A stretch of DNA of 43,654 bases from Chitinophagaceae bacterium (GTDB lineage: Bacteria > Bacteroidota > Bacteroidia > Chitinophagales > Chitinophagaceae): NCBI GenBank assembly GCA_028288595.1, contig JAQBNK010000113.1:1-43654 (forward strand), in the 5' to 3' direction. Both the position numbers and the translations under genes were made by a program. The notes under the pieces are model-generated. The model worked only from the letters and a program-made list of their open reading frames with translations. It ran no database searches and was not told the DNA's origin. This document shows positions 1 to 43,654 of this stretch, piece after piece (the first letter of the stretch is position 1; each line of letters starts with the position of its first letter).

Positions 1-288
1 GTCTGCGCCTTTCTCGGTTTTGGTACTGGTTTCTGGGCCATATTCGTAACGATGGGTGCAGAACAATTTGTCACCAACCTGAGAGCGACTGCCGCAACAA
101 CAGTTCCGAATATGGTAAGAGGAACGGTTCCATTGTTAATAATACTTTGCAGGTTTCTACGCAATCAAACCGGTATCTATATAACAGGAACATGGGTGGC
201 CGGGATAATCGTAATGGTAATTGCCATTATTGCAGCGCTTTCAATTAAAGAAACTTTTGGGAAAGATTTGAATTATGTTGAAAATTAG
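1..288 (+). CDS. MFS transporter, C-terminal fragment
   Basis: The reading frame is open from base 1 and stops at 286-288, giving about 95 residues, so the gene begins upstream of the window. The fragment has a hydrophobic stretch at the window edge, then a loop containing AEQFVTNLRATAATTVPN, and two further likely membrane segments, ending in a short charged tail (FGKDLNYVEN). The loop and following helices resemble the last two or three helices of sugar- or metabolite-type major facilitator transporters, which move small solutes across the inner membrane. The substrate cannot be told from this piece. Its TAG stop codon lies inside the first copy of the AATTAGCA word repeat. The family call is fairly good; nothing more specific is supported. 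Confidence 0.7.
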   Translation, partial: VCAFLGFGTGFWAIFVTMGAEQFVTNLRATAATTVPNMVRGTVPLLIILCRFLRNQTGIYITGTWVAGIIVMVIAIIAALSIKETFGKDLNYVEN

Positions 289-383
289 CAAATTCGGTAA
301 TTAGCAAATTAGCTAATGATAGCGCCGTTTCATTTGCTAATTTTCACATTTGCTAATTTGCTAATCAACTAATTTGCTAATTA
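282..383. repeat. Word-repeat inverted element 1 (AATTAGCA type)
   Basis: The left arm (282-319) is made of AATTAGCA/AATTAGCT words at about 8-bp spacing. The right arm (332-383) carries the complementary words (TTTGCTAA, AATTTGCT). A 12-base unrelated spacer lies between them. The element starts at the stop codon of the upstream transporter and ends exactly at the ATG of the glycosyltransferase, so it forms the whole intergenic region and the 5' leader. The arms could fold into a long A/T-rich hairpin. Whether it acts as a terminator is unknown. Confidence 0.75.
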
Positions 384-1367
384 ATGAAGTTTCTCATCAT
401 TCGCTTTTCTTCTATTGGTGATATCGTTCTTACGACGCCGGTGATCCGTTGCCTGAAACAACAGGTTGCAGGTGCAGAGGTTCATTACTTAACTAAACGC
501 GGATTTAAAGCAGTACTTGAGAATAATCCTTACATCGATAAAATGCATTTGCTGGGTGATGATCTAGAGGAAACGATTCAGCAATTACAAAAAGAAAATT
601 TCGATTACATAATTGACCTTCATAAAAATCTCCGGACATTAAAAGTTAAAAGAGCATTGAATAAAGTGAAGTCTGTTTCATTTAATAAGCTCAATATCCA
701 AAAATGGTTTCTCACTGCTTTTAAAATAAACATGCTTCCGCCGGTTCATATTGTTGACCGTTACTTACAAACAATAAAAAAGTTTGGGGTTGAAAATGAT
801 GGAAAGGGGCTTGATTATTTTATTCACGCAAAAGATATTGTGAAAGAAGGAAGGCTTCCATCAACCCATCAAAATGGTTTTATAGGAATTGTGATCGGTG
901 CGGCTTTGAACACTAAAAAACTTCCTGTAAAAAAGTTGGAAGAATTATGCAGGCTGATTAATTATCCTATTGTATTAATGGGCGGACCTGAAGATGCAGT
1001 GAATGCAGAACTGATCGCCACTGTGGACCAGGAGAGAATTTATATTGCCTGCGGAAAATTCAACATTAATCAAAGCGCTGATCTTGTAAGAAAAGCAAAA
1101 GCGATCATCACGCATGATACAGGCTTAATGCACATCGCCGCTGCTTTTAAAAAACCAATCTATTCTGTCTGGGGAAATACTGTTCCTGAATTTGGTATGA
1201 CTCCTTATTATGGAAATGAAACCGCAGACAATAAAATGTTCGAGGTAAAACCTTTATACTGTCGTCCCTGCAGCAAAATTGGTTATAGCAAATGCCCGCT
1301 CGGGCATTTTAAATGTATGAACAACCAGGATATTGAAGCCATTGCATTAGCCGTAAAACAACTTTAG
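384..1367 (+). CDS. Glycosyltransferase family 9 (heptosyltransferase-like)
   Basis: This 327-residue protein belongs to the ADP-heptose:LPS heptosyltransferase family (GT9), GT-B fold enzymes that add sugars to the lipopolysaccharide core on the cytoplasmic face of the inner membrane. The N-terminus KFLIIRFSSIGDIVLTTPV is the characteristic first strand and glycine loop of the acceptor-binding domain. The C-terminal half contains the donor-site segment ITHDTGLMHIAAAF followed by KPIYSVWGNT. Near the C-terminus four cysteines are spaced C-x2-C-x7-C-x6-C (in LYCRPCSKIGYSKC and LGHFKC), suggesting a metal-bound or disulfide knuckle. The ATG directly follows repeat element 1 with no recognisable ribosome site. 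Sugar and acceptor specificity cannot be read from sequence. Confidence 0.88.
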   Translation: MKFLIIRFSSIGDIVLTTPVIRCLKQQVAGAEVHYLTKRGFKAVLENNPYIDKMHLLGDDLEETIQQLQKENFDYIIDLHKNLRTLKVKRALNKVKSVSFNKLNIQKWFLTAFKINMLPPVHIVDRYLQTIKKFGVENDGKGLDYFIHAKDIVKEGRLPSTHQNGFIGIVIGAALNTKKLPVKKLEELCRLINYPIVLMGGPEDAVNAELIATVDQERIYIACGKFNINQSADLVRKAKAIITHDTGLMHIAAAFKKPIYSVWGNTVPEFGMTPYYGNETADNKMFEVKPLYCRPCSKIGYSKCPLGHFKCMNNQDIEAIALAVKQL

Positions 1368-1375
1368 TTAACAAC

Positions 1376-1402
1376 AAAAGCGACCTTTTTAGTCGCATTT
1401 TA
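1376..1402. terminator. Probable bidirectional terminator
   Basis: A short hairpin with stem GCGAC (1380-1384) pairing GTCGC (1392-1396) is extended by A/T pairs and flanked by A-runs on one side and T-runs on the other. It sits between the convergent glycosyltransferase and TonB-receptor genes, where a two-way terminator is expected. The stem is short, so confidence is moderate. Confidence 0.55.
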
Positions 1403-1425
1403 TTGATTTTTCATAGGTAGCTTTT

Positions 1426-3849
1426 TTATCCTTTGATCCTTCCCTTCTCTGCTTCTAACCCGGTTTTTCTTTGTCTCGCATCTTTAACCTGGCTGCTTCC
1501 AAAACGGTAAGTAAAATTCACCCTGAAAGTTTGACTTTCCCAAGCTCCGTGGCCTTTAATATATACTCCGCCAAAATCAGAAATGGCTGTCCATGGTGCG
1601 GTATGAAAAATATCTGTAGCACTTAATTTAACCGTTGCTTTCTTTTGGAACAATTGCTTTTGCAAACCCAGGTCCATTGCGCCCTGCGGTTTTGTCTTCC
1701 AGCTTCCACCCCATACACTCGGCCCGTTAAACCATCCGCTTGCTTCTGCAGAATACTCATGACCTAAAGTAAATGTGTGCTGCATGTAAGCCCCATAGGT
1801 AGGAAGGTTGAGCTTAAGTTGTTTGTTGTTGAACTCGCCTCTATACATTTGGTAATTGTACCAAAGGTTTACATAACCGTTCCACCATTTTTTAATTTGC
1901 AAGGGAGACGAAACAGTTACACTTAATATTTGCTGTGTAGCTAAATTCCGCTGCTGCAGAAAGGTGGCATTCTTTACCGTGTCGGTAATTTCTGTTGAGT
2001 AATCTTTAACATGCGAATATCCAATCGCCGTATTCAAAAACCCTTTGAATGTATGCGTCAGCTCTACATTATCAGTATACTGGGGTTTAAGAAATGCATT
2101 TCCTTTTGAGTAAGTTAATTCGTCCAATTTATATTCAAATGGATTCAGGTCCTGGTAAGTGGGCCGGTCTATTCTGCGGCTGTAAGTAAGATTTAAAGCA
2201 TTTGTTTTATCCAGTGTCCAGCTCAATGCGGCACTTGGAAAAAGATCGGTGTAATTTCTTTTTACATGGTTAGCTGCCTGAACAGTTCCGTCTGCTCTTA
2301 GTAAAGTGCCTTCACTATTTGTTTGTTCTGCTCTTAGTCCGGCTTGCAAACTTATTTTTTCATTGAACTGCCTGTTATAGTTAACATAAGCAGCATTCAC
2401 GTTTTCTTTATAAAGAAAACTATTACTTCTGTCGAGGACCTTCGTTGCAACTCCGCCGCTACTTAAAAAGAAATCAAGTGTATTGCTGGTTTTTACATAA
2501 GAGAACTTAGCTCCATAGCCGAATTTTCCTTTAAAAGCTTTTTGCTCCGCGTCTACTTTAGCTGTGTAAATATCAATGTTCGTTGGTGTATAGTTGCTGT
2601 TAATGATCGTAGAAAGTACATTGCCATTTTTATCATAATAATAATTTGGCTGGTAACTTCTTCCCGTACCGCGGAACAAACCATAATCGCCGTCAAAATT
2701 TATTTCAGTTCCGGAGGTGTCTGCGTACCGGTAGTTTACATTGAAATTGGAATTATTGCGGAACTCAGGAATTGAATTAGTGGCCCGCAAAGCTTTTATA
2801 TAAGTATTGGTTGGCTTGTACGAAATATCCGTTTCGCTGGTGCTGTTATTTTGTGCATCAGAAAAACTGGTTGTTGCTAAAATCCCGAAAGTATTTTTTG
2901 AGTTGATAAAATAGTCTGCCCCGATCTTCGCATTTACATTCTGATTTCTATGACGCTGCAAACTTTTTTGATCGTACAGCGAATCGTTTTGAATACGGTA
3001 AAGATCCAGTGGATTTTCGTAGATACCGGAGAAGCCGCTTATGTTTCCAAATACATTGATGATTTTATCGCGATAATTAAGATTTACTGAGGCATTTGCT
3101 TTTGGTGTAACACCCTGAACAAATCCAACACTTGTACTTCCGTTGGTGCCGAACTTTTTATTTTTTTTTAACCGGATATTTACAATTCCTGCATTTCCGC
3201 TTGCATCGTATTTAGCGCTGGGATTACTAATTATTTCTATCGCTTCAATATCGTTACTGTTGATCGTTCTTAAATAGGAAGCAAGATCAGAAGTATTTAA
3301 TTGTGTGGGTTTTCCATCAATATAAATCTTTACACCGGTCTTGCCTTTCATACTGATGTTATCGTTGTTGTCAACTGTAACGCCCGGACTTTTTTGCAAA
3401 AGTTCCATCGCATTACTTCCCGTTGCATTAATGCTGTTCTCAACATTAAAAATTGTTTTATCTGCTTTTACTTCTATCATGGGTTTTTTAGAAGTAACGG
3501 TTACATTCTGAAGTTTAGATGCAGCAGGATTTAATGAAACGGTGTTTAGTGTGATCGCTTCGCCGGATAAATTAAAAACCGGGGAATAAACTTTCTCATA
3601 CCCCACGAGTGAATAACTCATTAAATAGCTTCCGGGAAGAACGCTAAAACTATATTTTCCATTTGCATCTGAAATATCTGCTTTAATTAAGCTGCTGTCT
3701 TTTTTTGAAAGAAGAGAAACGGTTACAGCCTGCAGTGCTCTGCCATTATTATCTTTTACCTCGCCATTTATGCTTGACTTCGATTGTGAAAAACCAAGGG
3801 TTGAAATTGTTGTCAGCATTAAAACTAACAACCAGGTTTTGGGTGCCAT
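1426..3849 (-). CDS. TonB-dependent outer-membrane receptor with carboxypeptidase-regulatory-like domain
   Basis: A protein of about 807 residues if started at the ATG at 3849, which gives a clean signal peptide (MAPKTWLLVLMLTTISTLGFSQ). The longer reading from 3879 uses a TTG and spoils the signal. After the signal comes a CarboxypepD_reg-like beta-sandwich (SSINGEVKDNNGRALQAVTV), then a plug domain (LLQKSPGVTVDNNDNISMKG, VKIYIDGKPTQL, IEIISNPSAKYDASGNAGIVNI), then a long beta-barrel of the Bacteroidota 'outer membrane beta-barrel' type ending in an aromatic strand region (FRVNFTYRFGSS) and a charged tail. It probably imports or exports a ligand across the outer membrane with TonB energy. 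No binding protein or regulator lies beside it, so the ligand is unknown. Confidence 0.88.
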   Translation of the reverse strand: MAPKTWLLVLMLTTISTLGFSQSKSSINGEVKDNNGRALQAVTVSLLSKKDSSLIKADISDANGKYSFSVLPGSYLMSYSLVGYEKVYSPVFNLSGEAITLNTVSLNPAASKLQNVTVTSKKPMIEVKADKTIFNVENSINATGSNAMELLQKSPGVTVDNNDNISMKGKTGVKIYIDGKPTQLNTSDLASYLRTINSNDIEAIEIISNPSAKYDASGNAGIVNIRLKKNKKFGTNGSTSVGFVQGVTPKANASVNLNYRDKIINVFGNISGFSGIYENPLDLYRIQNDSLYDQKSLQRHRNQNVNAKIGADYFINSKNTFGILATTSFSDAQNNSTSETDISYKPTNTYIKALRATNSIPEFRNNSNFNVNYRYADTSGTEINFDGDYGLFRGTGRSYQPNYYYDKNGNVLSTIINSNYTPTNIDIYTAKVDAEQKAFKGKFGYGAKFSYVKTSNTLDFFLSSGGVATKVLDRSNSFLYKENVNAAYVNYNRQFNEKISLQAGLRAEQTNSEGTLLRADGTVQAANHVKRNYTDLFPSAALSWTLDKTNALNLTYSRRIDRPTYQDLNPFEYKLDELTYSKGNAFLKPQYTDNVELTHTFKGFLNTAIGYSHVKDYSTEITDTVKNATFLQQRNLATQQILSVTVSSPLQIKKWWNGYVNLWYNYQMYRGEFNNKQLKLNLPTYGAYMQHTFTLGHEYSAEASGWFNGPSVWGGSWKTKPQGAMDLGLQKQLFQKKATVKLSATDIFHTAPWTAISDFGGVYIKGHGAWESQTFRVNFTYRFGSSQVKDARQRKTGLEAEKGRIKG

Positions 3850-3971
3850 TGTTTTGGTGTTTTTTGAATTGAAACGCAAAGCACACGTAAATGTTACACC
3901 GAAAAAATGTCAATAATAGATAAACTGCTGATTTTGATGATGAATGGCGAACCTAACAATTGATAGCTGCA

Positions 3972-4005
3972 CAAAAAAAAGTGAGCTGCTTTTATACAAC
4001 TCACT
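3972..4005 (-). terminator. Rho-independent terminator of mdh
   Basis: Read on the minus strand, a stem of AGTGAGTTG (4005-3997) pairs with CAGCTCACT (3988-3980), with one G-T wobble, around an 8-base loop, and is followed by a run of eight T. It lies 24 bases beyond the mdh stop codon, a classic intrinsic terminator arrangement. Confidence 0.75.
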
Positions 4006-4028
4006 CCTTTTATTTTATGCTGTTCTTT

Positions 4029-4958
4029 TTATAATGTCTTCAATACATCATTCATATTTCGTACAGCATCTGCACTCTTATTAAATATACCCTGCTCTTC
4101 ATCATTCAGTTTATAATCTACAATCTTCTCCCAGCCATTTTTACCAATAACAACCGGAACGCCTAAGCAAATATCTTTTTGTCCGTACTCGCCGTCCAGT
4201 GAAACGCAGCAGGAGAATAATTTTTTCTCATCACGCAAAATACTTTTTACTAAAGCCGCACCTGCGGCACCCGGTGCGTACCATGCAGATGTTCCGATAA
4301 GTTTGGTTAACGTAGCCCCGCCCACCATTGTATCTGCAACGATTTGTTTTTGCTGTTCTGCACTTAAAAAATTGGTGACAGGTGCACTGTTCCATGTTGC
4401 ATAACGGATCAACGGAATCATTGTGGTGTCACCATGACCACCAATTACTGTAGCGTTCAGATCGTTTGGAGAGCAACTCAACGCCTGGCTCAGGTAACAT
4501 TTAAACCTTGCGCTGTCAAGAATACCACCCATGCCAATGATCTTATGCTTATCAACACCGCTGGTGGTGAGCGTTAAATAAGTCATCGTATCCATAGGAT
4601 TTGAGATAACGATGATAATAGCGTTTGGAGAATGTTTTAAAATATTTTCAGTTACACTTTTTACAATATTCGCATTGGTGCCGATCAATTCTTCGCGGGT
4701 CATTCCTGGTTTGCGTGGAAGCCCGGATGTAATTACCACAACATCAGAACCTGCAGTCTTTGCATAATCGTTGGTGCTGCCGGTTATTTTTGTTTCAAAT
4801 CCAAGAAGAGCTGCGGTCTGCATCATATCCAGCGCTTTTCCTTCAGCAATACCTTCTTTAATATCCAGGAGAACCAGTTCTGTACAAAGCGATGCACGGG
4901 CAATATTATCGGCACAGGTTGCACCTACTGCGCCTGCTCCTACTACGGTAACTTTCAT
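4029..4958 (-). CDS. mdh: Malate dehydrogenase
   Basis: A 309-residue NAD-dependent dehydrogenase of the LDH/MDH family, converting malate and oxaloacetate in the cytoplasmic TCA cycle. The Rossmann loop GAGAVG is at residues 7-12 and an Asp follows strand beta-2 (LLDI, residue 32), favouring NAD. The substrate-specificity loop reads PRKPGMTRE, with Arg82 (Gln in lactate dehydrogenases) and Arg88. The catalytic pair is Asp148/Arg151 region plus His175 (GGHGDTTM). The length fits the LDH-like MDH type. A box TACCTTTG at 5002-4995 (minus strand) matches the Bacteroidota -7 consensus, giving a leader of about 35 bases. Its upstream side is formed by a word-repeat arm. The call is secure, with malate preferred over lactate because of Arg82. 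Confidence 0.95.
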   Translation of the reverse strand: MKVTVVGAGAVGATCADNIARASLCTELVLLDIKEGIAEGKALDMMQTAALLGFETKITGSTNDYAKTAGSDVVVITSGLPRKPGMTREELIGTNANIVKSVTENILKHSPNAIIIVISNPMDTMTYLTLTTSGVDKHKIIGMGGILDSARFKCYLSQALSCSPNDLNATVIGGHGDTTMIPLIRYATWNSAPVTNFLSAEQQKQIVADTMVGGATLTKLIGTSAWYAPGAAGAALVKSILRDEKKLFSCCVSLDGEYGQKDICLGVPVVIGKNGWEKIVDYKLNDEEQGIFNKSADAVRNMNDVLKTL

Positions 4959-4994
4959 GACAAATGTTTATCGGTAATTGAATTAATAACGGCG

Positions 4995-5002
4995 CAAAGG
5001 TA
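4995..5002 (-). promoter_or_regulatory. Putative -7 box of mdh promoter
   Basis: On the minus strand this reads TACCTTTG, a full match to the Bacteroidota TAnnTTTG -7 element, 37 bases before the mdh start. No clear -33 TTTG is present at 19-21 bases; that position falls in the ATGAGTA word repeat. Confidence 0.5.
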
Positions 5003-5155
5003 ATGAGAGATGAGTAATGAGTAATGAATAATGAGTGTGTTTAGTATTAAAGGAAATCAGGGCTAAAGCCCGGGAATTGCTGTCGTTATATCTTTAGTAT
5101 GGTCGGGCTTTAGCCCTGCAACTCTTCCATTCGAATCCTCCTCATTACTCATTTC
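5003..5155. repeat. Word-repeat inverted element 2 (ATGAGTA type) with nested palindrome
   Basis: The left arm (about 5008-5038) is a run of ATGAGTA/ATGAATA words at exactly 7-bp spacing. The right arm (5140-5155) carries the complement (CTCATTACTCATTTC). Between them lies a perfect 15-bp inverted repeat, CAGGGCTAAAGCCCG at 5058-5072 and its complement at 5104-5118, separated by 31 bases. The right arm overlaps the stop codon of the minus-strand TlpA-like gene, and the left arm abuts the mdh promoter box. Confidence 0.75.
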
Positions 5156-5637
5156 AACAACTCACTCAGCTCTTTAAAATCAATACCCGTTTCATAAGTT
5201 TTAATAAGCTTACCCTGTTTATCATAAACAGCAGTGAAAGGGGTGAACTTAAGATCGTAAAATACCGGTAAATAATATTTTACGTCACGACCAAAATGAA
5301 CATTTTTAAAATCCTTCATTTCGTATTTGGTCATAAATTCCTTAATCTCAGCAGGAGTAAAATAGCTGGCCCAGACGAAGTTTACATTTTTCAAATCATC
5401 CATATGTTTGGCCAGCTCCTGCGCTTCTAGCTGGCAGTGGCCGCATTCTGGACTGAAATAGGTGATGATAACCGGTTTATTTTTCGGCAGACTTGACGTT
5501 GTAAACCAGGTGCTGTCTGTTTGGAGGATCATAAACTGGGGAACTCCGGGCTGTTTTTTATAGGCAGGCAAGTCGTCTGTTTGAGCAAAACTTGTTATGG
5601 AAAAAAAGGTGAAAAGTATAAATAGGATTTTTTTCAT
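5149..5637 (-). CDS. Secreted thioredoxin/TlpA-like thiol protein
   Basis: A 162-residue protein with a signal peptide MKKILFILFTFFSITSFAQ, so it probably acts in the periplasm or is exported. The thioredoxin-fold core has the redox motif CGHC (Cys65, Cys68, in YFSPECGHCQLEA), and a later segment FTPFTAVYDKQGKLIKTY provides the likely cis-proline loop and the strand that follows (TPFT). TlpA/AhpC-TSA relatives reduce or exchange disulfides, often in cytochrome maturation or stress response. No partner gene is adjacent, so the role is open. The start at 5637 is chosen because it gives the signal peptide; the frame continues about 64 codons upstream without a plausible domain. Its stop lies in repeat element 2. 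Confidence 0.85.
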   Translation of the reverse strand: MKKILFILFTFFSITSFAQTDDLPAYKKQPGVPQFMILQTDSTWFTTSSLPKNKPVIITYFSPECGHCQLEAQELAKHMDDLKNVNFVWASYFTPAEIKEFMTKYEMKDFKNVHFGRDVKYYLPVFYDLKFTPFTAVYDKQGKLIKTYETGIDFKELSELLK

Positions 5638-5698
5638 ATCCGGGATTTGAATAATAAAAATACGCCAAGTCTCGAATTGTAAAATGTTAATGACATAC

Positions 5699-5765
5699 AA
5701 ATTCAAAAGTAAAAAGTCAAAAGAGAGCGCTATTTTTTGAATTTTTACTTTTGAATTTTGAATTA
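5699..5765. repeat. Word-repeat inverted element 3 (TTCAAAAG type)
   Basis: The left arm (5699-5725) reads as TTCAAAAG, TAAAAAG, TCAAAAG words of 7-8 bp. The right arm (5735-5764) contains the complement (TTTGAATTTTTACTTTTGAA). A short GAGCGC-containing spacer separates the arms, so the whole can fold into a long A/T-rich hairpin. It lies in the region between the divergent TlpA-like gene and ffh. Confidence 0.65.
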
Positions 5766-5782
5766 CGCTGATGCTCACGGCG

Positions 5783-5826
5783 CTACAGATCAATGGTGGC
5801 GACGCAAGGGACGATGCTATGAAAAG
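5783..5826 (+). repeat. Dispersed repeat R, copy 1
   Basis: This segment contains GACGCAAGGGACGATGCTAT followed by GAAAA. A 21-base stretch ending in ATGCTATGAAAA (5805-5825) is identical to 27447-27467, and diverged relatives occur at about 9027-9055 and 43609-43644 on the other strand. It lies upstream of ffh, just beyond word element 3. It has no credible reading frame of its own here. Confidence 0.6.
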
Positions 5827-5858
5827 CAAATGCCGGGCTCAAAAATCTTTCCCCTTCG

Positions 5859-5866
5859 TATATTTG
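5859..5866 (+). promoter_or_regulatory. Putative -7 box of ffh promoter
   Basis: TATATTTG matches the Bacteroidota TAnnTTTG -7 consensus and lies about 50 bases before the ffh start. A -33 TTTG is not evident at the usual distance, so this is a single-box match. Confidence 0.45.
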
Positions 5867-5915
5867 CAGCCGCATAAGTGGGCAATGACGCTCACTATGG
5901 CTTTGAAGAAATTCT

Positions 5916-7247
5916 ATGTTTAATAATCTAACCGAGCGGCTTGAAAGTGCCTTTAAGAATTTAAAAGGTGAGGCCCGCATCACCGAACTGAACGTTGCCA
6001 ATACAGTAAAGGATATTCGGCGGGCTTTGGTTGACGCTGATGTGAACTATAAGATCGCCAAAGAATTTACCGATGTGGTGAGGGAAAAAGCGATGGGTGA
6101 AAAGGTGCTGAACGCAATTAACCCGGGCCAGTTAATGGTAAAAATTGTCCAGGACCAATTGACTGAACTGATGGGCGGTGAAGCAGCAGATTTTAGCATC
6201 ACAGGAAACCCGGCGGTGATATTAATTGCAGGTTTGCAGGGCAGTGGTAAAACAACTTTCAGCGGTAAGCTGGCAAATTATTTAAAGAGTAAAGGAAAAT
6301 CTCCATTGCTTGTTGCGGCCGATATTTATCGTCCTGCTGCGATTGACCAGTTAATGGTTCTGGGTGGACAAATAAATGTTGAAGTTTATAGCGAAAGAGA
6401 AAATAAAGATGCTGTTGATATTGCTCGTAACGCGATAAAAGAAGCAAAAGCAAAAAATAAAAATGTTGTCATCATAGATACCGCTGGTCGTTTAGCAGTG
6501 GATGAAGTGATGATGACTGAAGTAGCAAATATTAAAAAAGCAGTTGAGCCCACAGAAATATTATTTGTTGTTGATTCAATGACGGGACAAGATGCTGTTA
6601 ACACGGCAAAAGCATTTAACGACCGCCTTGATTTTAGTGGTGTTGTGCTGACAAAACTAGATGGTGATACAAGAGGCGGTGCTGCTTTATCAATTAAATA
6701 CACCGTTCAGAAGCCGATCAAATTTGTTAGCAGTGGCGAGAAGATGGATACGCTTGATGTCTTCTATCCAGATCGTATGGCACAGCGTATTTTGGGTATG
6801 GGTGATATTACATCACTCGTTGAAAAAGCGCAGGCGCAGTTTGATGAAGTTGAAGCGAAAAAATTAGAGAAGAAAATCCGCCGTAACCAATTTGACTTCC
6901 AGGATTTTTTAGATCAGTTACAACAGATCAAAAAAATGGGTAGCCTGAAAGATCTGATGGGAATGATACCCGGCATAGGAAAAGCCGTAAAAGATATTGA
7001 TATCAGCGACGACGCATTTAAAGGTGTTGAAGCGATCATTAAATCAATGACCCCTTTTGAAAGATCTAACCCCGATGTTATTAATCCAAGCCGAAGACTT
7101 CGCATTGCAAAAGGCGCAGGAAAAGACATTAGTGAAGTGAACGCATTTATGAAACAGTTTGAACAAATGCGGGAGATGATGAAATCCATGAATAAAATGC
7201 CAATGGGAATGGGGGGAATGGGTGCGTTGAAGGGAATGAGGAAGTAA
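5916..7247 (+). CDS. ffh: Signal recognition particle protein Ffh (SRP54)
   Basis: A 443-residue GTPase that binds signal sequences and the 4.5S RNA and targets ribosomes to the membrane through FtsY. The helical N domain covers residues 1-95. The G domain has the P-loop GLQGSGKT (106-113), the DTAGR switch (188-192) and the guanine-specificity motif TKLDG (246-250) followed by DTRGG. The M domain begins near 310 and ends in a methionine-rich tail (MPMGMGGMGALKGMRK), as expected for the signal-peptide groove. The length is typical. The TAA stop is already part of word-repeat element 4. The start chosen gives the canonical N domain (FNNLTERLESAFKNLKG). Confidence 0.97.
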   Translation: MFNNLTERLESAFKNLKGEARITELNVANTVKDIRRALVDADVNYKIAKEFTDVVREKAMGEKVLNAINPGQLMVKIVQDQLTELMGGEAADFSITGNPAVILIAGLQGSGKTTFSGKLANYLKSKGKSPLLVAADIYRPAAIDQLMVLGGQINVEVYSERENKDAVDIARNAIKEAKAKNKNVVIIDTAGRLAVDEVMMTEVANIKKAVEPTEILFVVDSMTGQDAVNTAKAFNDRLDFSGVVLTKLDGDTRGGAALSIKYTVQKPIKFVSSGEKMDTLDVFYPDRMAQRILGMGDITSLVEKAQAQFDEVEAKKLEKKIRRNQFDFQDFLDQLQQIKKMGSLKDLMGMIPGIGKAVKDIDISDDAFKGVEAIIKSMTPFERSNPDVINPSRRLRIAKGAGKDISEVNAFMKQFEQMREMMKSMNKMPMGMGGMGALKGMRK

Positions 7248-7300
7248 TTAGCAAATTAGTTGATTAGCACTAATTAGCAAATTAGCTAATTTGCTAATTA
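7245..7300. repeat. Word-repeat inverted element 4 (AATTAGCA type), perfect palindrome
   Basis: The 56-bp gap between two convergent genes is made almost wholly of AATTAGCA/AATTAGCT words. Bases 7271-7300 form a perfect 30-bp palindrome. The ffh TAA (7245-7247) and the minus-strand stop of the lytic transglycosylase (7300-7298) both lie inside the element. It could serve as a shared two-way terminator. Confidence 0.8.
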
Positions 7301-8210
7301 TCTAGGCAACTTCACTTCATAACTCTTCCCCTTCACCGGCAAAGATTTCCCTCTTAACCAGGGATTCATTTGCCTCAGCATATAATAAGTTGTTCCATTA
7401 TTTTTTGCGAACTGAATAAGATCAGGAATGCTCTGACTAATTGTTACACTTCTGTAAGGAACCGGTTTGTAGACATCTTCATCATCTACTTTAAATCCGT
7501 TTTTTCCTGCGTTGCCAATTAATTCTTTAAAAGTGAGGATGCGGAAAATATATTTACTGGTTTCATCAGGCAGAACGAGGTCATAAAAATTATTGGTACC
7601 CTGCGACGTTGCCTGTTTATTATATCCGCCCATGCCGCAGTTATACGACGCTGCAGCTGCAGTCCACGATCCAAATTTTTCGTGAGCGGTTTTTAAATAA
7701 ACACAAGCCGCATCTGTTGCTTTTTGAATATAGTAACGCTCATCAACATTATCATTCACTTCCATATAACCAGCAGCCGTTCCTTTCATAAATTGCCAGA
7801 AGCCAACCGCACCTGCGGAAGATGTCGCATTCTGTAAATTACTTTCAGCGATACACAGGTATTTAAAATCTTCAGGAACACCATTAGCTTTCAATCTTTC
7901 TTCTATCATGGGAAAATAGCGATGCGAAAGTTTGATCACATAGATCATTGGCCCCGGAGCATAATAGTTATAGATGTATTCCCTTTCAAAGCGCTCTTTC
8001 GTATCCCACCTTTCTAATGGAACTTTTTCCGGCAAAATCCATAGTTTCCGGCACATCAGGAACGGTCCACTGAACGGCCGTTTGCCTATTTGAATGGTTA
8101 TGCGCTCCTCCATTTTGCTTTTCGTTGGTAAAAGCAAACTGGGAAATCAAAAAAAATGTAATACATACGCCTGCACCCAACCAGGCAATCAATTGCAAAC
8201 GATGTTTCAT
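7298..8210 (-). pseudogene. Membrane-bound lytic transglycosylase (MltD-like), frameshifted
   Basis: Two overlapping frames make one protein. The upstream frame (from ATG 8210) encodes a signal/anchor (MKHRLQLIAWLGAGVCITFF) and runs to VPETMDFAGK, then drifts into unrelated residues and stops at 7986. The other frame supplies the natural continuation (EKVPLERWDTKERFEREYI) and the catalytic domain: glutamate in CIAESNLQNATSSAGAVGFWQFM context (codon at 7846-7844), the AASYNCGMGGYNK segment, and a LysM-like C-terminus. The join lies at the A5 run (T5 on the plus strand, 8024-8028); removing one A or adding two bases restores about 303 residues. The enzyme would cleave peptidoglycan glycan strands. 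Everything else looks intact, so a recent mutation or a sequencing error is as likely as true decay. Confidence 0.8.
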
Positions 8211-8370
8211 GTGTAAATAATTGGTTTTTTATGGTCATATAGAATATGCGATGGCATCTGTAAGAATTTACTTGCAAAAGAGCCCAAACAGAATCTCCGG
8301 ATTCATGACTGTTTTCTGTACATTTTTGTAGCAAAAGCCCTGCCCCGGTTACTGTTAACAAGAATTAAAC

Positions 8371-8400
8371 TTGTTCATTTAATTGATTTTTTTACCTTCG
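8371..8400 (+). promoter_or_regulatory. Putative rpsP promoter
   Basis: TTG at 8371-8373 and TACCTTCG at 8393-8400 are separated by 19 bases, which fits the Bacteroidota -33/-7 layout with one mismatch in the -7 box. It would give a leader of about 50 bases before rpsP. Confidence 0.5.
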
Positions 8401-8452
8401 TCGTCCATTATTAGTTAACCAAATTTCTTAAGCCTTTAAATTTCTATTTAAG

Positions 8453-8908
8453 ATGGCAGTAAAAATGCGCCTTCAAAGGCACGGCAGCAAAAAGAGGCCT
8501 TTCTACTTTATAGTAGTAGCCGACGCCCGTGCACCCAGGGATGGTAAATTCATCCAGAAAATCGGTACTTACAATCCGTTGACAGTACCAGCAACAATCC
8601 AGTTAGATCGCCAGAAAGCCTTGGAATGGCTGCACAAAGGGGCCGAGCCCACTGATACCGTGCGTCGTATCCTTTCTTTCAAAGGTGTATTGTTCCTCAA
8701 GCATTTGCTGAGAGGTGTAAAACTGGGTTTATTTGATGAAGCTACCGCAATGGTTAAGTTTCAAAAATGGCACGAAGAGCATGAAGTAACTATGCGTCAG
8801 CGTAATGATGACCATAAGAGACAAGTGCGTAGTCGCCGCCCGCAACCTGCCGTAAGAAGGGTTGAGGAAAAACAGGAAGGTGGAGAAGCTACTCCTGCTG
8901 AAGCTTAA
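8453..8908 (+). CDS. rpsP: 30S ribosomal protein S16
   Basis: A 151-residue S16, a small-subunit assembly protein that binds 16S rRNA. The first 80 or so residues form the conserved fold: [40 protein letters not shown] and [17 protein letters not shown]. The roughly 70-residue C-terminal extension is basic then Glu/Ala-rich ([17 protein letters not shown]), longer than the roughly 80-residue E. coli protein and usual for Bacteroidota. rimM follows as in many genomes, but an intrinsic terminator and a repeat element separate the two here, and trmD is not next. Confidence 0.97.
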
Positions 8909-8932
8909 TCTCAGCATAATTCCTTATAATGG

Positions 8933-8962
8933 TCCCGCTGCATTTTTGTAGCGGGATTTTTT
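8933..8962 (+). terminator. Intrinsic terminator after rpsP
   Basis: TCCCGCTGCA (8933-8942) pairs with TGTAGCGGGA (8947-8956) around TTTT, followed by T-rich sequence. It begins 25 bases after the rpsP stop and is a convincing rho-independent terminator. Confidence 0.85.
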
Positions 8963-8966
8963 ATGG

Positions 8967-9158
8967 TTTTACCACATAGGAACATAGACACATAGAAAAA
9001 ATTGAATACCAGCTGCAGTTTTTCATGGGGTCTTTCTTGCGTCGCAATCCTTTCATCCATATATCTTTTATCAGCAAAGCAAGTATTAAATACAGTAAGG
9101 CCTTTGTAAGATTCTACTTTGTATTTTCTTCTATGTTTCTATGCGCCTATGTGGTAAA
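8967..9158. repeat. Word-repeat inverted element 5 (ACATAGAA type) with nested repeat R
   Basis: The left arm (8967-8999) reads TTTTACCACATAGGAACATA and continues with ACATAG words at 8-bp spacing. The right arm (9124-9158) is its near-complement (CTATGTTTCTATGCGCCTAT then GTGGTAAA). The 124-base interior holds a diverged, reversed copy of dispersed repeat R near TTGCGTCGCAA. At about 190 bp with roughly 33-bp terminal inverted repeats, it has the shape of a small non-autonomous mobile element. It fills most of the gap between the rpsP terminator and the rimM promoter. Confidence 0.7.
9027..9055 (-). repeat. Dispersed repeat R, copy 2 (diverged)
   Basis: Read on the minus strand it gives GCGACGCAAGAAAGACCCCA followed by TGAAAAACTGCAG. 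This aligns with copy 1 (GCGACGCAAGGGACGATGCT then ATGAAAA) and with copy 3 (ATGAAAAACTACAG). It is embedded in word element 5. Confidence 0.5.
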
Positions 9159-9168
9159 CCTGTATTGA

Positions 9169-9176
9169 TTAATTTG
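9169..9176 (+). promoter_or_regulatory. Putative -7 box giving leaderless rimM mRNA
   Basis: TTAATTTG, one mismatch from TAnnTTTG, ends 5 bases before the rimM ATG. If it is the -7 element, transcription would begin at or within a few bases of the start codon. The same TTAATTTGCACC string precedes dinB. Confidence 0.45.
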
Positions 9177-9181
9177 CACCC

Positions 9182-9697
9182 ATGCCCGATTACATTCACA
9201 TAGGAAAAATTGTAGCCAGCTTCGGTTTAAAAGGTGAGATCATTTTAAAACATAGTCTTGGTAAAAAAACGGATCTTAAAAAAACACAGGTGTTGTTTGT
9301 CGAAGAACTGAAAGGTTCTCATCTCCCCTTCTTTATTGAATCATCAAAGGCGAAAGACACGGAAGAAATTTCTGTAAAGCTGGAAGGAATAAATAGTAAA
9401 GAGGCCACAAGAAAAATACTAGCTAAAAATGCCTGGTTAACTGTTGAAGATTTTAATCTTCTTGCAGATAAGAATGCTCCCATCGGGCTCATCGGTTTTT
9501 CTATTTTTAATGAAGATGAACTGATAGGTATAATTGAAGAAGTTATCGAGCAGCCTCACCAGGTCTTACTCCGCATCAACTATAAAGAGAAGGAAGCCTA
9601 CATTCCGGTGCATGCAGAAACGTTGGATAAAATTGACCGGAAGAAAAAGGAAGTCCATGTTACATTGCCGGATGGGTTGCTGGATATTTATGAATGA
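9182..9697 (+). CDS. rimM: Ribosome maturation factor RimM
   Basis: A 171-residue 16S rRNA processing factor that binds S19 and helps mature the 30S head. The N-terminal barrel opens with DYIHIGKIVASFGLKGEI, the RimM signature including the conserved G-LKG turn. The PRC-barrel-like C-terminal half includes IGFSIFNEDELIGIIEEV, EAYIPVHAETLDKID and the closing LPDGLLDIYE. The length matches the family. Neighbourhood with rpsP supports the call. Its TGA stop lies in the first ATGAGTA word of repeat element 6. Confidence 0.95.
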   Translation: MPDYIHIGKIVASFGLKGEIILKHSLGKKTDLKKTQVLFVEELKGSHLPFFIESSKAKDTEEISVKLEGINSKEATRKILAKNAWLTVEDFNLLADKNAPIGLIGFSIFNEDELIGIIEEVIEQPHQVLLRINYKEKEAYIPVHAETLDKIDRKKKEVHVTLPDGLLDIYE

Positions 9698-9775
9698 GTG
9701 ATGAGTAATGAATAATGAGTAGTTCCTTCTACAGGACTTCCCCTCTTTCTCATTACTCATTTCTCATTATTTATT
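9691..9775. repeat. Word-repeat inverted element 6 (ATGAGTA type)
   Basis: The left arm (9691-9721) consists of ATGAGTG/ATGAGTA/ATGAATA words every 7 bp and contains the rimM stop codon. The right arm (9747-9775) carries the complement (CTCATTACTCATTTCTCATT). A 25-base spacer with a small TCCT/AGGA hairpin lies between. The element ends about 28 bases before the start of the MHS symporter. Confidence 0.75.
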
Positions 9776-9803
9776 ATCTTGTTACTACAACCAACTGCTT
9801 AAC

Positions 9804-11288
9804 ATGCCATCACCCAAAGGAATATGGAGTATCATTACCGCTTCTTCTGTAGGAACATTAATTGAGTGGTACGACTTCTACATTTTTGGCAGCCTCTCTA
9901 CAATTATTGCAGTAAAATTTTTCCCTTCGGGAAACCCCACTACAGCTTTACTTTCTACATTGGCAACTTTTGCAGCCGGATTTATCGTAAGGCCTTTCGG
10001 AGCATTGGTGTTTGGAAGACTAGGCGACATCATCGGCAGAAAATATACTTTTTTATTAACCCTGGTATTGATGGGCAGCTCTACTTTTCTAATTGGTTGT
10101 ATCCCGTCGTATGCAACGATCGGTGGATGGGCGCCCTTTCTTGTTTTATTATTAAGATTATTACAGGGTCTCGCTCTTGGTGGAGAGTATGGCGGCGCAG
10201 CAACCTATGTAGCCGAACATTCCCCGGCACACAGGAGAGGTTATTTTACAAGCTGGATACAAACAACCGCAACTCTTGGATTATTTATTTCTCTGGGCGT
10301 TATACTAAGTATCAGGCGAATTGTTGGGGTTGAAGAATTTACAAATGGCAATGGCTGGCGCTATCCTTTTCTTTTATCAATTGTTTTGGTGATCGTTTCT
10401 ATTATCATCAGGATGAAAATGAGTGAATCTCCTTTGTTCGCTAAATTGAAGAAAGAAGGAAATACTTCTAAAAATCCATTGAAAGAAAGTTTCGGGCATA
10501 AGCTGAATTTTAAAATGGTGCTGCTCGCATTATTCGGCGCAACCATGGGCCAGGGTGTTATCTGGTATACAGGACAGTTCTATGCACAAAGTTTTATTCT
10601 TACGAAATGTAATATTGAATATGAACAGGCAAATACCATTATCCTGATTGCATTATTAATAGCCACTCCTTTCTTTGTTGTCTTCGGAAGTTTGTCTGAT
10701 AAATGGGGACGAAAACATATTATGCTCGCTGGAATGCTGCTGGGAATATTATTATACCGCCCCATCTTTAACCAGCTATTTAAAATCGCTGACAGAACCG
10801 GTTTAGCAGCAATTGCTACTGAAACTAAAAACAGCGAGATGAAAGATAAAGACGGAACCGTTGTTCTTACACGGGTAATGACAGCCAATTTTGCAGATGG
10901 CAGCAGCTCAAAAATTACAACGAAACAAAAAACCGGCACTCCTGATGTTATAACAAAACAAATTGTATTAAATGATTCAGGCAAATGGAAAATGGTTGGG
11001 CTTGTAGCATTGATGGTGTTATTTGTTACAATGGTTTACGGGCCAATTGCAGCATTCCTTGTCGAGCTTTTTCCAACACGCATACGATACACTTCTATGT
11101 CATTACCATACCACATCGGTAATGGTGTTTTTGGCGGACTCGTCCCTTTTATCGCCACATTAATTACGACGATCCCCGGAACAAATCATCTGTCGGGATT
11201 ATGGTATCCTATTGGTGTCGCTTCTTTGTGTTTTGTGATAGGGGTATTTTTCCTGCCCAATAAAATTGATAAACAAGTAACTGATTAA
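9804..11288 (+). CDS. MFS symporter, metabolite:H+ symporter (MHS) family
   Basis: A 494-residue inner-membrane carrier. The start (ASSVGTLIEWYDFYIFGSL) is the hallmark of the MHS family (ProP, KgtP and dicarboxylate relatives), which move organic acids or osmolytes with protons. The loop 2-3 motif GRLGDIIGRKYTF and the helix-4/5 segment LLLRLLQGLALGGEYGGAATY are clear. GSLSDKWGRKHIM marks the 8-9 loop. An unusual stretch of about 65 residues (roughly 325-393, charged and Thr/Lys-rich) is inserted after helix 9, which by MFS topology should face the periplasm. The small gene downstream starts 2 bases after the stop, so the two are probably co-expressed. The substrate is undetermined. Confidence 0.9.
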   Translation: MPSPKGIWSIITASSVGTLIEWYDFYIFGSLSTIIAVKFFPSGNPTTALLSTLATFAAGFIVRPFGALVFGRLGDIIGRKYTFLLTLVLMGSSTFLIGCIPSYATIGGWAPFLVLLLRLLQGLALGGEYGGAATYVAEHSPAHRRGYFTSWIQTTATLGLFISLGVILSIRRIVGVEEFTNGNGWRYPFLLSIVLVIVSIIIRMKMSESPLFAKLKKEGNTSKNPLKESFGHKLNFKMVLLALFGATMGQGVIWYTGQFYAQSFILTKCNIEYEQANTIILIALLIATPFFVVFGSLSDKWGRKHIMLAGMLLGILLYRPIFNQLFKIADRTGLAAIATETKNSEMKDKDGTVVLTRVMTANFADGSSSKITTKQKTGTPDVITKQIVLNDSGKWKMVGLVALMVLFVTMVYGPIAAFLVELFPTRIRYTSMSLPYHIGNGVFGGLVPFIATLITTIPGTNHLSGLWYPIGVASLCFVIGVFFLPNKIDKQVTD

Positions 11289-11290
11289 TC

Positions 11291-11515
11291 ATGAATCACA
11301 CCAGGCGCATTACAGGTTTGCTTTGTATTCTTATTGCTGTTGCAGCGATTGTTATTCTTATTACCAGCGCCGTTCACAATATCGAATCCGGTGGAAAAAC
11401 TGATATCAGCAAACCAATTCCCTGGATTATTATTATTGCTGTCTTCACCCCAATCGCAGCGGGACTTGCCATTTTTGGATGGTATGCCTGGAAGAAAGAA
11501 TACAATAATGAGTGA
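11291..11515 (+). CDS. Small two-helix membrane protein
   Basis: A 74-residue protein with two hydrophobic helices, about residues 9-29 (GLLCILIAVAAIVILITSAV) and 45-67 (WIIIIAVFTPIAAGLAIFGW), joined by a short polar loop and ending in a charged tail (KKEYNNE). I do not recognise a named family. It begins 2 bases after the symporter stop and in the same direction, so it is probably translated with it and might assist or regulate that carrier; this is inference from position only. Its TGA stop sits in an ATGAGTG word of repeat element 7. Confidence 0.7.
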   Translation: MNHTRRITGLLCILIAVAAIVILITSAVHNIESGGKTDISKPIPWIIIIAVFTPIAAGLAIFGWYAWKKEYNNE

Positions 11516-11688
11516 TAAGCAGTGACTTAACCATTAATTATTTTATTGTCCGGGCAGCATAACTTTTTTCAACTGTATAGGCAGCCTGTCCCGCTAACTG
11601 CGGGATCGCACTCTTGTACAGCAGATCAATATTCAGCATTCACAATTCACGATTTCATCTCTCATTACTCATTACTCATCACTCAGCG
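11504..11688. repeat. Word-repeat inverted element 7 (ATGAGTA type), diverged
   Basis: The left end (11504-11525, AATAATGAGTGATAAGCAGT) contains the stop codon of the small membrane protein. The right arm (11660-11687) is CTCATTACTCATTACTCATC followed by ACTC, in the opposite sense. The interior contains a G/C-rich hairpin, TCCCGCTAACTGCGGGA (11589-11605), and CTCTTGTACAGC, whose complement GCTGTACAAGAG resembles the head of dispersed repeat R copy 3. The right arm ends 8 bases before the dinB promoter box. Confidence 0.6.
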
Positions 11689-11695
11689 GGATTTA

Positions 11696-11703
11696 TTAAT
11701 TTG
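11696..11703 (+). promoter_or_regulatory. Putative -7 box giving leaderless dinB mRNA
   Basis: TTAATTTG ends 4 bases before the GTG start of dinB. It is the same box and spacer sequence (TTAATTTGCACC) as at rimM. Confidence 0.45.
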
Positions 11704-11707
11704 CACC

Positions 11708-12865
11708 GTGTCCTCTCCCCAGCGTTATATAGCCCATTTTGATCTTGATTCATTCTTTGTAAGTGTGGAAGTTTTGAATGATCCTTCACTTGCGGGCAAA
11801 CCCGTTCTTGTAGGCGGAAGCCGTGAGCGTGGCGTAGTCGCCGCATGCAGTTACGCCGCAAGAAAATTTGGAATTCATAGCGCTATGCCCATGAATAAAG
11901 CGATGAAGCTTTGTCCGCATGCAATCGTTGTAAAAGGAACACGGGGAGAATACAGCCGTTACAGTCGAATGGTAACCGAGATAATTGCTGAGAAAGCACC
12001 AAAATTTGAGAAAGCTTCTATCGATGAATTTTATCTTGACCTTACAGGGATGGATAAATTTTTTGATGTATTTCAATGGACGATAGATCTGAGGCAGGAG
12101 ATCATTGATAAAACAAAACTTCCTATTTCATTTGCATTAGCGTCTAATAAAATGGTGGCTAAAATAGCAACTGATGAAGCCAAGCCAAATGGTTACATTT
12201 TTGTTCAGCCTCGTCGCGAACAGGAATTCCTTGCGCCTCTTAATGTTGGTAAGATACCCGGCGTAGGCGCACAAACACAGGAAGTATTAAAAAGCATGGA
12301 TATTATTACCATTGGCGATATCTTAAAACATTCAAGGGAACAATTAGAAAGTGTTGTTGGAAAATATGGCGCTGATCTATGGTATAAGGCACAGGGAATT
12401 CATCATAGCGACGTACATGAATATCATGAGTCGAAATCAATTTCAACAGAAAACACTTTCCACGAAAACACAGCGGATACAGAATTTATATTGAGTGAAT
12501 TGGTTAGAATGACTGAACGTGTTGCATATGAGTTGCGGCAGGAAGAAAAACTGGCAGGATGCATTACAGTAAAGATCCGTTATCCTGATTTTGAAACAAC
12601 CTCAAAACAAACAGCCATCAATTACACCCTGCGTGATGATGAATTGATACACGCTGCAAAAGATCTTTTTCAAAAATTATATCGTAAAGGAATGTTGGTG
12701 AGGCTGCTTGGTGTTAGGTTAAGTGAACTAACCAACCACGCCGTGCAGGGAAGTTTATTTGATAATGGCAAAAAGAAAGATAACCTCTATAAAGCTATAG
12801 ATGAAGTAAAAAATAAATTCGGTAAAGGCTCGGTAGCCAAAGCAAGAACTATCAGGGGAAAATGA
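11708..12865 (+). CDS. dinB: DNA polymerase IV (Y-family)
   Basis: A 385-residue translesion polymerase when started at the GTG at 11708. The frame is open further upstream to 11546, but that extension is repeat-derived sequence, and Y-family proteins begin just before the first catalytic strand. Palm motif I is YIAHFDLDSFFVSVE. The steric-gate and finger region is SRERGVVAACSYAARKFGI. The catalytic pair lies in KASIDEFYLDLTGM. The helix-hairpin-helix thumb (LNVGKIPGVGAQTQEVLKSM) and little-finger domain follow. No beta-clamp motif could be confirmed by eye, although QGSLFDN near the C-terminus is a good clamp-binding candidate. It probably copies damaged DNA under stress. Confidence 0.93.
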   Translation: MSSPQRYIAHFDLDSFFVSVEVLNDPSLAGKPVLVGGSRERGVVAACSYAARKFGIHSAMPMNKAMKLCPHAIVVKGTRGEYSRYSRMVTEIIAEKAPKFEKASIDEFYLDLTGMDKFFDVFQWTIDLRQEIIDKTKLPISFALASNKMVAKIATDEAKPNGYIFVQPRREQEFLAPLNVGKIPGVGAQTQEVLKSMDIITIGDILKHSREQLESVVGKYGADLWYKAQGIHHSDVHEYHESKSISTENTFHENTADTEFILSELVRMTERVAYELRQEEKLAGCITVKIRYPDFETTSKQTAINYTLRDDELIHAAKDLFQKLYRKGMLVRLLGVRLSELTNHAVQGSLFDNGKKKDNLYKAIDEVKNKFGKGSVAKARTIRGK

Positions 12866-12919
12866 TATCCTGCTTTATAATGCCATGCTTGTTCAAATTT
12901 AGTCGTTCCTAATTTTTCT

Positions 12920-12927
12920 TAAATTTG
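12920..12927 (+). promoter_or_regulatory. Putative -7 box giving leaderless cbpA mRNA
   Basis: TAAATTTG fully matches TAnnTTTG and ends 4 bases before the cbpA ATG, the same geometry as at dinB and folD. Confidence 0.5.
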
Positions 12928-12931
12928 CTGT

Positions 12932-13840
12932 ATGGCAAACTTTATAGATTACTATAAAATACTTGGCTTAAGCAAAGACGCTACTTCCGATGATATAAAA
13001 AAAGCTTACCGGAAACTAGCCCGTAAGTTTCATCCTGATTTAAATCCCAACGATACAGAAGCACACAAAAAGTTTCAGCAGATAAATGAAGCGAACGAAG
13101 TTTTAAGTGATGCTGAAAAAAGAAAAAAATATGACCAGTATGGTGAAAACTGGAAGCATGCTGACCAGTTTGAACAGGCACAGCACCAACGCAGCGCCGG
13201 CCGGCCATCCGCAGAAGATTATAGTGGCTTTTCTGGTTTCAATAATGAAGGTGGCGATTTCTCCGATTTTTTTGAGCAACTTTTTGGACAGCGTCATTCA
13301 TCACGTCAGCAAAAAACTAATGTGCGGTATCGCGGTGAAGACTATAATGCAGAGCTTAAACAAAAACTAAGCGACGCCTATACAACGAGGAAGGAAATAA
13401 TTACTGTAAATGGAAATAATATCCGGATAACAATTCCTGCCGGTATTGAAGGTGGACAGGTTATTAAATTAAAAGGCTATGGTGGCCCGGGCATTAATGG
13501 CGGGCCAAATGGAGATCTCTATATTAAGTTTGTTATGGATAATGATACGAATTTAAATCGCACCGGGAATGATCTTTCAATGACTGTTGATGTACCTTTA
13601 TATACTGCAATCCTTGGTGGTGAAGTAACTATAGATACACTGGGAGGAAAGATCAAACTAAAAATTCCTCCTGAAACCCTAAACGGTACAAAGACAAGAT
13701 TAAAGGGAAAAGGATTCCCGGTATATAAAGAAGAAGGAAAGTATGGTGACTTATTTATTACCTACAACATTAAATTACCAACGGGCTTAAGTGAAGAAGA
13801 AAAAAATTTATTCAGGCAACTTGCCAATCTCAATAAATAA
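12932..13840 (+). CDS. cbpA: DnaJ-type co-chaperone / curved DNA-binding protein CbpA
   Basis: A 302-residue class II J-protein. The J domain covers residues 4-70 with HPD at 34-36 ([10 protein letters not shown]), which stimulates DnaK ATPase. A Gly/Phe-rich linker ([20 protein letters not shown]) follows. Two C-terminal beta domains have the typical strings [33 protein letters not shown] and [18 protein letters not shown]. The zinc fingers of true DnaJ are absent. E. coli CbpA also binds curved DNA in the nucleoid. The immediate cbpM downstream supports CbpA over a generic DnaJ. Confidence 0.92.
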
Positions 13841-13842
13841 CT

Positions 13843-14136
13843 ATGGAAGAGAATGAACTGATACCAGCAGATGATTTTTGTAGTTACCACCAGGTATCCT
13901 GGGCATTTATTACAAGCCTGGAAGATGCGGGGATCATAGAAATAAAAAGAGTAGAACAACAACACTTTATTCAATCAGAACAATTGAAAGAACTTGAGAA
14001 GCTGGTGAGGCTGCACACAGAATTGGAAATAAACAGTGAAGGGATAGCGGCTATTGCGCATTTACTGCAAAGAATGAATGAATTGCACAGAGAGTTGCTA
14101 ACAGTAAGGCAAAAACTACAATTCTACGAGCATTAG
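13843..14136 (+). CDS. cbpM: Chaperone modulator CbpM
   Basis: A 97-residue MerR-like helical protein that starts 2 bases after cbpA stops. CbpM binds the J domain of CbpA and blocks both its DnaK stimulation and its DNA binding. The recognisable pattern is an N-terminal winged-helix-like segment (IPADDFCSYHQVSWAFITSL, DAGIIEIKRVEQQHFI) followed by a long helix with hydrophobic heptads (LEKLVRLHTELEINSEGIAA) and a terminal helix (MNELHRELLTVRQKLQFYE). Both length and context fit. Confidence 0.88.
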   Translation: MEENELIPADDFCSYHQVSWAFITSLEDAGIIEIKRVEQQHFIQSEQLKELEKLVRLHTELEINSEGIAAIAHLLQRMNELHRELLTVRQKLQFYEH

Positions 14137-14149
14137 CAATCGTTATGAG

Positions 14150-15286
14150 TTAAAATGGTTTTCCATGTGTAGCCGCAATAACTTTTTTTGCTACAAACGG
14201 AGCTTTATTCATAGCCGATAAGAAAAAAGAAGTTCTCTTTTCATTTCCAAAAAATGACTGAACAACCCTCCCCGTCGCTAACCGCATTTTAAATTGCCTC
14301 CCCCAGTTTTTTACATAAGTTTTTTCCATTTCATCCCTGCTGGTATTATTTCGCAAAAAAGGCGCAACAGTTTCAAAGGCAATCTTTGCTGAATGCAATG
14401 CCATACTCATACCATTACCACATAAAGGAGAGATCATACTAGCTGAGTCGCCGGTTAACAAAACATGATCCTCTACCTGGGACTTTTGCGCAAAACTAAT
14501 TTGCGAAATAGCTACCGGTGGCGAAAAGATAAATTGTGCATTATTAAAAATACCTTTTAAGAAAGGGTTAAGTGATAAAACAATTTGTTCCATTTGCTGA
14601 ATAGAATTATTACTGTTTACGAGATTAGAAGATTTGGTGAGATAACACAAGCAACTAATGTCATTTTCAACTTTTGATATACCGCAATAACCATCTTTAA
14701 AATTATGGAGTGCGATAACATTTTCTGCATGCGGATACCTTATATGATATTTTACACCCACATAATTATTGAGTCTTCCGGGTTTGTTTATTGCAAATTC
14801 CCGGTTCCACCGGAGATCAAGATTACTTCGTTTTCCGAAAGCGCCAATTACTACGGTGGAGGTGATGGTTTGAGTATTATACCCAACAGTAAATTTTCCT
14901 GTTTTAAATTCTACGTTATCCACTTTAGTATTTGTCATTACTACGGCACCAGCCTGTTCAGCAAGTTGACAGAGCCTTTCATCCAGCAAATAACGGCTGA
15001 TACCAAAACCGCCGAGCGGAAGCGAAAAACAATAAAGCTTTCCACTCGTATCAGAAATGTTAAGCTGGTTAATAACAGGTAAAACCGGTTCATCAAAACG
15101 CAATCCCAGCCGCTGCAGGAAACTTCGGCTTTCATTACTGATATATTCTCCACAAACTTTATGTTCGGGGTACTCACCTTTTTCAAACACAACAACTTTA
15201 AATCCTTCTCTTGCAGCAAGAATTGCAGATGATAATCCCGCTAGTCCGCCACCGATGATTGCAATATCGTAGTTGTTACTCTCCAT
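14150..15286 (-). CDS. FAD-dependent oxidoreductase/hydroxylase of the type III PKS operon
   Basis: A 378-residue flavoprotein of the geranylgeranyl-reductase/aromatic-hydroxylase (GR2) group. The dinucleotide fold is YDIAIIGGGLAGLSSAILAA. The CGEYIS segment (about 45) is typical of the reductase-like branch. The second FAD motif is HVLLTGDSASMISPLCGNGM. It is the last gene of a four-gene overlapping minus-strand operon and overlaps the methyltransferase by 11 bases. By analogy with Streptomyces SrsC, which oxidises alkylresorcinols to quinones, it may hydroxylate the polyketide ring; saturation of a prenyl chain is the main alternative. The family is secure, the reaction inferred. Confidence 0.8.
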   Translation of the reverse strand: MESNNYDIAIIGGGLAGLSSAILAAREGFKVVVFEKGEYPEHKVCGEYISNESRSFLQRLGLRFDEPVLPVINQLNISDTSGKLYCFSLPLGGFGISRYLLDERLCQLAEQAGAVVMTNTKVDNVEFKTGKFTVGYNTQTITSTVVIGAFGKRSNLDLRWNREFAINKPGRLNNYVGVKYHIRYPHAENVIALHNFKDGYCGISKVENDISCLCYLTKSSNLVNSNNSIQQMEQIVLSLNPFLKGIFNNAQFIFSPPVAISQISFAQKSQVEDHVLLTGDSASMISPLCGNGMSMALHSAKIAFETVAPFLRNNTSRDEMEKTYVKNWGRQFKMRLATGRVVQSFFGNEKRTSFFLSAMNKAPFVAKKVIAATHGKPF

Positions 15287-15965
15287 GCCTGAAAATGATA
15301 AGATACCTGAATGCCCATTTCCATTGAATTGTATAATTCCTGATCCCTGCTTTATCTAACAGGTGCACCCACTCTTTCTTTTTAAATCCCCTGGCCACAC
15401 TTAACGGTGCGTCATTCTTTACGAGGTAGGAAGAAGAGAAAAGAGATGTAATAATTTTAATTAAAAAATAAGCTAAAGGATGGCGGTGAAGGTCATTAAT
15501 AAAAAAACCCTTAATTGAATTATCCTTCATCCATTTTAACTGCAACACTAATTCATCATCAGTGAAATGATGACAGAAAAGGCTGGAAAATATTACTTCG
15601 GTTTTTTTTTCGAATTGCACATTCCGGTTGTCGCTAACGATCCAGTTTGCATTTTTTATTTTTCTTGATTCAGCTACATTTATACATTCCTTTTTAATAT
15701 CAATTCCCGTAGAAGTAAGGTGAACCTTTTTTTTATCACACCAGTGTTTCAAAACCATGAGATTATCACCGCCACCACATCCGATTTCACAAACTGAAAT
15801 ATTACTACTATCAATAAAAGCTTTTAATCCTGTAATAGATATTGAATGTCCGCCCATTTGGGTATTAATTATATTAAGCTCATGCATGTTCTGCTTTATA
15901 TCATCAAAAGGTATTTGATCATTATCCAGTAATTCAGGTTGATATGATCTTACTGATAAGTTCAT
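15276..15965 (-). CDS. Class I SAM-dependent methyltransferase of the type III PKS operon
   Basis: A 229-residue methyltransferase. Motif I is SVCEIGCGGGDNLMVLKHW (about residues 56-74), followed by a beta-2 acidic region (STGIDIKKECINVAE) and a motif-II-like stretch (VIFSSLFCHHFTDDELV). It resembles UbiE/SrsB-type small-molecule methyltransferases rather than RNA or protein ones. Its start overlaps the PKS stop (ATGA) and its end overlaps the FAD gene, implying translational coupling. In alkylresorcinol-type pathways such an enzyme O- or C-methylates the phenolic product; that role is inferred from context. Confidence 0.82.
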   Translation of the reverse strand: MNLSVRSYQPELLDNDQIPFDDIKQNMHELNIINTQMGGHSISITGLKAFIDSSNISVCEIGCGGGDNLMVLKHWCDKKKVHLTSTGIDIKKECINVAESRKIKNANWIVSDNRNVQFEKKTEVIFSSLFCHHFTDDELVLQLKWMKDNSIKGFFINDLHRHPLAYFLIKIITSLFSSSYLVKNDAPLSVARGFKKKEWVHLLDKAGIRNYTIQWKWAFRYLIIFRHGE

Positions 15966-17038
15966 CCTTTGGCAATAAAAGTTTCCATTGTAAGTCCGGG
16001 TCCGAATGCCGCACCAAAAACAACATCGTCTTTCTGAATCTGCTGCAGCATTTCTTTCAAAACAAATAAGACCGAAGGAGAAGACATATTACCATATTCC
16101 TTTAATACTTTTCTCGAGAAAGAAAGTGCTTCATCAGGCAACTCTAACTGTGACTGTATGTTATCGAGAATTTTTCTTCCGCCAGGATGAAGGCACCAGT
16201 AATTGATGCTTTCCGATTTTATACCCGCATCCACAGCGGCTTTTTCAATTAGCTGGATAATATCTTTTTCAATCAGATCCGGAACATAACTACTGAGTTT
16301 CATTTTAAATCCCTGGCTGCTAAGTTCCCAGGCCATATCGGCTTTGCCTTCATAACTTACCTGCGAATAAAAAGAGTGAAGTTCAACAGAGCGTTGAGAT
16401 TTAATTTTATTAGATACCAGTACAGCAGCGCTTCCGTCACCAAACAATAAGCTACTCGCAGCATTATCAATGTTATATTCTTTTTGGAAATGTAAAGTGC
16501 AAAGTTCAGTAGCTACAATTAAGACATTAGCATTGGGTGTACTGTCGCAAATTAATTTAGCGAATTTTAAACCATGTATGGCTGCATAGCAACCCATAAA
16601 ATTGATAGAGGTCCGGAATATATTAGGAGGCAAGCCGAGCTTTTCAGCAAGTAGAAGGTCCAATCCCGGGGCGCTCATTCCAGTACAACTTACAGTTATC
16701 AAATGAGTGATTTCTTTGGCATCGATAATCCCATCAATACAATTTTCAATTGCCGAAAGAGATAATGAAGGTGCATAAGCATTGTAGAGATCCATTCTTT
16801 TTTCCATTGAAGGAAAAGCATCATTCTTTTCTGAGGGGATAAACGACCATCCATCCTGTTTACTAAAATCATCCAGCACAGAATATCTTCTTTCTATTCC
16901 GCTGTGTTTATATAAAAAAACCAGTTTGCGTTTATCAGTTTCATCCAGGTGATAAGCTCTCTGCATGAATTGCAAAATATCAGATTGCTGGTGGCAATGT
17001 TGAGGTAATGCGGTGGCAATATTTATGATGCGGGTCAA
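15962..17038 (-). CDS. Type III polyketide synthase (chalcone/stilbene synthase family)
   Basis: A 358-residue condensing enzyme. The catalytic triad is Cys150 (SINFMGCYAAIHGL), His284 (WCLHPGGRKIL) and Asn317 (KEYGNMSSPS). GDGSAAVLVS (200-209) is the usual thiolase-fold loop. Such enzymes extend acyl-CoA starters with malonyl-CoA and cyclise the chain to resorcinols, pyrones or phloroglucinols. The frame starts with TTG, overlapping the UbiA stop (TTGA); no ATG exists before residue 25, which would cut into the fold. The flanking methyltransferase and FAD enzyme match the SrsA-SrsB-SrsC set for alkylresorcinols, but here a prenyltransferase comes first. The product is unknown. Confidence 0.9.
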   Translation of the reverse strand: MTRIINIATALPQHCHQQSDILQFMQRAYHLDETDKRKLVFLYKHSGIERRYSVLDDFSKQDGWSFIPSEKNDAFPSMEKRMDLYNAYAPSLSLSAIENCIDGIIDAKEITHLITVSCTGMSAPGLDLLLAEKLGLPPNIFRTSINFMGCYAAIHGLKFAKLICDSTPNANVLIVATELCTLHFQKEYNIDNAASSLLFGDGSAAVLVSNKIKSQRSVELHSFYSQVSYEGKADMAWELSSQGFKMKLSSYVPDLIEKDIIQLIEKAAVDAGIKSESINYWCLHPGGRKILDNIQSQLELPDEALSFSRKVLKEYGNMSSPSVLFVLKEMLQQIQKDDVVFGAAFGPGLTMETFIAKG

Positions 17039-17895
17039 AATGAATGTAATATCAGTAAAGTTATAAAAGCAATATTCGTGCAGAAAGACGCCAGCAGGTT
17101 CATTCGCATGGTATATTTAAAATTTACAACCGACTCATCTTTCCAAACCTTAAGAGTCCACCATAAAAAATAAATGATAACCGGTGCCATAAATATTTGC
17201 AGGTATATAAAATCCGTGAATCTGCCTGCACTATTATATGATATGAACAGTAAGCTGAAGGCAACAGCATATATTAACCCGGAAAATAAAAATGTTCCTC
17301 TCTTCCCCAGTTTCATACTAATAGTTGTAACGCCGTCTTTTCTATCTGCGGCGTGCTGGTATACCTGGGTAATGGGATAAAAGCCCCCGATGAGAAAAAT
17401 AGCAGCCAGCATATTGATCCACGGAAATATTAACTGGTTCGAACTGTTAGCGGCATTATAAACCATCCAGTAAATAAGTCCGCCCTGGTTTAAAATAACA
17501 GTCAGGTATCCTAAGAAAGGAAACTGCTTCAACCTGATACCCCGATAACTGTACATCCTTGAAAACAGGATGTAAACAAAGCAGGCAACAGTTGTTACCC
17601 AACTTACCCAAATCGATAATAGCATTGCGATAATATCCATGATAACTGTGAGAACGAATAATTGCCGTGTAGGTTGCATCGGCTTTTTTAAACCGCCTAT
17701 GCTTTCGGTATCTCTATCCATATAACTGTTATACCCGTTGCTGGAAGGATAAACCAGCAAATGCAGGATAATAAAAACCAGCACGGCTTTGTTTTTGTCT
17801 ATGTTTTCAAGACCGCTTAAAGCGAAAAGATAAACAGGCAATAAAAAAAATGAAAAATGAAACCTGAGGAGTTGTATGGTAGATCGGTGAAGCAA
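17035..17895 (-). CDS. UbiA-family membrane prenyltransferase
   Basis: A 286-residue protein with about eight or nine hydrophobic helices. The first prenyl-diphosphate/Mg motif is NSYMDRD (residues 56-62) and the second is QHAADRKDG (180-188), both with the expected acidic residues. UbiA enzymes attach a prenyl chain to an aromatic ring in the inner membrane. The frame has no ATG before residue 59; the likely start is a TTG at 17895, because an in-frame stop lies about seven codons upstream. It is the first gene of the operon, coupled to the PKS by a TTGA overlap, so the PKS phenolic product is the natural acceptor candidate. It is transcribed divergently from the ICMT-like gene across 63 bases. 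Confidence 0.85.
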   Translation of the reverse strand: MLHRSTIQLLRFHFSFFLLPVYLFALSGLENIDKNKAVLVFIILHLLVYPSSNGYNSYMDRDTESIGGLKKPMQPTRQLFVLTVIMDIIAMLLSIWVSWVTTVACFVYILFSRMYSYRGIRLKQFPFLGYLTVILNQGGLIYWMVYNAANSSNQLIFPWINMLAAIFLIGGFYPITQVYQHAADRKDGVTTISMKLGKRGTFLFSGLIYAVAFSLLFISYNSAGRFTDFIYLQIFMAPVIIYFLWWTLKVWKDESVVNFKYTMRMNLLASFCTNIAFITLLILHSF

Positions 17896-17958
17896 AGATG
17901 AGTTGAATTTTATCTATATTACTTCAAGGTAAACATAGCAAATTGAAATAGTTATAAA

Positions 17959-18534
17959 ATGTTCCATTACCTCGTTTTAATTCTTTTATGGCTTGTGTTC
18001 TGCCTTTTACACAGCGTTCTTGCACTACCGGGTTTAAAGGATTTTGTAAAGAATTGCGCTCCAAAACTATTTCCTCATTACAGGTTGCTGTATAACATTT
18101 TCGCTTTTGTAAATCTTGGTATCTTACTCTGGTACCAGTATAGTTTTACAAGTGAATATTTGCTTACCTCTTCCCAGGTGGTTAAAATTGTCGCGGGTAT
18201 TATTTTAACTGTCGGTGGAACAATTATGTGTTATTGTATCTATCAATATTTTCCGGTGCTGAGCGGGTTAAAAAAAATTGAGAATAATAAAACACTGATC
18301 ATCACCGGGCCCAATAAATTTGTAAGGCACCCTCTTTATTTCGGAACATTGATTTTTATCTACGGATTGTTTCTTTTCTTTCCAAGCATTTCTAATCTCA
18401 TTGCAATCACGGCGGTAACCATCTATGTTATGATAGGAATAGAATATGAGGAAAAGAAACTGAATAAAGAATTTGGGGAAGATTACAGAGCCTATTCATC
18501 CAAAGTAAAAAAACTTTTTCCTGGCATTTACTAA
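17959..18534 (+). CDS. ICMT/PEMT-like membrane methyltransferase
   Basis: A 191-residue protein with about five hydrophobic helices. The C-terminal part has the family signature GPNKFVRHPLYFGTLIFIYG followed by IEYEEKKLNKEFGEDYRAY, as in isoprenylcysteine carboxyl methyltransferases and phospholipid or NnrU-like relatives. These use S-adenosylmethionine to methylate lipophilic substrates in the membrane. It is divergent from the UbiA/PKS operon and may act on the same prenylated lipid; that is a guess from location. Its TAA directly abuts the stop of the convergent TonB receptor with no bases between. Confidence 0.82.
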   Translation: MFHYLVLILLWLVFCLLHSVLALPGLKDFVKNCAPKLFPHYRLLYNIFAFVNLGILLWYQYSFTSEYLLTSSQVVKIVAGIILTVGGTIMCYCIYQYFPVLSGLKKIENNKTLIITGPNKFVRHPLYFGTLIFIYGLFLFFPSISNLIAITAVTIYVMIGIEYEEKKLNKEFGEDYRAYSSKVKKLFPGIY

Positions 18535-20607
18535 TCAGAATAATTGAAAACTTACACCTCCGTAAAAGTTGCGTCCGGCAGCAGCGTTATAATACCTCCC
18601 GGCTGCGGCATTAATATCATACCCGGCACTGTAGGATTCACTAAGTAAATTATCGGCGCCGGCAAAAAGATTAATTTTTATTTGGTTACCGGCTTTAAAA
18701 GAATGAGACAGTTTTATTGAAAGCAAATGCACCGGGTCTGTAATATTTTTATTTGCATCTTCCAGATAAAATTTTCCTGTGTAATTATATGTGAAGGCTG
18801 CAGACAAATTATCCAATTTTAAATTGCAACCAGTGGCTAATTTATTTTTTGCAATTCCGGGAAGATCGTTGCCGCTGTAATCGTTGTTAAGCTGCTTAAA
18901 ACTGTTATACCTAAAATCATATAAGCTCCCACTGATCCAAAATATATTATCGTTTGAATGCGTTGATAAATTAAATTTATACTGCATGCTCATCTCGGCC
19001 CCTGCTTGTTTTGTTGAACCCGCATTCACATAAAAATCTCCACCTGCGGCATCTCTTCTTTGCACAATTGTATTGTTCAACTTAAAATGAAAAACACTGG
19101 CGTCAGCAAACAAATGATCTCTAAACAAACTAAATCTTACCCCGGTTTCATAATTATTCCCCAGTTCTGGTTGCAGTTCAGTATTTAATGCACTTCCTGT
19201 TGGTAATACCTCCGTAACAGCAGGCGGGGAAAATCCTTTAGCATAATTTATATAAACAGATACATCATCGCCTAACTTCTTCAGCAATGCTATTCTCGGG
19301 GAGAGCTGGTCTTTAAATGAACGGCGATAATGATTGGATGAAGGGAATACCCGGTTAATATTTAATTTCTGATTACTAAGGCTGATACCGCCGGTCATTA
19401 TCCAGTCAGAACAAGCAGCAGTTAATTGTGAGAATAAAAAATATTGGCGGGTGCGAATTTTATCACACGACAACAAGCTATCTCTTTTCCCTTTTTTATT
19501 TTGATAGGAATTTTCTTCGAAATTACCCCGCTGGTATTCTGCCCCTGACTGCCATTTGAAAACTACTTTTTTCAACTCCCTGTGATAATCCATCATCACT
19601 CTTCCTCCTGCATGAGGTTCTCTTCCATCACCAAAATTTCGAATAGCCGGGTTTCGTAAATGAGTAAAGGCATAATAGCTAACCAGCATCGCATCAAAAT
19701 GTTCGCTAATCCTGTAACGATCTTTTATAGCAGCCAGGATATTTTTTTGAAAGATCGCGGCCTTTGCTTCTTCGGCCCCCTGTGTGGCACCAACTCGTGG
19801 CCTTGCACTTTTCGGATCGTTACGAAATTCGGTTAGCGTTAACCCGCCCGGTGTCTGGTAATAGAGATCGCTGTAAATAAAATCGCCTGAAATTTCATTA
19901 CGGTTACTTGTATTTATTTGCGAGTGCCATGAAAAAATATCATGACGTGAAGATGAATTCCAGCGGTACCCTTCGGCAGACTGGTGCTGAAAATGTATTT
20001 CATTCAAACTCCTCTTTCCCTGTGTTCGAAAGCCAGCATGATAGTTCTGCAATCCATTACTCCCTGCTTCAGCATCTACACTCAGCTTTACAGAATCGTT
20101 TGTTGCAAAACTATTGATCAGCATAGCGCCTCCGTTACCTGCTCCGTACAAACTACTTCCAGGTCCCTTGATAATTTCAACTGAGTGAAAGTTGTAAAAT
20201 CCCAACTGGTTTAGATACGTATTACCGCCGGGGTCCGTTATCGGAACATCATTATAATAGATCTTAATATTTCTTACTCCGAAAGGTGAGCGCAAAGAAC
20301 TGCTTCGGATATTCAACCGGTAACTTGATGGAGAACGCTCTTCCATCTGAATGCCGGGCAATGTATTTAAAGCAGGAAGAATACCTGTATTATTAAACCT
20401 GTTAATTAACGAAGGTGAGGCGTAGCCAATAGCTGCGGGCATATCCATCAATCTTACATTTTGCTGGTATGCTTTGATAATTACCTGCTGCAACTCATTT
20501 GTAACTGTATCTTTTTGCTGGGACAATGCTGCATTGGTAAAAAAAAGCAGGCTGCAAAATATTATAGCAGGCGGGCACAACTTTAGTGAGGGAACACTTC
20601 TAATCAT
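18535..20607 (-). CDS. TonB-dependent receptor (FecA/siderophore-like)
   Basis: A protein of about 690 residues if started at ATG 20607; the longer frame begins at a TTG. The signal region is KLCPPAIIFCSLLFFTNAALSQ, followed directly by a TonB-box-like segment (ELQQVIIKAYQ) and a plug (ALNTLPGIQMEERSPSSYRL, VEIIKGPGSSLYGAGNGGAM). There is no carboxypeptidase-like N-domain, unlike the two other TonB receptors in this window. The 22-strand barrel ends in GRNFYGGVSFQLF with the terminal Phe expected for BAM assembly. SPRIALLKKLGDDVSVYINYAKGFSPP is the typical mid-barrel motif. Iron-chelate or cofactor uptake is likely, but the ligand is unknown. Confidence 0.88.
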   Translation of the reverse strand: MIRSVPSLKLCPPAIIFCSLLFFTNAALSQQKDTVTNELQQVIIKAYQQNVRLMDMPAAIGYASPSLINRFNNTGILPALNTLPGIQMEERSPSSYRLNIRSSSLRSPFGVRNIKIYYNDVPITDPGGNTYLNQLGFYNFHSVEIIKGPGSSLYGAGNGGAMLINSFATNDSVKLSVDAEAGSNGLQNYHAGFRTQGKRSLNEIHFQHQSAEGYRWNSSSRHDIFSWHSQINTSNRNEISGDFIYSDLYYQTPGGLTLTEFRNDPKSARPRVGATQGAEEAKAAIFQKNILAAIKDRYRISEHFDAMLVSYYAFTHLRNPAIRNFGDGREPHAGGRVMMDYHRELKKVVFKWQSGAEYQRGNFEENSYQNKKGKRDSLLSCDKIRTRQYFLFSQLTAACSDWIMTGGISLSNQKLNINRVFPSSNHYRRSFKDQLSPRIALLKKLGDDVSVYINYAKGFSPPAVTEVLPTGSALNTELQPELGNNYETGVRFSLFRDHLFADASVFHFKLNNTIVQRRDAAGGDFYVNAGSTKQAGAEMSMQYKFNLSTHSNDNIFWISGSLYDFRYNSFKQLNNDYSGNDLPGIAKNKLATGCNLKLDNLSAAFTYNYTGKFYLEDANKNITDPVHLLSIKLSHSFKAGNQIKINLFAGADNLLSESYSAGYDINAAAGRYYNAAAGRNFYGGVSFQLF

Positions 20608-20735
20608 TTCAAAATCAATATACAATAAAATGATCCTATTATTTATTACAATGCCAAAATGGCTAACAACTTAGCCAAAACTAAATACATTATTCAGGCA
20701 CGGTATTTAATGCTGTATCTCATAGGGTTATAAGT

Positions 20736-21815
20736 ATGGAACTGGAATTACCGATAAAAATATCGAAAAAAAAGCTTGGGAGCTTAGTGAAGAGTCCGGC
20801 AAAAACTGCGGCGGCAATACAATTGATTTATGTAACTGATAAAGAAGAAGGCATTACAAGAATTAAAAAGAAGGATAACAGTTTCGATTATTTCTTCAAA
20901 GACAAATTAGTTACAGACGAAAATATTTTAAAAAGAATAAAGAGTCTCGTTATTCCACCAGCCTGGCAAAATGTATGGATCTGTAAAGAGGCCCACGGTC
21001 ATTTACAAGCGACCGGGATCGATGCGTTAAACAGGAAACAATATAAATACCATCCGCTGTGGAACCAATTCAGGAATCAAACTAAATTCTTTCACCTCTA
21101 TTCTTTTGGTAAAGCACTTCCTGCAATAAGGGAACAATTACAAAAACATATTTCATTGCCGGGATTACCCCTGGAAAAAGTGTTGGCTGCGGTTATTATG
21201 ATCATGGAAGAAACAACGATCCGGATTGGTAACAGCGCTTATGAAAAACTCTATGGCTCATTTGGCCTCACTACTTTAAAAGATAAGCATGTACAAATCA
21301 ATGGCAGTAAAGTTGATTTCTGTTTTAAAGGGAAAAAAGGAATTTATCATAACATAGAATTGAAGAGCCGCAAACTGTCTTATATCATTAAGCAATGCAG
21401 GGATATACCCGGCAAAGAATTGTTCCAGTATTATACTGAATCAGGCGAAAGAAAAAGTATCGATTCCGGTATGGTAAATGATTATATCAAAACAATCAGC
21501 AACGGGGATTTTACCGCTAAAGATTTCAGAACATGGATTGGTACCGTACAAGCACTCATGAAATTAAAAGAAATAGGTTGTTGTGAAACTGCCGGCGAAA
21601 CCAAAAAAAGGATTGTTGAAGTATTGGATTATGTAGCGCAGCACCTGGGAAACACAAGAACCGTTTGCAAAAAATATTATGTGCATCCTGTTGTACTGGA
21701 TCTATACACCAACAGGGCATTGGAGAAATACTGGAAGATCACACATGAGCAGGAAACACCTTTCGATCTTAAGCCCGAAGAAAAAATGCTAATGAAAATA
21801 CTGGAATCAAATTGA
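20736..21815 (+). CDS. DNA topoisomerase IB
   Basis: A 359-residue poxvirus/eukaryote-type topoisomerase I that relaxes supercoils through a 3'-phosphotyrosine. The N-terminal segment IPPAWQNVWICKEAHGHLQA is characteristic. Catalytic arginine and lysine candidates lie in EETTIRIGNSAYEK and in the LKDKHVQINGSKV hairpin. The nucleophile is Tyr315 in CKKYYVHPVVLDLY. The gene lies 21 bases before ku and on the same strand, a linkage suggesting joint expression with end-joining genes. Length and motifs are those of the bacterial TopIB family. Confidence 0.92.
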   Translation: MELELPIKISKKKLGSLVKSPAKTAAAIQLIYVTDKEEGITRIKKKDNSFDYFFKDKLVTDENILKRIKSLVIPPAWQNVWICKEAHGHLQATGIDALNRKQYKYHPLWNQFRNQTKFFHLYSFGKALPAIREQLQKHISLPGLPLEKVLAAVIMIMEETTIRIGNSAYEKLYGSFGLTTLKDKHVQINGSKVDFCFKGKKGIYHNIELKSRKLSYIIKQCRDIPGKELFQYYTESGERKSIDSGMVNDYIKTISNGDFTAKDFRTWIGTVQALMKLKEIGCCETAGETKKRIVEVLDYVAQHLGNTRTVCKKYYVHPVVLDLYTNRALEKYWKITHEQETPFDLKPEEKMLMKILESN

Positions 21816-21836
21816 TCAAAATAAAAACTAAAAAAT

Positions 21837-22613
21837 ATGAGACCGTTATGGACAGGAGCAATCGGCTTCGGACTGGTAAACATACCGGTTAAACTGTACA
21901 GCGCAACGCAGGGCAGTGAACTAAGCCTGGACATGCTCGACAAAAAAGATCACTCTAACATCAAGTACAAACGGGTGAACGCAGAGACGGGTAAAGAAGT
22001 AGCCTGGGAAAATATTGTGAAAGGATATAAGATCGATGATAAATATGTGATACTCGATGATAAAGATTTTGAAGCGGCGAACGCTAAAAAATCAAAGCTA
22101 ATAGAGATCACCCAATTCGTGAATGAAAAAGATATTGACGTCATCTTTTATGAAATGCCCTATTACCTGGAACCTGATAAATCTGGAGAAAAGCCCTATG
22201 CACTTTTGCGTGAGGCATTATTGAAAGCAGGAAAAGTGGGCATTGCAACCTTTGTGATGCGCAGCAAAGAGCATCTTACCGTTATCCGGCCTACTGAACA
22301 TGTAATACAATTAAACAGGATCAGGTTCGCACAGGAAATACGTGACCCTAAAGATCTGAAGCTGCCGGAAAAAGTAACCATCAAACCAGCGGAATTAAAA
22401 ATGGCGATGACCCTCATAGACCAGCTTACTGAAAAATTTGATATCAGTGAATATAAGGACACCTATACAGACCAGCTGATGAGTGTAATAGAAGCGAAAG
22501 CTAAAGGCGTTAAACCAAAAGTTTCACATATGAAAGTCGTTCATAAAACTTCAGACGACCTGATGGCGCAGTTAAAAGCAAGCTTAGGAACCAAACGTAA
22601 AAAAGCATCATGA
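21837..22613 (+). CDS. ku: Non-homologous end-joining protein Ku
   Basis: A 258-residue bacterial Ku, a homodimeric ring that binds DNA ends and recruits LigD. The opening RPLWTGAIGFGLVNIPVKLY is the family signature, and the beta-barrel core includes DIDVIFYEMPYYLEPDK and FVMRSKEHLTVIRPTE. The basic C-terminal tail (SLGTKRKKAS) fits bacterial Ku proteins. Its stop overlaps the phosphoesterase start by 4 bases (ATGA), so the genes are translationally coupled. Confidence 0.96.
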   Translation: MRPLWTGAIGFGLVNIPVKLYSATQGSELSLDMLDKKDHSNIKYKRVNAETGKEVAWENIVKGYKIDDKYVILDDKDFEAANAKKSKLIEITQFVNEKDIDVIFYEMPYYLEPDKSGEKPYALLREALLKAGKVGIATFVMRSKEHLTVIRPTEHVIQLNRIRFAQEIRDPKDLKLPEKVTIKPAELKMAMTLIDQLTEKFDISEYKDTYTDQLMSVIEAKAKGVKPKVSHMKVVHKTSDDLMAQLKASLGTKRKKAS

Positions 22614-23200
22614 GTTTAACGGCATATAAAAAGAAACGGGATTTTAAACAAACAGCGGAACCAAAAGGTGAAGTAAAAAAGAAGGAGAAGACACTGATCT
22701 TCGTTGTGCAGCGGCACAAAGCTTCGCGGTTGCATTATGACTTCAGGCTCGAAATGCAGGGTGTGCTAAAAAGCTGGGCGGTTCCAAAAGGGCCATCTTT
22801 AAATCCGCAGGATAAAAGATTAGCGATGATGGTTGAGGACCATCCTTATAGTTATAAAGATTTTGAAGGTGTAATTCCCGAAGGAAATTATGGTGCAGGA
22901 ATAGTTGAGGTTTGGGATTCAGGAACCGTAACCGATCTTGATCAATCTGATATTAAAATCGCAGAAAAGAATTTACTGAATGGTTTAAAGGCTGGTAATT
23001 TAAAATTCACTCTGAAAGGAAAAAAGTTGAAAGGCGAATTCGCTTTGGTGAAATTTAAAAATGCAGAAAATAATGCATGGCTGCTGATTAAGCACCGCGA
23101 TAAATACGCGGTAGACGAAGATTATAACAGCGAAAAACATACGCCAAAAAATTCGCCTATCAATAAAGCACTCGCATCAGCAAAAAAGAAATCGAAATAG
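22610..23200 (+). CDS. Stand-alone LigD 3'-phosphoesterase (PE) domain protein
   Basis: A 196-residue protein equal to the PE module of LigD, which trims 3'-phosphates and ribonucleotides at breaks before ligation. The motif SRLHYDFRLEMQGVLKSWAV (metal and phosphate ligands around His42/Asp44/Arg46), KGPSLNPQDKRLAMMVEDHP and FEGVIPEGNYGAGIVEVWD are canonical. The Lys-rich ends look like linkers. In many bacteria this module is fused to LigD; here it stops 1 base before the ligase-polymerase gene, in a different frame. The domain is complete, so it is probably a true split rather than a broken fusion. Confidence 0.9.
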   Translation: MSLTAYKKKRDFKQTAEPKGEVKKKEKTLIFVVQRHKASRLHYDFRLEMQGVLKSWAVPKGPSLNPQDKRLAMMVEDHPYSYKDFEGVIPEGNYGAGIVEVWDSGTVTDLDQSDIKIAEKNLLNGLKAGNLKFTLKGKKLKGEFALVKFKNAENNAWLLIKHRDKYAVDEDYNSEKHTPKNSPINKALASAKKKSK

Positions 23201-23201
23201 T

Positions 23202-25100
23202 ATGAGAAGCATGATCAGCAAAGGCAGGAAGCTGGAGAAATTTGTTGCACCCATGCTGGCCAAAGAAACAACCAAAGCATTCGATGATGAAGAATGGATA
23301 TTCGAAATTAAGTGGGATGGCTATAGAGCCGTTGCTGAAATAAATAAAAAAGAGGTAAGGCTGTATTCAAGGAACGGACTCTCATTTAACGAGTATTATC
23401 CTGTAGTGGTATCTGCATTGAAAAAGATAAAATCCAATATGGTGCTAGACGGCGAGATCGCTGTATTAAATGAAAATGGATTACCCAGTTTCCAGATGCT
23501 GCAGCACTACAGCAATTTTCAGCACATGCCCATCGCCTATTATGTCTTCGATGTTTTAAGTGTTGATGGAAAAGACCTTACCAGTAAACCACTGATTGAA
23601 AGAAAAGAAATATTAAAAACGCTTTTACCAAAAAGTGATGTCATCCGGTATTCAGATCATGTACTTGAATTTGGAAAAGATTTTTTCGAAATAGCACAGA
23701 AAAAAAATTTAGAAGGCATCATGGCCAAAAAGGCCAGCAGCTTATATTCTCCCGGAAGACGCACGAATGAATGGCTGAAAATAAAACATCACCATACTGA
23801 TGAAGCCATAATTGTTGGTTATACAGAACCAGGTGGAGGAAGAAAGAATTTCGGGGCACTCGTACTCGCTGTGAAAGAAGGCAAAGGATATAAATATGTT
23901 GGCCATACCGGGACGGGTTTCAACGAAAAGACGTTGAAAGAAGTTTATAATATGCTGCAGCCACTCAAAACAGATCAATCTCCTTTTAAAGAAAGAGTAA
24001 AAACCAATATGCCCGTTACCTGGGTCAAGCCGGTGTATGTATGCGAATTAAAATTCACTGAGAAAACTGATGAAGGAATGATGCGCCACCCGGTTTTTTT
24101 AGGAATAAGAAAAGACAAAGCGGCTAAAGAAGTGTCGGTCGAAGAAAATAAAAAGAAAGAAGTGAAACCCGAAGACGTGAAGCAAAGTACGAAAGACAAG
24201 ATCGTGGCTGCCGGCACAGCTAAAGTAAAGATCACTAATTATAAAAAAATATATTTTCCTGACGATGGCATTACCAAAGGTGATGTAATAGATTACTATA
24301 ATTCAATCGCCGATTATATTTTACCTTATTTAAAGAACAGGCCGCAATCGCTTAAACGAAATCCAAATGGTATAAAAGATAAAGGCTTTTATCATAAAGA
24401 TGCCGGCAGCGAAACACCTGAGTATGTAAAAACTTTTCCGTTCTATTCGCCTTCATCAAAAAAAACAATCGAGTATATCGTTTGTAACAATAAAGCAACG
24501 TTGCTTTATATGGCTAATCTTGGGTGCATAGAGATAAACCCCTGGCATTCCACTACTCAAAAACCTGATAACCCAGATTATTTTATTATTGATATCGATC
24601 CTTCAGATGACAATACTTTTGAGCAGGTGATAGAAACTGCACTGGCTTACAAAGAAGTATTCGATCATGCAGGCGCGGAGTGTTACTGTAAAACTTCGGG
24701 CTCTACGGGTTTGCATATATATGTGCCCACAGGAAAAAAATATGATTATGATGAAGTGAAGGAATTTGCGTTGCTCGTATCAGAATATGTGCAGGGTCTT
24801 TTACCGGAATTCACTACGCTCGAAAGGAATTTAAAGAAAAGAGGCGCTCACAGAATTTACCTCGATTATTTACAAAATAACCAGGGGCAAACTATTGCTT
24901 CTGTTTATAGTTTAAGGCCTAAGCCCGGTGCCACTGCGTCAACACCACTGGAATGGAAAGAAGTAAAAAAAGGCCTCGATCTCAAAGCATTTACCATTAA
25001 GACATTACCGAAGCGATTAGCAAAAAAAGGCGACCTCTTCCAGGGAGTTTTAGGAAAGGGAATCGATATAAGGAAGTGTTTGAAGAATTTGAAGGCGTGA
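23202..25100 (+). CDS. ligD: DNA ligase D, ligase-polymerase fusion
   Basis: A 632-residue repair enzyme. Residues 1-300 are an ATP-dependent ligase: nucleophile Lys37 in FEIKWDGYRA, LDGEIAVL (82-89), GIMAKKASSLY and the OB-fold region (TDEGMMRHPVF). A Lys/Glu linker (305-335) leads to an archaeo-eukaryotic primase-type polymerase with YFPDDGITKGDVIDYY, Asp464/Asp466 in FIIDIDPSDD and the KTSGSTGLHIYVP motif. It fills short gaps and seals Ku-bound ends. The PE module is absent and supplied by the preceding gene. Met4 is an alternative start. Confidence 0.95.
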   Translation: MRSMISKGRKLEKFVAPMLAKETTKAFDDEEWIFEIKWDGYRAVAEINKKEVRLYSRNGLSFNEYYPVVVSALKKIKSNMVLDGEIAVLNENGLPSFQMLQHYSNFQHMPIAYYVFDVLSVDGKDLTSKPLIERKEILKTLLPKSDVIRYSDHVLEFGKDFFEIAQKKNLEGIMAKKASSLYSPGRRTNEWLKIKHHHTDEAIIVGYTEPGGGRKNFGALVLAVKEGKGYKYVGHTGTGFNEKTLKEVYNMLQPLKTDQSPFKERVKTNMPVTWVKPVYVCELKFTEKTDEGMMRHPVFLGIRKDKAAKEVSVEENKKKEVKPEDVKQSTKDKIVAAGTAKVKITNYKKIYFPDDGITKGDVIDYYNSIADYILPYLKNRPQSLKRNPNGIKDKGFYHKDAGSETPEYVKTFPFYSPSSKKTIEYIVCNNKATLLYMANLGCIEINPWHSTTQKPDNPDYFIIDIDPSDDNTFEQVIETALAYKEVFDHAGAECYCKTSGSTGLHIYVPTGKKYDYDEVKEFALLVSEYVQGLLPEFTTLERNLKKRGAHRIYLDYLQNNQGQTIASVYSLRPKPGATASTPLEWKEVKKGLDLKAFTIKTLPKRLAKKGDLFQGVLGKGIDIRKCLKNLKA

Positions 25101-25142
25101 TCCGGACCTGCCCTTCCTATAGCATTACTTTAGCAAGTAGAC

Positions 25143-25181
25143 AACCAATACAGGTTACCTTCCGTTTTTACTATATTGGTT
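25143..25181. other. Inverted repeat upstream of the radical SAM gene
   Basis: AACCAATA (25143-25150) and TATTGGTT (25174-25181) form a perfect 8-bp inverted repeat around a 23-base spacer ending 7 bases before the radical SAM start codon. It could be an operator or a leader hairpin; it may also be chance. Confidence 0.3.
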
Positions 25182-25188
25182 AATTATT

Positions 25189-26604
25189 ATGCCTAAGCCT
25201 ACCGTTGTTTTATATAATCCGAAAGCAGTGTTTTATACCATGCCCCTTGCACTGCTTGCAATTGGTTCTTACCTGGATAGCGATAAGTATAATGTAGTGA
25301 TCATCGATGGCAGACTGGAAAAAGATCCTTTAGAAAAAATCTTTTCTTCTTTAAAGGGCGCCATTTGCTTTGGAGTAACAGTATTAACCGGCGGGCCCAT
25401 AAAAGACGCCTTATTAATATCAAGAGCAGTAAAAAATAAATTTCCTCAATTGCCTTTGGTTTGGGGTGGATGGCATCCATCGTTATTTACAGCTGAAACC
25501 TTAGCAGAACCCGCTGTTGATATTGTAGTGAAAGGACAGGGAGAAACAAGTTTTGAAGAATTGCTCCGGCGCTTATTGGATAAGCAATCCCTGTTGGGAT
25601 TACAGGGAATTAGTTATAAAGAAAACGGAACGATAAAAACTAACCCTGAACGTCATCTTACTGATATTAATGCGTTTCCTGGTTTAAATTATGATCTTCT
25701 TGATGTAAAAGGTTACATGAAACTCAGCGGTAAGAACCAGATCGATTATATATCGTCGCAGGGATGCCGCTTTCGCTGTGCATTCTGTGCCGACCCGGTA
25801 ATGTATAACAGGGGATGGCATGGCTATTCTGCGGAGAGAATTGGTGCAGAGATCGGTGAGCTTTGGAAAAAATATCAATTTGCGCATGTTCATTTCCAGG
25901 ATGAAACTTTTTTCACCAATAAAAAAAGAGTGCAGCAGGTGGCCCGTGAATTTATCAATCGCAATTTACCAATCACATGGTTCGGCACAATGAGAGCCGA
26001 CCAGGGAGTGAGGCTGGATGATGAAACATGGAAACTCTGCAAACGATCAGGTTTAAAAAAGATCATGATTGGAATGGAGGCGGGTACGCAACAAATGCTT
26101 GACTGGATGCAGAAAGATATTAAGCTCGAAGATATTTTCGATACCGCGAAAAAATGTGTTGAGTATAATATCGCTATCATCTTTAGTGTGATAGTTGGTT
26201 TTCCGGGGGAAAGTCCTGAAAGCGTTTTAGAAACGCTCGAGGTAGTGAAACGGCTTAGAAAGATGAGTGGCAATTTTTCGATGAGCATCTATTATTATAA
26301 ACCTTACCCCGGCAATAAAATAGCAGATGAATTGTCTGCAAAAGGATACCAGTTTCCGCATGGCCTTGAACAATGGAGTGATTTTGATTACGTGAATTCT
26401 GGCAAAAGCGATTGGTTAACACCGGCCCAGGTAAATCATATAGAACGATTTAAATTTTATGAACAGTTGGCATGGAGCAGGCCCACGCTGCCAAAATTTA
26501 TTTTGCAACAGGTGGCAAAATGGCGCTGTCAAAAAAACATCTATGCATTTCCGATAGAGAAAAATATTATCCGGTTTTTAAAACCCGCACCCAAAGTTTC
26601 CTGA
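25189..26604 (+). CDS. B12-binding-domain radical SAM protein
   Basis: A 471-residue protein. The N-terminal third is a cobalamin-binding-like Rossmann domain (IDGRLEKDPLEKIF, LVWGGWHPSLF, VKGQGETSFEELL) that lacks the DxHxxG base-off motif, as in many such enzymes. The radical SAM domain has the cluster motif CRFRCAFC (Cys193, Cys197, Cys200), followed by HVHFQDETFF and GMEAGTQQMLDWM. Relatives methylate or rearrange lipids, tetrapyrroles and natural products. It is transcribed like the end-joining genes but 88 bases away, with no pathway partner in view, so the substrate is unknown. Confidence 0.87.
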   Translation: MPKPTVVLYNPKAVFYTMPLALLAIGSYLDSDKYNVVIIDGRLEKDPLEKIFSSLKGAICFGVTVLTGGPIKDALLISRAVKNKFPQLPLVWGGWHPSLFTAETLAEPAVDIVVKGQGETSFEELLRRLLDKQSLLGLQGISYKENGTIKTNPERHLTDINAFPGLNYDLLDVKGYMKLSGKNQIDYISSQGCRFRCAFCADPVMYNRGWHGYSAERIGAEIGELWKKYQFAHVHFQDETFFTNKKRVQQVAREFINRNLPITWFGTMRADQGVRLDDETWKLCKRSGLKKIMIGMEAGTQQMLDWMQKDIKLEDIFDTAKKCVEYNIAIIFSVIVGFPGESPESVLETLEVVKRLRKMSGNFSMSIYYYKPYPGNKIADELSAKGYQFPHGLEQWSDFDYVNSGKSDWLTPAQVNHIERFKFYEQLAWSRPTLPKFILQQVAKWRCQKNIYAFPIEKNIIRFLKPAPKVS

Positions 26605-26688
26605 GCTTGTTGCTAAAGCCTTCCCGATTATAATTTACAAGACTTTACTTTTTGGGTTGGGTAAACCTCCTTAAGCTTAAATTGTAGT

Positions 26689-27399
26689 ATGTTAGGAATA
26701 ATCGTCCAGCTTGCACTCTCCTGGTTAATTGTCTGGGCTTTTGAAAAAAGAAACCTTTCCGTATTAGGATTTCGGCCAACAAAAGATCGCCTGTTAAGCT
26801 TCTTAGTTTTTTTTGTTGTTACTGCATTCTTTTGTTCTACTGCATTTATCTTGAAAATGTATGCCGGAAAACAAGCGTGGCAATTAAATCCGGCGCTAAG
26901 CTTTAATTTGATCTTTGAAGGTCTTAGGTGGAACATGGTATCCGTTTTATACGAAGAGCTGATCTTTCGCGGAGTGCTGCTATATATTTTAATTAAAAGA
27001 TTAGGGACGACAAAAGGAATAATTATTTCAGCAATTGCCTTTGGTATTTATCATTGGTTCTCTTTTGGGATAATTGGAAATGTTATGCAGATGATCATTG
27101 TATTTTTTATAACCGGGGCTATGGGATTATTATTAGCCTATGGTTATGCAAAAACATTTTCGCTTTACATACCTATAGGAATTCACTTCGGCTGGAACTT
27201 AACGCAGATGTTTATTTTTTCAGACGGACCAACCGGGAATGGAATATTAGTTCCTGTAACAGGCCAGCCTTTCAGAACAAATTCATATTTTATTTTCTTC
27301 GCAGTAACATTTCTACCGATGATTTTTATGCTGGCGGTGAATTATTTGTTATTAAGACGGAAAAGGAAAATAAGTATGGAAGACCGGCTTAATTTATAA
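26689..27399 (+). CDS. CPBP-family intramembrane metalloprotease
   Basis: A 236-residue protein with about seven hydrophobic segments. The three CPBP (Abi/CAAX) motifs are present: EELIFRG (Glu89, Glu90, Arg94), FGIYHWF (His122) and HFGWN (His166, Asn170). Relatives include Rce1 CAAX proteases and bacteriocin-immunity proteins; most bacterial members have no known substrate. It follows the radical SAM gene on the same strand after 84 bases. The start is preceded by TTAAATTGTAGT, a weak variant of the leaderless promoter pattern. Confidence 0.87.
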   Translation: MLGIIVQLALSWLIVWAFEKRNLSVLGFRPTKDRLLSFLVFFVVTAFFCSTAFILKMYAGKQAWQLNPALSFNLIFEGLRWNMVSVLYEELIFRGVLLYILIKRLGTTKGIIISAIAFGIYHWFSFGIIGNVMQMIIVFFITGAMGLLLAYGYAKTFSLYIPIGIHFGWNLTQMFIFSDGPTGNGILVPVTGQPFRTNSYFIFFAVTFLPMIFMLAVNYLLLRRKRKISMEDRLNL

Positions 27400-27427
27400 C
27401 ATTCGGAGGCCTGCTCCACAATGATAT

Positions 27428-27470
27428 GCTGTACAAGTGAGAGACACAAGGGACGATGCTATGAAAAACT
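27428..27470 (+). repeat. Dispersed repeat R, copy 3
   Basis: The segment opens with GCTGTACAAGTGAGAGACAC and continues AAGGGACGATGCTATGAAAA then ACTACAG. Bases 27447-27467 are identical to 5805-5825. The head GTACAAGTGAG matches copy 4 at the right end of the window. It lies between the convergent CPBP protease and E1 dehydrogenase genes. Confidence 0.65.
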
Positions 27471-27490
27471 ACAGTTCGTACCAAAAAAAA

Positions 27491-29557
27491 TCAGTACTCC
27501 ATCATTTTCCTTATCCTTCCCAAAACTTTCGCCGGTGTAGGCAGCATTGCGGCTTCTAAGTTTAAGTTGATTGGCACCGCAGGTAAGTTTAACGCTCCCA
27601 TCACTTCCACTTTTCCATCTAAGAATTGAAAACAATTATAAGTAATGCGGTAAGCGAGTGCCTCAGCAAAAGAATTATTTTGTTGTTCTTCAGTGAGCAC
27701 TAAACAGCGTCCGTGTTTTTTTACCGTTTCAAAAACCAGTTCTTCATCCAAGGGAAATAAAGTACGGAGATCAACAATTTCAATTTGTCCGGGTAATTGC
27801 TGCGCAACGGCTTTGGCCCAGTAGACGCCCATACCATAAGTAATGATGCAAACAGAGTTTCCTTTTTTTATATTTTCAGGTGTTGCATGTACAAGAACAT
27901 TTGCTTTACCTAAGGGAAGAATATAATCTTTAGAGGGCTCTATTGATTTCGCATCTTCCGTACCGGGCACTTTACTCCAGTACAATCCTTTATGTTCCAG
28001 CATTACTACCGGGTTGCCATCGTAATAAGCGGCTTTCATCAATCCTTTCATATCAGCCGCATTAGAAGGATAGCAAACTTTAATTCCTTTAACAGATAGC
28101 AAAGTTGTTTCCACGCAGCCGCTGTGATACGGGCCACCACCACCATACGCACCCGTAGGCACACGCAGTATCATGGACACGGGAAACTTTCCTGCAGATA
28201 AATAATTCGATTTAGCAATTTCAGTAACGAGCTGGTTGAGGCCCGGATAAATATAATCCGCGAACTGAACCTCAATAATCGGCTTTAAACCAACTGCTGA
28301 TAATCCAACTGTAGAACCAATTATATAAGCTTCCTGTATGGCCGTATTAAACACACGATGGTCACCAAATTTTTCAGCGAGTGTTGCCGCTTCACGAAAA
28401 ACACCACCGAGTCTTCTTCCCACATCCTGCCCGTATAAAATACATTCTTCATGTTCCTGCATCAGCTCTTCAATCGCATGCAGTGCAGCATCAACCATAA
28501 TTACTTTCTCACCGTTCGCAGGCGAACGTTGTCCCTTCTCTTCTTTTACAGCTGTGGGTGCAAATACATGATCCATTACAGATGAGGGTGAAGGTTCAGG
28601 CGCATTCACTGCTTCTTTAAAAGCCGCTGTAACTATTTCAGTTTGTTGTTTGATGATCTCATCTAATTGTTTAGCAGTAAATCCTGCAGACAATAAAACA
28701 GTACGCAGTTTTGGATATGGATCATCCAGTCCATGTTTATCAAGATCTTCTTTGCTGCGATAAAATTCTTTTCTCACACCGCTGGTATGATGCCCCAGCA
28801 AAGGAACACTCGCACGAAGTAATAAGGGCTTTCTCTCCTTTCTAACGAAACCCAGTGCTTCTTCTACAGCATTATAGCTGGCAGTAAAATCGCTGCCATC
28901 AACCTGCATGCGGGTCATGCCCTTAAATCCTGCGGCATATTCGTAGGCATTCATTGCTCTTGCTTCTTCAGCAGAAACGCTGATGCCCCAGTTATTATCC
29001 TGCACCAAATAAATTATCGGCAATTGTTTTAAAACAGCAAATTGAAATGCTTCACTCACCTCACCTTCCGTAATGCTATTATCTCCTAAAGAACAAACAA
29101 CAACCGGGTTCTCTTTATTGGGACCAAACTGTAATAAATGATTATGAACGTTTTCTAAATATTGTATTCCCTGTGCAACGCCTGTAGTAGGAATGGCCTG
29201 CATGCCTGTAGCGCTGCTCTGGTGAATGATCTTTGGCTTATCTATTTCTTTACTGTTAGGATGACAATAATAACTGCGTCCACCGGAAAAAGGATCCTCC
29301 GCTTTTGCAAGCAACTGAAGCATCAGGCGATAAGGTTCAAAACCGATGCTGAGAAGAATACTGTCATCCCGATAATAAGGGCTCACATAATCACAAGGCA
29401 ACAATTGCATTCCTGTAGCAATTTGTATCGCTTCATGTCCTTTTGAAGTGGAGTGAACATATTTGCAGATCTGCCTGTTCTGATCATATAATTCCGCCAT
29501 GGCCCTGGCAGTGGCCATCAGCTTAAAAGCTTTAGCCAGTACATCGTTAGAAAGCAT
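27491..29557 (-). CDS. 2-oxoacid dehydrogenase E1, fused alpha and beta subunits
   Basis: A protein of about 688 residues (ATG at 29557; the frame also offers a TTG two codons earlier). Residues 1-330 are E1-alpha: the thiamine-diphosphate site is VVCSLGDNSITEGEVSEAF to NNWGIS, with GHHTSGVRKEFYR nearby. After a Pro/Ser linker, residues 350-688 are E1-beta (DAALHAIEELMQEHEECILY, GQDVGRRLGGVFREA, LRVPTGAYGGGGPYHSG). Such fusions are common in Bacteroidota and decarboxylate branched-chain 2-oxoacids or related substrates. The E2 and E3 genes are not here, so substrate preference is uncertain. GATATTTG ends 3 bases before the ATG. Confidence 0.92.
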   Translation of the reverse strand: MLSNDVLAKAFKLMATARAMAELYDQNRQICKYVHSTSKGHEAIQIATGMQLLPCDYVSPYYRDDSILLSIGFEPYRLMLQLLAKAEDPFSGGRSYYCHPNSKEIDKPKIIHQSSATGMQAIPTTGVAQGIQYLENVHNHLLQFGPNKENPVVVCSLGDNSITEGEVSEAFQFAVLKQLPIIYLVQDNNWGISVSAEEARAMNAYEYAAGFKGMTRMQVDGSDFTASYNAVEEALGFVRKERKPLLLRASVPLLGHHTSGVRKEFYRSKEDLDKHGLDDPYPKLRTVLLSAGFTAKQLDEIIKQQTEIVTAAFKEAVNAPEPSPSSVMDHVFAPTAVKEEKGQRSPANGEKVIMVDAALHAIEELMQEHEECILYGQDVGRRLGGVFREAATLAEKFGDHRVFNTAIQEAYIIGSTVGLSAVGLKPIIEVQFADYIYPGLNQLVTEIAKSNYLSAGKFPVSMILRVPTGAYGGGGPYHSGCVETTLLSVKGIKVCYPSNAADMKGLMKAAYYDGNPVVMLEHKGLYWSKVPGTEDAKSIEPSKDYILPLGKANVLVHATPENIKKGNSVCIITYGMGVYWAKAVAQQLPGQIEIVDLRTLFPLDEELVFETVKKHGRCLVLTEEQQNNSFAEALAYRITYNCFQFLDGKVEVMGALNLPAVPINLNLEAAMLPTPAKVLGRIRKMMEY

Positions 29558-29560
29558 GCG

Positions 29561-29568
29561 CAAATATC
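29561..29568 (-). promoter_or_regulatory. Putative -7 box giving leaderless E1 dehydrogenase mRNA
   Basis: On the minus strand this is GATATTTG, one mismatch from TAnnTTTG, ending 3 bases before the ATG at 29557. Word element 8 begins immediately upstream. Confidence 0.4.
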
Positions 29569-29569
29569 G

Positions 29570-29738
29570 GTCTAATTAGCAAATTAGCTAATTAGCAAAT
29601 GAAAGTTGGGAGTACAAGGATTAGTAAATTAGGTGACTAGCAAATTCAGACGCGACGGTATAAAAGAAATTCAAGAATTTTAATGAACCCTCCGAGGGCT
29701 CATCTGCTAATTTACTAATTATCTAATTTGCTAATTCA
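29570..29738. repeat. Word-repeat inverted element 8 (AATTAGCA type)
   Basis: The left arm (29570-29600) has AATTAGCA/AATTAGCT/AATTAGCA at exact 8-bp spacing. The right arm (29700-29736) has the complementary words with some change (CTAATTTACTAATTATCTAA). The interior of about 100 bases carries degenerate words and an 11-base hairpin CCCTCCGAGGG. The element abuts the E1 promoter box on one side and reaches the stop codon of the FAH-family gene (29738-29736) on the other, so it fills the whole gap. Confidence 0.75.
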
Positions 29739-30347
29739 CTTCACTTCTATATCGAAGAGTTTTTCGTTCTCAAAAAAACCTTCCAGTCTGTCACCTACTG
29801 AGCATTCGCCCACTCCCGCTGGCGTACCTGTAAAGATCATGTCGCCAATGTTAAGGGAAAAGTATTGAGAAATATGAGAGATCACTGTTTTAAAATCGAA
29901 TACCATATCAGCGCTATTACCGTGCTGCACTTTTTCACCATTCAACAAAAGATAAAATTGCATGGGCTTTTCTAAAGCGCCATCCTTTAAAGGTTTCCAT
30001 GTTCCTGCGACAGCAGAATTATCAAACGCTTTTGCTTTTTCCCATGGCAATCCTTTTTTCTTTAATTCATTTTGTATATCTCTCGCGGTAAAGTCTATTC
30101 CCACCGAAATTTCGTTTACGTATTTATCAGCATGTTTTCCCGGTATGTACCGGCCGTTTTTACTAACGTGGAGGATTATTTCCAATTCGTAATGCAGCTC
30201 ATTAGAAAATTCAGGATAATAAAAAGGGGTGTTGGGTTGAAGCAAGGCGTTTTTAGGCTTCATAAAAATTACCGGCTCTTCCGGTATTTCGTTTTTCAGT
30301 TCTTTGGCGTGTTCTCCGTAGTTGCGCCCAACGCAGAAAATTTTCAT
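29736..30347 (-). CDS. Fumarylacetoacetate hydrolase (FAH) family protein
   Basis: A 203-residue single-domain FAH-fold enzyme when started at ATG 30347 (KIFCVGRNYGEHAKEL), which is the family N-terminus; the frame extends 14 codons further without support. Metal ligands appear as HYELEIILHV (two Glu) and GIDFTARDIQ (Asp). The active-site region ends in IFTGTPAGVGECSVGD. Single-domain members act as acylpyruvate hydrolases or oxaloacetate decarboxylases, or on 2-hydroxyhepta-2,4-diene-1,7-dioate. Physiological substrate is not predictable. It lies downstream of pth on the same strand. Confidence 0.88.
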   Translation of the reverse strand: MKIFCVGRNYGEHAKELKNEIPEEPVIFMKPKNALLQPNTPFYYPEFSNELHYELEIILHVSKNGRYIPGKHADKYVNEISVGIDFTARDIQNELKKKGLPWEKAKAFDNSAVAGTWKPLKDGALEKPMQFYLLLNGEKVQHGNSADMVFDFKTVISHISQYFSLNIGDMIFTGTPAGVGECSVGDRLEGFFENEKLFDIEVK

Positions 30348-30474
30348 CCTTATATATTTTATTTTTAAGGGTTGGATGATCCTCGCCATTGCCTTGCTTC
30401 ACAATTAAATTAGTTTTCCAGGTAAATGAGCCACGGCCGGTAATCAAACTTTATATCGCTAAATTATTAATTTA

Positions 30475-31050
30475 TCAAACAAACTCTAACTTATTTACCT
30501 GATTCATAACCCTTTCCAATCCTTCAAGGGAAATTTGCTCAATCACTTCGACGCACTTAGCGATCTTTTTTTGAACAACCGGTACTTCGTCCGGCAACCA
30601 CTTAGACAATACATAATCTGCCTGCATACCCTTTGGATAATCATTGCCAATACCGAATCGCAGCTTTGGATACTGATCTGTTCCCAGCATCAATTGAATA
30701 TCTTTTAGTCCATTATGCCCGCCGGCACTGCCTGATGGCCGCACCCGTATTTTCGAAAGCGGTATGGCCAGATCATCTACTATCGTTAAAGTATTTTCTA
30801 CCGGTATCTTCTCTTTATCAAGCCAATACTTGAAAGCTTTCCCGCTCAGGTTTACATAAGTCGTTGGTTTTATACAGACAAAGGTTTTCCCTTTCCATTT
30901 TATTTCAGCGATTGCCGCAAGTCGGTCTGTCTTAAAAAATCCATTGTGCTTTATTACAAAAGCATCAAGCACATCAAACCCGATATTATGCCGGGTGTGA
31001 GCATATTCTTCTCCAATATTTCCAAGTCCGGCAATTAAAAATTTAGACAT
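30475..31050 (-). CDS. pth: Peptidyl-tRNA hydrolase
   Basis: A 191-residue enzyme that frees tRNA from drop-off peptidyl-tRNA. ATG 31050 is chosen because it starts the fold exactly (KFLIAGLGNIGEEYAHTRHN), with the catalytic His in the TRHNIGFDVLD motif. KPTTYVNLSGKAF, IVDDLAIPLSKIRVRPSGSAGGHNGLKD and FGIGNDYPKG are all diagnostic. The frame extends 29 codons upstream into the promoter region shared with the divergent histidine kinase. In many Bacteroidota pth lies close to prs and rplY; here the kinase gene intervenes on the opposite strand. Confidence 0.95.
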   Translation of the reverse strand: MSKFLIAGLGNIGEEYAHTRHNIGFDVLDAFVIKHNGFFKTDRLAAIAEIKWKGKTFVCIKPTTYVNLSGKAFKYWLDKEKIPVENTLTIVDDLAIPLSKIRVRPSGSAGGHNGLKDIQLMLGTDQYPKLRFGIGNDYPKGMQADYVLSKWLPDEVPVVQKKIAKCVEVIEQISLEGLERVMNQVNKLEFV

Positions 31051-31102
31051 AGCGTAAAAATAAAAGATATTTGCAGCACACAGCACCCTAAATCTCCCCG
31101 GT

Positions 31103-32437
31103 ATGGTTTTATCTGCCTTAACTGAAAGGCTGGTCAATTTCGGAGTTTACCCCGGTCTTGACTTTGAAGAACGAAAAAAAACGAGGCTTCTTAATATTTG
31201 CTTTCTTATTACGATGCCTATCATATTGTTTCTGGCGGTATTAAATTTTTTTACAGGCCATGAAGAAGTTGTCGTTTTCAACTTATTAGTTCTTACCTGC
31301 CAGCTGCTATTTTTTTATATCAATTACAAACACAAGTTTCTTGCGGGAAGGATATTTATCAGTATCACCTGTTCTATTCTCTTTAGTTACTCGGCGCTGA
31401 AATTTCAAAATGGAACGATTGATTACCTGCTTGTAAATATTATTGCAATTACACTTCTTCTGAACAAGAGACGCCTTGTTCTTTTGATAACCAGCTTTAC
31501 AGCGGTGCTTTATATCACGGTTCGCATCATTCTTATCTATTCTCCCCGCACCGGCGATTTACCTTTATGGCGACAGGTAACCCACCCTATCGTAAGTACG
31601 TTGCTGATCATTCTTATTATGCAGCGTTTTAAAAAAGAACATTTTACTTACCTGGAAGAGGCTGATCAAAAAACAGTGGAACTGGAGGATAAACAAGCCC
31701 GGATGACAGAGCAGCAAACGGAGCTGGAAGAAAAGAATAAGCAACTGGAAATATTGAATCAGACAAAAGAAAAATTATTTTCTATTGTAGCGCATGATAT
31801 TCGTTCTCCCATAGCTGCCTTAAGAAGTTCTCTTGATCTTTTCAATAAAGACATGATCTCTAAAGAAGAGTTCCAGGCGTTATCGGGCGAGCTTACTATA
31901 CAGGTTGATCAATTACAGGACAATCTCGATAATCTGTTGCACTGGAGCCATAGCCAGCTGCAGGGAATAGAAGTAAATCCACGCAAAATTTTCATCAGTA
32001 CACTTATCAAAAAAACAGTGGAGCTGATGAAAGTTAACATCAGCAATAAAAAAATAACAATTGATGTACGGTGCCCTGAATTTGTGGCTGCTTATGCCGA
32101 TGAGGAACATGTGAAACTCATCTTAAGAAATTTATTATCGAATGCTATTAAATTCAGCTTCTTTGGAAGCCACATCAATATTCATTGCGAAGCAAGCAGT
32201 CACTTCATTTCCATTTCAATAGAAGATTTTGGAAAAGGGATTGAAGAAAAAAGAATTCATTCGCTCTTTATTTATTCAGGCACCAGTTCTACAAGAGGTA
32301 CTTTAAATGAGAAGGGAACCGGGCTGGGGTTATTGCTGACTAAAGAATTTATCGAGAAAAATGGTGGGAGTCTTATTGTGAAAAGTGCAGAGGGCAAAGG
32401 CAGTACTTTTTGTTTCACGCTACCTGCCACATCATAA
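31103..32437 (+). CDS. Membrane sensor histidine kinase
   Basis: A 444-residue kinase. About six transmembrane helices occupy residues 29-175, followed by a coiled coil (EEADQKTVELEDKQARMTEQ and on to about 222). The dimerisation/phosphoacceptor helix has His231 in FSIVAHDIRSPIAALRSS. The ATPase domain shows the N box (LRNLLSNAIKFS), the G1 region (EDFGKGI) and G2 (GTGLGLLLTKEF). No periplasmic sensor domain and no response regulator are adjacent, so it is an orphan with an unknown cue, perhaps intramembrane. A GATATTTG box at 31066-31073 may be its -7 element. It is transcribed divergently from pth. Confidence 0.9.
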   Translation: MVLSALTERLVNFGVYPGLDFEERKKTRLLNICFLITMPIILFLAVLNFFTGHEEVVVFNLLVLTCQLLFFYINYKHKFLAGRIFISITCSILFSYSALKFQNGTIDYLLVNIIAITLLLNKRRLVLLITSFTAVLYITVRIILIYSPRTGDLPLWRQVTHPIVSTLLIILIMQRFKKEHFTYLEEADQKTVELEDKQARMTEQQTELEEKNKQLEILNQTKEKLFSIVAHDIRSPIAALRSSLDLFNKDMISKEEFQALSGELTIQVDQLQDNLDNLLHWSHSQLQGIEVNPRKIFISTLIKKTVELMKVNISNKKITIDVRCPEFVAAYADEEHVKLILRNLLSNAIKFSFFGSHINIHCEASSHFISISIEDFGKGIEEKRIHSLFIYSGTSSTRGTLNEKGTGLGLLLTKEFIEKNGGSLIVKSAEGKGSTFCFTLPATS

Positions 32438-32461
32438 AAAATCCCGCTTTTCAGCGGGATA
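32435..32461 (-). terminator. Intrinsic terminator of rplY
   Basis: ATCCCGC (32441-32447) and GCGGGAT (32454-32460) form a perfect 7-bp stem around TTTTCA. Read on the minus strand the stem is followed by six T, ideal for ending the prs-rplY transcript. It also lies just after the kinase stop and may work in both directions. Confidence 0.8.
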
Positions 32462-32484
32462 TGATAAGATAAAATTGTACTCAC

Positions 32485-33096
32485 TTATTTTTTCTTCGCC
32501 TCTGCCGCAGGAGCTGCTGCTGTTGTAGTAGTTGTAGCTTCTTCCTGCTTCAATATGCGGGTCATTACCACAGAAGCTACCGGAATGCGGGGAGAGTTAA
32601 GGATCTCGAAATTGGCCACCTTTACATCTTCCACCCGAATATTGCCGTTCAGCTCCAGGTTGGTAATGTCTACTTCAATTTGTTCAAGAAGATCTTTTGG
32701 TAATGCTTTTACTTTCAGCGATTTCATTTTAGTTACCAGTTTACCACCAGCTTTAACGCCGGCAGATACGCCTGTGAACTTAATAGGAAGTGTAGCAACC
32801 ACTTTTTTGTCTTCTACAAGTTCCATGAGGTCTACGTGAATTAACGCGTCAGAAACCTTATCAAACTGCAAGTCTTTTAAAATGCATTTGTAAGATTTTC
32901 CTTCAATGTCTACCTGTGCCAGTTGAAATTCACCGGTGTATACTAACGGCTTTAATGCCTTTGCAGAAGCAACAAAATTCACTTCCTGCGCACCCCCGTA
33001 AATTACACCAGGCACCAGTTCCTGAGAGCGATACTGGCGGGCGGCTTGTTTTCCAGTTTCGGTCCTCAGTTGTCCTTCGATTGTAATTGTTTTCAT
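32485..33096 (-). CDS. rplY: 50S ribosomal protein L25 (CTC-type)
   Basis: A 203-residue L25/TL5 protein that binds 5S rRNA. The N-terminal domain begins KTITIEGQLRTETGKQAARQYR and includes VPGVIYGG. The C-terminal beta domain has LPIKFTGVSAGVKAGGKLVTKM and ALPKDLLEQIEVDITNLELN. The Ala/Thr/Lys-rich tail (TTTTAAAPAAEAKKK) is disordered. It is longer than the roughly 94-residue E. coli L25, as usual for the general-stress (CTC) type. It follows prs and is probably co-transcribed with it. Confidence 0.95.
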   Translation of the reverse strand: MKTITIEGQLRTETGKQAARQYRSQELVPGVIYGGAQEVNFVASAKALKPLVYTGEFQLAQVDIEGKSYKCILKDLQFDKVSDALIHVDLMELVEDKKVVATLPIKFTGVSAGVKAGGKLVTKMKSLKVKALPKDLLEQIEVDITNLELNGNIRVEDVKVANFEILNSPRIPVASVVMTRILKQEEATTTTTAAAPAAEAKKK

Positions 33097-33126
33097 TGTT
33101 TATGTTTTAAATCTTTATTTTTTTTT

Positions 33127-33183
33127 CGTGAATAGTGAATCGTTAAACGTGAATGCATTGACGATTCATGTTTCAGGGTTCAC
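33127..33183. repeat. Word-repeat inverted element 9 (GTGAATA type)
   Basis: The left arm (33127-33156) is GTGAATA/GTGAATC/GTTAAAC/GTGAATG at exact 7-bp spacing. The right arm (33160-33183) is an imperfect complement (ACGATTCATGTTTCAGGGTT then CAC). The element lies inside the prs-rplY gap, starting 1 base after the prs stop codon, and would form a hairpin in the operon mRNA. Confidence 0.65.
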
Positions 33184-33184
33184 A

Positions 33185-34132
33185 TTATTTCTTCAGTTGC
33201 GAATGAATAAAAAGGCTGGTGATACTTTTGTTTTCGTAAGCATTCCTGATAGCTATTGCAAAAAGGTCGGCCACACTCAGCACTTTTATTTTTTTCGTTT
33301 CCTGGCGCATTGGGATTGTATCACAAACCACCAGTTCTTCCAGTACACTATTTTCTATATTCTCGTACGCATTTCCACTCAATACCGGGTGTGTACATAA
33401 AGCTCTTACACTTAAAGCGCCTTTTTCTTTTAAAAGCGAGGCGGCTTTTGCTAATGTTCCTCCCGTATCGCAAATGTCATCTATCAGAATAATTTCCCTT
33501 CCGGCAACATCTCCTATCACCACCATGCTTGCTATTTCGTTGGCTCTTTTCCTGTGCTTATCACAGATCACCATTTCGCAGTTAAAATAGCTGGCAATTT
33601 CCCTTACGCGGTTGGTACTACCCACGTCGGGGGCGGCAAAGGTAAGGTTTTCCAATTTTAAATGTTGAATGTAAGGGATAAAAATAGCTGAACTGTCCAG
33701 GTGATCCACGGGTATCTCAAAAAAGGCCTGGATCTGCGGAGCGTGAAGATCCATAGTAATTACCCGGTTAGCGCCAGCAGCTTCCAGAAGCGTTGCAACA
33801 AGCTTAGAACCAATTGCTACACGAGGCTTGTCTTTCCTGTCTTGCCTGGCATATCCATAATAAGGGATTACCACAATAATACGGTAAGCACTCGCCCGTT
33901 TGGCAGCATCGATCATTAACAAAAGTTCCATCAGGTTATCAGTAGGGGCATGCGTGCTTTGAATGAGGAAAACATAATCGCCGCGAATACTCTCCAGGAA
34001 AATGGGTTGAAACTCTCCGTCGCTAAACTTTTGAATATTGATCTTACCCAAGGGTGCACCAAACCGTTGTGCAATCTTTAAAGCAAGTGGTTGAGAACCG
34101 GTGCCTGAAAAAATTTTTACAGATGGATTCAT
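33185..34132 (-). CDS. prs: Ribose-phosphate pyrophosphokinase
   Basis: A 315-residue PRPP synthetase supplying phosphoribosyl pyrophosphate for nucleotides, His and Trp. It has the N-terminal KIFSGTGSQPLALKIAQRFG, KFSDGEFQPIFLESIRG (the ATP-flexible region follows), IPYYGYARQDRKDKPR and the PRPP loop IILIDDICDTGGTLAKAAS. MDLHAPQIQAFF is the metal-binding His segment. Its length is that of class I enzymes. It leads the minus-strand prs-rplY pair. Confidence 0.97.
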   Translation of the reverse strand: MNPSVKIFSGTGSQPLALKIAQRFGAPLGKINIQKFSDGEFQPIFLESIRGDYVFLIQSTHAPTDNLMELLLMIDAAKRASAYRIIVVIPYYGYARQDRKDKPRVAIGSKLVATLLEAAGANRVITMDLHAPQIQAFFEIPVDHLDSSAIFIPYIQHLKLENLTFAAPDVGSTNRVREIASYFNCEMVICDKHRKRANEIASMVVIGDVAGREIILIDDICDTGGTLAKAASLLKEKGALSVRALCTHPVLSGNAYENIENSVLEELVVCDTIPMRQETKKIKVLSVADLFAIAIRNAYENKSITSLFIHSQLKK

Positions 34133-34260
34133 TCCTGGTATTTTTTATTTGCCCAAGGCAATATGTATGAAGTAACTAAATGGGTAAATGCTTGGGCGAA
34201 GATAAAAATTAGCAGATGAAATACTAATTTGAAAATATATTATATTCTTCTATCCAGCAT

Positions 34261-34937
34261 ACTTCAATTAAAAACTGGGCAGCCGACGACAGGCCCCGTG
34301 AAAAATTAATTTTAAAAGGAGTGGCTGCTTTAAGCCTTTCTGAATTATTAGCGATTTTAATAAATAATGGTTCCCGGTCTAAATCTGCGGTAGACCTGGC
34401 CAAGAGTTTTAACGGCAGTCAACAACGATATTAACCGTCTTGGAAAATTATCAGTCAAAGAAATTCAGAATCTTAAAATAAAAGGGTTGGGTGAAGCTAA
34501 GGCAATCACCATTGCCGCTGCTATGGAGCTGGGGTTACGGCATAATTCAACAATAAATTTCAAAACTATTATTACCCATAGCAGAGATATTGCCGAATAC
34601 TTAAGAGCACAACTGCAACACAAAAAGCATAAAGTTTCGCAGTACTTTTTCTGAACAGCAGTAATAAGATCAATCATTATGAAATCATCAGCGAAGGCGG
34701 CATAACAGGTACGATAGCCGATCCAAGGATCATCTTAAAAAAGCACTTGAACATAATGCAGTGAGCATAATTCTTACGCATAATTATCCCAGCGAAGTAC
34801 AAAACCAAGCCAGGCAGATGAAATGCTTACGCAAAAAAATAAAAGAAGCAGCAGGTTATTTAGATATAAGAGTGCTGGATCATATTATTGTGAGCGATGA
34901 GGGATATTATAGTTTTTCGGATGAAGGAAAGATGTAA
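34261..34937 (+). pseudogene. Decayed RadC/JAB-domain protein
   Basis: Translating across frames gives a near-complete RadC. Frame A has TSIKNWAADDRPREKLILKG and ends near DLAKSF. A shift leads to TAVNNDINRLGKLSVKEIQ and IKGLGEAKAITIAAAMELGL (helix-hairpin-helix). Another shift gives SFAVLFLNSSNKINHYEIIS EGGITGTIADP. After a further shift come LEHNAVSIILTHNYPSE and LDIRVLDHIIVSDEGYYSF, ending at TAA 34935-34937. At least three single-base shifts plus a local double shift near 34800-34850 break it. The metal motif HxHP-S is altered (HNYPSE). No ATG was found in front. It is clearly non-functional as a single gene. Confidence 0.85.
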
Positions 34938-34991
34938 GACAGAAAGAAAATCAGGCTTGAACCGTTTGTTTAATTATCAAATTTAACTTGC

Positions 34992-35303
34992 TTATGCCTG
35001 AGCTGTGGGACCCCCAAAGTTCAATGGAATTTCTATTTGTTCAAGATCCTGGATAGCGCCGTTCACGGCTTCAAAGCGTTCAATATTATCAAGCAGCGCC
35101 TTCATAAAACGTTTGGCATGCATGGGGGTAAAAATAATTCTCGATTTTACTTTGCTTTTAGGCGTTCCCGGCATCACATTTACAAAATCTATCACGAATT
35201 CTGCATGTGAATGAGTGATGATAGCAAGATTAGCATATGAACCTTCTGCTACTTCTTCTGATATCTCAATATTAATCTGGGTTTGCGGCTGCTGCTCTGT
35301 CAT
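34992..35303 (-). CDS. DUF3467 family protein
   Basis: A 103-residue protein matching the DUF3467 pattern: an acidic start (INIEISEEVAEGSYANLAII), THSHAEFVIDFVNVMPG, then KVKSRIIFTPMHAKRFMKAL and an amphipathic helix DNIERFEAVNG. It has no signal peptide or membrane helix, so it should be cytoplasmic. Function is unknown across the family. It has the best promoter match in the window (TTTG-N19-TAACTTCG, 35353-35323). Confidence 0.85.
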   Translation of the reverse strand: MTEQQPQTQINIEISEEVAEGSYANLAIITHSHAEFVIDFVNVMPGTPKSKVKSRIIFTPMHAKRFMKALLDNIERFEAVNGAIQDLEQIEIPLNFGGPTAQA

Positions 35304-35322
35304 ATTCTAATTTTTGGAGTGG

Positions 35323-35353
35323 CGAAGTTATTACTTAACGCACTATCCTCAAA
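35323..35353 (-). promoter_or_regulatory. Promoter of the DUF3467 gene
   Basis: On the minus strand TTTG (35353-35350) and TAACTTCG (35330-35323) are separated by 19 bases, close to the Bacteroidota -33/-7 consensus. The leader would be about 17 bases. Confidence 0.55.
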
Positions 35354-35354
35354 T

Positions 35355-35386
35355 AAAAATGGCTGCCTTAAAGGGCAGCCATTTTT
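35355..35386. terminator. Intrinsic terminator of the SusCD operon
   Basis: AAATGGCTGCC (35358-35368) pairs with GGCAGCCATTT (35374-35384) around a 5-base loop, with T-rich flanks on both strands. It lies 16 bases beyond the stop of the IPT/NHL gene and overlaps the upstream edge of the DUF3467 promoter. Confidence 0.85.
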
Positions 35387-35401
35387 CATAAACAAAATTT
35401 A

Positions 35402-36667
35402 TTAATCAATTACTACCTTCTTTATTTTACCATTTCCATAATCAGCTATATACATATTTCCTTTAGAATCGAATACAGCGTCCTGTGGGTTGTTCAGCAA
35501 AGCAGCTGTTCCAACCCCATTGGTGTCGCCGCCGCTGCTACCAATAACAGTGGTTACAACACCATTAAATAAATACCGTATCCTGTTATTTAGCAGATCA
35601 ACAATATACAACCCGCCTTTGCTATCCAATTTTGTGGAATAGATGTAGTTAAACTGTGCAGATGCAGCAGCACCATCAGCATAACCACTTGCCGTTGTAC
35701 CAGCAAGGGTAGTTAATGTCTTATTAGTAAGATCAAGTACTTTAACCTGGTTAGGAATACCAGCTGTAACATTATTCACATAGATCTTAGTTTCATTCGG
35801 ATCAATTTCGAGGTTGCCTATAAGGTTAAATTTAACCAGACTGGTATCCCCATCTACGTTTCCGGCTCCATGAGTTGTTAATCTCCAAACCAGGGTTCCT
35901 GTTGAAGAATATTTGGCAATGTTTCCATTATTATTTCCTGAAACGTAGATATTACCTGATTTGCCAACTTTTATTCCATGTGGAGTAAAGGGAACAACAG
36001 CTAAAGTAGAAATTACACCCGCTGGAGTAACCTTCTTGATTGTTTTTCCAGACTCGTCTGCGAGGTAAATATTACCGCTTGCATCATTAGAAACAAATTC
36101 CGAAGCTCCAAGAGAACCGGTAGCAAGCGTACTAACCACGCCTGTGTTAAGATCCACTTTTCTCACATGCCCTGTACCATACTCTGCATCATAAAGGTTA
36201 TCATTGGCGTCGATAGTCAGACCTTCTATATCCTCAAATTTAGCAGTAGCAACAGGCCCATCGAGGTACCCGCCAGCTCCGTTTGTATAGGAGGTAACTG
36301 TGTAAGTATTCTGATAAGTAAAATTACCTGCGGGATAAGAGGTCCCGTTTATCACTACTTCTACTTTACCAGAACCTGTACCAGGTGCTACCTGGGCCTG
36401 GATATTGTTCGAGGTAGAGGATATAATCGTCGCAGCTTTTCCATTTACTTTAACGGCAATATTTGCCTTATCAGGAAATTCGCTTCCACTAATAGAAATG
36501 ATTGTATTTTTTGGTCCAGCGGTAGGACTAAGTGCCATAACACCTAATTGCGTAGGTGCCAAAGCCACATCTACTTTTTTATAACACGATGACAGTCCCG
36601 TACACAATGCAGCTATCGCAAGTACAGTTAGCCTGTTTATTAGTTTCCCGGGGATTGAATGTTGCAT
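35402..36667 (-). CDS. IPT/TIG and NHL-repeat lipoprotein
   Basis: A 421-residue exported protein. The N-terminus (MQHSIPGKLINRLTVLAIAA) leads to a lipobox LSSC, so it is probably a lipoprotein. Residues about 40-120 form an IPT/TIG immunoglobulin-like domain (LSPTAGPKNTIISISGSEFP). The rest is an NHL-type beta-propeller with repeating units such as FEDIEGLTIDANDNLYDAEY, VSNDASGNIYLADESG, GIKVGKSGNIYVSG and AVFDSKGNMYIADYGNGKI. Proteins of this build at the end of SusCD operons usually bind carbohydrate at the cell surface; binding here is inferred. Confidence 0.87.
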   Translation of the reverse strand: MQHSIPGKLINRLTVLAIAALCTGLSSCYKKVDVALAPTQLGVMALSPTAGPKNTIISISGSEFPDKANIAVKVNGKAATIISSTSNNIQAQVAPGTGSGKVEVVINGTSYPAGNFTYQNTYTVTSYTNGAGGYLDGPVATAKFEDIEGLTIDANDNLYDAEYGTGHVRKVDLNTGVVSTLATGSLGASEFVSNDASGNIYLADESGKTIKKVTPAGVISTLAVVPFTPHGIKVGKSGNIYVSGNNNGNIAKYSSTGTLVWRLTTHGAGNVDGDTSLVKFNLIGNLEIDPNETKIYVNNVTAGIPNQVKVLDLTNKTLTTLAGTTASGYADGAAASAQFNYIYSTKLDSKGGLYIVDLLNNRIRYLFNGVVTTVIGSSGGDTNGVGTAALLNNPQDAVFDSKGNMYIADYGNGKIKKVVID

Positions 36668-36706
36668 AATTTTTTAAATTTTATCTAACCTACAGTTTGT
36701 AAATAA

Positions 36707-37639
36707 TTATCTGGGCCTTAAATATTGTAAGGTTACAGTAGCCCTTCTTGAAGCTATCCCTGTACTCCATGTAAAATCTAAATAGAAAGTTTTGGTAGCC
36801 GGGTCGTAGTAATTAAGAGGGCCTGGTACATTGGTAGCACCCCCTGAACTCGTTACTGTCACCTTGTTCGTAGCCGGATTAACGGAAAGAACAGGCTGGC
36901 CAATACCTACGCCAGTTCCATCTGCCCAAACCTGTAAGTCGTTATAAATAACATCATTTGCAGCGATTGTGATCAGTTTCATTTCAACCGGGCTGAAAGT
37001 TCCGGTTTTATCAGGATCACCTGCTCTTAAAGTCGATCCAGATAATTTGTAAACACCATCATATTTATTTAATGGTCCAAGTTCAACAACTGTCGTTCTG
37101 TTATCAAAAGAAACCCTTCCGTCTGCACCCGTAACTGCAACAACGATTGTTAATCCTATCGCATAACTTTTGGTGAGATCTAAGGTTGATGCATTAGTAA
37201 GTGATATTTTCAACGGTTTGGCAAATTCACCAGGGCCGAATGTTACGGTATAATCAGTACCATTCTTCGGATTACTTGCATCAATTGTATAAGCGCTGGT
37301 TGGCAGTGCTACCAGTGATGTTCCATTAGCATTATTATATGCTGCAATAGCTGCAGGATCATCTTTAACAGTTACCACCATGGTTTTGCTTAGCTCAGCT
37401 TCGCTCGGAACATCTCTCCGTATATCAACGACATCTACAACCTGGGGTGTTGTTGCGATCTGGAAGTTTGTGAGGTTATAATTCAAACCATGACTTGAAC
37501 TCGTAGGAGCAGTCATGAATTTAACTATGGTTTGTCCCCTGTCGCCTAATTCTTTCGTTAACTCGACTTTCTTACAGGCATTAAATAAGAGAACAGAGAG
37601 ACCCAGCAATGTTGCGAGTCTGAGTTTTATAAATTTCAT
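36707..37639 (-). CDS. DUF1735-containing lipoprotein
   Basis: A 310-residue protein with lipoprotein signal KLRLATLLGLSVLLFNACKK-like start (lipobox FNAC). The DUF1735 domain covers about 70-190, with TMVVTVKDDPAAIAAYNNAN, LVALPTSAYTID and GEFAKPLKISLTNAS. The C-terminal half is beta-rich and resembles the glycan-contact domain often found after DUF1735. These surface proteins accompany SusD in polysaccharide or host-glycan uptake loci. It is 60 bases after SusD and 39 before the IPT/NHL gene. Confidence 0.85.
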   Translation of the reverse strand: MKFIKLRLATLLGLSVLLFNACKKVELTKELGDRGQTIVKFMTAPTSSSHGLNYNLTNFQIATTPQVVDVVDIRRDVPSEAELSKTMVVTVKDDPAAIAAYNNANGTSLVALPTSAYTIDASNPKNGTDYTVTFGPGEFAKPLKISLTNASTLDLTKSYAIGLTIVVAVTGADGRVSFDNRTTVVELGPLNKYDGVYKLSGSTLRAGDPDKTGTFSPVEMKLITIAANDVIYNDLQVWADGTGVGIGQPVLSVNPATNKVTVTSSGGATNVPGPLNYYDPATKTFYLDFTWSTGIASRRATVTLQYLRPR

Positions 37640-37699
37640 ATACTATTTTTTATATGGTTAAACCGGGAGCAGTGAAATACTCCCGGTTAAATTCAAAAA

Positions 37700-39193
37700 T
37701 TAAGGCTTATCCCACCATACCCTGGTGTTTTCTGTATCAGCACCCTGTCTTGCCACGGCTTCTGCCACACCTGTTGCGTTCACAGAATATTCGTTCGCAC
37801 CATATACATACCTGCGAGGTATCTGTTTGCTTGAGTTAACTGCAAAAGCTGTTGGGGTTAACGCCGGCACTCCTGTTCTGCGCCAGTTAGCCCAGGCCTG
37901 TATACCATCAGGATAAAAAGCAATGTATTGCTGCAACTGGATTTTTGTCAAATTAGAAGCAGCCGTGCCTGTTAAGGCCACTGATGGGTTTGCATAATAA
38001 GTATTCATATCACCTGCAACTACCCACTGATCCCATGAAGCCTGTATACCTGCTTTGTAAAAGCTAACTACATCTGCTGTGATCCAGCCACGCTGAGCAG
38101 CTTCAGAAATAGCCAGTAAAACATCGTCGGCGCCAATAATAACAACAGGTGAAGTAGCTGCTCTTTTAGTAGCCGCCAATATTTCAGCGTAGTTATTATT
38201 ACTTCCAAAAGTAACCGCATCATCTCTTCTCAGACCGTAAGGAAAGCCAACATTAGTTGAACCAAATGCAGCCTGCCTTGGATCGGCCAATTGGGTTGAA
38301 CCTAACAGGTCAGTCATCAGTTTTGATTCAGCATAGTCATGGCGTGATTCGAACAAATTGAAAAATGGATTCTTAAAGCCCGCTACAGTACCTGTATAAT
38401 TTTCTACAAAATTGTCTGCATTGGAAGCGATATAACCATCTGCATCTTTGAAAGCCGCTGCGAAGTTTGTAGCAGCCCACTCACCCGGATTAGGATATAC
38501 TTTGCTTGTACGCAAAGAGATAAGCATCCTCAAAGAATTAGCTAATTTTTTCCAGCGACTTACTGCTGCGGACCAGTTTGCAGCATTTGCTGCAGTTGTA
38601 GAAGTTGATTTATAATAAATAATATCCCCGCTTGCAGCCGCACCAGCATCAAACTGGTTTTTAGCCTCGGTTAATTCCTTAATCAGGTCTTTGTAAATAT
38701 CTTCCTGTTTGTCATATTTCGGGGTGAGGTTTGTTTCACCCTTCAAAGCATCGAAATAAGGAATGTCGCCCCAGCGATCTGTTATTGTCCAGAAGATATA
38801 AGCCTTTAATATCCGGGCAATAGCTATCTGGTTAGCATTAGAACCAAATTTTACTGAAAGAGCTTTTGTAGCATCAGCAGTATTAATATTGATGATATTC
38901 TGAAGGTCCATTAAAGCACCCGCATAAATACCATCGAAATTCAATTTGGGTAAGGCATACAATGAAACATCTGTATACTGAGTTTCAGAAAACTGCTGAG
39001 CATATATACCGCCCTGGGTTTGTGTTGCGAAGCCGCCCATTCCAGTTTCAACATTCGTTAAAAGCGCAGCGGTTGAAGGCGTGGCTGTACCATTAGGGTT
39101 TACGTTAGTATCCCCGAAGTCTTTTACCTTGTTACAGCTTGTTGCCAGCATCGTGGTGGCAGCTATAGCAAAAAAGAATTTAATTATTTTCAT
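37700..39193 (-). CDS. SusD/RagB-like lipoprotein (SusD-like_2 type)
   Basis: A surface lipoprotein of about 497 residues that caps the SusC transporter and binds the nutrient. The start at ATG 39193 gives KIIKFFFAIAATTMLATSCNK with lipobox ATSC; the frame also has a TTG two codons earlier. The helical TPR-like core shows GGIYAQQFSETQYTDVSLY, ARILKAYIFWTITDRWGDIP (the most conserved stretch of the family) and AAVSRWKKLANSLRMLISLR. It follows SusC by 25 bases. The ligand is not predictable. Confidence 0.92.
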   Translation of the reverse strand: MKIIKFFFAIAATTMLATSCNKVKDFGDTNVNPNGTATPSTAALLTNVETGMGGFATQTQGGIYAQQFSETQYTDVSLYALPKLNFDGIYAGALMDLQNIININTADATKALSVKFGSNANQIAIARILKAYIFWTITDRWGDIPYFDALKGETNLTPKYDKQEDIYKDLIKELTEAKNQFDAGAAASGDIIYYKSTSTTAANAANWSAAVSRWKKLANSLRMLISLRTSKVYPNPGEWAATNFAAAFKDADGYIASNADNFVENYTGTVAGFKNPFFNLFESRHDYAESKLMTDLLGSTQLADPRQAAFGSTNVGFPYGLRRDDAVTFGSNNNYAEILAATKRAATSPVVIIGADDVLLAISEAAQRGWITADVVSFYKAGIQASWDQWVVAGDMNTYYANPSVALTGTAASNLTKIQLQQYIAFYPDGIQAWANWRRTGVPALTPTAFAVNSSKQIPRRYVYGANEYSVNATGVAEAVARQGADTENTRVWWDKP

Positions 39194-39218
39194 TTTCAAA
39201 AATTAAAAGTTTGATCAA

Positions 39219-42200
39219 TTAAAATCCAATTTTCAGATTAAACCCGAGAGAACGAGTTCCCGGAAATTGTCCATTTTCACCGTACGTATTACTGATTTCA
39301 GATGGATCAAAATCTTTGGTAGTTGCGTAGATTAACCATGGGTTACGGGCTACAACTGAGAAAGTTGCTGATTGCATCCATTTTCCTAATCCCCATTTTT
39401 GTACCGGAAGCCTGTATCCAAGACTAACTTCACGCATTTTAACAAAAGTTAAGTCATAGATAAATGCATCATATACGTTGTTGTTTACCTGTGCATGGAA
39501 ATAATCCTGGGCATCCACATACATATCGATAGGATTTTTATTCACATCCACACCTACGACATGCACACCACCACCATCATTAACCGGGTCACGGATAGGA
39601 TTGCCTCTGTCATTAAGTGCTGCTGTACGGGCAGTTAATCCTGAGAAAGAACCCCACATATCAGAAAGGGAGAAGAATTTACCACCCTTTTGGAAGTCAA
39701 TATTCACGTTTAAAACCAAAGCTTTGTAACTAAAGCTGTTTTGTATACCACCTGTGTATTCAGGAAGTACACTACCAAACTTCACATTTTCTGTTTTTAC
39801 ATAGTGCCCTAAATTATCGAGTACCACCTGGCCATCGATATAAGTTTTACCTCCGCCGATCAGCATACCCCATGGCTGTCCAACCTGGTGAACTACTAAA
39901 GGTGTTGTGATACCGCTGAAGTTTACACCACCAGATACATTTATCTGGCTTACTCCTTCTGCAAGTTCGTCTACTGTGTTTGTAAGGATCTTAGCGAATG
40001 CGCCGGTTATATCCCAGGTAAACGATTTTGTTACAACAGGACGTGCGTTCAATTGAAGTTCAAGACCGTTCCTGGTAATTTTACCAGCGTTAACCAGTTT
40101 AGAAGTAAATCCGCTGGCTCCGTTGATCTGAACGGCTATAGGTGAATTAGATGTAACTGAATTGAAATAAGTTGCGCTTAAACCAACCCTGCTCTTAAGG
40201 AAACGCAGGTCTAATCCAAGCTCTTTCGTGGTTTGTACAGCTCCTTTAATAGTTGGAGAGACAATTTGGTTTGGTGTGCCCATCAGGAAGTTACCGTTCC
40301 ACTGATCAGCACCAACTCCATAAGCAAGCTCTAAACTATATGGCCCGATCGACTGTGGAGTCTCTCCCCAGCTTGCTCTCAACTTACCGTAGCTGAACCA
40401 TGGTAAGCTCTTGCTAACTAAATCGCTGAAAACAAAGCTTGCTCCAAAAGATTTGGTGAAGATGTTGTTCGCATCTTTTGGAAGTGTAGAGAACCAATCG
40501 TTCCTCAGCGTAAACTCTGCAAACAAAAAGTTCTTAAATCCGATGGTACCTCTTGTAAATACCGCTCTGCGCTTTTCTTCAGACCGGCTATTACCATACG
40601 CAATAGCATCTATAGAGTTTGTCAGCGCAAAATAATCGGGTATATAAAGACCGTTCCTTGTATTGGCATTAATAGATCTGCTGGAAATTTTTACTATCTC
40701 ACCCCCTGCTAAAAGGTCGAGAGAATAATTAGTTAAGAATTTCTTGTTGTAAGTACCTACTAATTCAAAACGATCATCTTTAAAGAAGGTTTCGCCAGTA
40801 GCATACGCAGCTTTTTCACCTGTTTGAGAAGCACTCTTTTCCAGGATGTAAAACTCGCGGTCTTCACTGGTTGTTGTTACCTGGTTCTTACGGATTGCAG
40901 CCCTGAAACGCAGGTCATTATTTACCTTATAAGTAAAGTTGATATCTCCGTAAAGGCGATCACGTCTGAACAAGTTCTGGTTATTATTAAAATAACTATA
41001 GAAGTTATACCAGTAATTACCCTGGTAGAATTTATCAGGAGCCGCAGCACTGTAACTGGTTGGGTTAGCATGATTCCAGCTTGCCAAAATTCCACCACCT
41101 GTTGCAGAAATAGGAGTTGAATAATTTTGAAGCTCTCTCATGATATTCATATCCAGGTCTCTGTGAAACCACTGGTTAAATGAACCTGAAGACTGGTTAG
41201 AATAGGCATCATTATTTTCAGCCTGCTGATTTTGAGTAACAAAATTGAAATTCGCACCAACAGTGAAATGTGTACCCAGGTCGAAAGAACCGTTAGTTAC
41301 CAGGGTATGCCTTCTTAAATAAGTATTCGGTATTAAACCTTTTATATCAAGGTTTGTATATGATATCCTCGTAGAGAAGTTTTCTCCCGCTTTTGAAAAA
41401 CTGATATTATTATTAGCAGTGATACCAGTGTTATAGAAATCACGTGCATTATCTTCCTGAGGAACGAGTTTTGCAGTCGTACCTGTATAAGGAGTGCCCG
41501 GGTACCATGAATACCATGGAATATATTCCTGACCTGCCATGCGAGGTCCCCAGCTTGCATCATCGGTATAATCATGATAATACTTACCGTTCAGTGGTTT
41601 CCACTCATCCGGCATACCTGCAGACCAGGTAAATTTGGTAAGGTCTTTAACACCACCACCAGCATAAGAATTCTGGTAATTAGGAGTGATATAAATTTTA
41701 TCAAACTGAATACCGGTATTTAATTCAACACCGATACCTCTTTGATTTTTCTTTGCTCTTTTTGTATTAATAACGATTGCTCCGTCTGCAGCCTGTGGAC
41801 CATAAATGGCCGCACCTGTAGGTCCGCTTAATACGGTTAAATCTTCTACATCATCAGGATTAATATCAACAGAGTTTACCGGCGTACCGTCTACTATGTA
41901 TAATATACTTTGACCAAACAATGTACCCTCACCACGTAAACGCACAGCGGCATCGCGGCCTAAAGCTGCAACCGACTGGCTGCGCACCTGTATACCCGCC
42001 ACTTTTCCTGCCAACGCATTATTAAGGTTCGACTGGCGAATAGTAGTCAGTTGCTGGGCACCTACAACCTGTGCATTTGAAACAGTACTTCGTTGTGTTC
42101 TCCTGGTATTATAACCTGCAGAAACAATTACTTCTGTTAAGCTGGGGTTATTACTTGGCTGAAGCGAAGCATTAATTAAAGGTTGAGTAGTAACCCGAAC

Positions 42201-42440
42201 TTCCTGTATTACCCGGCCTAACGCTGAAAATACAAGAACATCCCCGGTTTTTGCGGTAATAGAATAATTACCATTTTGATCTGCTGAGGTACCTTGTTGT
42301 GTACCTTTCAAAGTGACAGAGGCGAAGGAAATAGGATTTCCACTTTCATCTGTGACCTGCCCTTTCACGGTCCGATTTTGGGCAAATGTTAATGTGCTTA
42401 ACAGCATTAACACTGTAAATAGTGCTAGAATTTTTCTCAT
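39219..42440 (-). CDS. SusC/RagA TonB-linked outer-membrane transporter
   Basis: A transporter of about 1073 residues (ATG 42440; the longer frame starts with TTG). The signal peptide is KILALFTVLMLLSTLTFAQ. A CarboxypepD_reg-like domain follows (VKGQVTDESGNPISFASVTL, GNYSITAKTGDVLVFSALG). The plug has VIVSAGYNTRRTQRSTVSNA, VRLRGEGTLFGQSILYIVDG and the SusC signature region VEDLTVLSGPTGAAIYGPQA. The barrel ends in GTRSLGFNLKIGF. With SusD it forms a lidded importer for oligosaccharides or peptides powered by TonB. No sigma/anti-sigma pair or hydrolase is adjacent. Confidence 0.94.
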   Translation of the reverse strand: MRKILALFTVLMLLSTLTFAQNRTVKGQVTDESGNPISFASVTLKGTQQGTSADQNGNYSITAKTGDVLVFSALGRVIQEVRVTTQPLINASLQPSNNPSLTEVIVSAGYNTRRTQRSTVSNAQVVGAQQLTTIRQSNLNNALAGKVAGIQVRSQSVAALGRDAAVRLRGEGTLFGQSILYIVDGTPVNSVDINPDDVEDLTVLSGPTGAAIYGPQAADGAIVINTKRAKKNQRGIGVELNTGIQFDKIYITPNYQNSYAGGGVKDLTKFTWSAGMPDEWKPLNGKYYHDYTDDASWGPRMAGQEYIPWYSWYPGTPYTGTTAKLVPQEDNARDFYNTGITANNNISFSKAGENFSTRISYTNLDIKGLIPNTYLRRHTLVTNGSFDLGTHFTVGANFNFVTQNQQAENNDAYSNQSSGSFNQWFHRDLDMNIMRELQNYSTPISATGGGILASWNHANPTSYSAAAPDKFYQGNYWYNFYSYFNNNQNLFRRDRLYGDINFTYKVNNDLRFRAAIRKNQVTTTSEDREFYILEKSASQTGEKAAYATGETFFKDDRFELVGTYNKKFLTNYSLDLLAGGEIVKISSRSINANTRNGLYIPDYFALTNSIDAIAYGNSRSEEKRRAVFTRGTIGFKNFLFAEFTLRNDWFSTLPKDANNIFTKSFGASFVFSDLVSKSLPWFSYGKLRASWGETPQSIGPYSLELAYGVGADQWNGNFLMGTPNQIVSPTIKGAVQTTKELGLDLRFLKSRVGLSATYFNSVTSNSPIAVQINGASGFTSKLVNAGKITRNGLELQLNARPVVTKSFTWDITGAFAKILTNTVDELAEGVSQINVSGGVNFSGITTPLVVHQVGQPWGMLIGGGKTYIDGQVVLDNLGHYVKTENVKFGSVLPEYTGGIQNSFSYKALVLNVNIDFQKGGKFFSLSDMWGSFSGLTARTAALNDRGNPIRDPVNDGGGVHVVGVDVNKNPIDMYVDAQDYFHAQVNNNVYDAFIYDLTFVKMREVSLGYRLPVQKWGLGKWMQSATFSVVARNPWLIYATTKDFDPSEISNTYGENGQFPGTRSLGFNLKIGF

Positions 42441-42459
42441 GTGCAATAATTTGACGCGA

Positions 42460-42511
42460 TAAATATAGAAAAATTAACGTTCCGTTAAAATTTTTTAATA
42501 ACGTTTGTTAA
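42460..42511 (-). promoter_or_regulatory. susC promoter region with paired dyads
   Basis: On the minus strand TATATTTA (42467-42460) is one base off the TAnnTTTG box and 19 bases before the susC ATG. Just upstream lie the inverted repeat TTAACG-TTC-CGTTAA (42474-42488) and a second AACGTT-centred partial dyad (TTAATAACGTTTGTTAA, 42495-42511). Their positions around -20 and -40 suit a regulator site. This is a pattern match only. Confidence 0.4.
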
Positions 42512-42700
42512 TTTTTTGTCCTCTTTAGTAGACAGCCGGATAATTTAAAACGCTGCAAAATACAAATCCAATTCAAAGGCGTTATCTCACATTTTTTTTT
42601 GTATCATTCATTTTATGCCTCTCGACCCATTTTAACACAAGGACAGGCAGCTGTTTACTCCTACAGTTCCACTATAATTAATTGTTAGTCGAATTATTTT

Positions 42701-42708
42701 TATTTTTG
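42701..42708 (+). promoter_or_regulatory. Putative -7 box giving leaderless folD mRNA
   Basis: TATTTTTG fully matches TAnnTTTG and ends 4 bases before the folD ATG, as at cbpA and dinB. A TTG lies upstream at 42682-42684 but at only 16 bases, shorter than usual. Confidence 0.45.
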
Positions 42709-42712
42709 ACGG

Positions 42713-43597
42713 ATGGAGATTCTCGACGGAAAAATAGCTTCGCTATCAATTAAACAACAGCTTAAAAATCAAATTGATACATTAATTAATAACAATCACC
42801 GGCCTCCCCATCTGGCCGCTGTATTAGTGGGCACAAATGGCGCAAGCGAAACTTATGTGGCAAGTAAAGTAAAAAATTGTGAGGCCATAGGATTTCGCTC
42901 CACTTTAATAAGACTTCCTGATAATATTGATGAACCCGCTTTACTTAATACTATTGAAAAATTAAATAATGATGATGAAGTCGATGGAATCCTTGTACAA
43001 CTGCCTCTTCCAAAACAAATAAATGAACAACATATTATTTCAGCCATCGATCCGGCAAAAGATGTAGATGGGTTCCACCCGGTAAGTGTTGGAAAAATGG
43101 TGCAGGGCTCACCATCATTTATTTCTGCAACACCTTATGGCATCATGCTGTTGCTAGAACATTATAAAATTGAAACAAAAGGAAAACAGGCAGTTGTAAT
43201 CGGCAGAAGTAATATTGTGGGCCGCCCAATGAGTATTTTATTAAGCAATAATCATCCTTACGGAAACTGTACTGTTACACTTTGTCATTCACACACAAAA
43301 AATTTGAAAGAGTTATGCCAGCAGGCAGATATTCTGGTAGCCGCTTTGGGCAAGCCTCAATTTGTTACTGCTGATATGGTAAAAGAAGGAGCAATTGTGA
43401 TTGATGTTGGAATAACAAGAATAGAGGACGCGACAACTAAAAGCGGTTATAGAATAAAAGGTGACGTAGCGTTTGATGAAGTGGCTCCAAAAACATCTTA
43501 TATCACTCCAGTACCCGGGGGAGTTGGATTAATGACCATCGCAGGCCTACTTAAAAATACAATGCTGGCCTATTCACAACGGAGTGGAAATGATTGA
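42713..43597 (+). CDS. folD: Methylenetetrahydrofolate dehydrogenase/cyclohydrolase
   Basis: A 294-residue bifunctional one-carbon enzyme that interconverts 5,10-methylene-, methenyl- and 10-formyl-tetrahydrofolate. It has the substrate loop ASETYVASKVKNCEAIG (catalytic Tyr and Lys), DGILVQLPLPKQINEQHI, PAKDVDGFHPVSVGKM, the nucleotide motif VVIGRSNIVGRPMSILL and the end PVPGGVGLMTIAGLLKNT. The length matches E. coli FolD. It is transcribed divergently from susC over 272 bases. Confidence 0.97.
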   Translation: MEILDGKIASLSIKQQLKNQIDTLINNNHRPPHLAAVLVGTNGASETYVASKVKNCEAIGFRSTLIRLPDNIDEPALLNTIEKLNNDDEVDGILVQLPLPKQINEQHIISAIDPAKDVDGFHPVSVGKMVQGSPSFISATPYGIMLLLEHYKIETKGKQAVVIGRSNIVGRPMSILLSNNHPYGNCTVTLCHSHTKNLKELCQQADILVAALGKPQFVTADMVKEGAIVIDVGITRIEDATTKSGYRIKGDVAFDEVAPKTSYITPVPGGVGLMTIAGLLKNTMLAYSQRSGND

Positions 43598-43608
43598 ACA
43601 AGCACCAT

Positions 43609-43644
43609 AACTTTAATCAGCTTCGTTGTGTCACTCACTTGTAC
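43609..43644 (-). repeat. Dispersed repeat R, copy 4 (diverged)
   Basis: On the minus strand this reads GTACAAGTGAGTGACACAAC then GAAGCTGATTAAAGTT. The head GTACAAGTGAG-GACACAA matches copy 3 (27431-27449) with two or three changes, while the tail has diverged. It lies just after folD at the window edge. Confidence 0.5.
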
Positions 43645-43654
43645 TTCCTGTTCT

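Follow-up and report, generated by a model that had tools for sequence, protein, structure and literature searches.

The intervening sequences (IVSs) of 23S rRNA are about 430 nt long and have inverted ends that form a long stem, with an S23p ORF (family PF05635) between them. For the Coxiella IVS, PMC4990558 describes a stem of 28 bp and a 5' region in which a heptamer (GACAGAT) is repeated in tandem; it also covers the excision of IVSs by RNase III and older ideas of IVS mobility. Among repeats of 5-11 nt, heptamers have been reported to be the commonest in most genomes, and polymerase slippage has been proposed for them (work cited in PMC4679880). GGGAATC repeats lie near stop codons, and two Xanthomonas genomes have 70 and 75 instances in which they form convergent pairs (PMC4692102). 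As far as the available text of that paper goes, the heptamer repeats of cyanobacteria, Xanthomonas and Beggiatoaceae (STRR, GGGAATC, TAACTGA) are treated as repeats or as motifs of a regulatory or G4 kind, and are linked neither to S23 nor to a two-armed element with a gene.

The word-armed elements analysed here share with these repeats intergenic 7-bp words, and with the IVSs the protein family and the inverted ends forming a long stem. At most S23 loci they also have the S23p ORF between those ends, but not at the nine gene-less elements of the window (the whole 43,654-nt stretch of a Chitinophagaceae genome, G000, that was the starting point). Unlike IVSs, they are flanked by protein genes, often all pointing the same way, and lie outside 23S rRNA; they also come in many dialects, include copies without a gene and have cargo of a second family. 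The published IVSs fit this plan. Inverted ends are shared with MITEs and foldback elements, and at one site two copies have lost internal sequence (L195 and L202, see below). In contrast to these classes, the arms have no fixed terminal sequence; no transposase was recognised and no target duplication was found.

A sequence-only reading of the window had claimed that nine gaps contain inverted arms made of short repeated words in several dialects, and this architecture is present in all nine. The arms exceed all 1000 corrected dinucleotide shuffles in seven (282-383, 5003-5155, 5699-5765, 7245-7300, 8967-9158, 9691-9775 and 29570-29738); those of 33127-33183 were reached by 4/1000 shuffles and those of 11504-11688, where the left arm is weak, by 40/1000. 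Periodicity of 6-9 bp likewise exceeds every shuffle (1000 each) in seven of the nine. At 29570-29738, 3/1000 shuffles were as high; at 8967-9158 a half-element measure gave 108/1000 as high, yet both detected arms peak at lag 8.

None of the nine is assigned to a strand. The AATTAGCA dialect occurs at 283..382 (arms 283-318 / 347-382, 28 nt spacer; IR score 52, 0/1000 shuffles), where the stop of a 78-aa ORF (52-288) lies inside the left arm and an ATG is found at 384. It recurs at 29570..29738 (arms 29574-29600 / 29710-29736 with a nested second pair, 29620-29641 / 29698-29719; 0/1000), the end of whose right arm is overlapped by the stop of a minus-strand gene (29736-29738), and at 7245..7300 (0/1000), which fills a convergent gap from stop to stop. 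The arms of the latter contain both the ffh stop (7245-7247) and a minus-strand stop (7298-7300). The ffh C-terminus here looks native beside its relatives, and no element was seen after ffh in correctly oriented loci among 20 from relatives.

The ATGAGTA dialect occurs at 5003..5155 (arm pairs 5007-5021 / 5141-5155 and 5023-5072 / 5104-5153, with an inner GC-rich hairpin, GGGCTAAAGCCC; 0/1000), where a minus-strand ORF (5149-5778) terminates within the right arm and the malate dehydrogenase gene (4029-4958) lies on the opposite side. It is also that of 9691..9775 (arms 9693-9719 / 9749-9775; 0/1000), with the rimM stop (9695-9697) in the left arm, and of 11504..11688 (arms 11509-11525 / 11669-11685; period 0/1000), with a decayed left arm. 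The gap preceding ffh, 5699..5765, has words TTCAAAAG/AAGTAAAA (arms 5699-5722 / 5735-5758; 0/1000). The element at 8967..9158 uses ACATAGAA and has a TTTTACCAC end, as do many GxxExxY elements (arms 8968-9002 / 9123-9158, 120 nt spacer; 0/1000). A short element with words GTGAATC/GTGAAAC, at 33127..33183 (arms 33135-33154 / 33164-33183), ends beside the stop codon of a gene for ribose-phosphate diphosphokinase (33185-34132). A link to stop codons had been claimed for at least six cases; a stop lies inside an arm or at most 3 bp from it in seven of the nine, two of which (282 and 11504) depend on small ORFs that are possibly not genes. The elements at 8967 and 5699 have no stop within this distance.

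The sequence-only reading had staked itself on a genome-wide excess of such arms and on their position at stop codons, and both were found. In 838 kb of this genome (the window and 60 contig heads, less four over-long gaps), arms scoring at least 30 occur in 50/491 gaps, against 3/1473 corrected shuffles and 0/491 coding stretches of the same size. They comprise many dialects, not one sequence family. A word-periodicity filter passes 28 of the 50; by eye, the remaining 22 are ordinary A-tract/GC/T-tract hairpins together with word elements that the filter missed, including 5003-5155 of the window. When the filter is combined with a cut of 28, 31 word elements remain; owing to the filter and to the gene model used, only four of the window's nine are among them. 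These 31 occupy 15/113 convergent, 13/420 tandem and 3/106 divergent gaps (convergent vs rest, 5e-5). Their outer ends lie at most 10 bp from the stop on 29/43 gene 3' sides, as against 2/19 on start sides (Fisher 6e-5). A stricter test, random placement within the same gap for the 13 tandem gaps, gave seven at most 10 bp from the stop where 4.7 were expected, which is not significant (P 0.08). That the words are rich in stop triplets held for S23-type words (5' arms 0.101 vs 0.078 in shuffled letters; 3' arms 0.066 vs 0.042) and failed for GxxExxY-type words (0.028 vs 0.050 and 0.045 vs 0.040, respectively).

What do complete elements of this kind carry? This genome has two genes for S23 ('four helix bundle', the 23S-rRNA intervening-sequence protein), and both sit between word-built arms, clear at L002 (score 41), whose S23 gene is interrupted by a stop, and moderate at L001 (29). 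The S23 link was a guess set before any flanks were inspected, and both protein families were first searched by name. Arms scoring at least 30 flank 21/32 S23 loci, taken from the best-scoring of many more, and 19/30 GxxExxY loci, the best-scoring 30 of many more; ordinary genes gave 0/29 for ffh and 1/601 in this genome. At a lower cut of 24 the counts are 27/32 for S23, 23/30 for GxxExxY and 2/29 for ffh, the arm thresholds (24-30) and the word filter having been chosen post hoc, after an earlier result. Mispaired flanks reached 30 in 10/256 (S23), 29/240 (GxxExxY) and 16/232 (ffh) cases; we read these counts as inflated by shared dialects and by homologous flanks in opposite orientation.

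Across phyla, such arms flank 52/80 S23 loci (the best-scoring 80 of many more): 28/47 in Bacteroidota and 24/33 in others, a split made manually on the titles of the records, of which many are MAGs. Controls for this set gave 6/320 with mispaired flanks and 0/80 with shuffles, by a routine that could return the unshuffled sequence and was therefore too strict, as it was for the S23, GxxExxY and ffh loci, the spacers and the 601 genes; the nine-element, 491-gap and six-genome controls used the corrected dinucleotide routine. G110 belongs to the same family as this genome, and 9/13 of its S23 loci qualify. All eight cyanobacterial plasmid S23 loci examined, from 8 of 30 records, have arms of at least 30 with lag 7 in both, the genes lying between tandem heptamer arrays whose words may be the named STRR words. 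The period (7 or 8) is identical in both arms of 21/21 S23 pairs scoring at least 30, and 49/62 pairs scoring at least 26 in the phyla set have the lag pair (7,7). Below threshold are 11/32 S23 loci, 28/80 in the phyla set and 4/13 in G110, whose best S23 match (L362) has an arm score of only 19.

Word elements per 200 kb number 8 in G110, 5 in G134, 2 in G057 and about 7 in this genome, all with S23, and three genomes without S23 gave 0, 1 and 2 filter matches, at most one judged genuine, the six genomes compared having been chosen by S23 status and differing in G+C. Inspected by eye, several of the matches from G134 and G057 proved to be A/T noise, and in G035 shuffles gave 3/69 gaps of at least 28, with 0 observed.

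S23 proteins matched the profiles PF05635 and bAvd only, and no nuclease or transposase was recognised in S23 itself by profile; GxxExxY (PF13366) resembles the PD-(D/E)XK nuclease superfamily. Phage records gave no S23 match, and an Rfam scan covering 20 of the 33 non-Bacteroidota S23 loci found no rRNA. This genome has no GxxExxY gene, though elements of GxxExxY dialect occur in it. A tblastn search of the 838-kb sample found no convincing S23 or GxxExxY remnant (three weak matches, E 0.009-0.04), so that arms and dialect are the grounds for deriving the window's nine from elements that bear a gene. Nevertheless, these hairpins are probably, for the most part, gene-less and decaying copies of small intergenic S23/GxxExxY elements.

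The enrichment in convergent gaps and at stops would also be expected if these long hairpins were two-way terminators, retained at the 3' ends of genes to end transcription or to protect the mRNA from its 3' side, with the S23 link secondary. We consider this unlikely as the main role. S23 genes with arms lie between co-directional neighbours in 17/22 and 43/52 loci with both neighbours seen, as they do at the fadA-fadE site described below, and sister species have empty sites. The ordinary terminator-like hairpins of this genome differ by eye, having a short stem, an A-tract and a T-run. Mismatches in S23 arms show no bias of G-U over A-C (18 vs 25; 49 vs 55), on which ground RNA-level selection on the stem was rejected; in GxxExxY arms the trend is reversed (G-U 14 vs A-C 32, P 0.011). 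Nor do the arms wrap terminators, an inner hairpin being significant in 1/19 spacers. By eye, the arms are about 20-40 bp long, mostly A/T-rich and not followed by a T-run, a poor match to an intrinsic terminator with its short GC-rich stem and T-run.

A comparison of orthologous gaps had been proposed, and one between fadA and fadE in a single genus shows both presence/absence and dialect change between related species. Among 30 loci, 28 have both genes. Occupancy of the site is polymorphic: 4/28 are empty (20-28 bp), 6/28 have an S23 element, of two dialects, 2/28 (L195 and L202) are internal-deletion copies that keep the arms and retain S23 remnants, 5/28 are gene-less copies of other dialects, 2/28 have another open frame and 9/28 are short or unassigned. 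The gene-less copies include hairpins in L197, L209 and L213 (scores 42, 39 and 27) and word arrays in L199 and L206 (20 and 18). No target-site duplication was identified when empty and filled sites were compared by eye. The elements are partly discordant with fadA: identities for fadA and S23 are 80.0% and 84.1% for L184-L212, 93.9% and 85.6% for L184-L186, and 87.7% and 53.4% for L207-L212 (L195 is omitted from these pairs). Site states nevertheless cluster on the fadA tree (18 changes vs 21.6 in shuffles, 0/200 as low), showing that part of the pattern is vertical descent.

How do the dialects arise? The sequence-only reading took unrelated words to mean a common generating process rather than descent, and this was not borne out. 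Mean arm similarity is 0.16 in 97 S23 pairs below 30% identity and 0.63 in four pairs above 80%; arm-word and S23 protein likeness are associated (Mantel 14/999), with a weak overall correlation (Spearman 0.087). In G110 some gene-less words match those of particular S23 elements (shared 12-mers: L366, L368, L369), and in this genome like words occur with and without a gene, L001 pairing with L035 and L045, and L002 with L008 (by eye). Since word likeness tracks S23 likeness and gene-less words in G110 match particular elements, dialects are best read as fast-diverging lineages.

Templated growth would need no mobile unit: slippage of DNA polymerase, along with repair templated by hairpins, would extend small palindromes already present into word arrays. 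This idea draws on the heptamer prevalence for which slippage is proposed (PMC4679880). Slippage is indeed visible in one arm, that of L199, with about 13 near-perfect GATGTGA copies. It leaves the class unexplained, however, having no account of two unrelated gene families between arms, of gene-bearing/empty polymorphism or of words that follow S23 relatedness, and we regard it as very improbable. Slippage may still adjust arm length.

REP/REPIN elements with RAYTs are short intergenic palindromes in many copies, with one conserved palindrome and a Y1 transposase. The elements here share the first two features and differ in their many dialects. A Y1 (RAYT) transposase or a reverse transcriptase might be suspected of moving the elements in trans: this genome carries one Y1_Tnp gene, and S23 resembles Avd, a reverse transcriptase partner in diversity-generating retroelements (PMC10053308), with PF22296 matching one S23 below its cut-off. 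The Y1 gene has no word arms, which rules out a Y1 transposase inside them at that gene. There is no RVT_1 match in this genome, which speaks against a resident reverse transcriptase and sets the elements apart from diversity-generating retroelements (reverse transcriptase, TR/VR). Moreover, two S23-rich genomes, G134 with 9 S23 matches on a single contig and G215 with 7 on 5 contigs, are absent from both the Y1_Tnp and RVT_1 match lists. Such movement in trans is thus hard to credit.

Under the preferred reading, of decaying S23/GxxExxY elements, the class would consist of intergenic elements of about 0.05-0.7 kb. A complete one would have a single small gene, S23/four-helix-bundle (PF05635) or GxxExxY (PF13366), between inverted arms composed of a word of 7-8 bp, the spacing being 8-12 bp in GxxExxY elements. 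Each lineage may have its repeated words recognised by its own S23 pentamer or nuclease, and rapid word drift would yield the dialects. Among the ideas of the sequence-only reading, we count as right that of small mobile elements targeting stop codons; that they move, or moved, as units we infer. Two properties would make insertion directly after a stop codon tolerable. Neither 7 nor 8 is a multiple of 3, so that a word with one stop triplet would close every reading frame; and the hairpin, once transcribed, may be cleaved by RNase III, which has been published for the copies in rRNA.

It is possible, and we put it forward tentatively, that these represent a new class of bacterial mobile element, present in many phyla, whose ends are defined by no fixed sequence but by a repeated 7-8 bp word, co-diverging with its protein, a four-helix-bundle pentamer or a PD-(D/E)XK nuclease that would act with no classical transposase, and of which 23S rRNA IVSs and much of the bacterial heptamer excess are the best-known remnants. 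This would join IVSs and S23, the heptamer excess and the widespread GxxExxY genes, which are treated apart in the available parts of the literature cited. For S23 and GxxExxY it offers a concrete hypothesis: both would be parts of word-armed elements, with a possible function in mobilising or maintaining them. As the elements are common outside rRNA and polymorphic at one site between related species, IVS mobility can be tested in harmless bacteria. Annotators of these genomes should be aware that a stop codon, or a gap within an operon, can be the end of an element. By eye, the interior of 8967..9158 has sequence in common with locus L042, and words resembling those of 5699..5765 occur elsewhere in this genome and in G110.

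The word-armed architecture, in which the arms of an intergenic unit are inverted and consist of repeated 7-8 bp words, was found in all nine window gaps for which it had been claimed (282-383, 5003-5155, 5699-5765, 7245-7300, 8967-9158, 9691-9775, 11504-11688, 29570-29738 and 33127-33183). In seven of these the arms exceeded 1000/1000 dinucleotide-preserving shuffles; the arm score (inverted-repeat score) was equalled in 4/1000 for 33127-33183 and in 40/1000 for 11504-11688. The genome-wide excess that the sequence-only reading proposed to look for is also present. In an 838-kb sample of the window's genome (the window plus 60 contig heads), arms scoring ≥30 occur in 50 of the 491 gaps scanned versus 3/1473 shuffles, and in none of 491 coding stretches. 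A word-periodicity filter was passed by 28 of the 50 gaps; with the cut lowered to 28, the sample holds 31 word elements, four of them in the window. The dialects (word types) read from the gap scan include ACATAGAA, ATGAGTA, TTGAATG, AAGTCAAAA, AAATTCTAATATCT, GTTGGC, GAACAAGG, TTTCGG and GTGAAAC, and AATTAGCAAATTAGC at ≤1 mismatch has 56 genome matches (backwards control, 0). The feature is real and general.

The 31 elements occupy 15/113 convergent, 13/420 tandem and 3/106 divergent gaps. Their outer ends lie ≤10 bp from a stop codon at 29 of 43 stop-facing ends, and ≤10 bp from a start at 2 of 19 start-facing ones; window arms contain the stops of ffh, rimM and other genes. The proposed link to stop codons holds for stop-facing ends as a whole; in the 13 tandem gaps taken alone, 7 are near a stop versus 4.7 expected under random placement, a difference short of significance (P 0.08).

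S23, or four-helix-bundle, genes (PF05635) are carried as cargo by 23S rRNA intervening sequences (IVS); GxxExxY genes, whose products have a different fold (PF13366), keep similar company. Both were chosen as targets before any flanks were inspected. The window's genome has no GxxExxY gene and two S23 genes, one interrupted by a stop, and both are flanked by word arms, with scores of 41 (in an element that begins at a stop codon) and 29, the latter marginally below the threshold set later. S23 was found in 222/295 genomes of the class. Among 32 loci (the best-scoring 30 plus these two), 21 have arms ≥30, with period 7 in both arms at 16 and period 8 at five. GxxExxY was found in 129/198 genomes, with arms at 19/30 loci; its words differ from those of S23 (ACAGAG, GCAAAG; lags of 8-12, by eye), and by eye the outer end is often TTTAACCRC-like, as in the window element 8967-9158. 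Control arms ≥30 were seen at 0/29 ffh loci and 1/601 ordinary genes of the window's genome. By ORF-based measurement, S23 elements lie ≤10 bp from the neighbour's stop on 19/23 and 33/53 stop sides in two samples, and GxxExxY elements on 8/17.

Two side observations concern the window's genome. Element 8967-9158 and another at 7355-7470 of locus L042 both use ACATAGAA and, by eye, have internal sequence in common beyond the arms, in opposite orientation. Three loci of contig C7 (L004, L006, L032) are composite nested palindromes with GxxExxY-type words within AATTAGCA arms and vice versa, as if one element had inserted into another.

Are the dialects products of a common generating process rather than of descent, as first proposed? 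Descent is the better account: word similarity rises with S23 identity from 0.16 to 0.63, although the overall correlation is weak (Spearman 0.087, Mantel 14/999). One genome of the window's family, G110, has 13 S23 places and nine arm pairs ≥30; two places, the best S23 match among them (score 19), lack arms. Arms without a gene in its 200-kb sample reuse the words of three of its S23 loci (L366, L368, L369); by eye, the words of both S23 elements in the window's genome likewise turn up in gene-less elements there. C is scarce in S23 5' arms (8% vs 30% G; G > C in 81/85), so that each such arm self-pairs weakly and pairs well with the partner arm. Stop triplets abound in these arms. With a period of 7 or 8, a single stop triplet passes through all three frames, and such closure may be an adaptation.

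The fadA-fadE gap of one genus was compared by searching 36 genomes and reading 30 species, with both genes in view in 28. The gap is empty (20-28 bp) in four species and holds an S23 element in six (438-510 bp). The distance from the fadA stop to the beginning of the arm is -1 to 2 nt in five of the six, and 23 nt in L212. The L186 S23 gene is alignable over residues 18-107 only. Two gaps (L195, L202) have internal deletions that left S23 remnants between the arms; three (L197, L209, L213) have hairpins without a gene, in other dialects (scores 42, 39, 27), and two (L199, L206) have word arrays of other dialects (scores 20, 18). In L199 one arm is ~13 near-perfect GATGTGA copies and the other is unlike it, a sign of slippage within arms. 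Two further gaps (L187, L196) have a different stretch of ~1.35 kb resembling an open frame in place of the element, and nine were short or not classed. The two S23 types present are 53-62% identical and differ in words (GGATATTAG vs TATCAGG). S23 and fadA histories are discordant: identities are 80.0% for fadA and 84.1% for S23 between L184 and L212, 93.9% and 85.6% between L184 and L186, and 87.7% and 53.4% between L207 and L212. Element-free species are sisters of carriers, and site states cluster on the fadA tree (18 changes vs 21.6 in shuffles; 0/200 as low). Descent with losses alone is insufficient, because S23 can exceed its host's fadA in similarity; we read the pattern as part vertical descent plus recurrent gain and loss of a unit.

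What moves it? The window's genome has no reverse transcriptase match, and two S23-rich genomes are absent from both the Y1 and the reverse transcriptase match lists. The S23 or GxxExxY protein itself is the most likely candidate; it would act upon its own words, perhaps assisted by host enzymes. Mismatches in S23 arms are not biased towards G-U (G-U vs A-C, 18 vs 25 and 49 vs 55); ends formed at insertion with later decay fit this better than does a selected RNA stem. GxxExxY arms (L113-L142) have 32 A-C vs 14 G-U mismatches on the gene's strand (P 0.011). The sole Y1_Tnp gene of the window's genome (L183, 1480-1911) has no flanking arms and is bordered on each side by a longer open frame.

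Matched passages of the literature describe the Coxiella IVS, whose terminal stem is 28 bp long and whose 5' region has tandem heptamers, and which is excised by RNase III and had earlier been proposed to be mobile (PMC4990558); Xanthomonas GGGAATC arrays near stop codons, with convergent pairs in 70 and 75 cases (PMC4692102); TAACTGA arrays of Beggiatoaceae, Cyanobacteria and Bacteroidetes (PMC4679880); and, in Geobacter, arrays of octamers and heptamers, in part on opposite strands, as predicted regulator sites (PMC2700814). Such passages also connect PF05635 with Avd (PMC10053308) and name GxxExxY once, adjoining a CRISPR-type reverse transcriptase (PMC8934634). Among the matches listed, mainly open-access, we found no report tying S23 or GxxExxY outside rRNA to word-built arms. 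The elements are not established as MITEs because transposase and target duplication are missing. They appear to work like IVS elements but sit outside rRNA, a location that makes them non-members.

S23 arms extend across phyla. Among the best 80 named loci of at least 587 confirmed, arms occur at 28/47 in Bacteroidota and 24/33 elsewhere, in records titled Planctomycetales, Chloroploca, Anaerolineae, Acidobacteriaceae, Clostridia, Thiobacillus and Betaproteobacteria, among others; scores at the two archaeal loci are 29 and 20. Word-filter matches per 200 kb number 0, 1 and 2 in genomes without S23 and 8, 5 and 2 in genomes with it, the expected direction in few genomes (three and three). Cyanobacterial plasmid S23 loci have arms in 8/8 fetched (scores 32-63, lag 7). 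In two such plasmids from different genera (L294, L299) a word-armed four-helix-bundle gene lies between cas6 and cas4, with differing words. Positions 374-462 of locus L284 match an SAH riboswitch.
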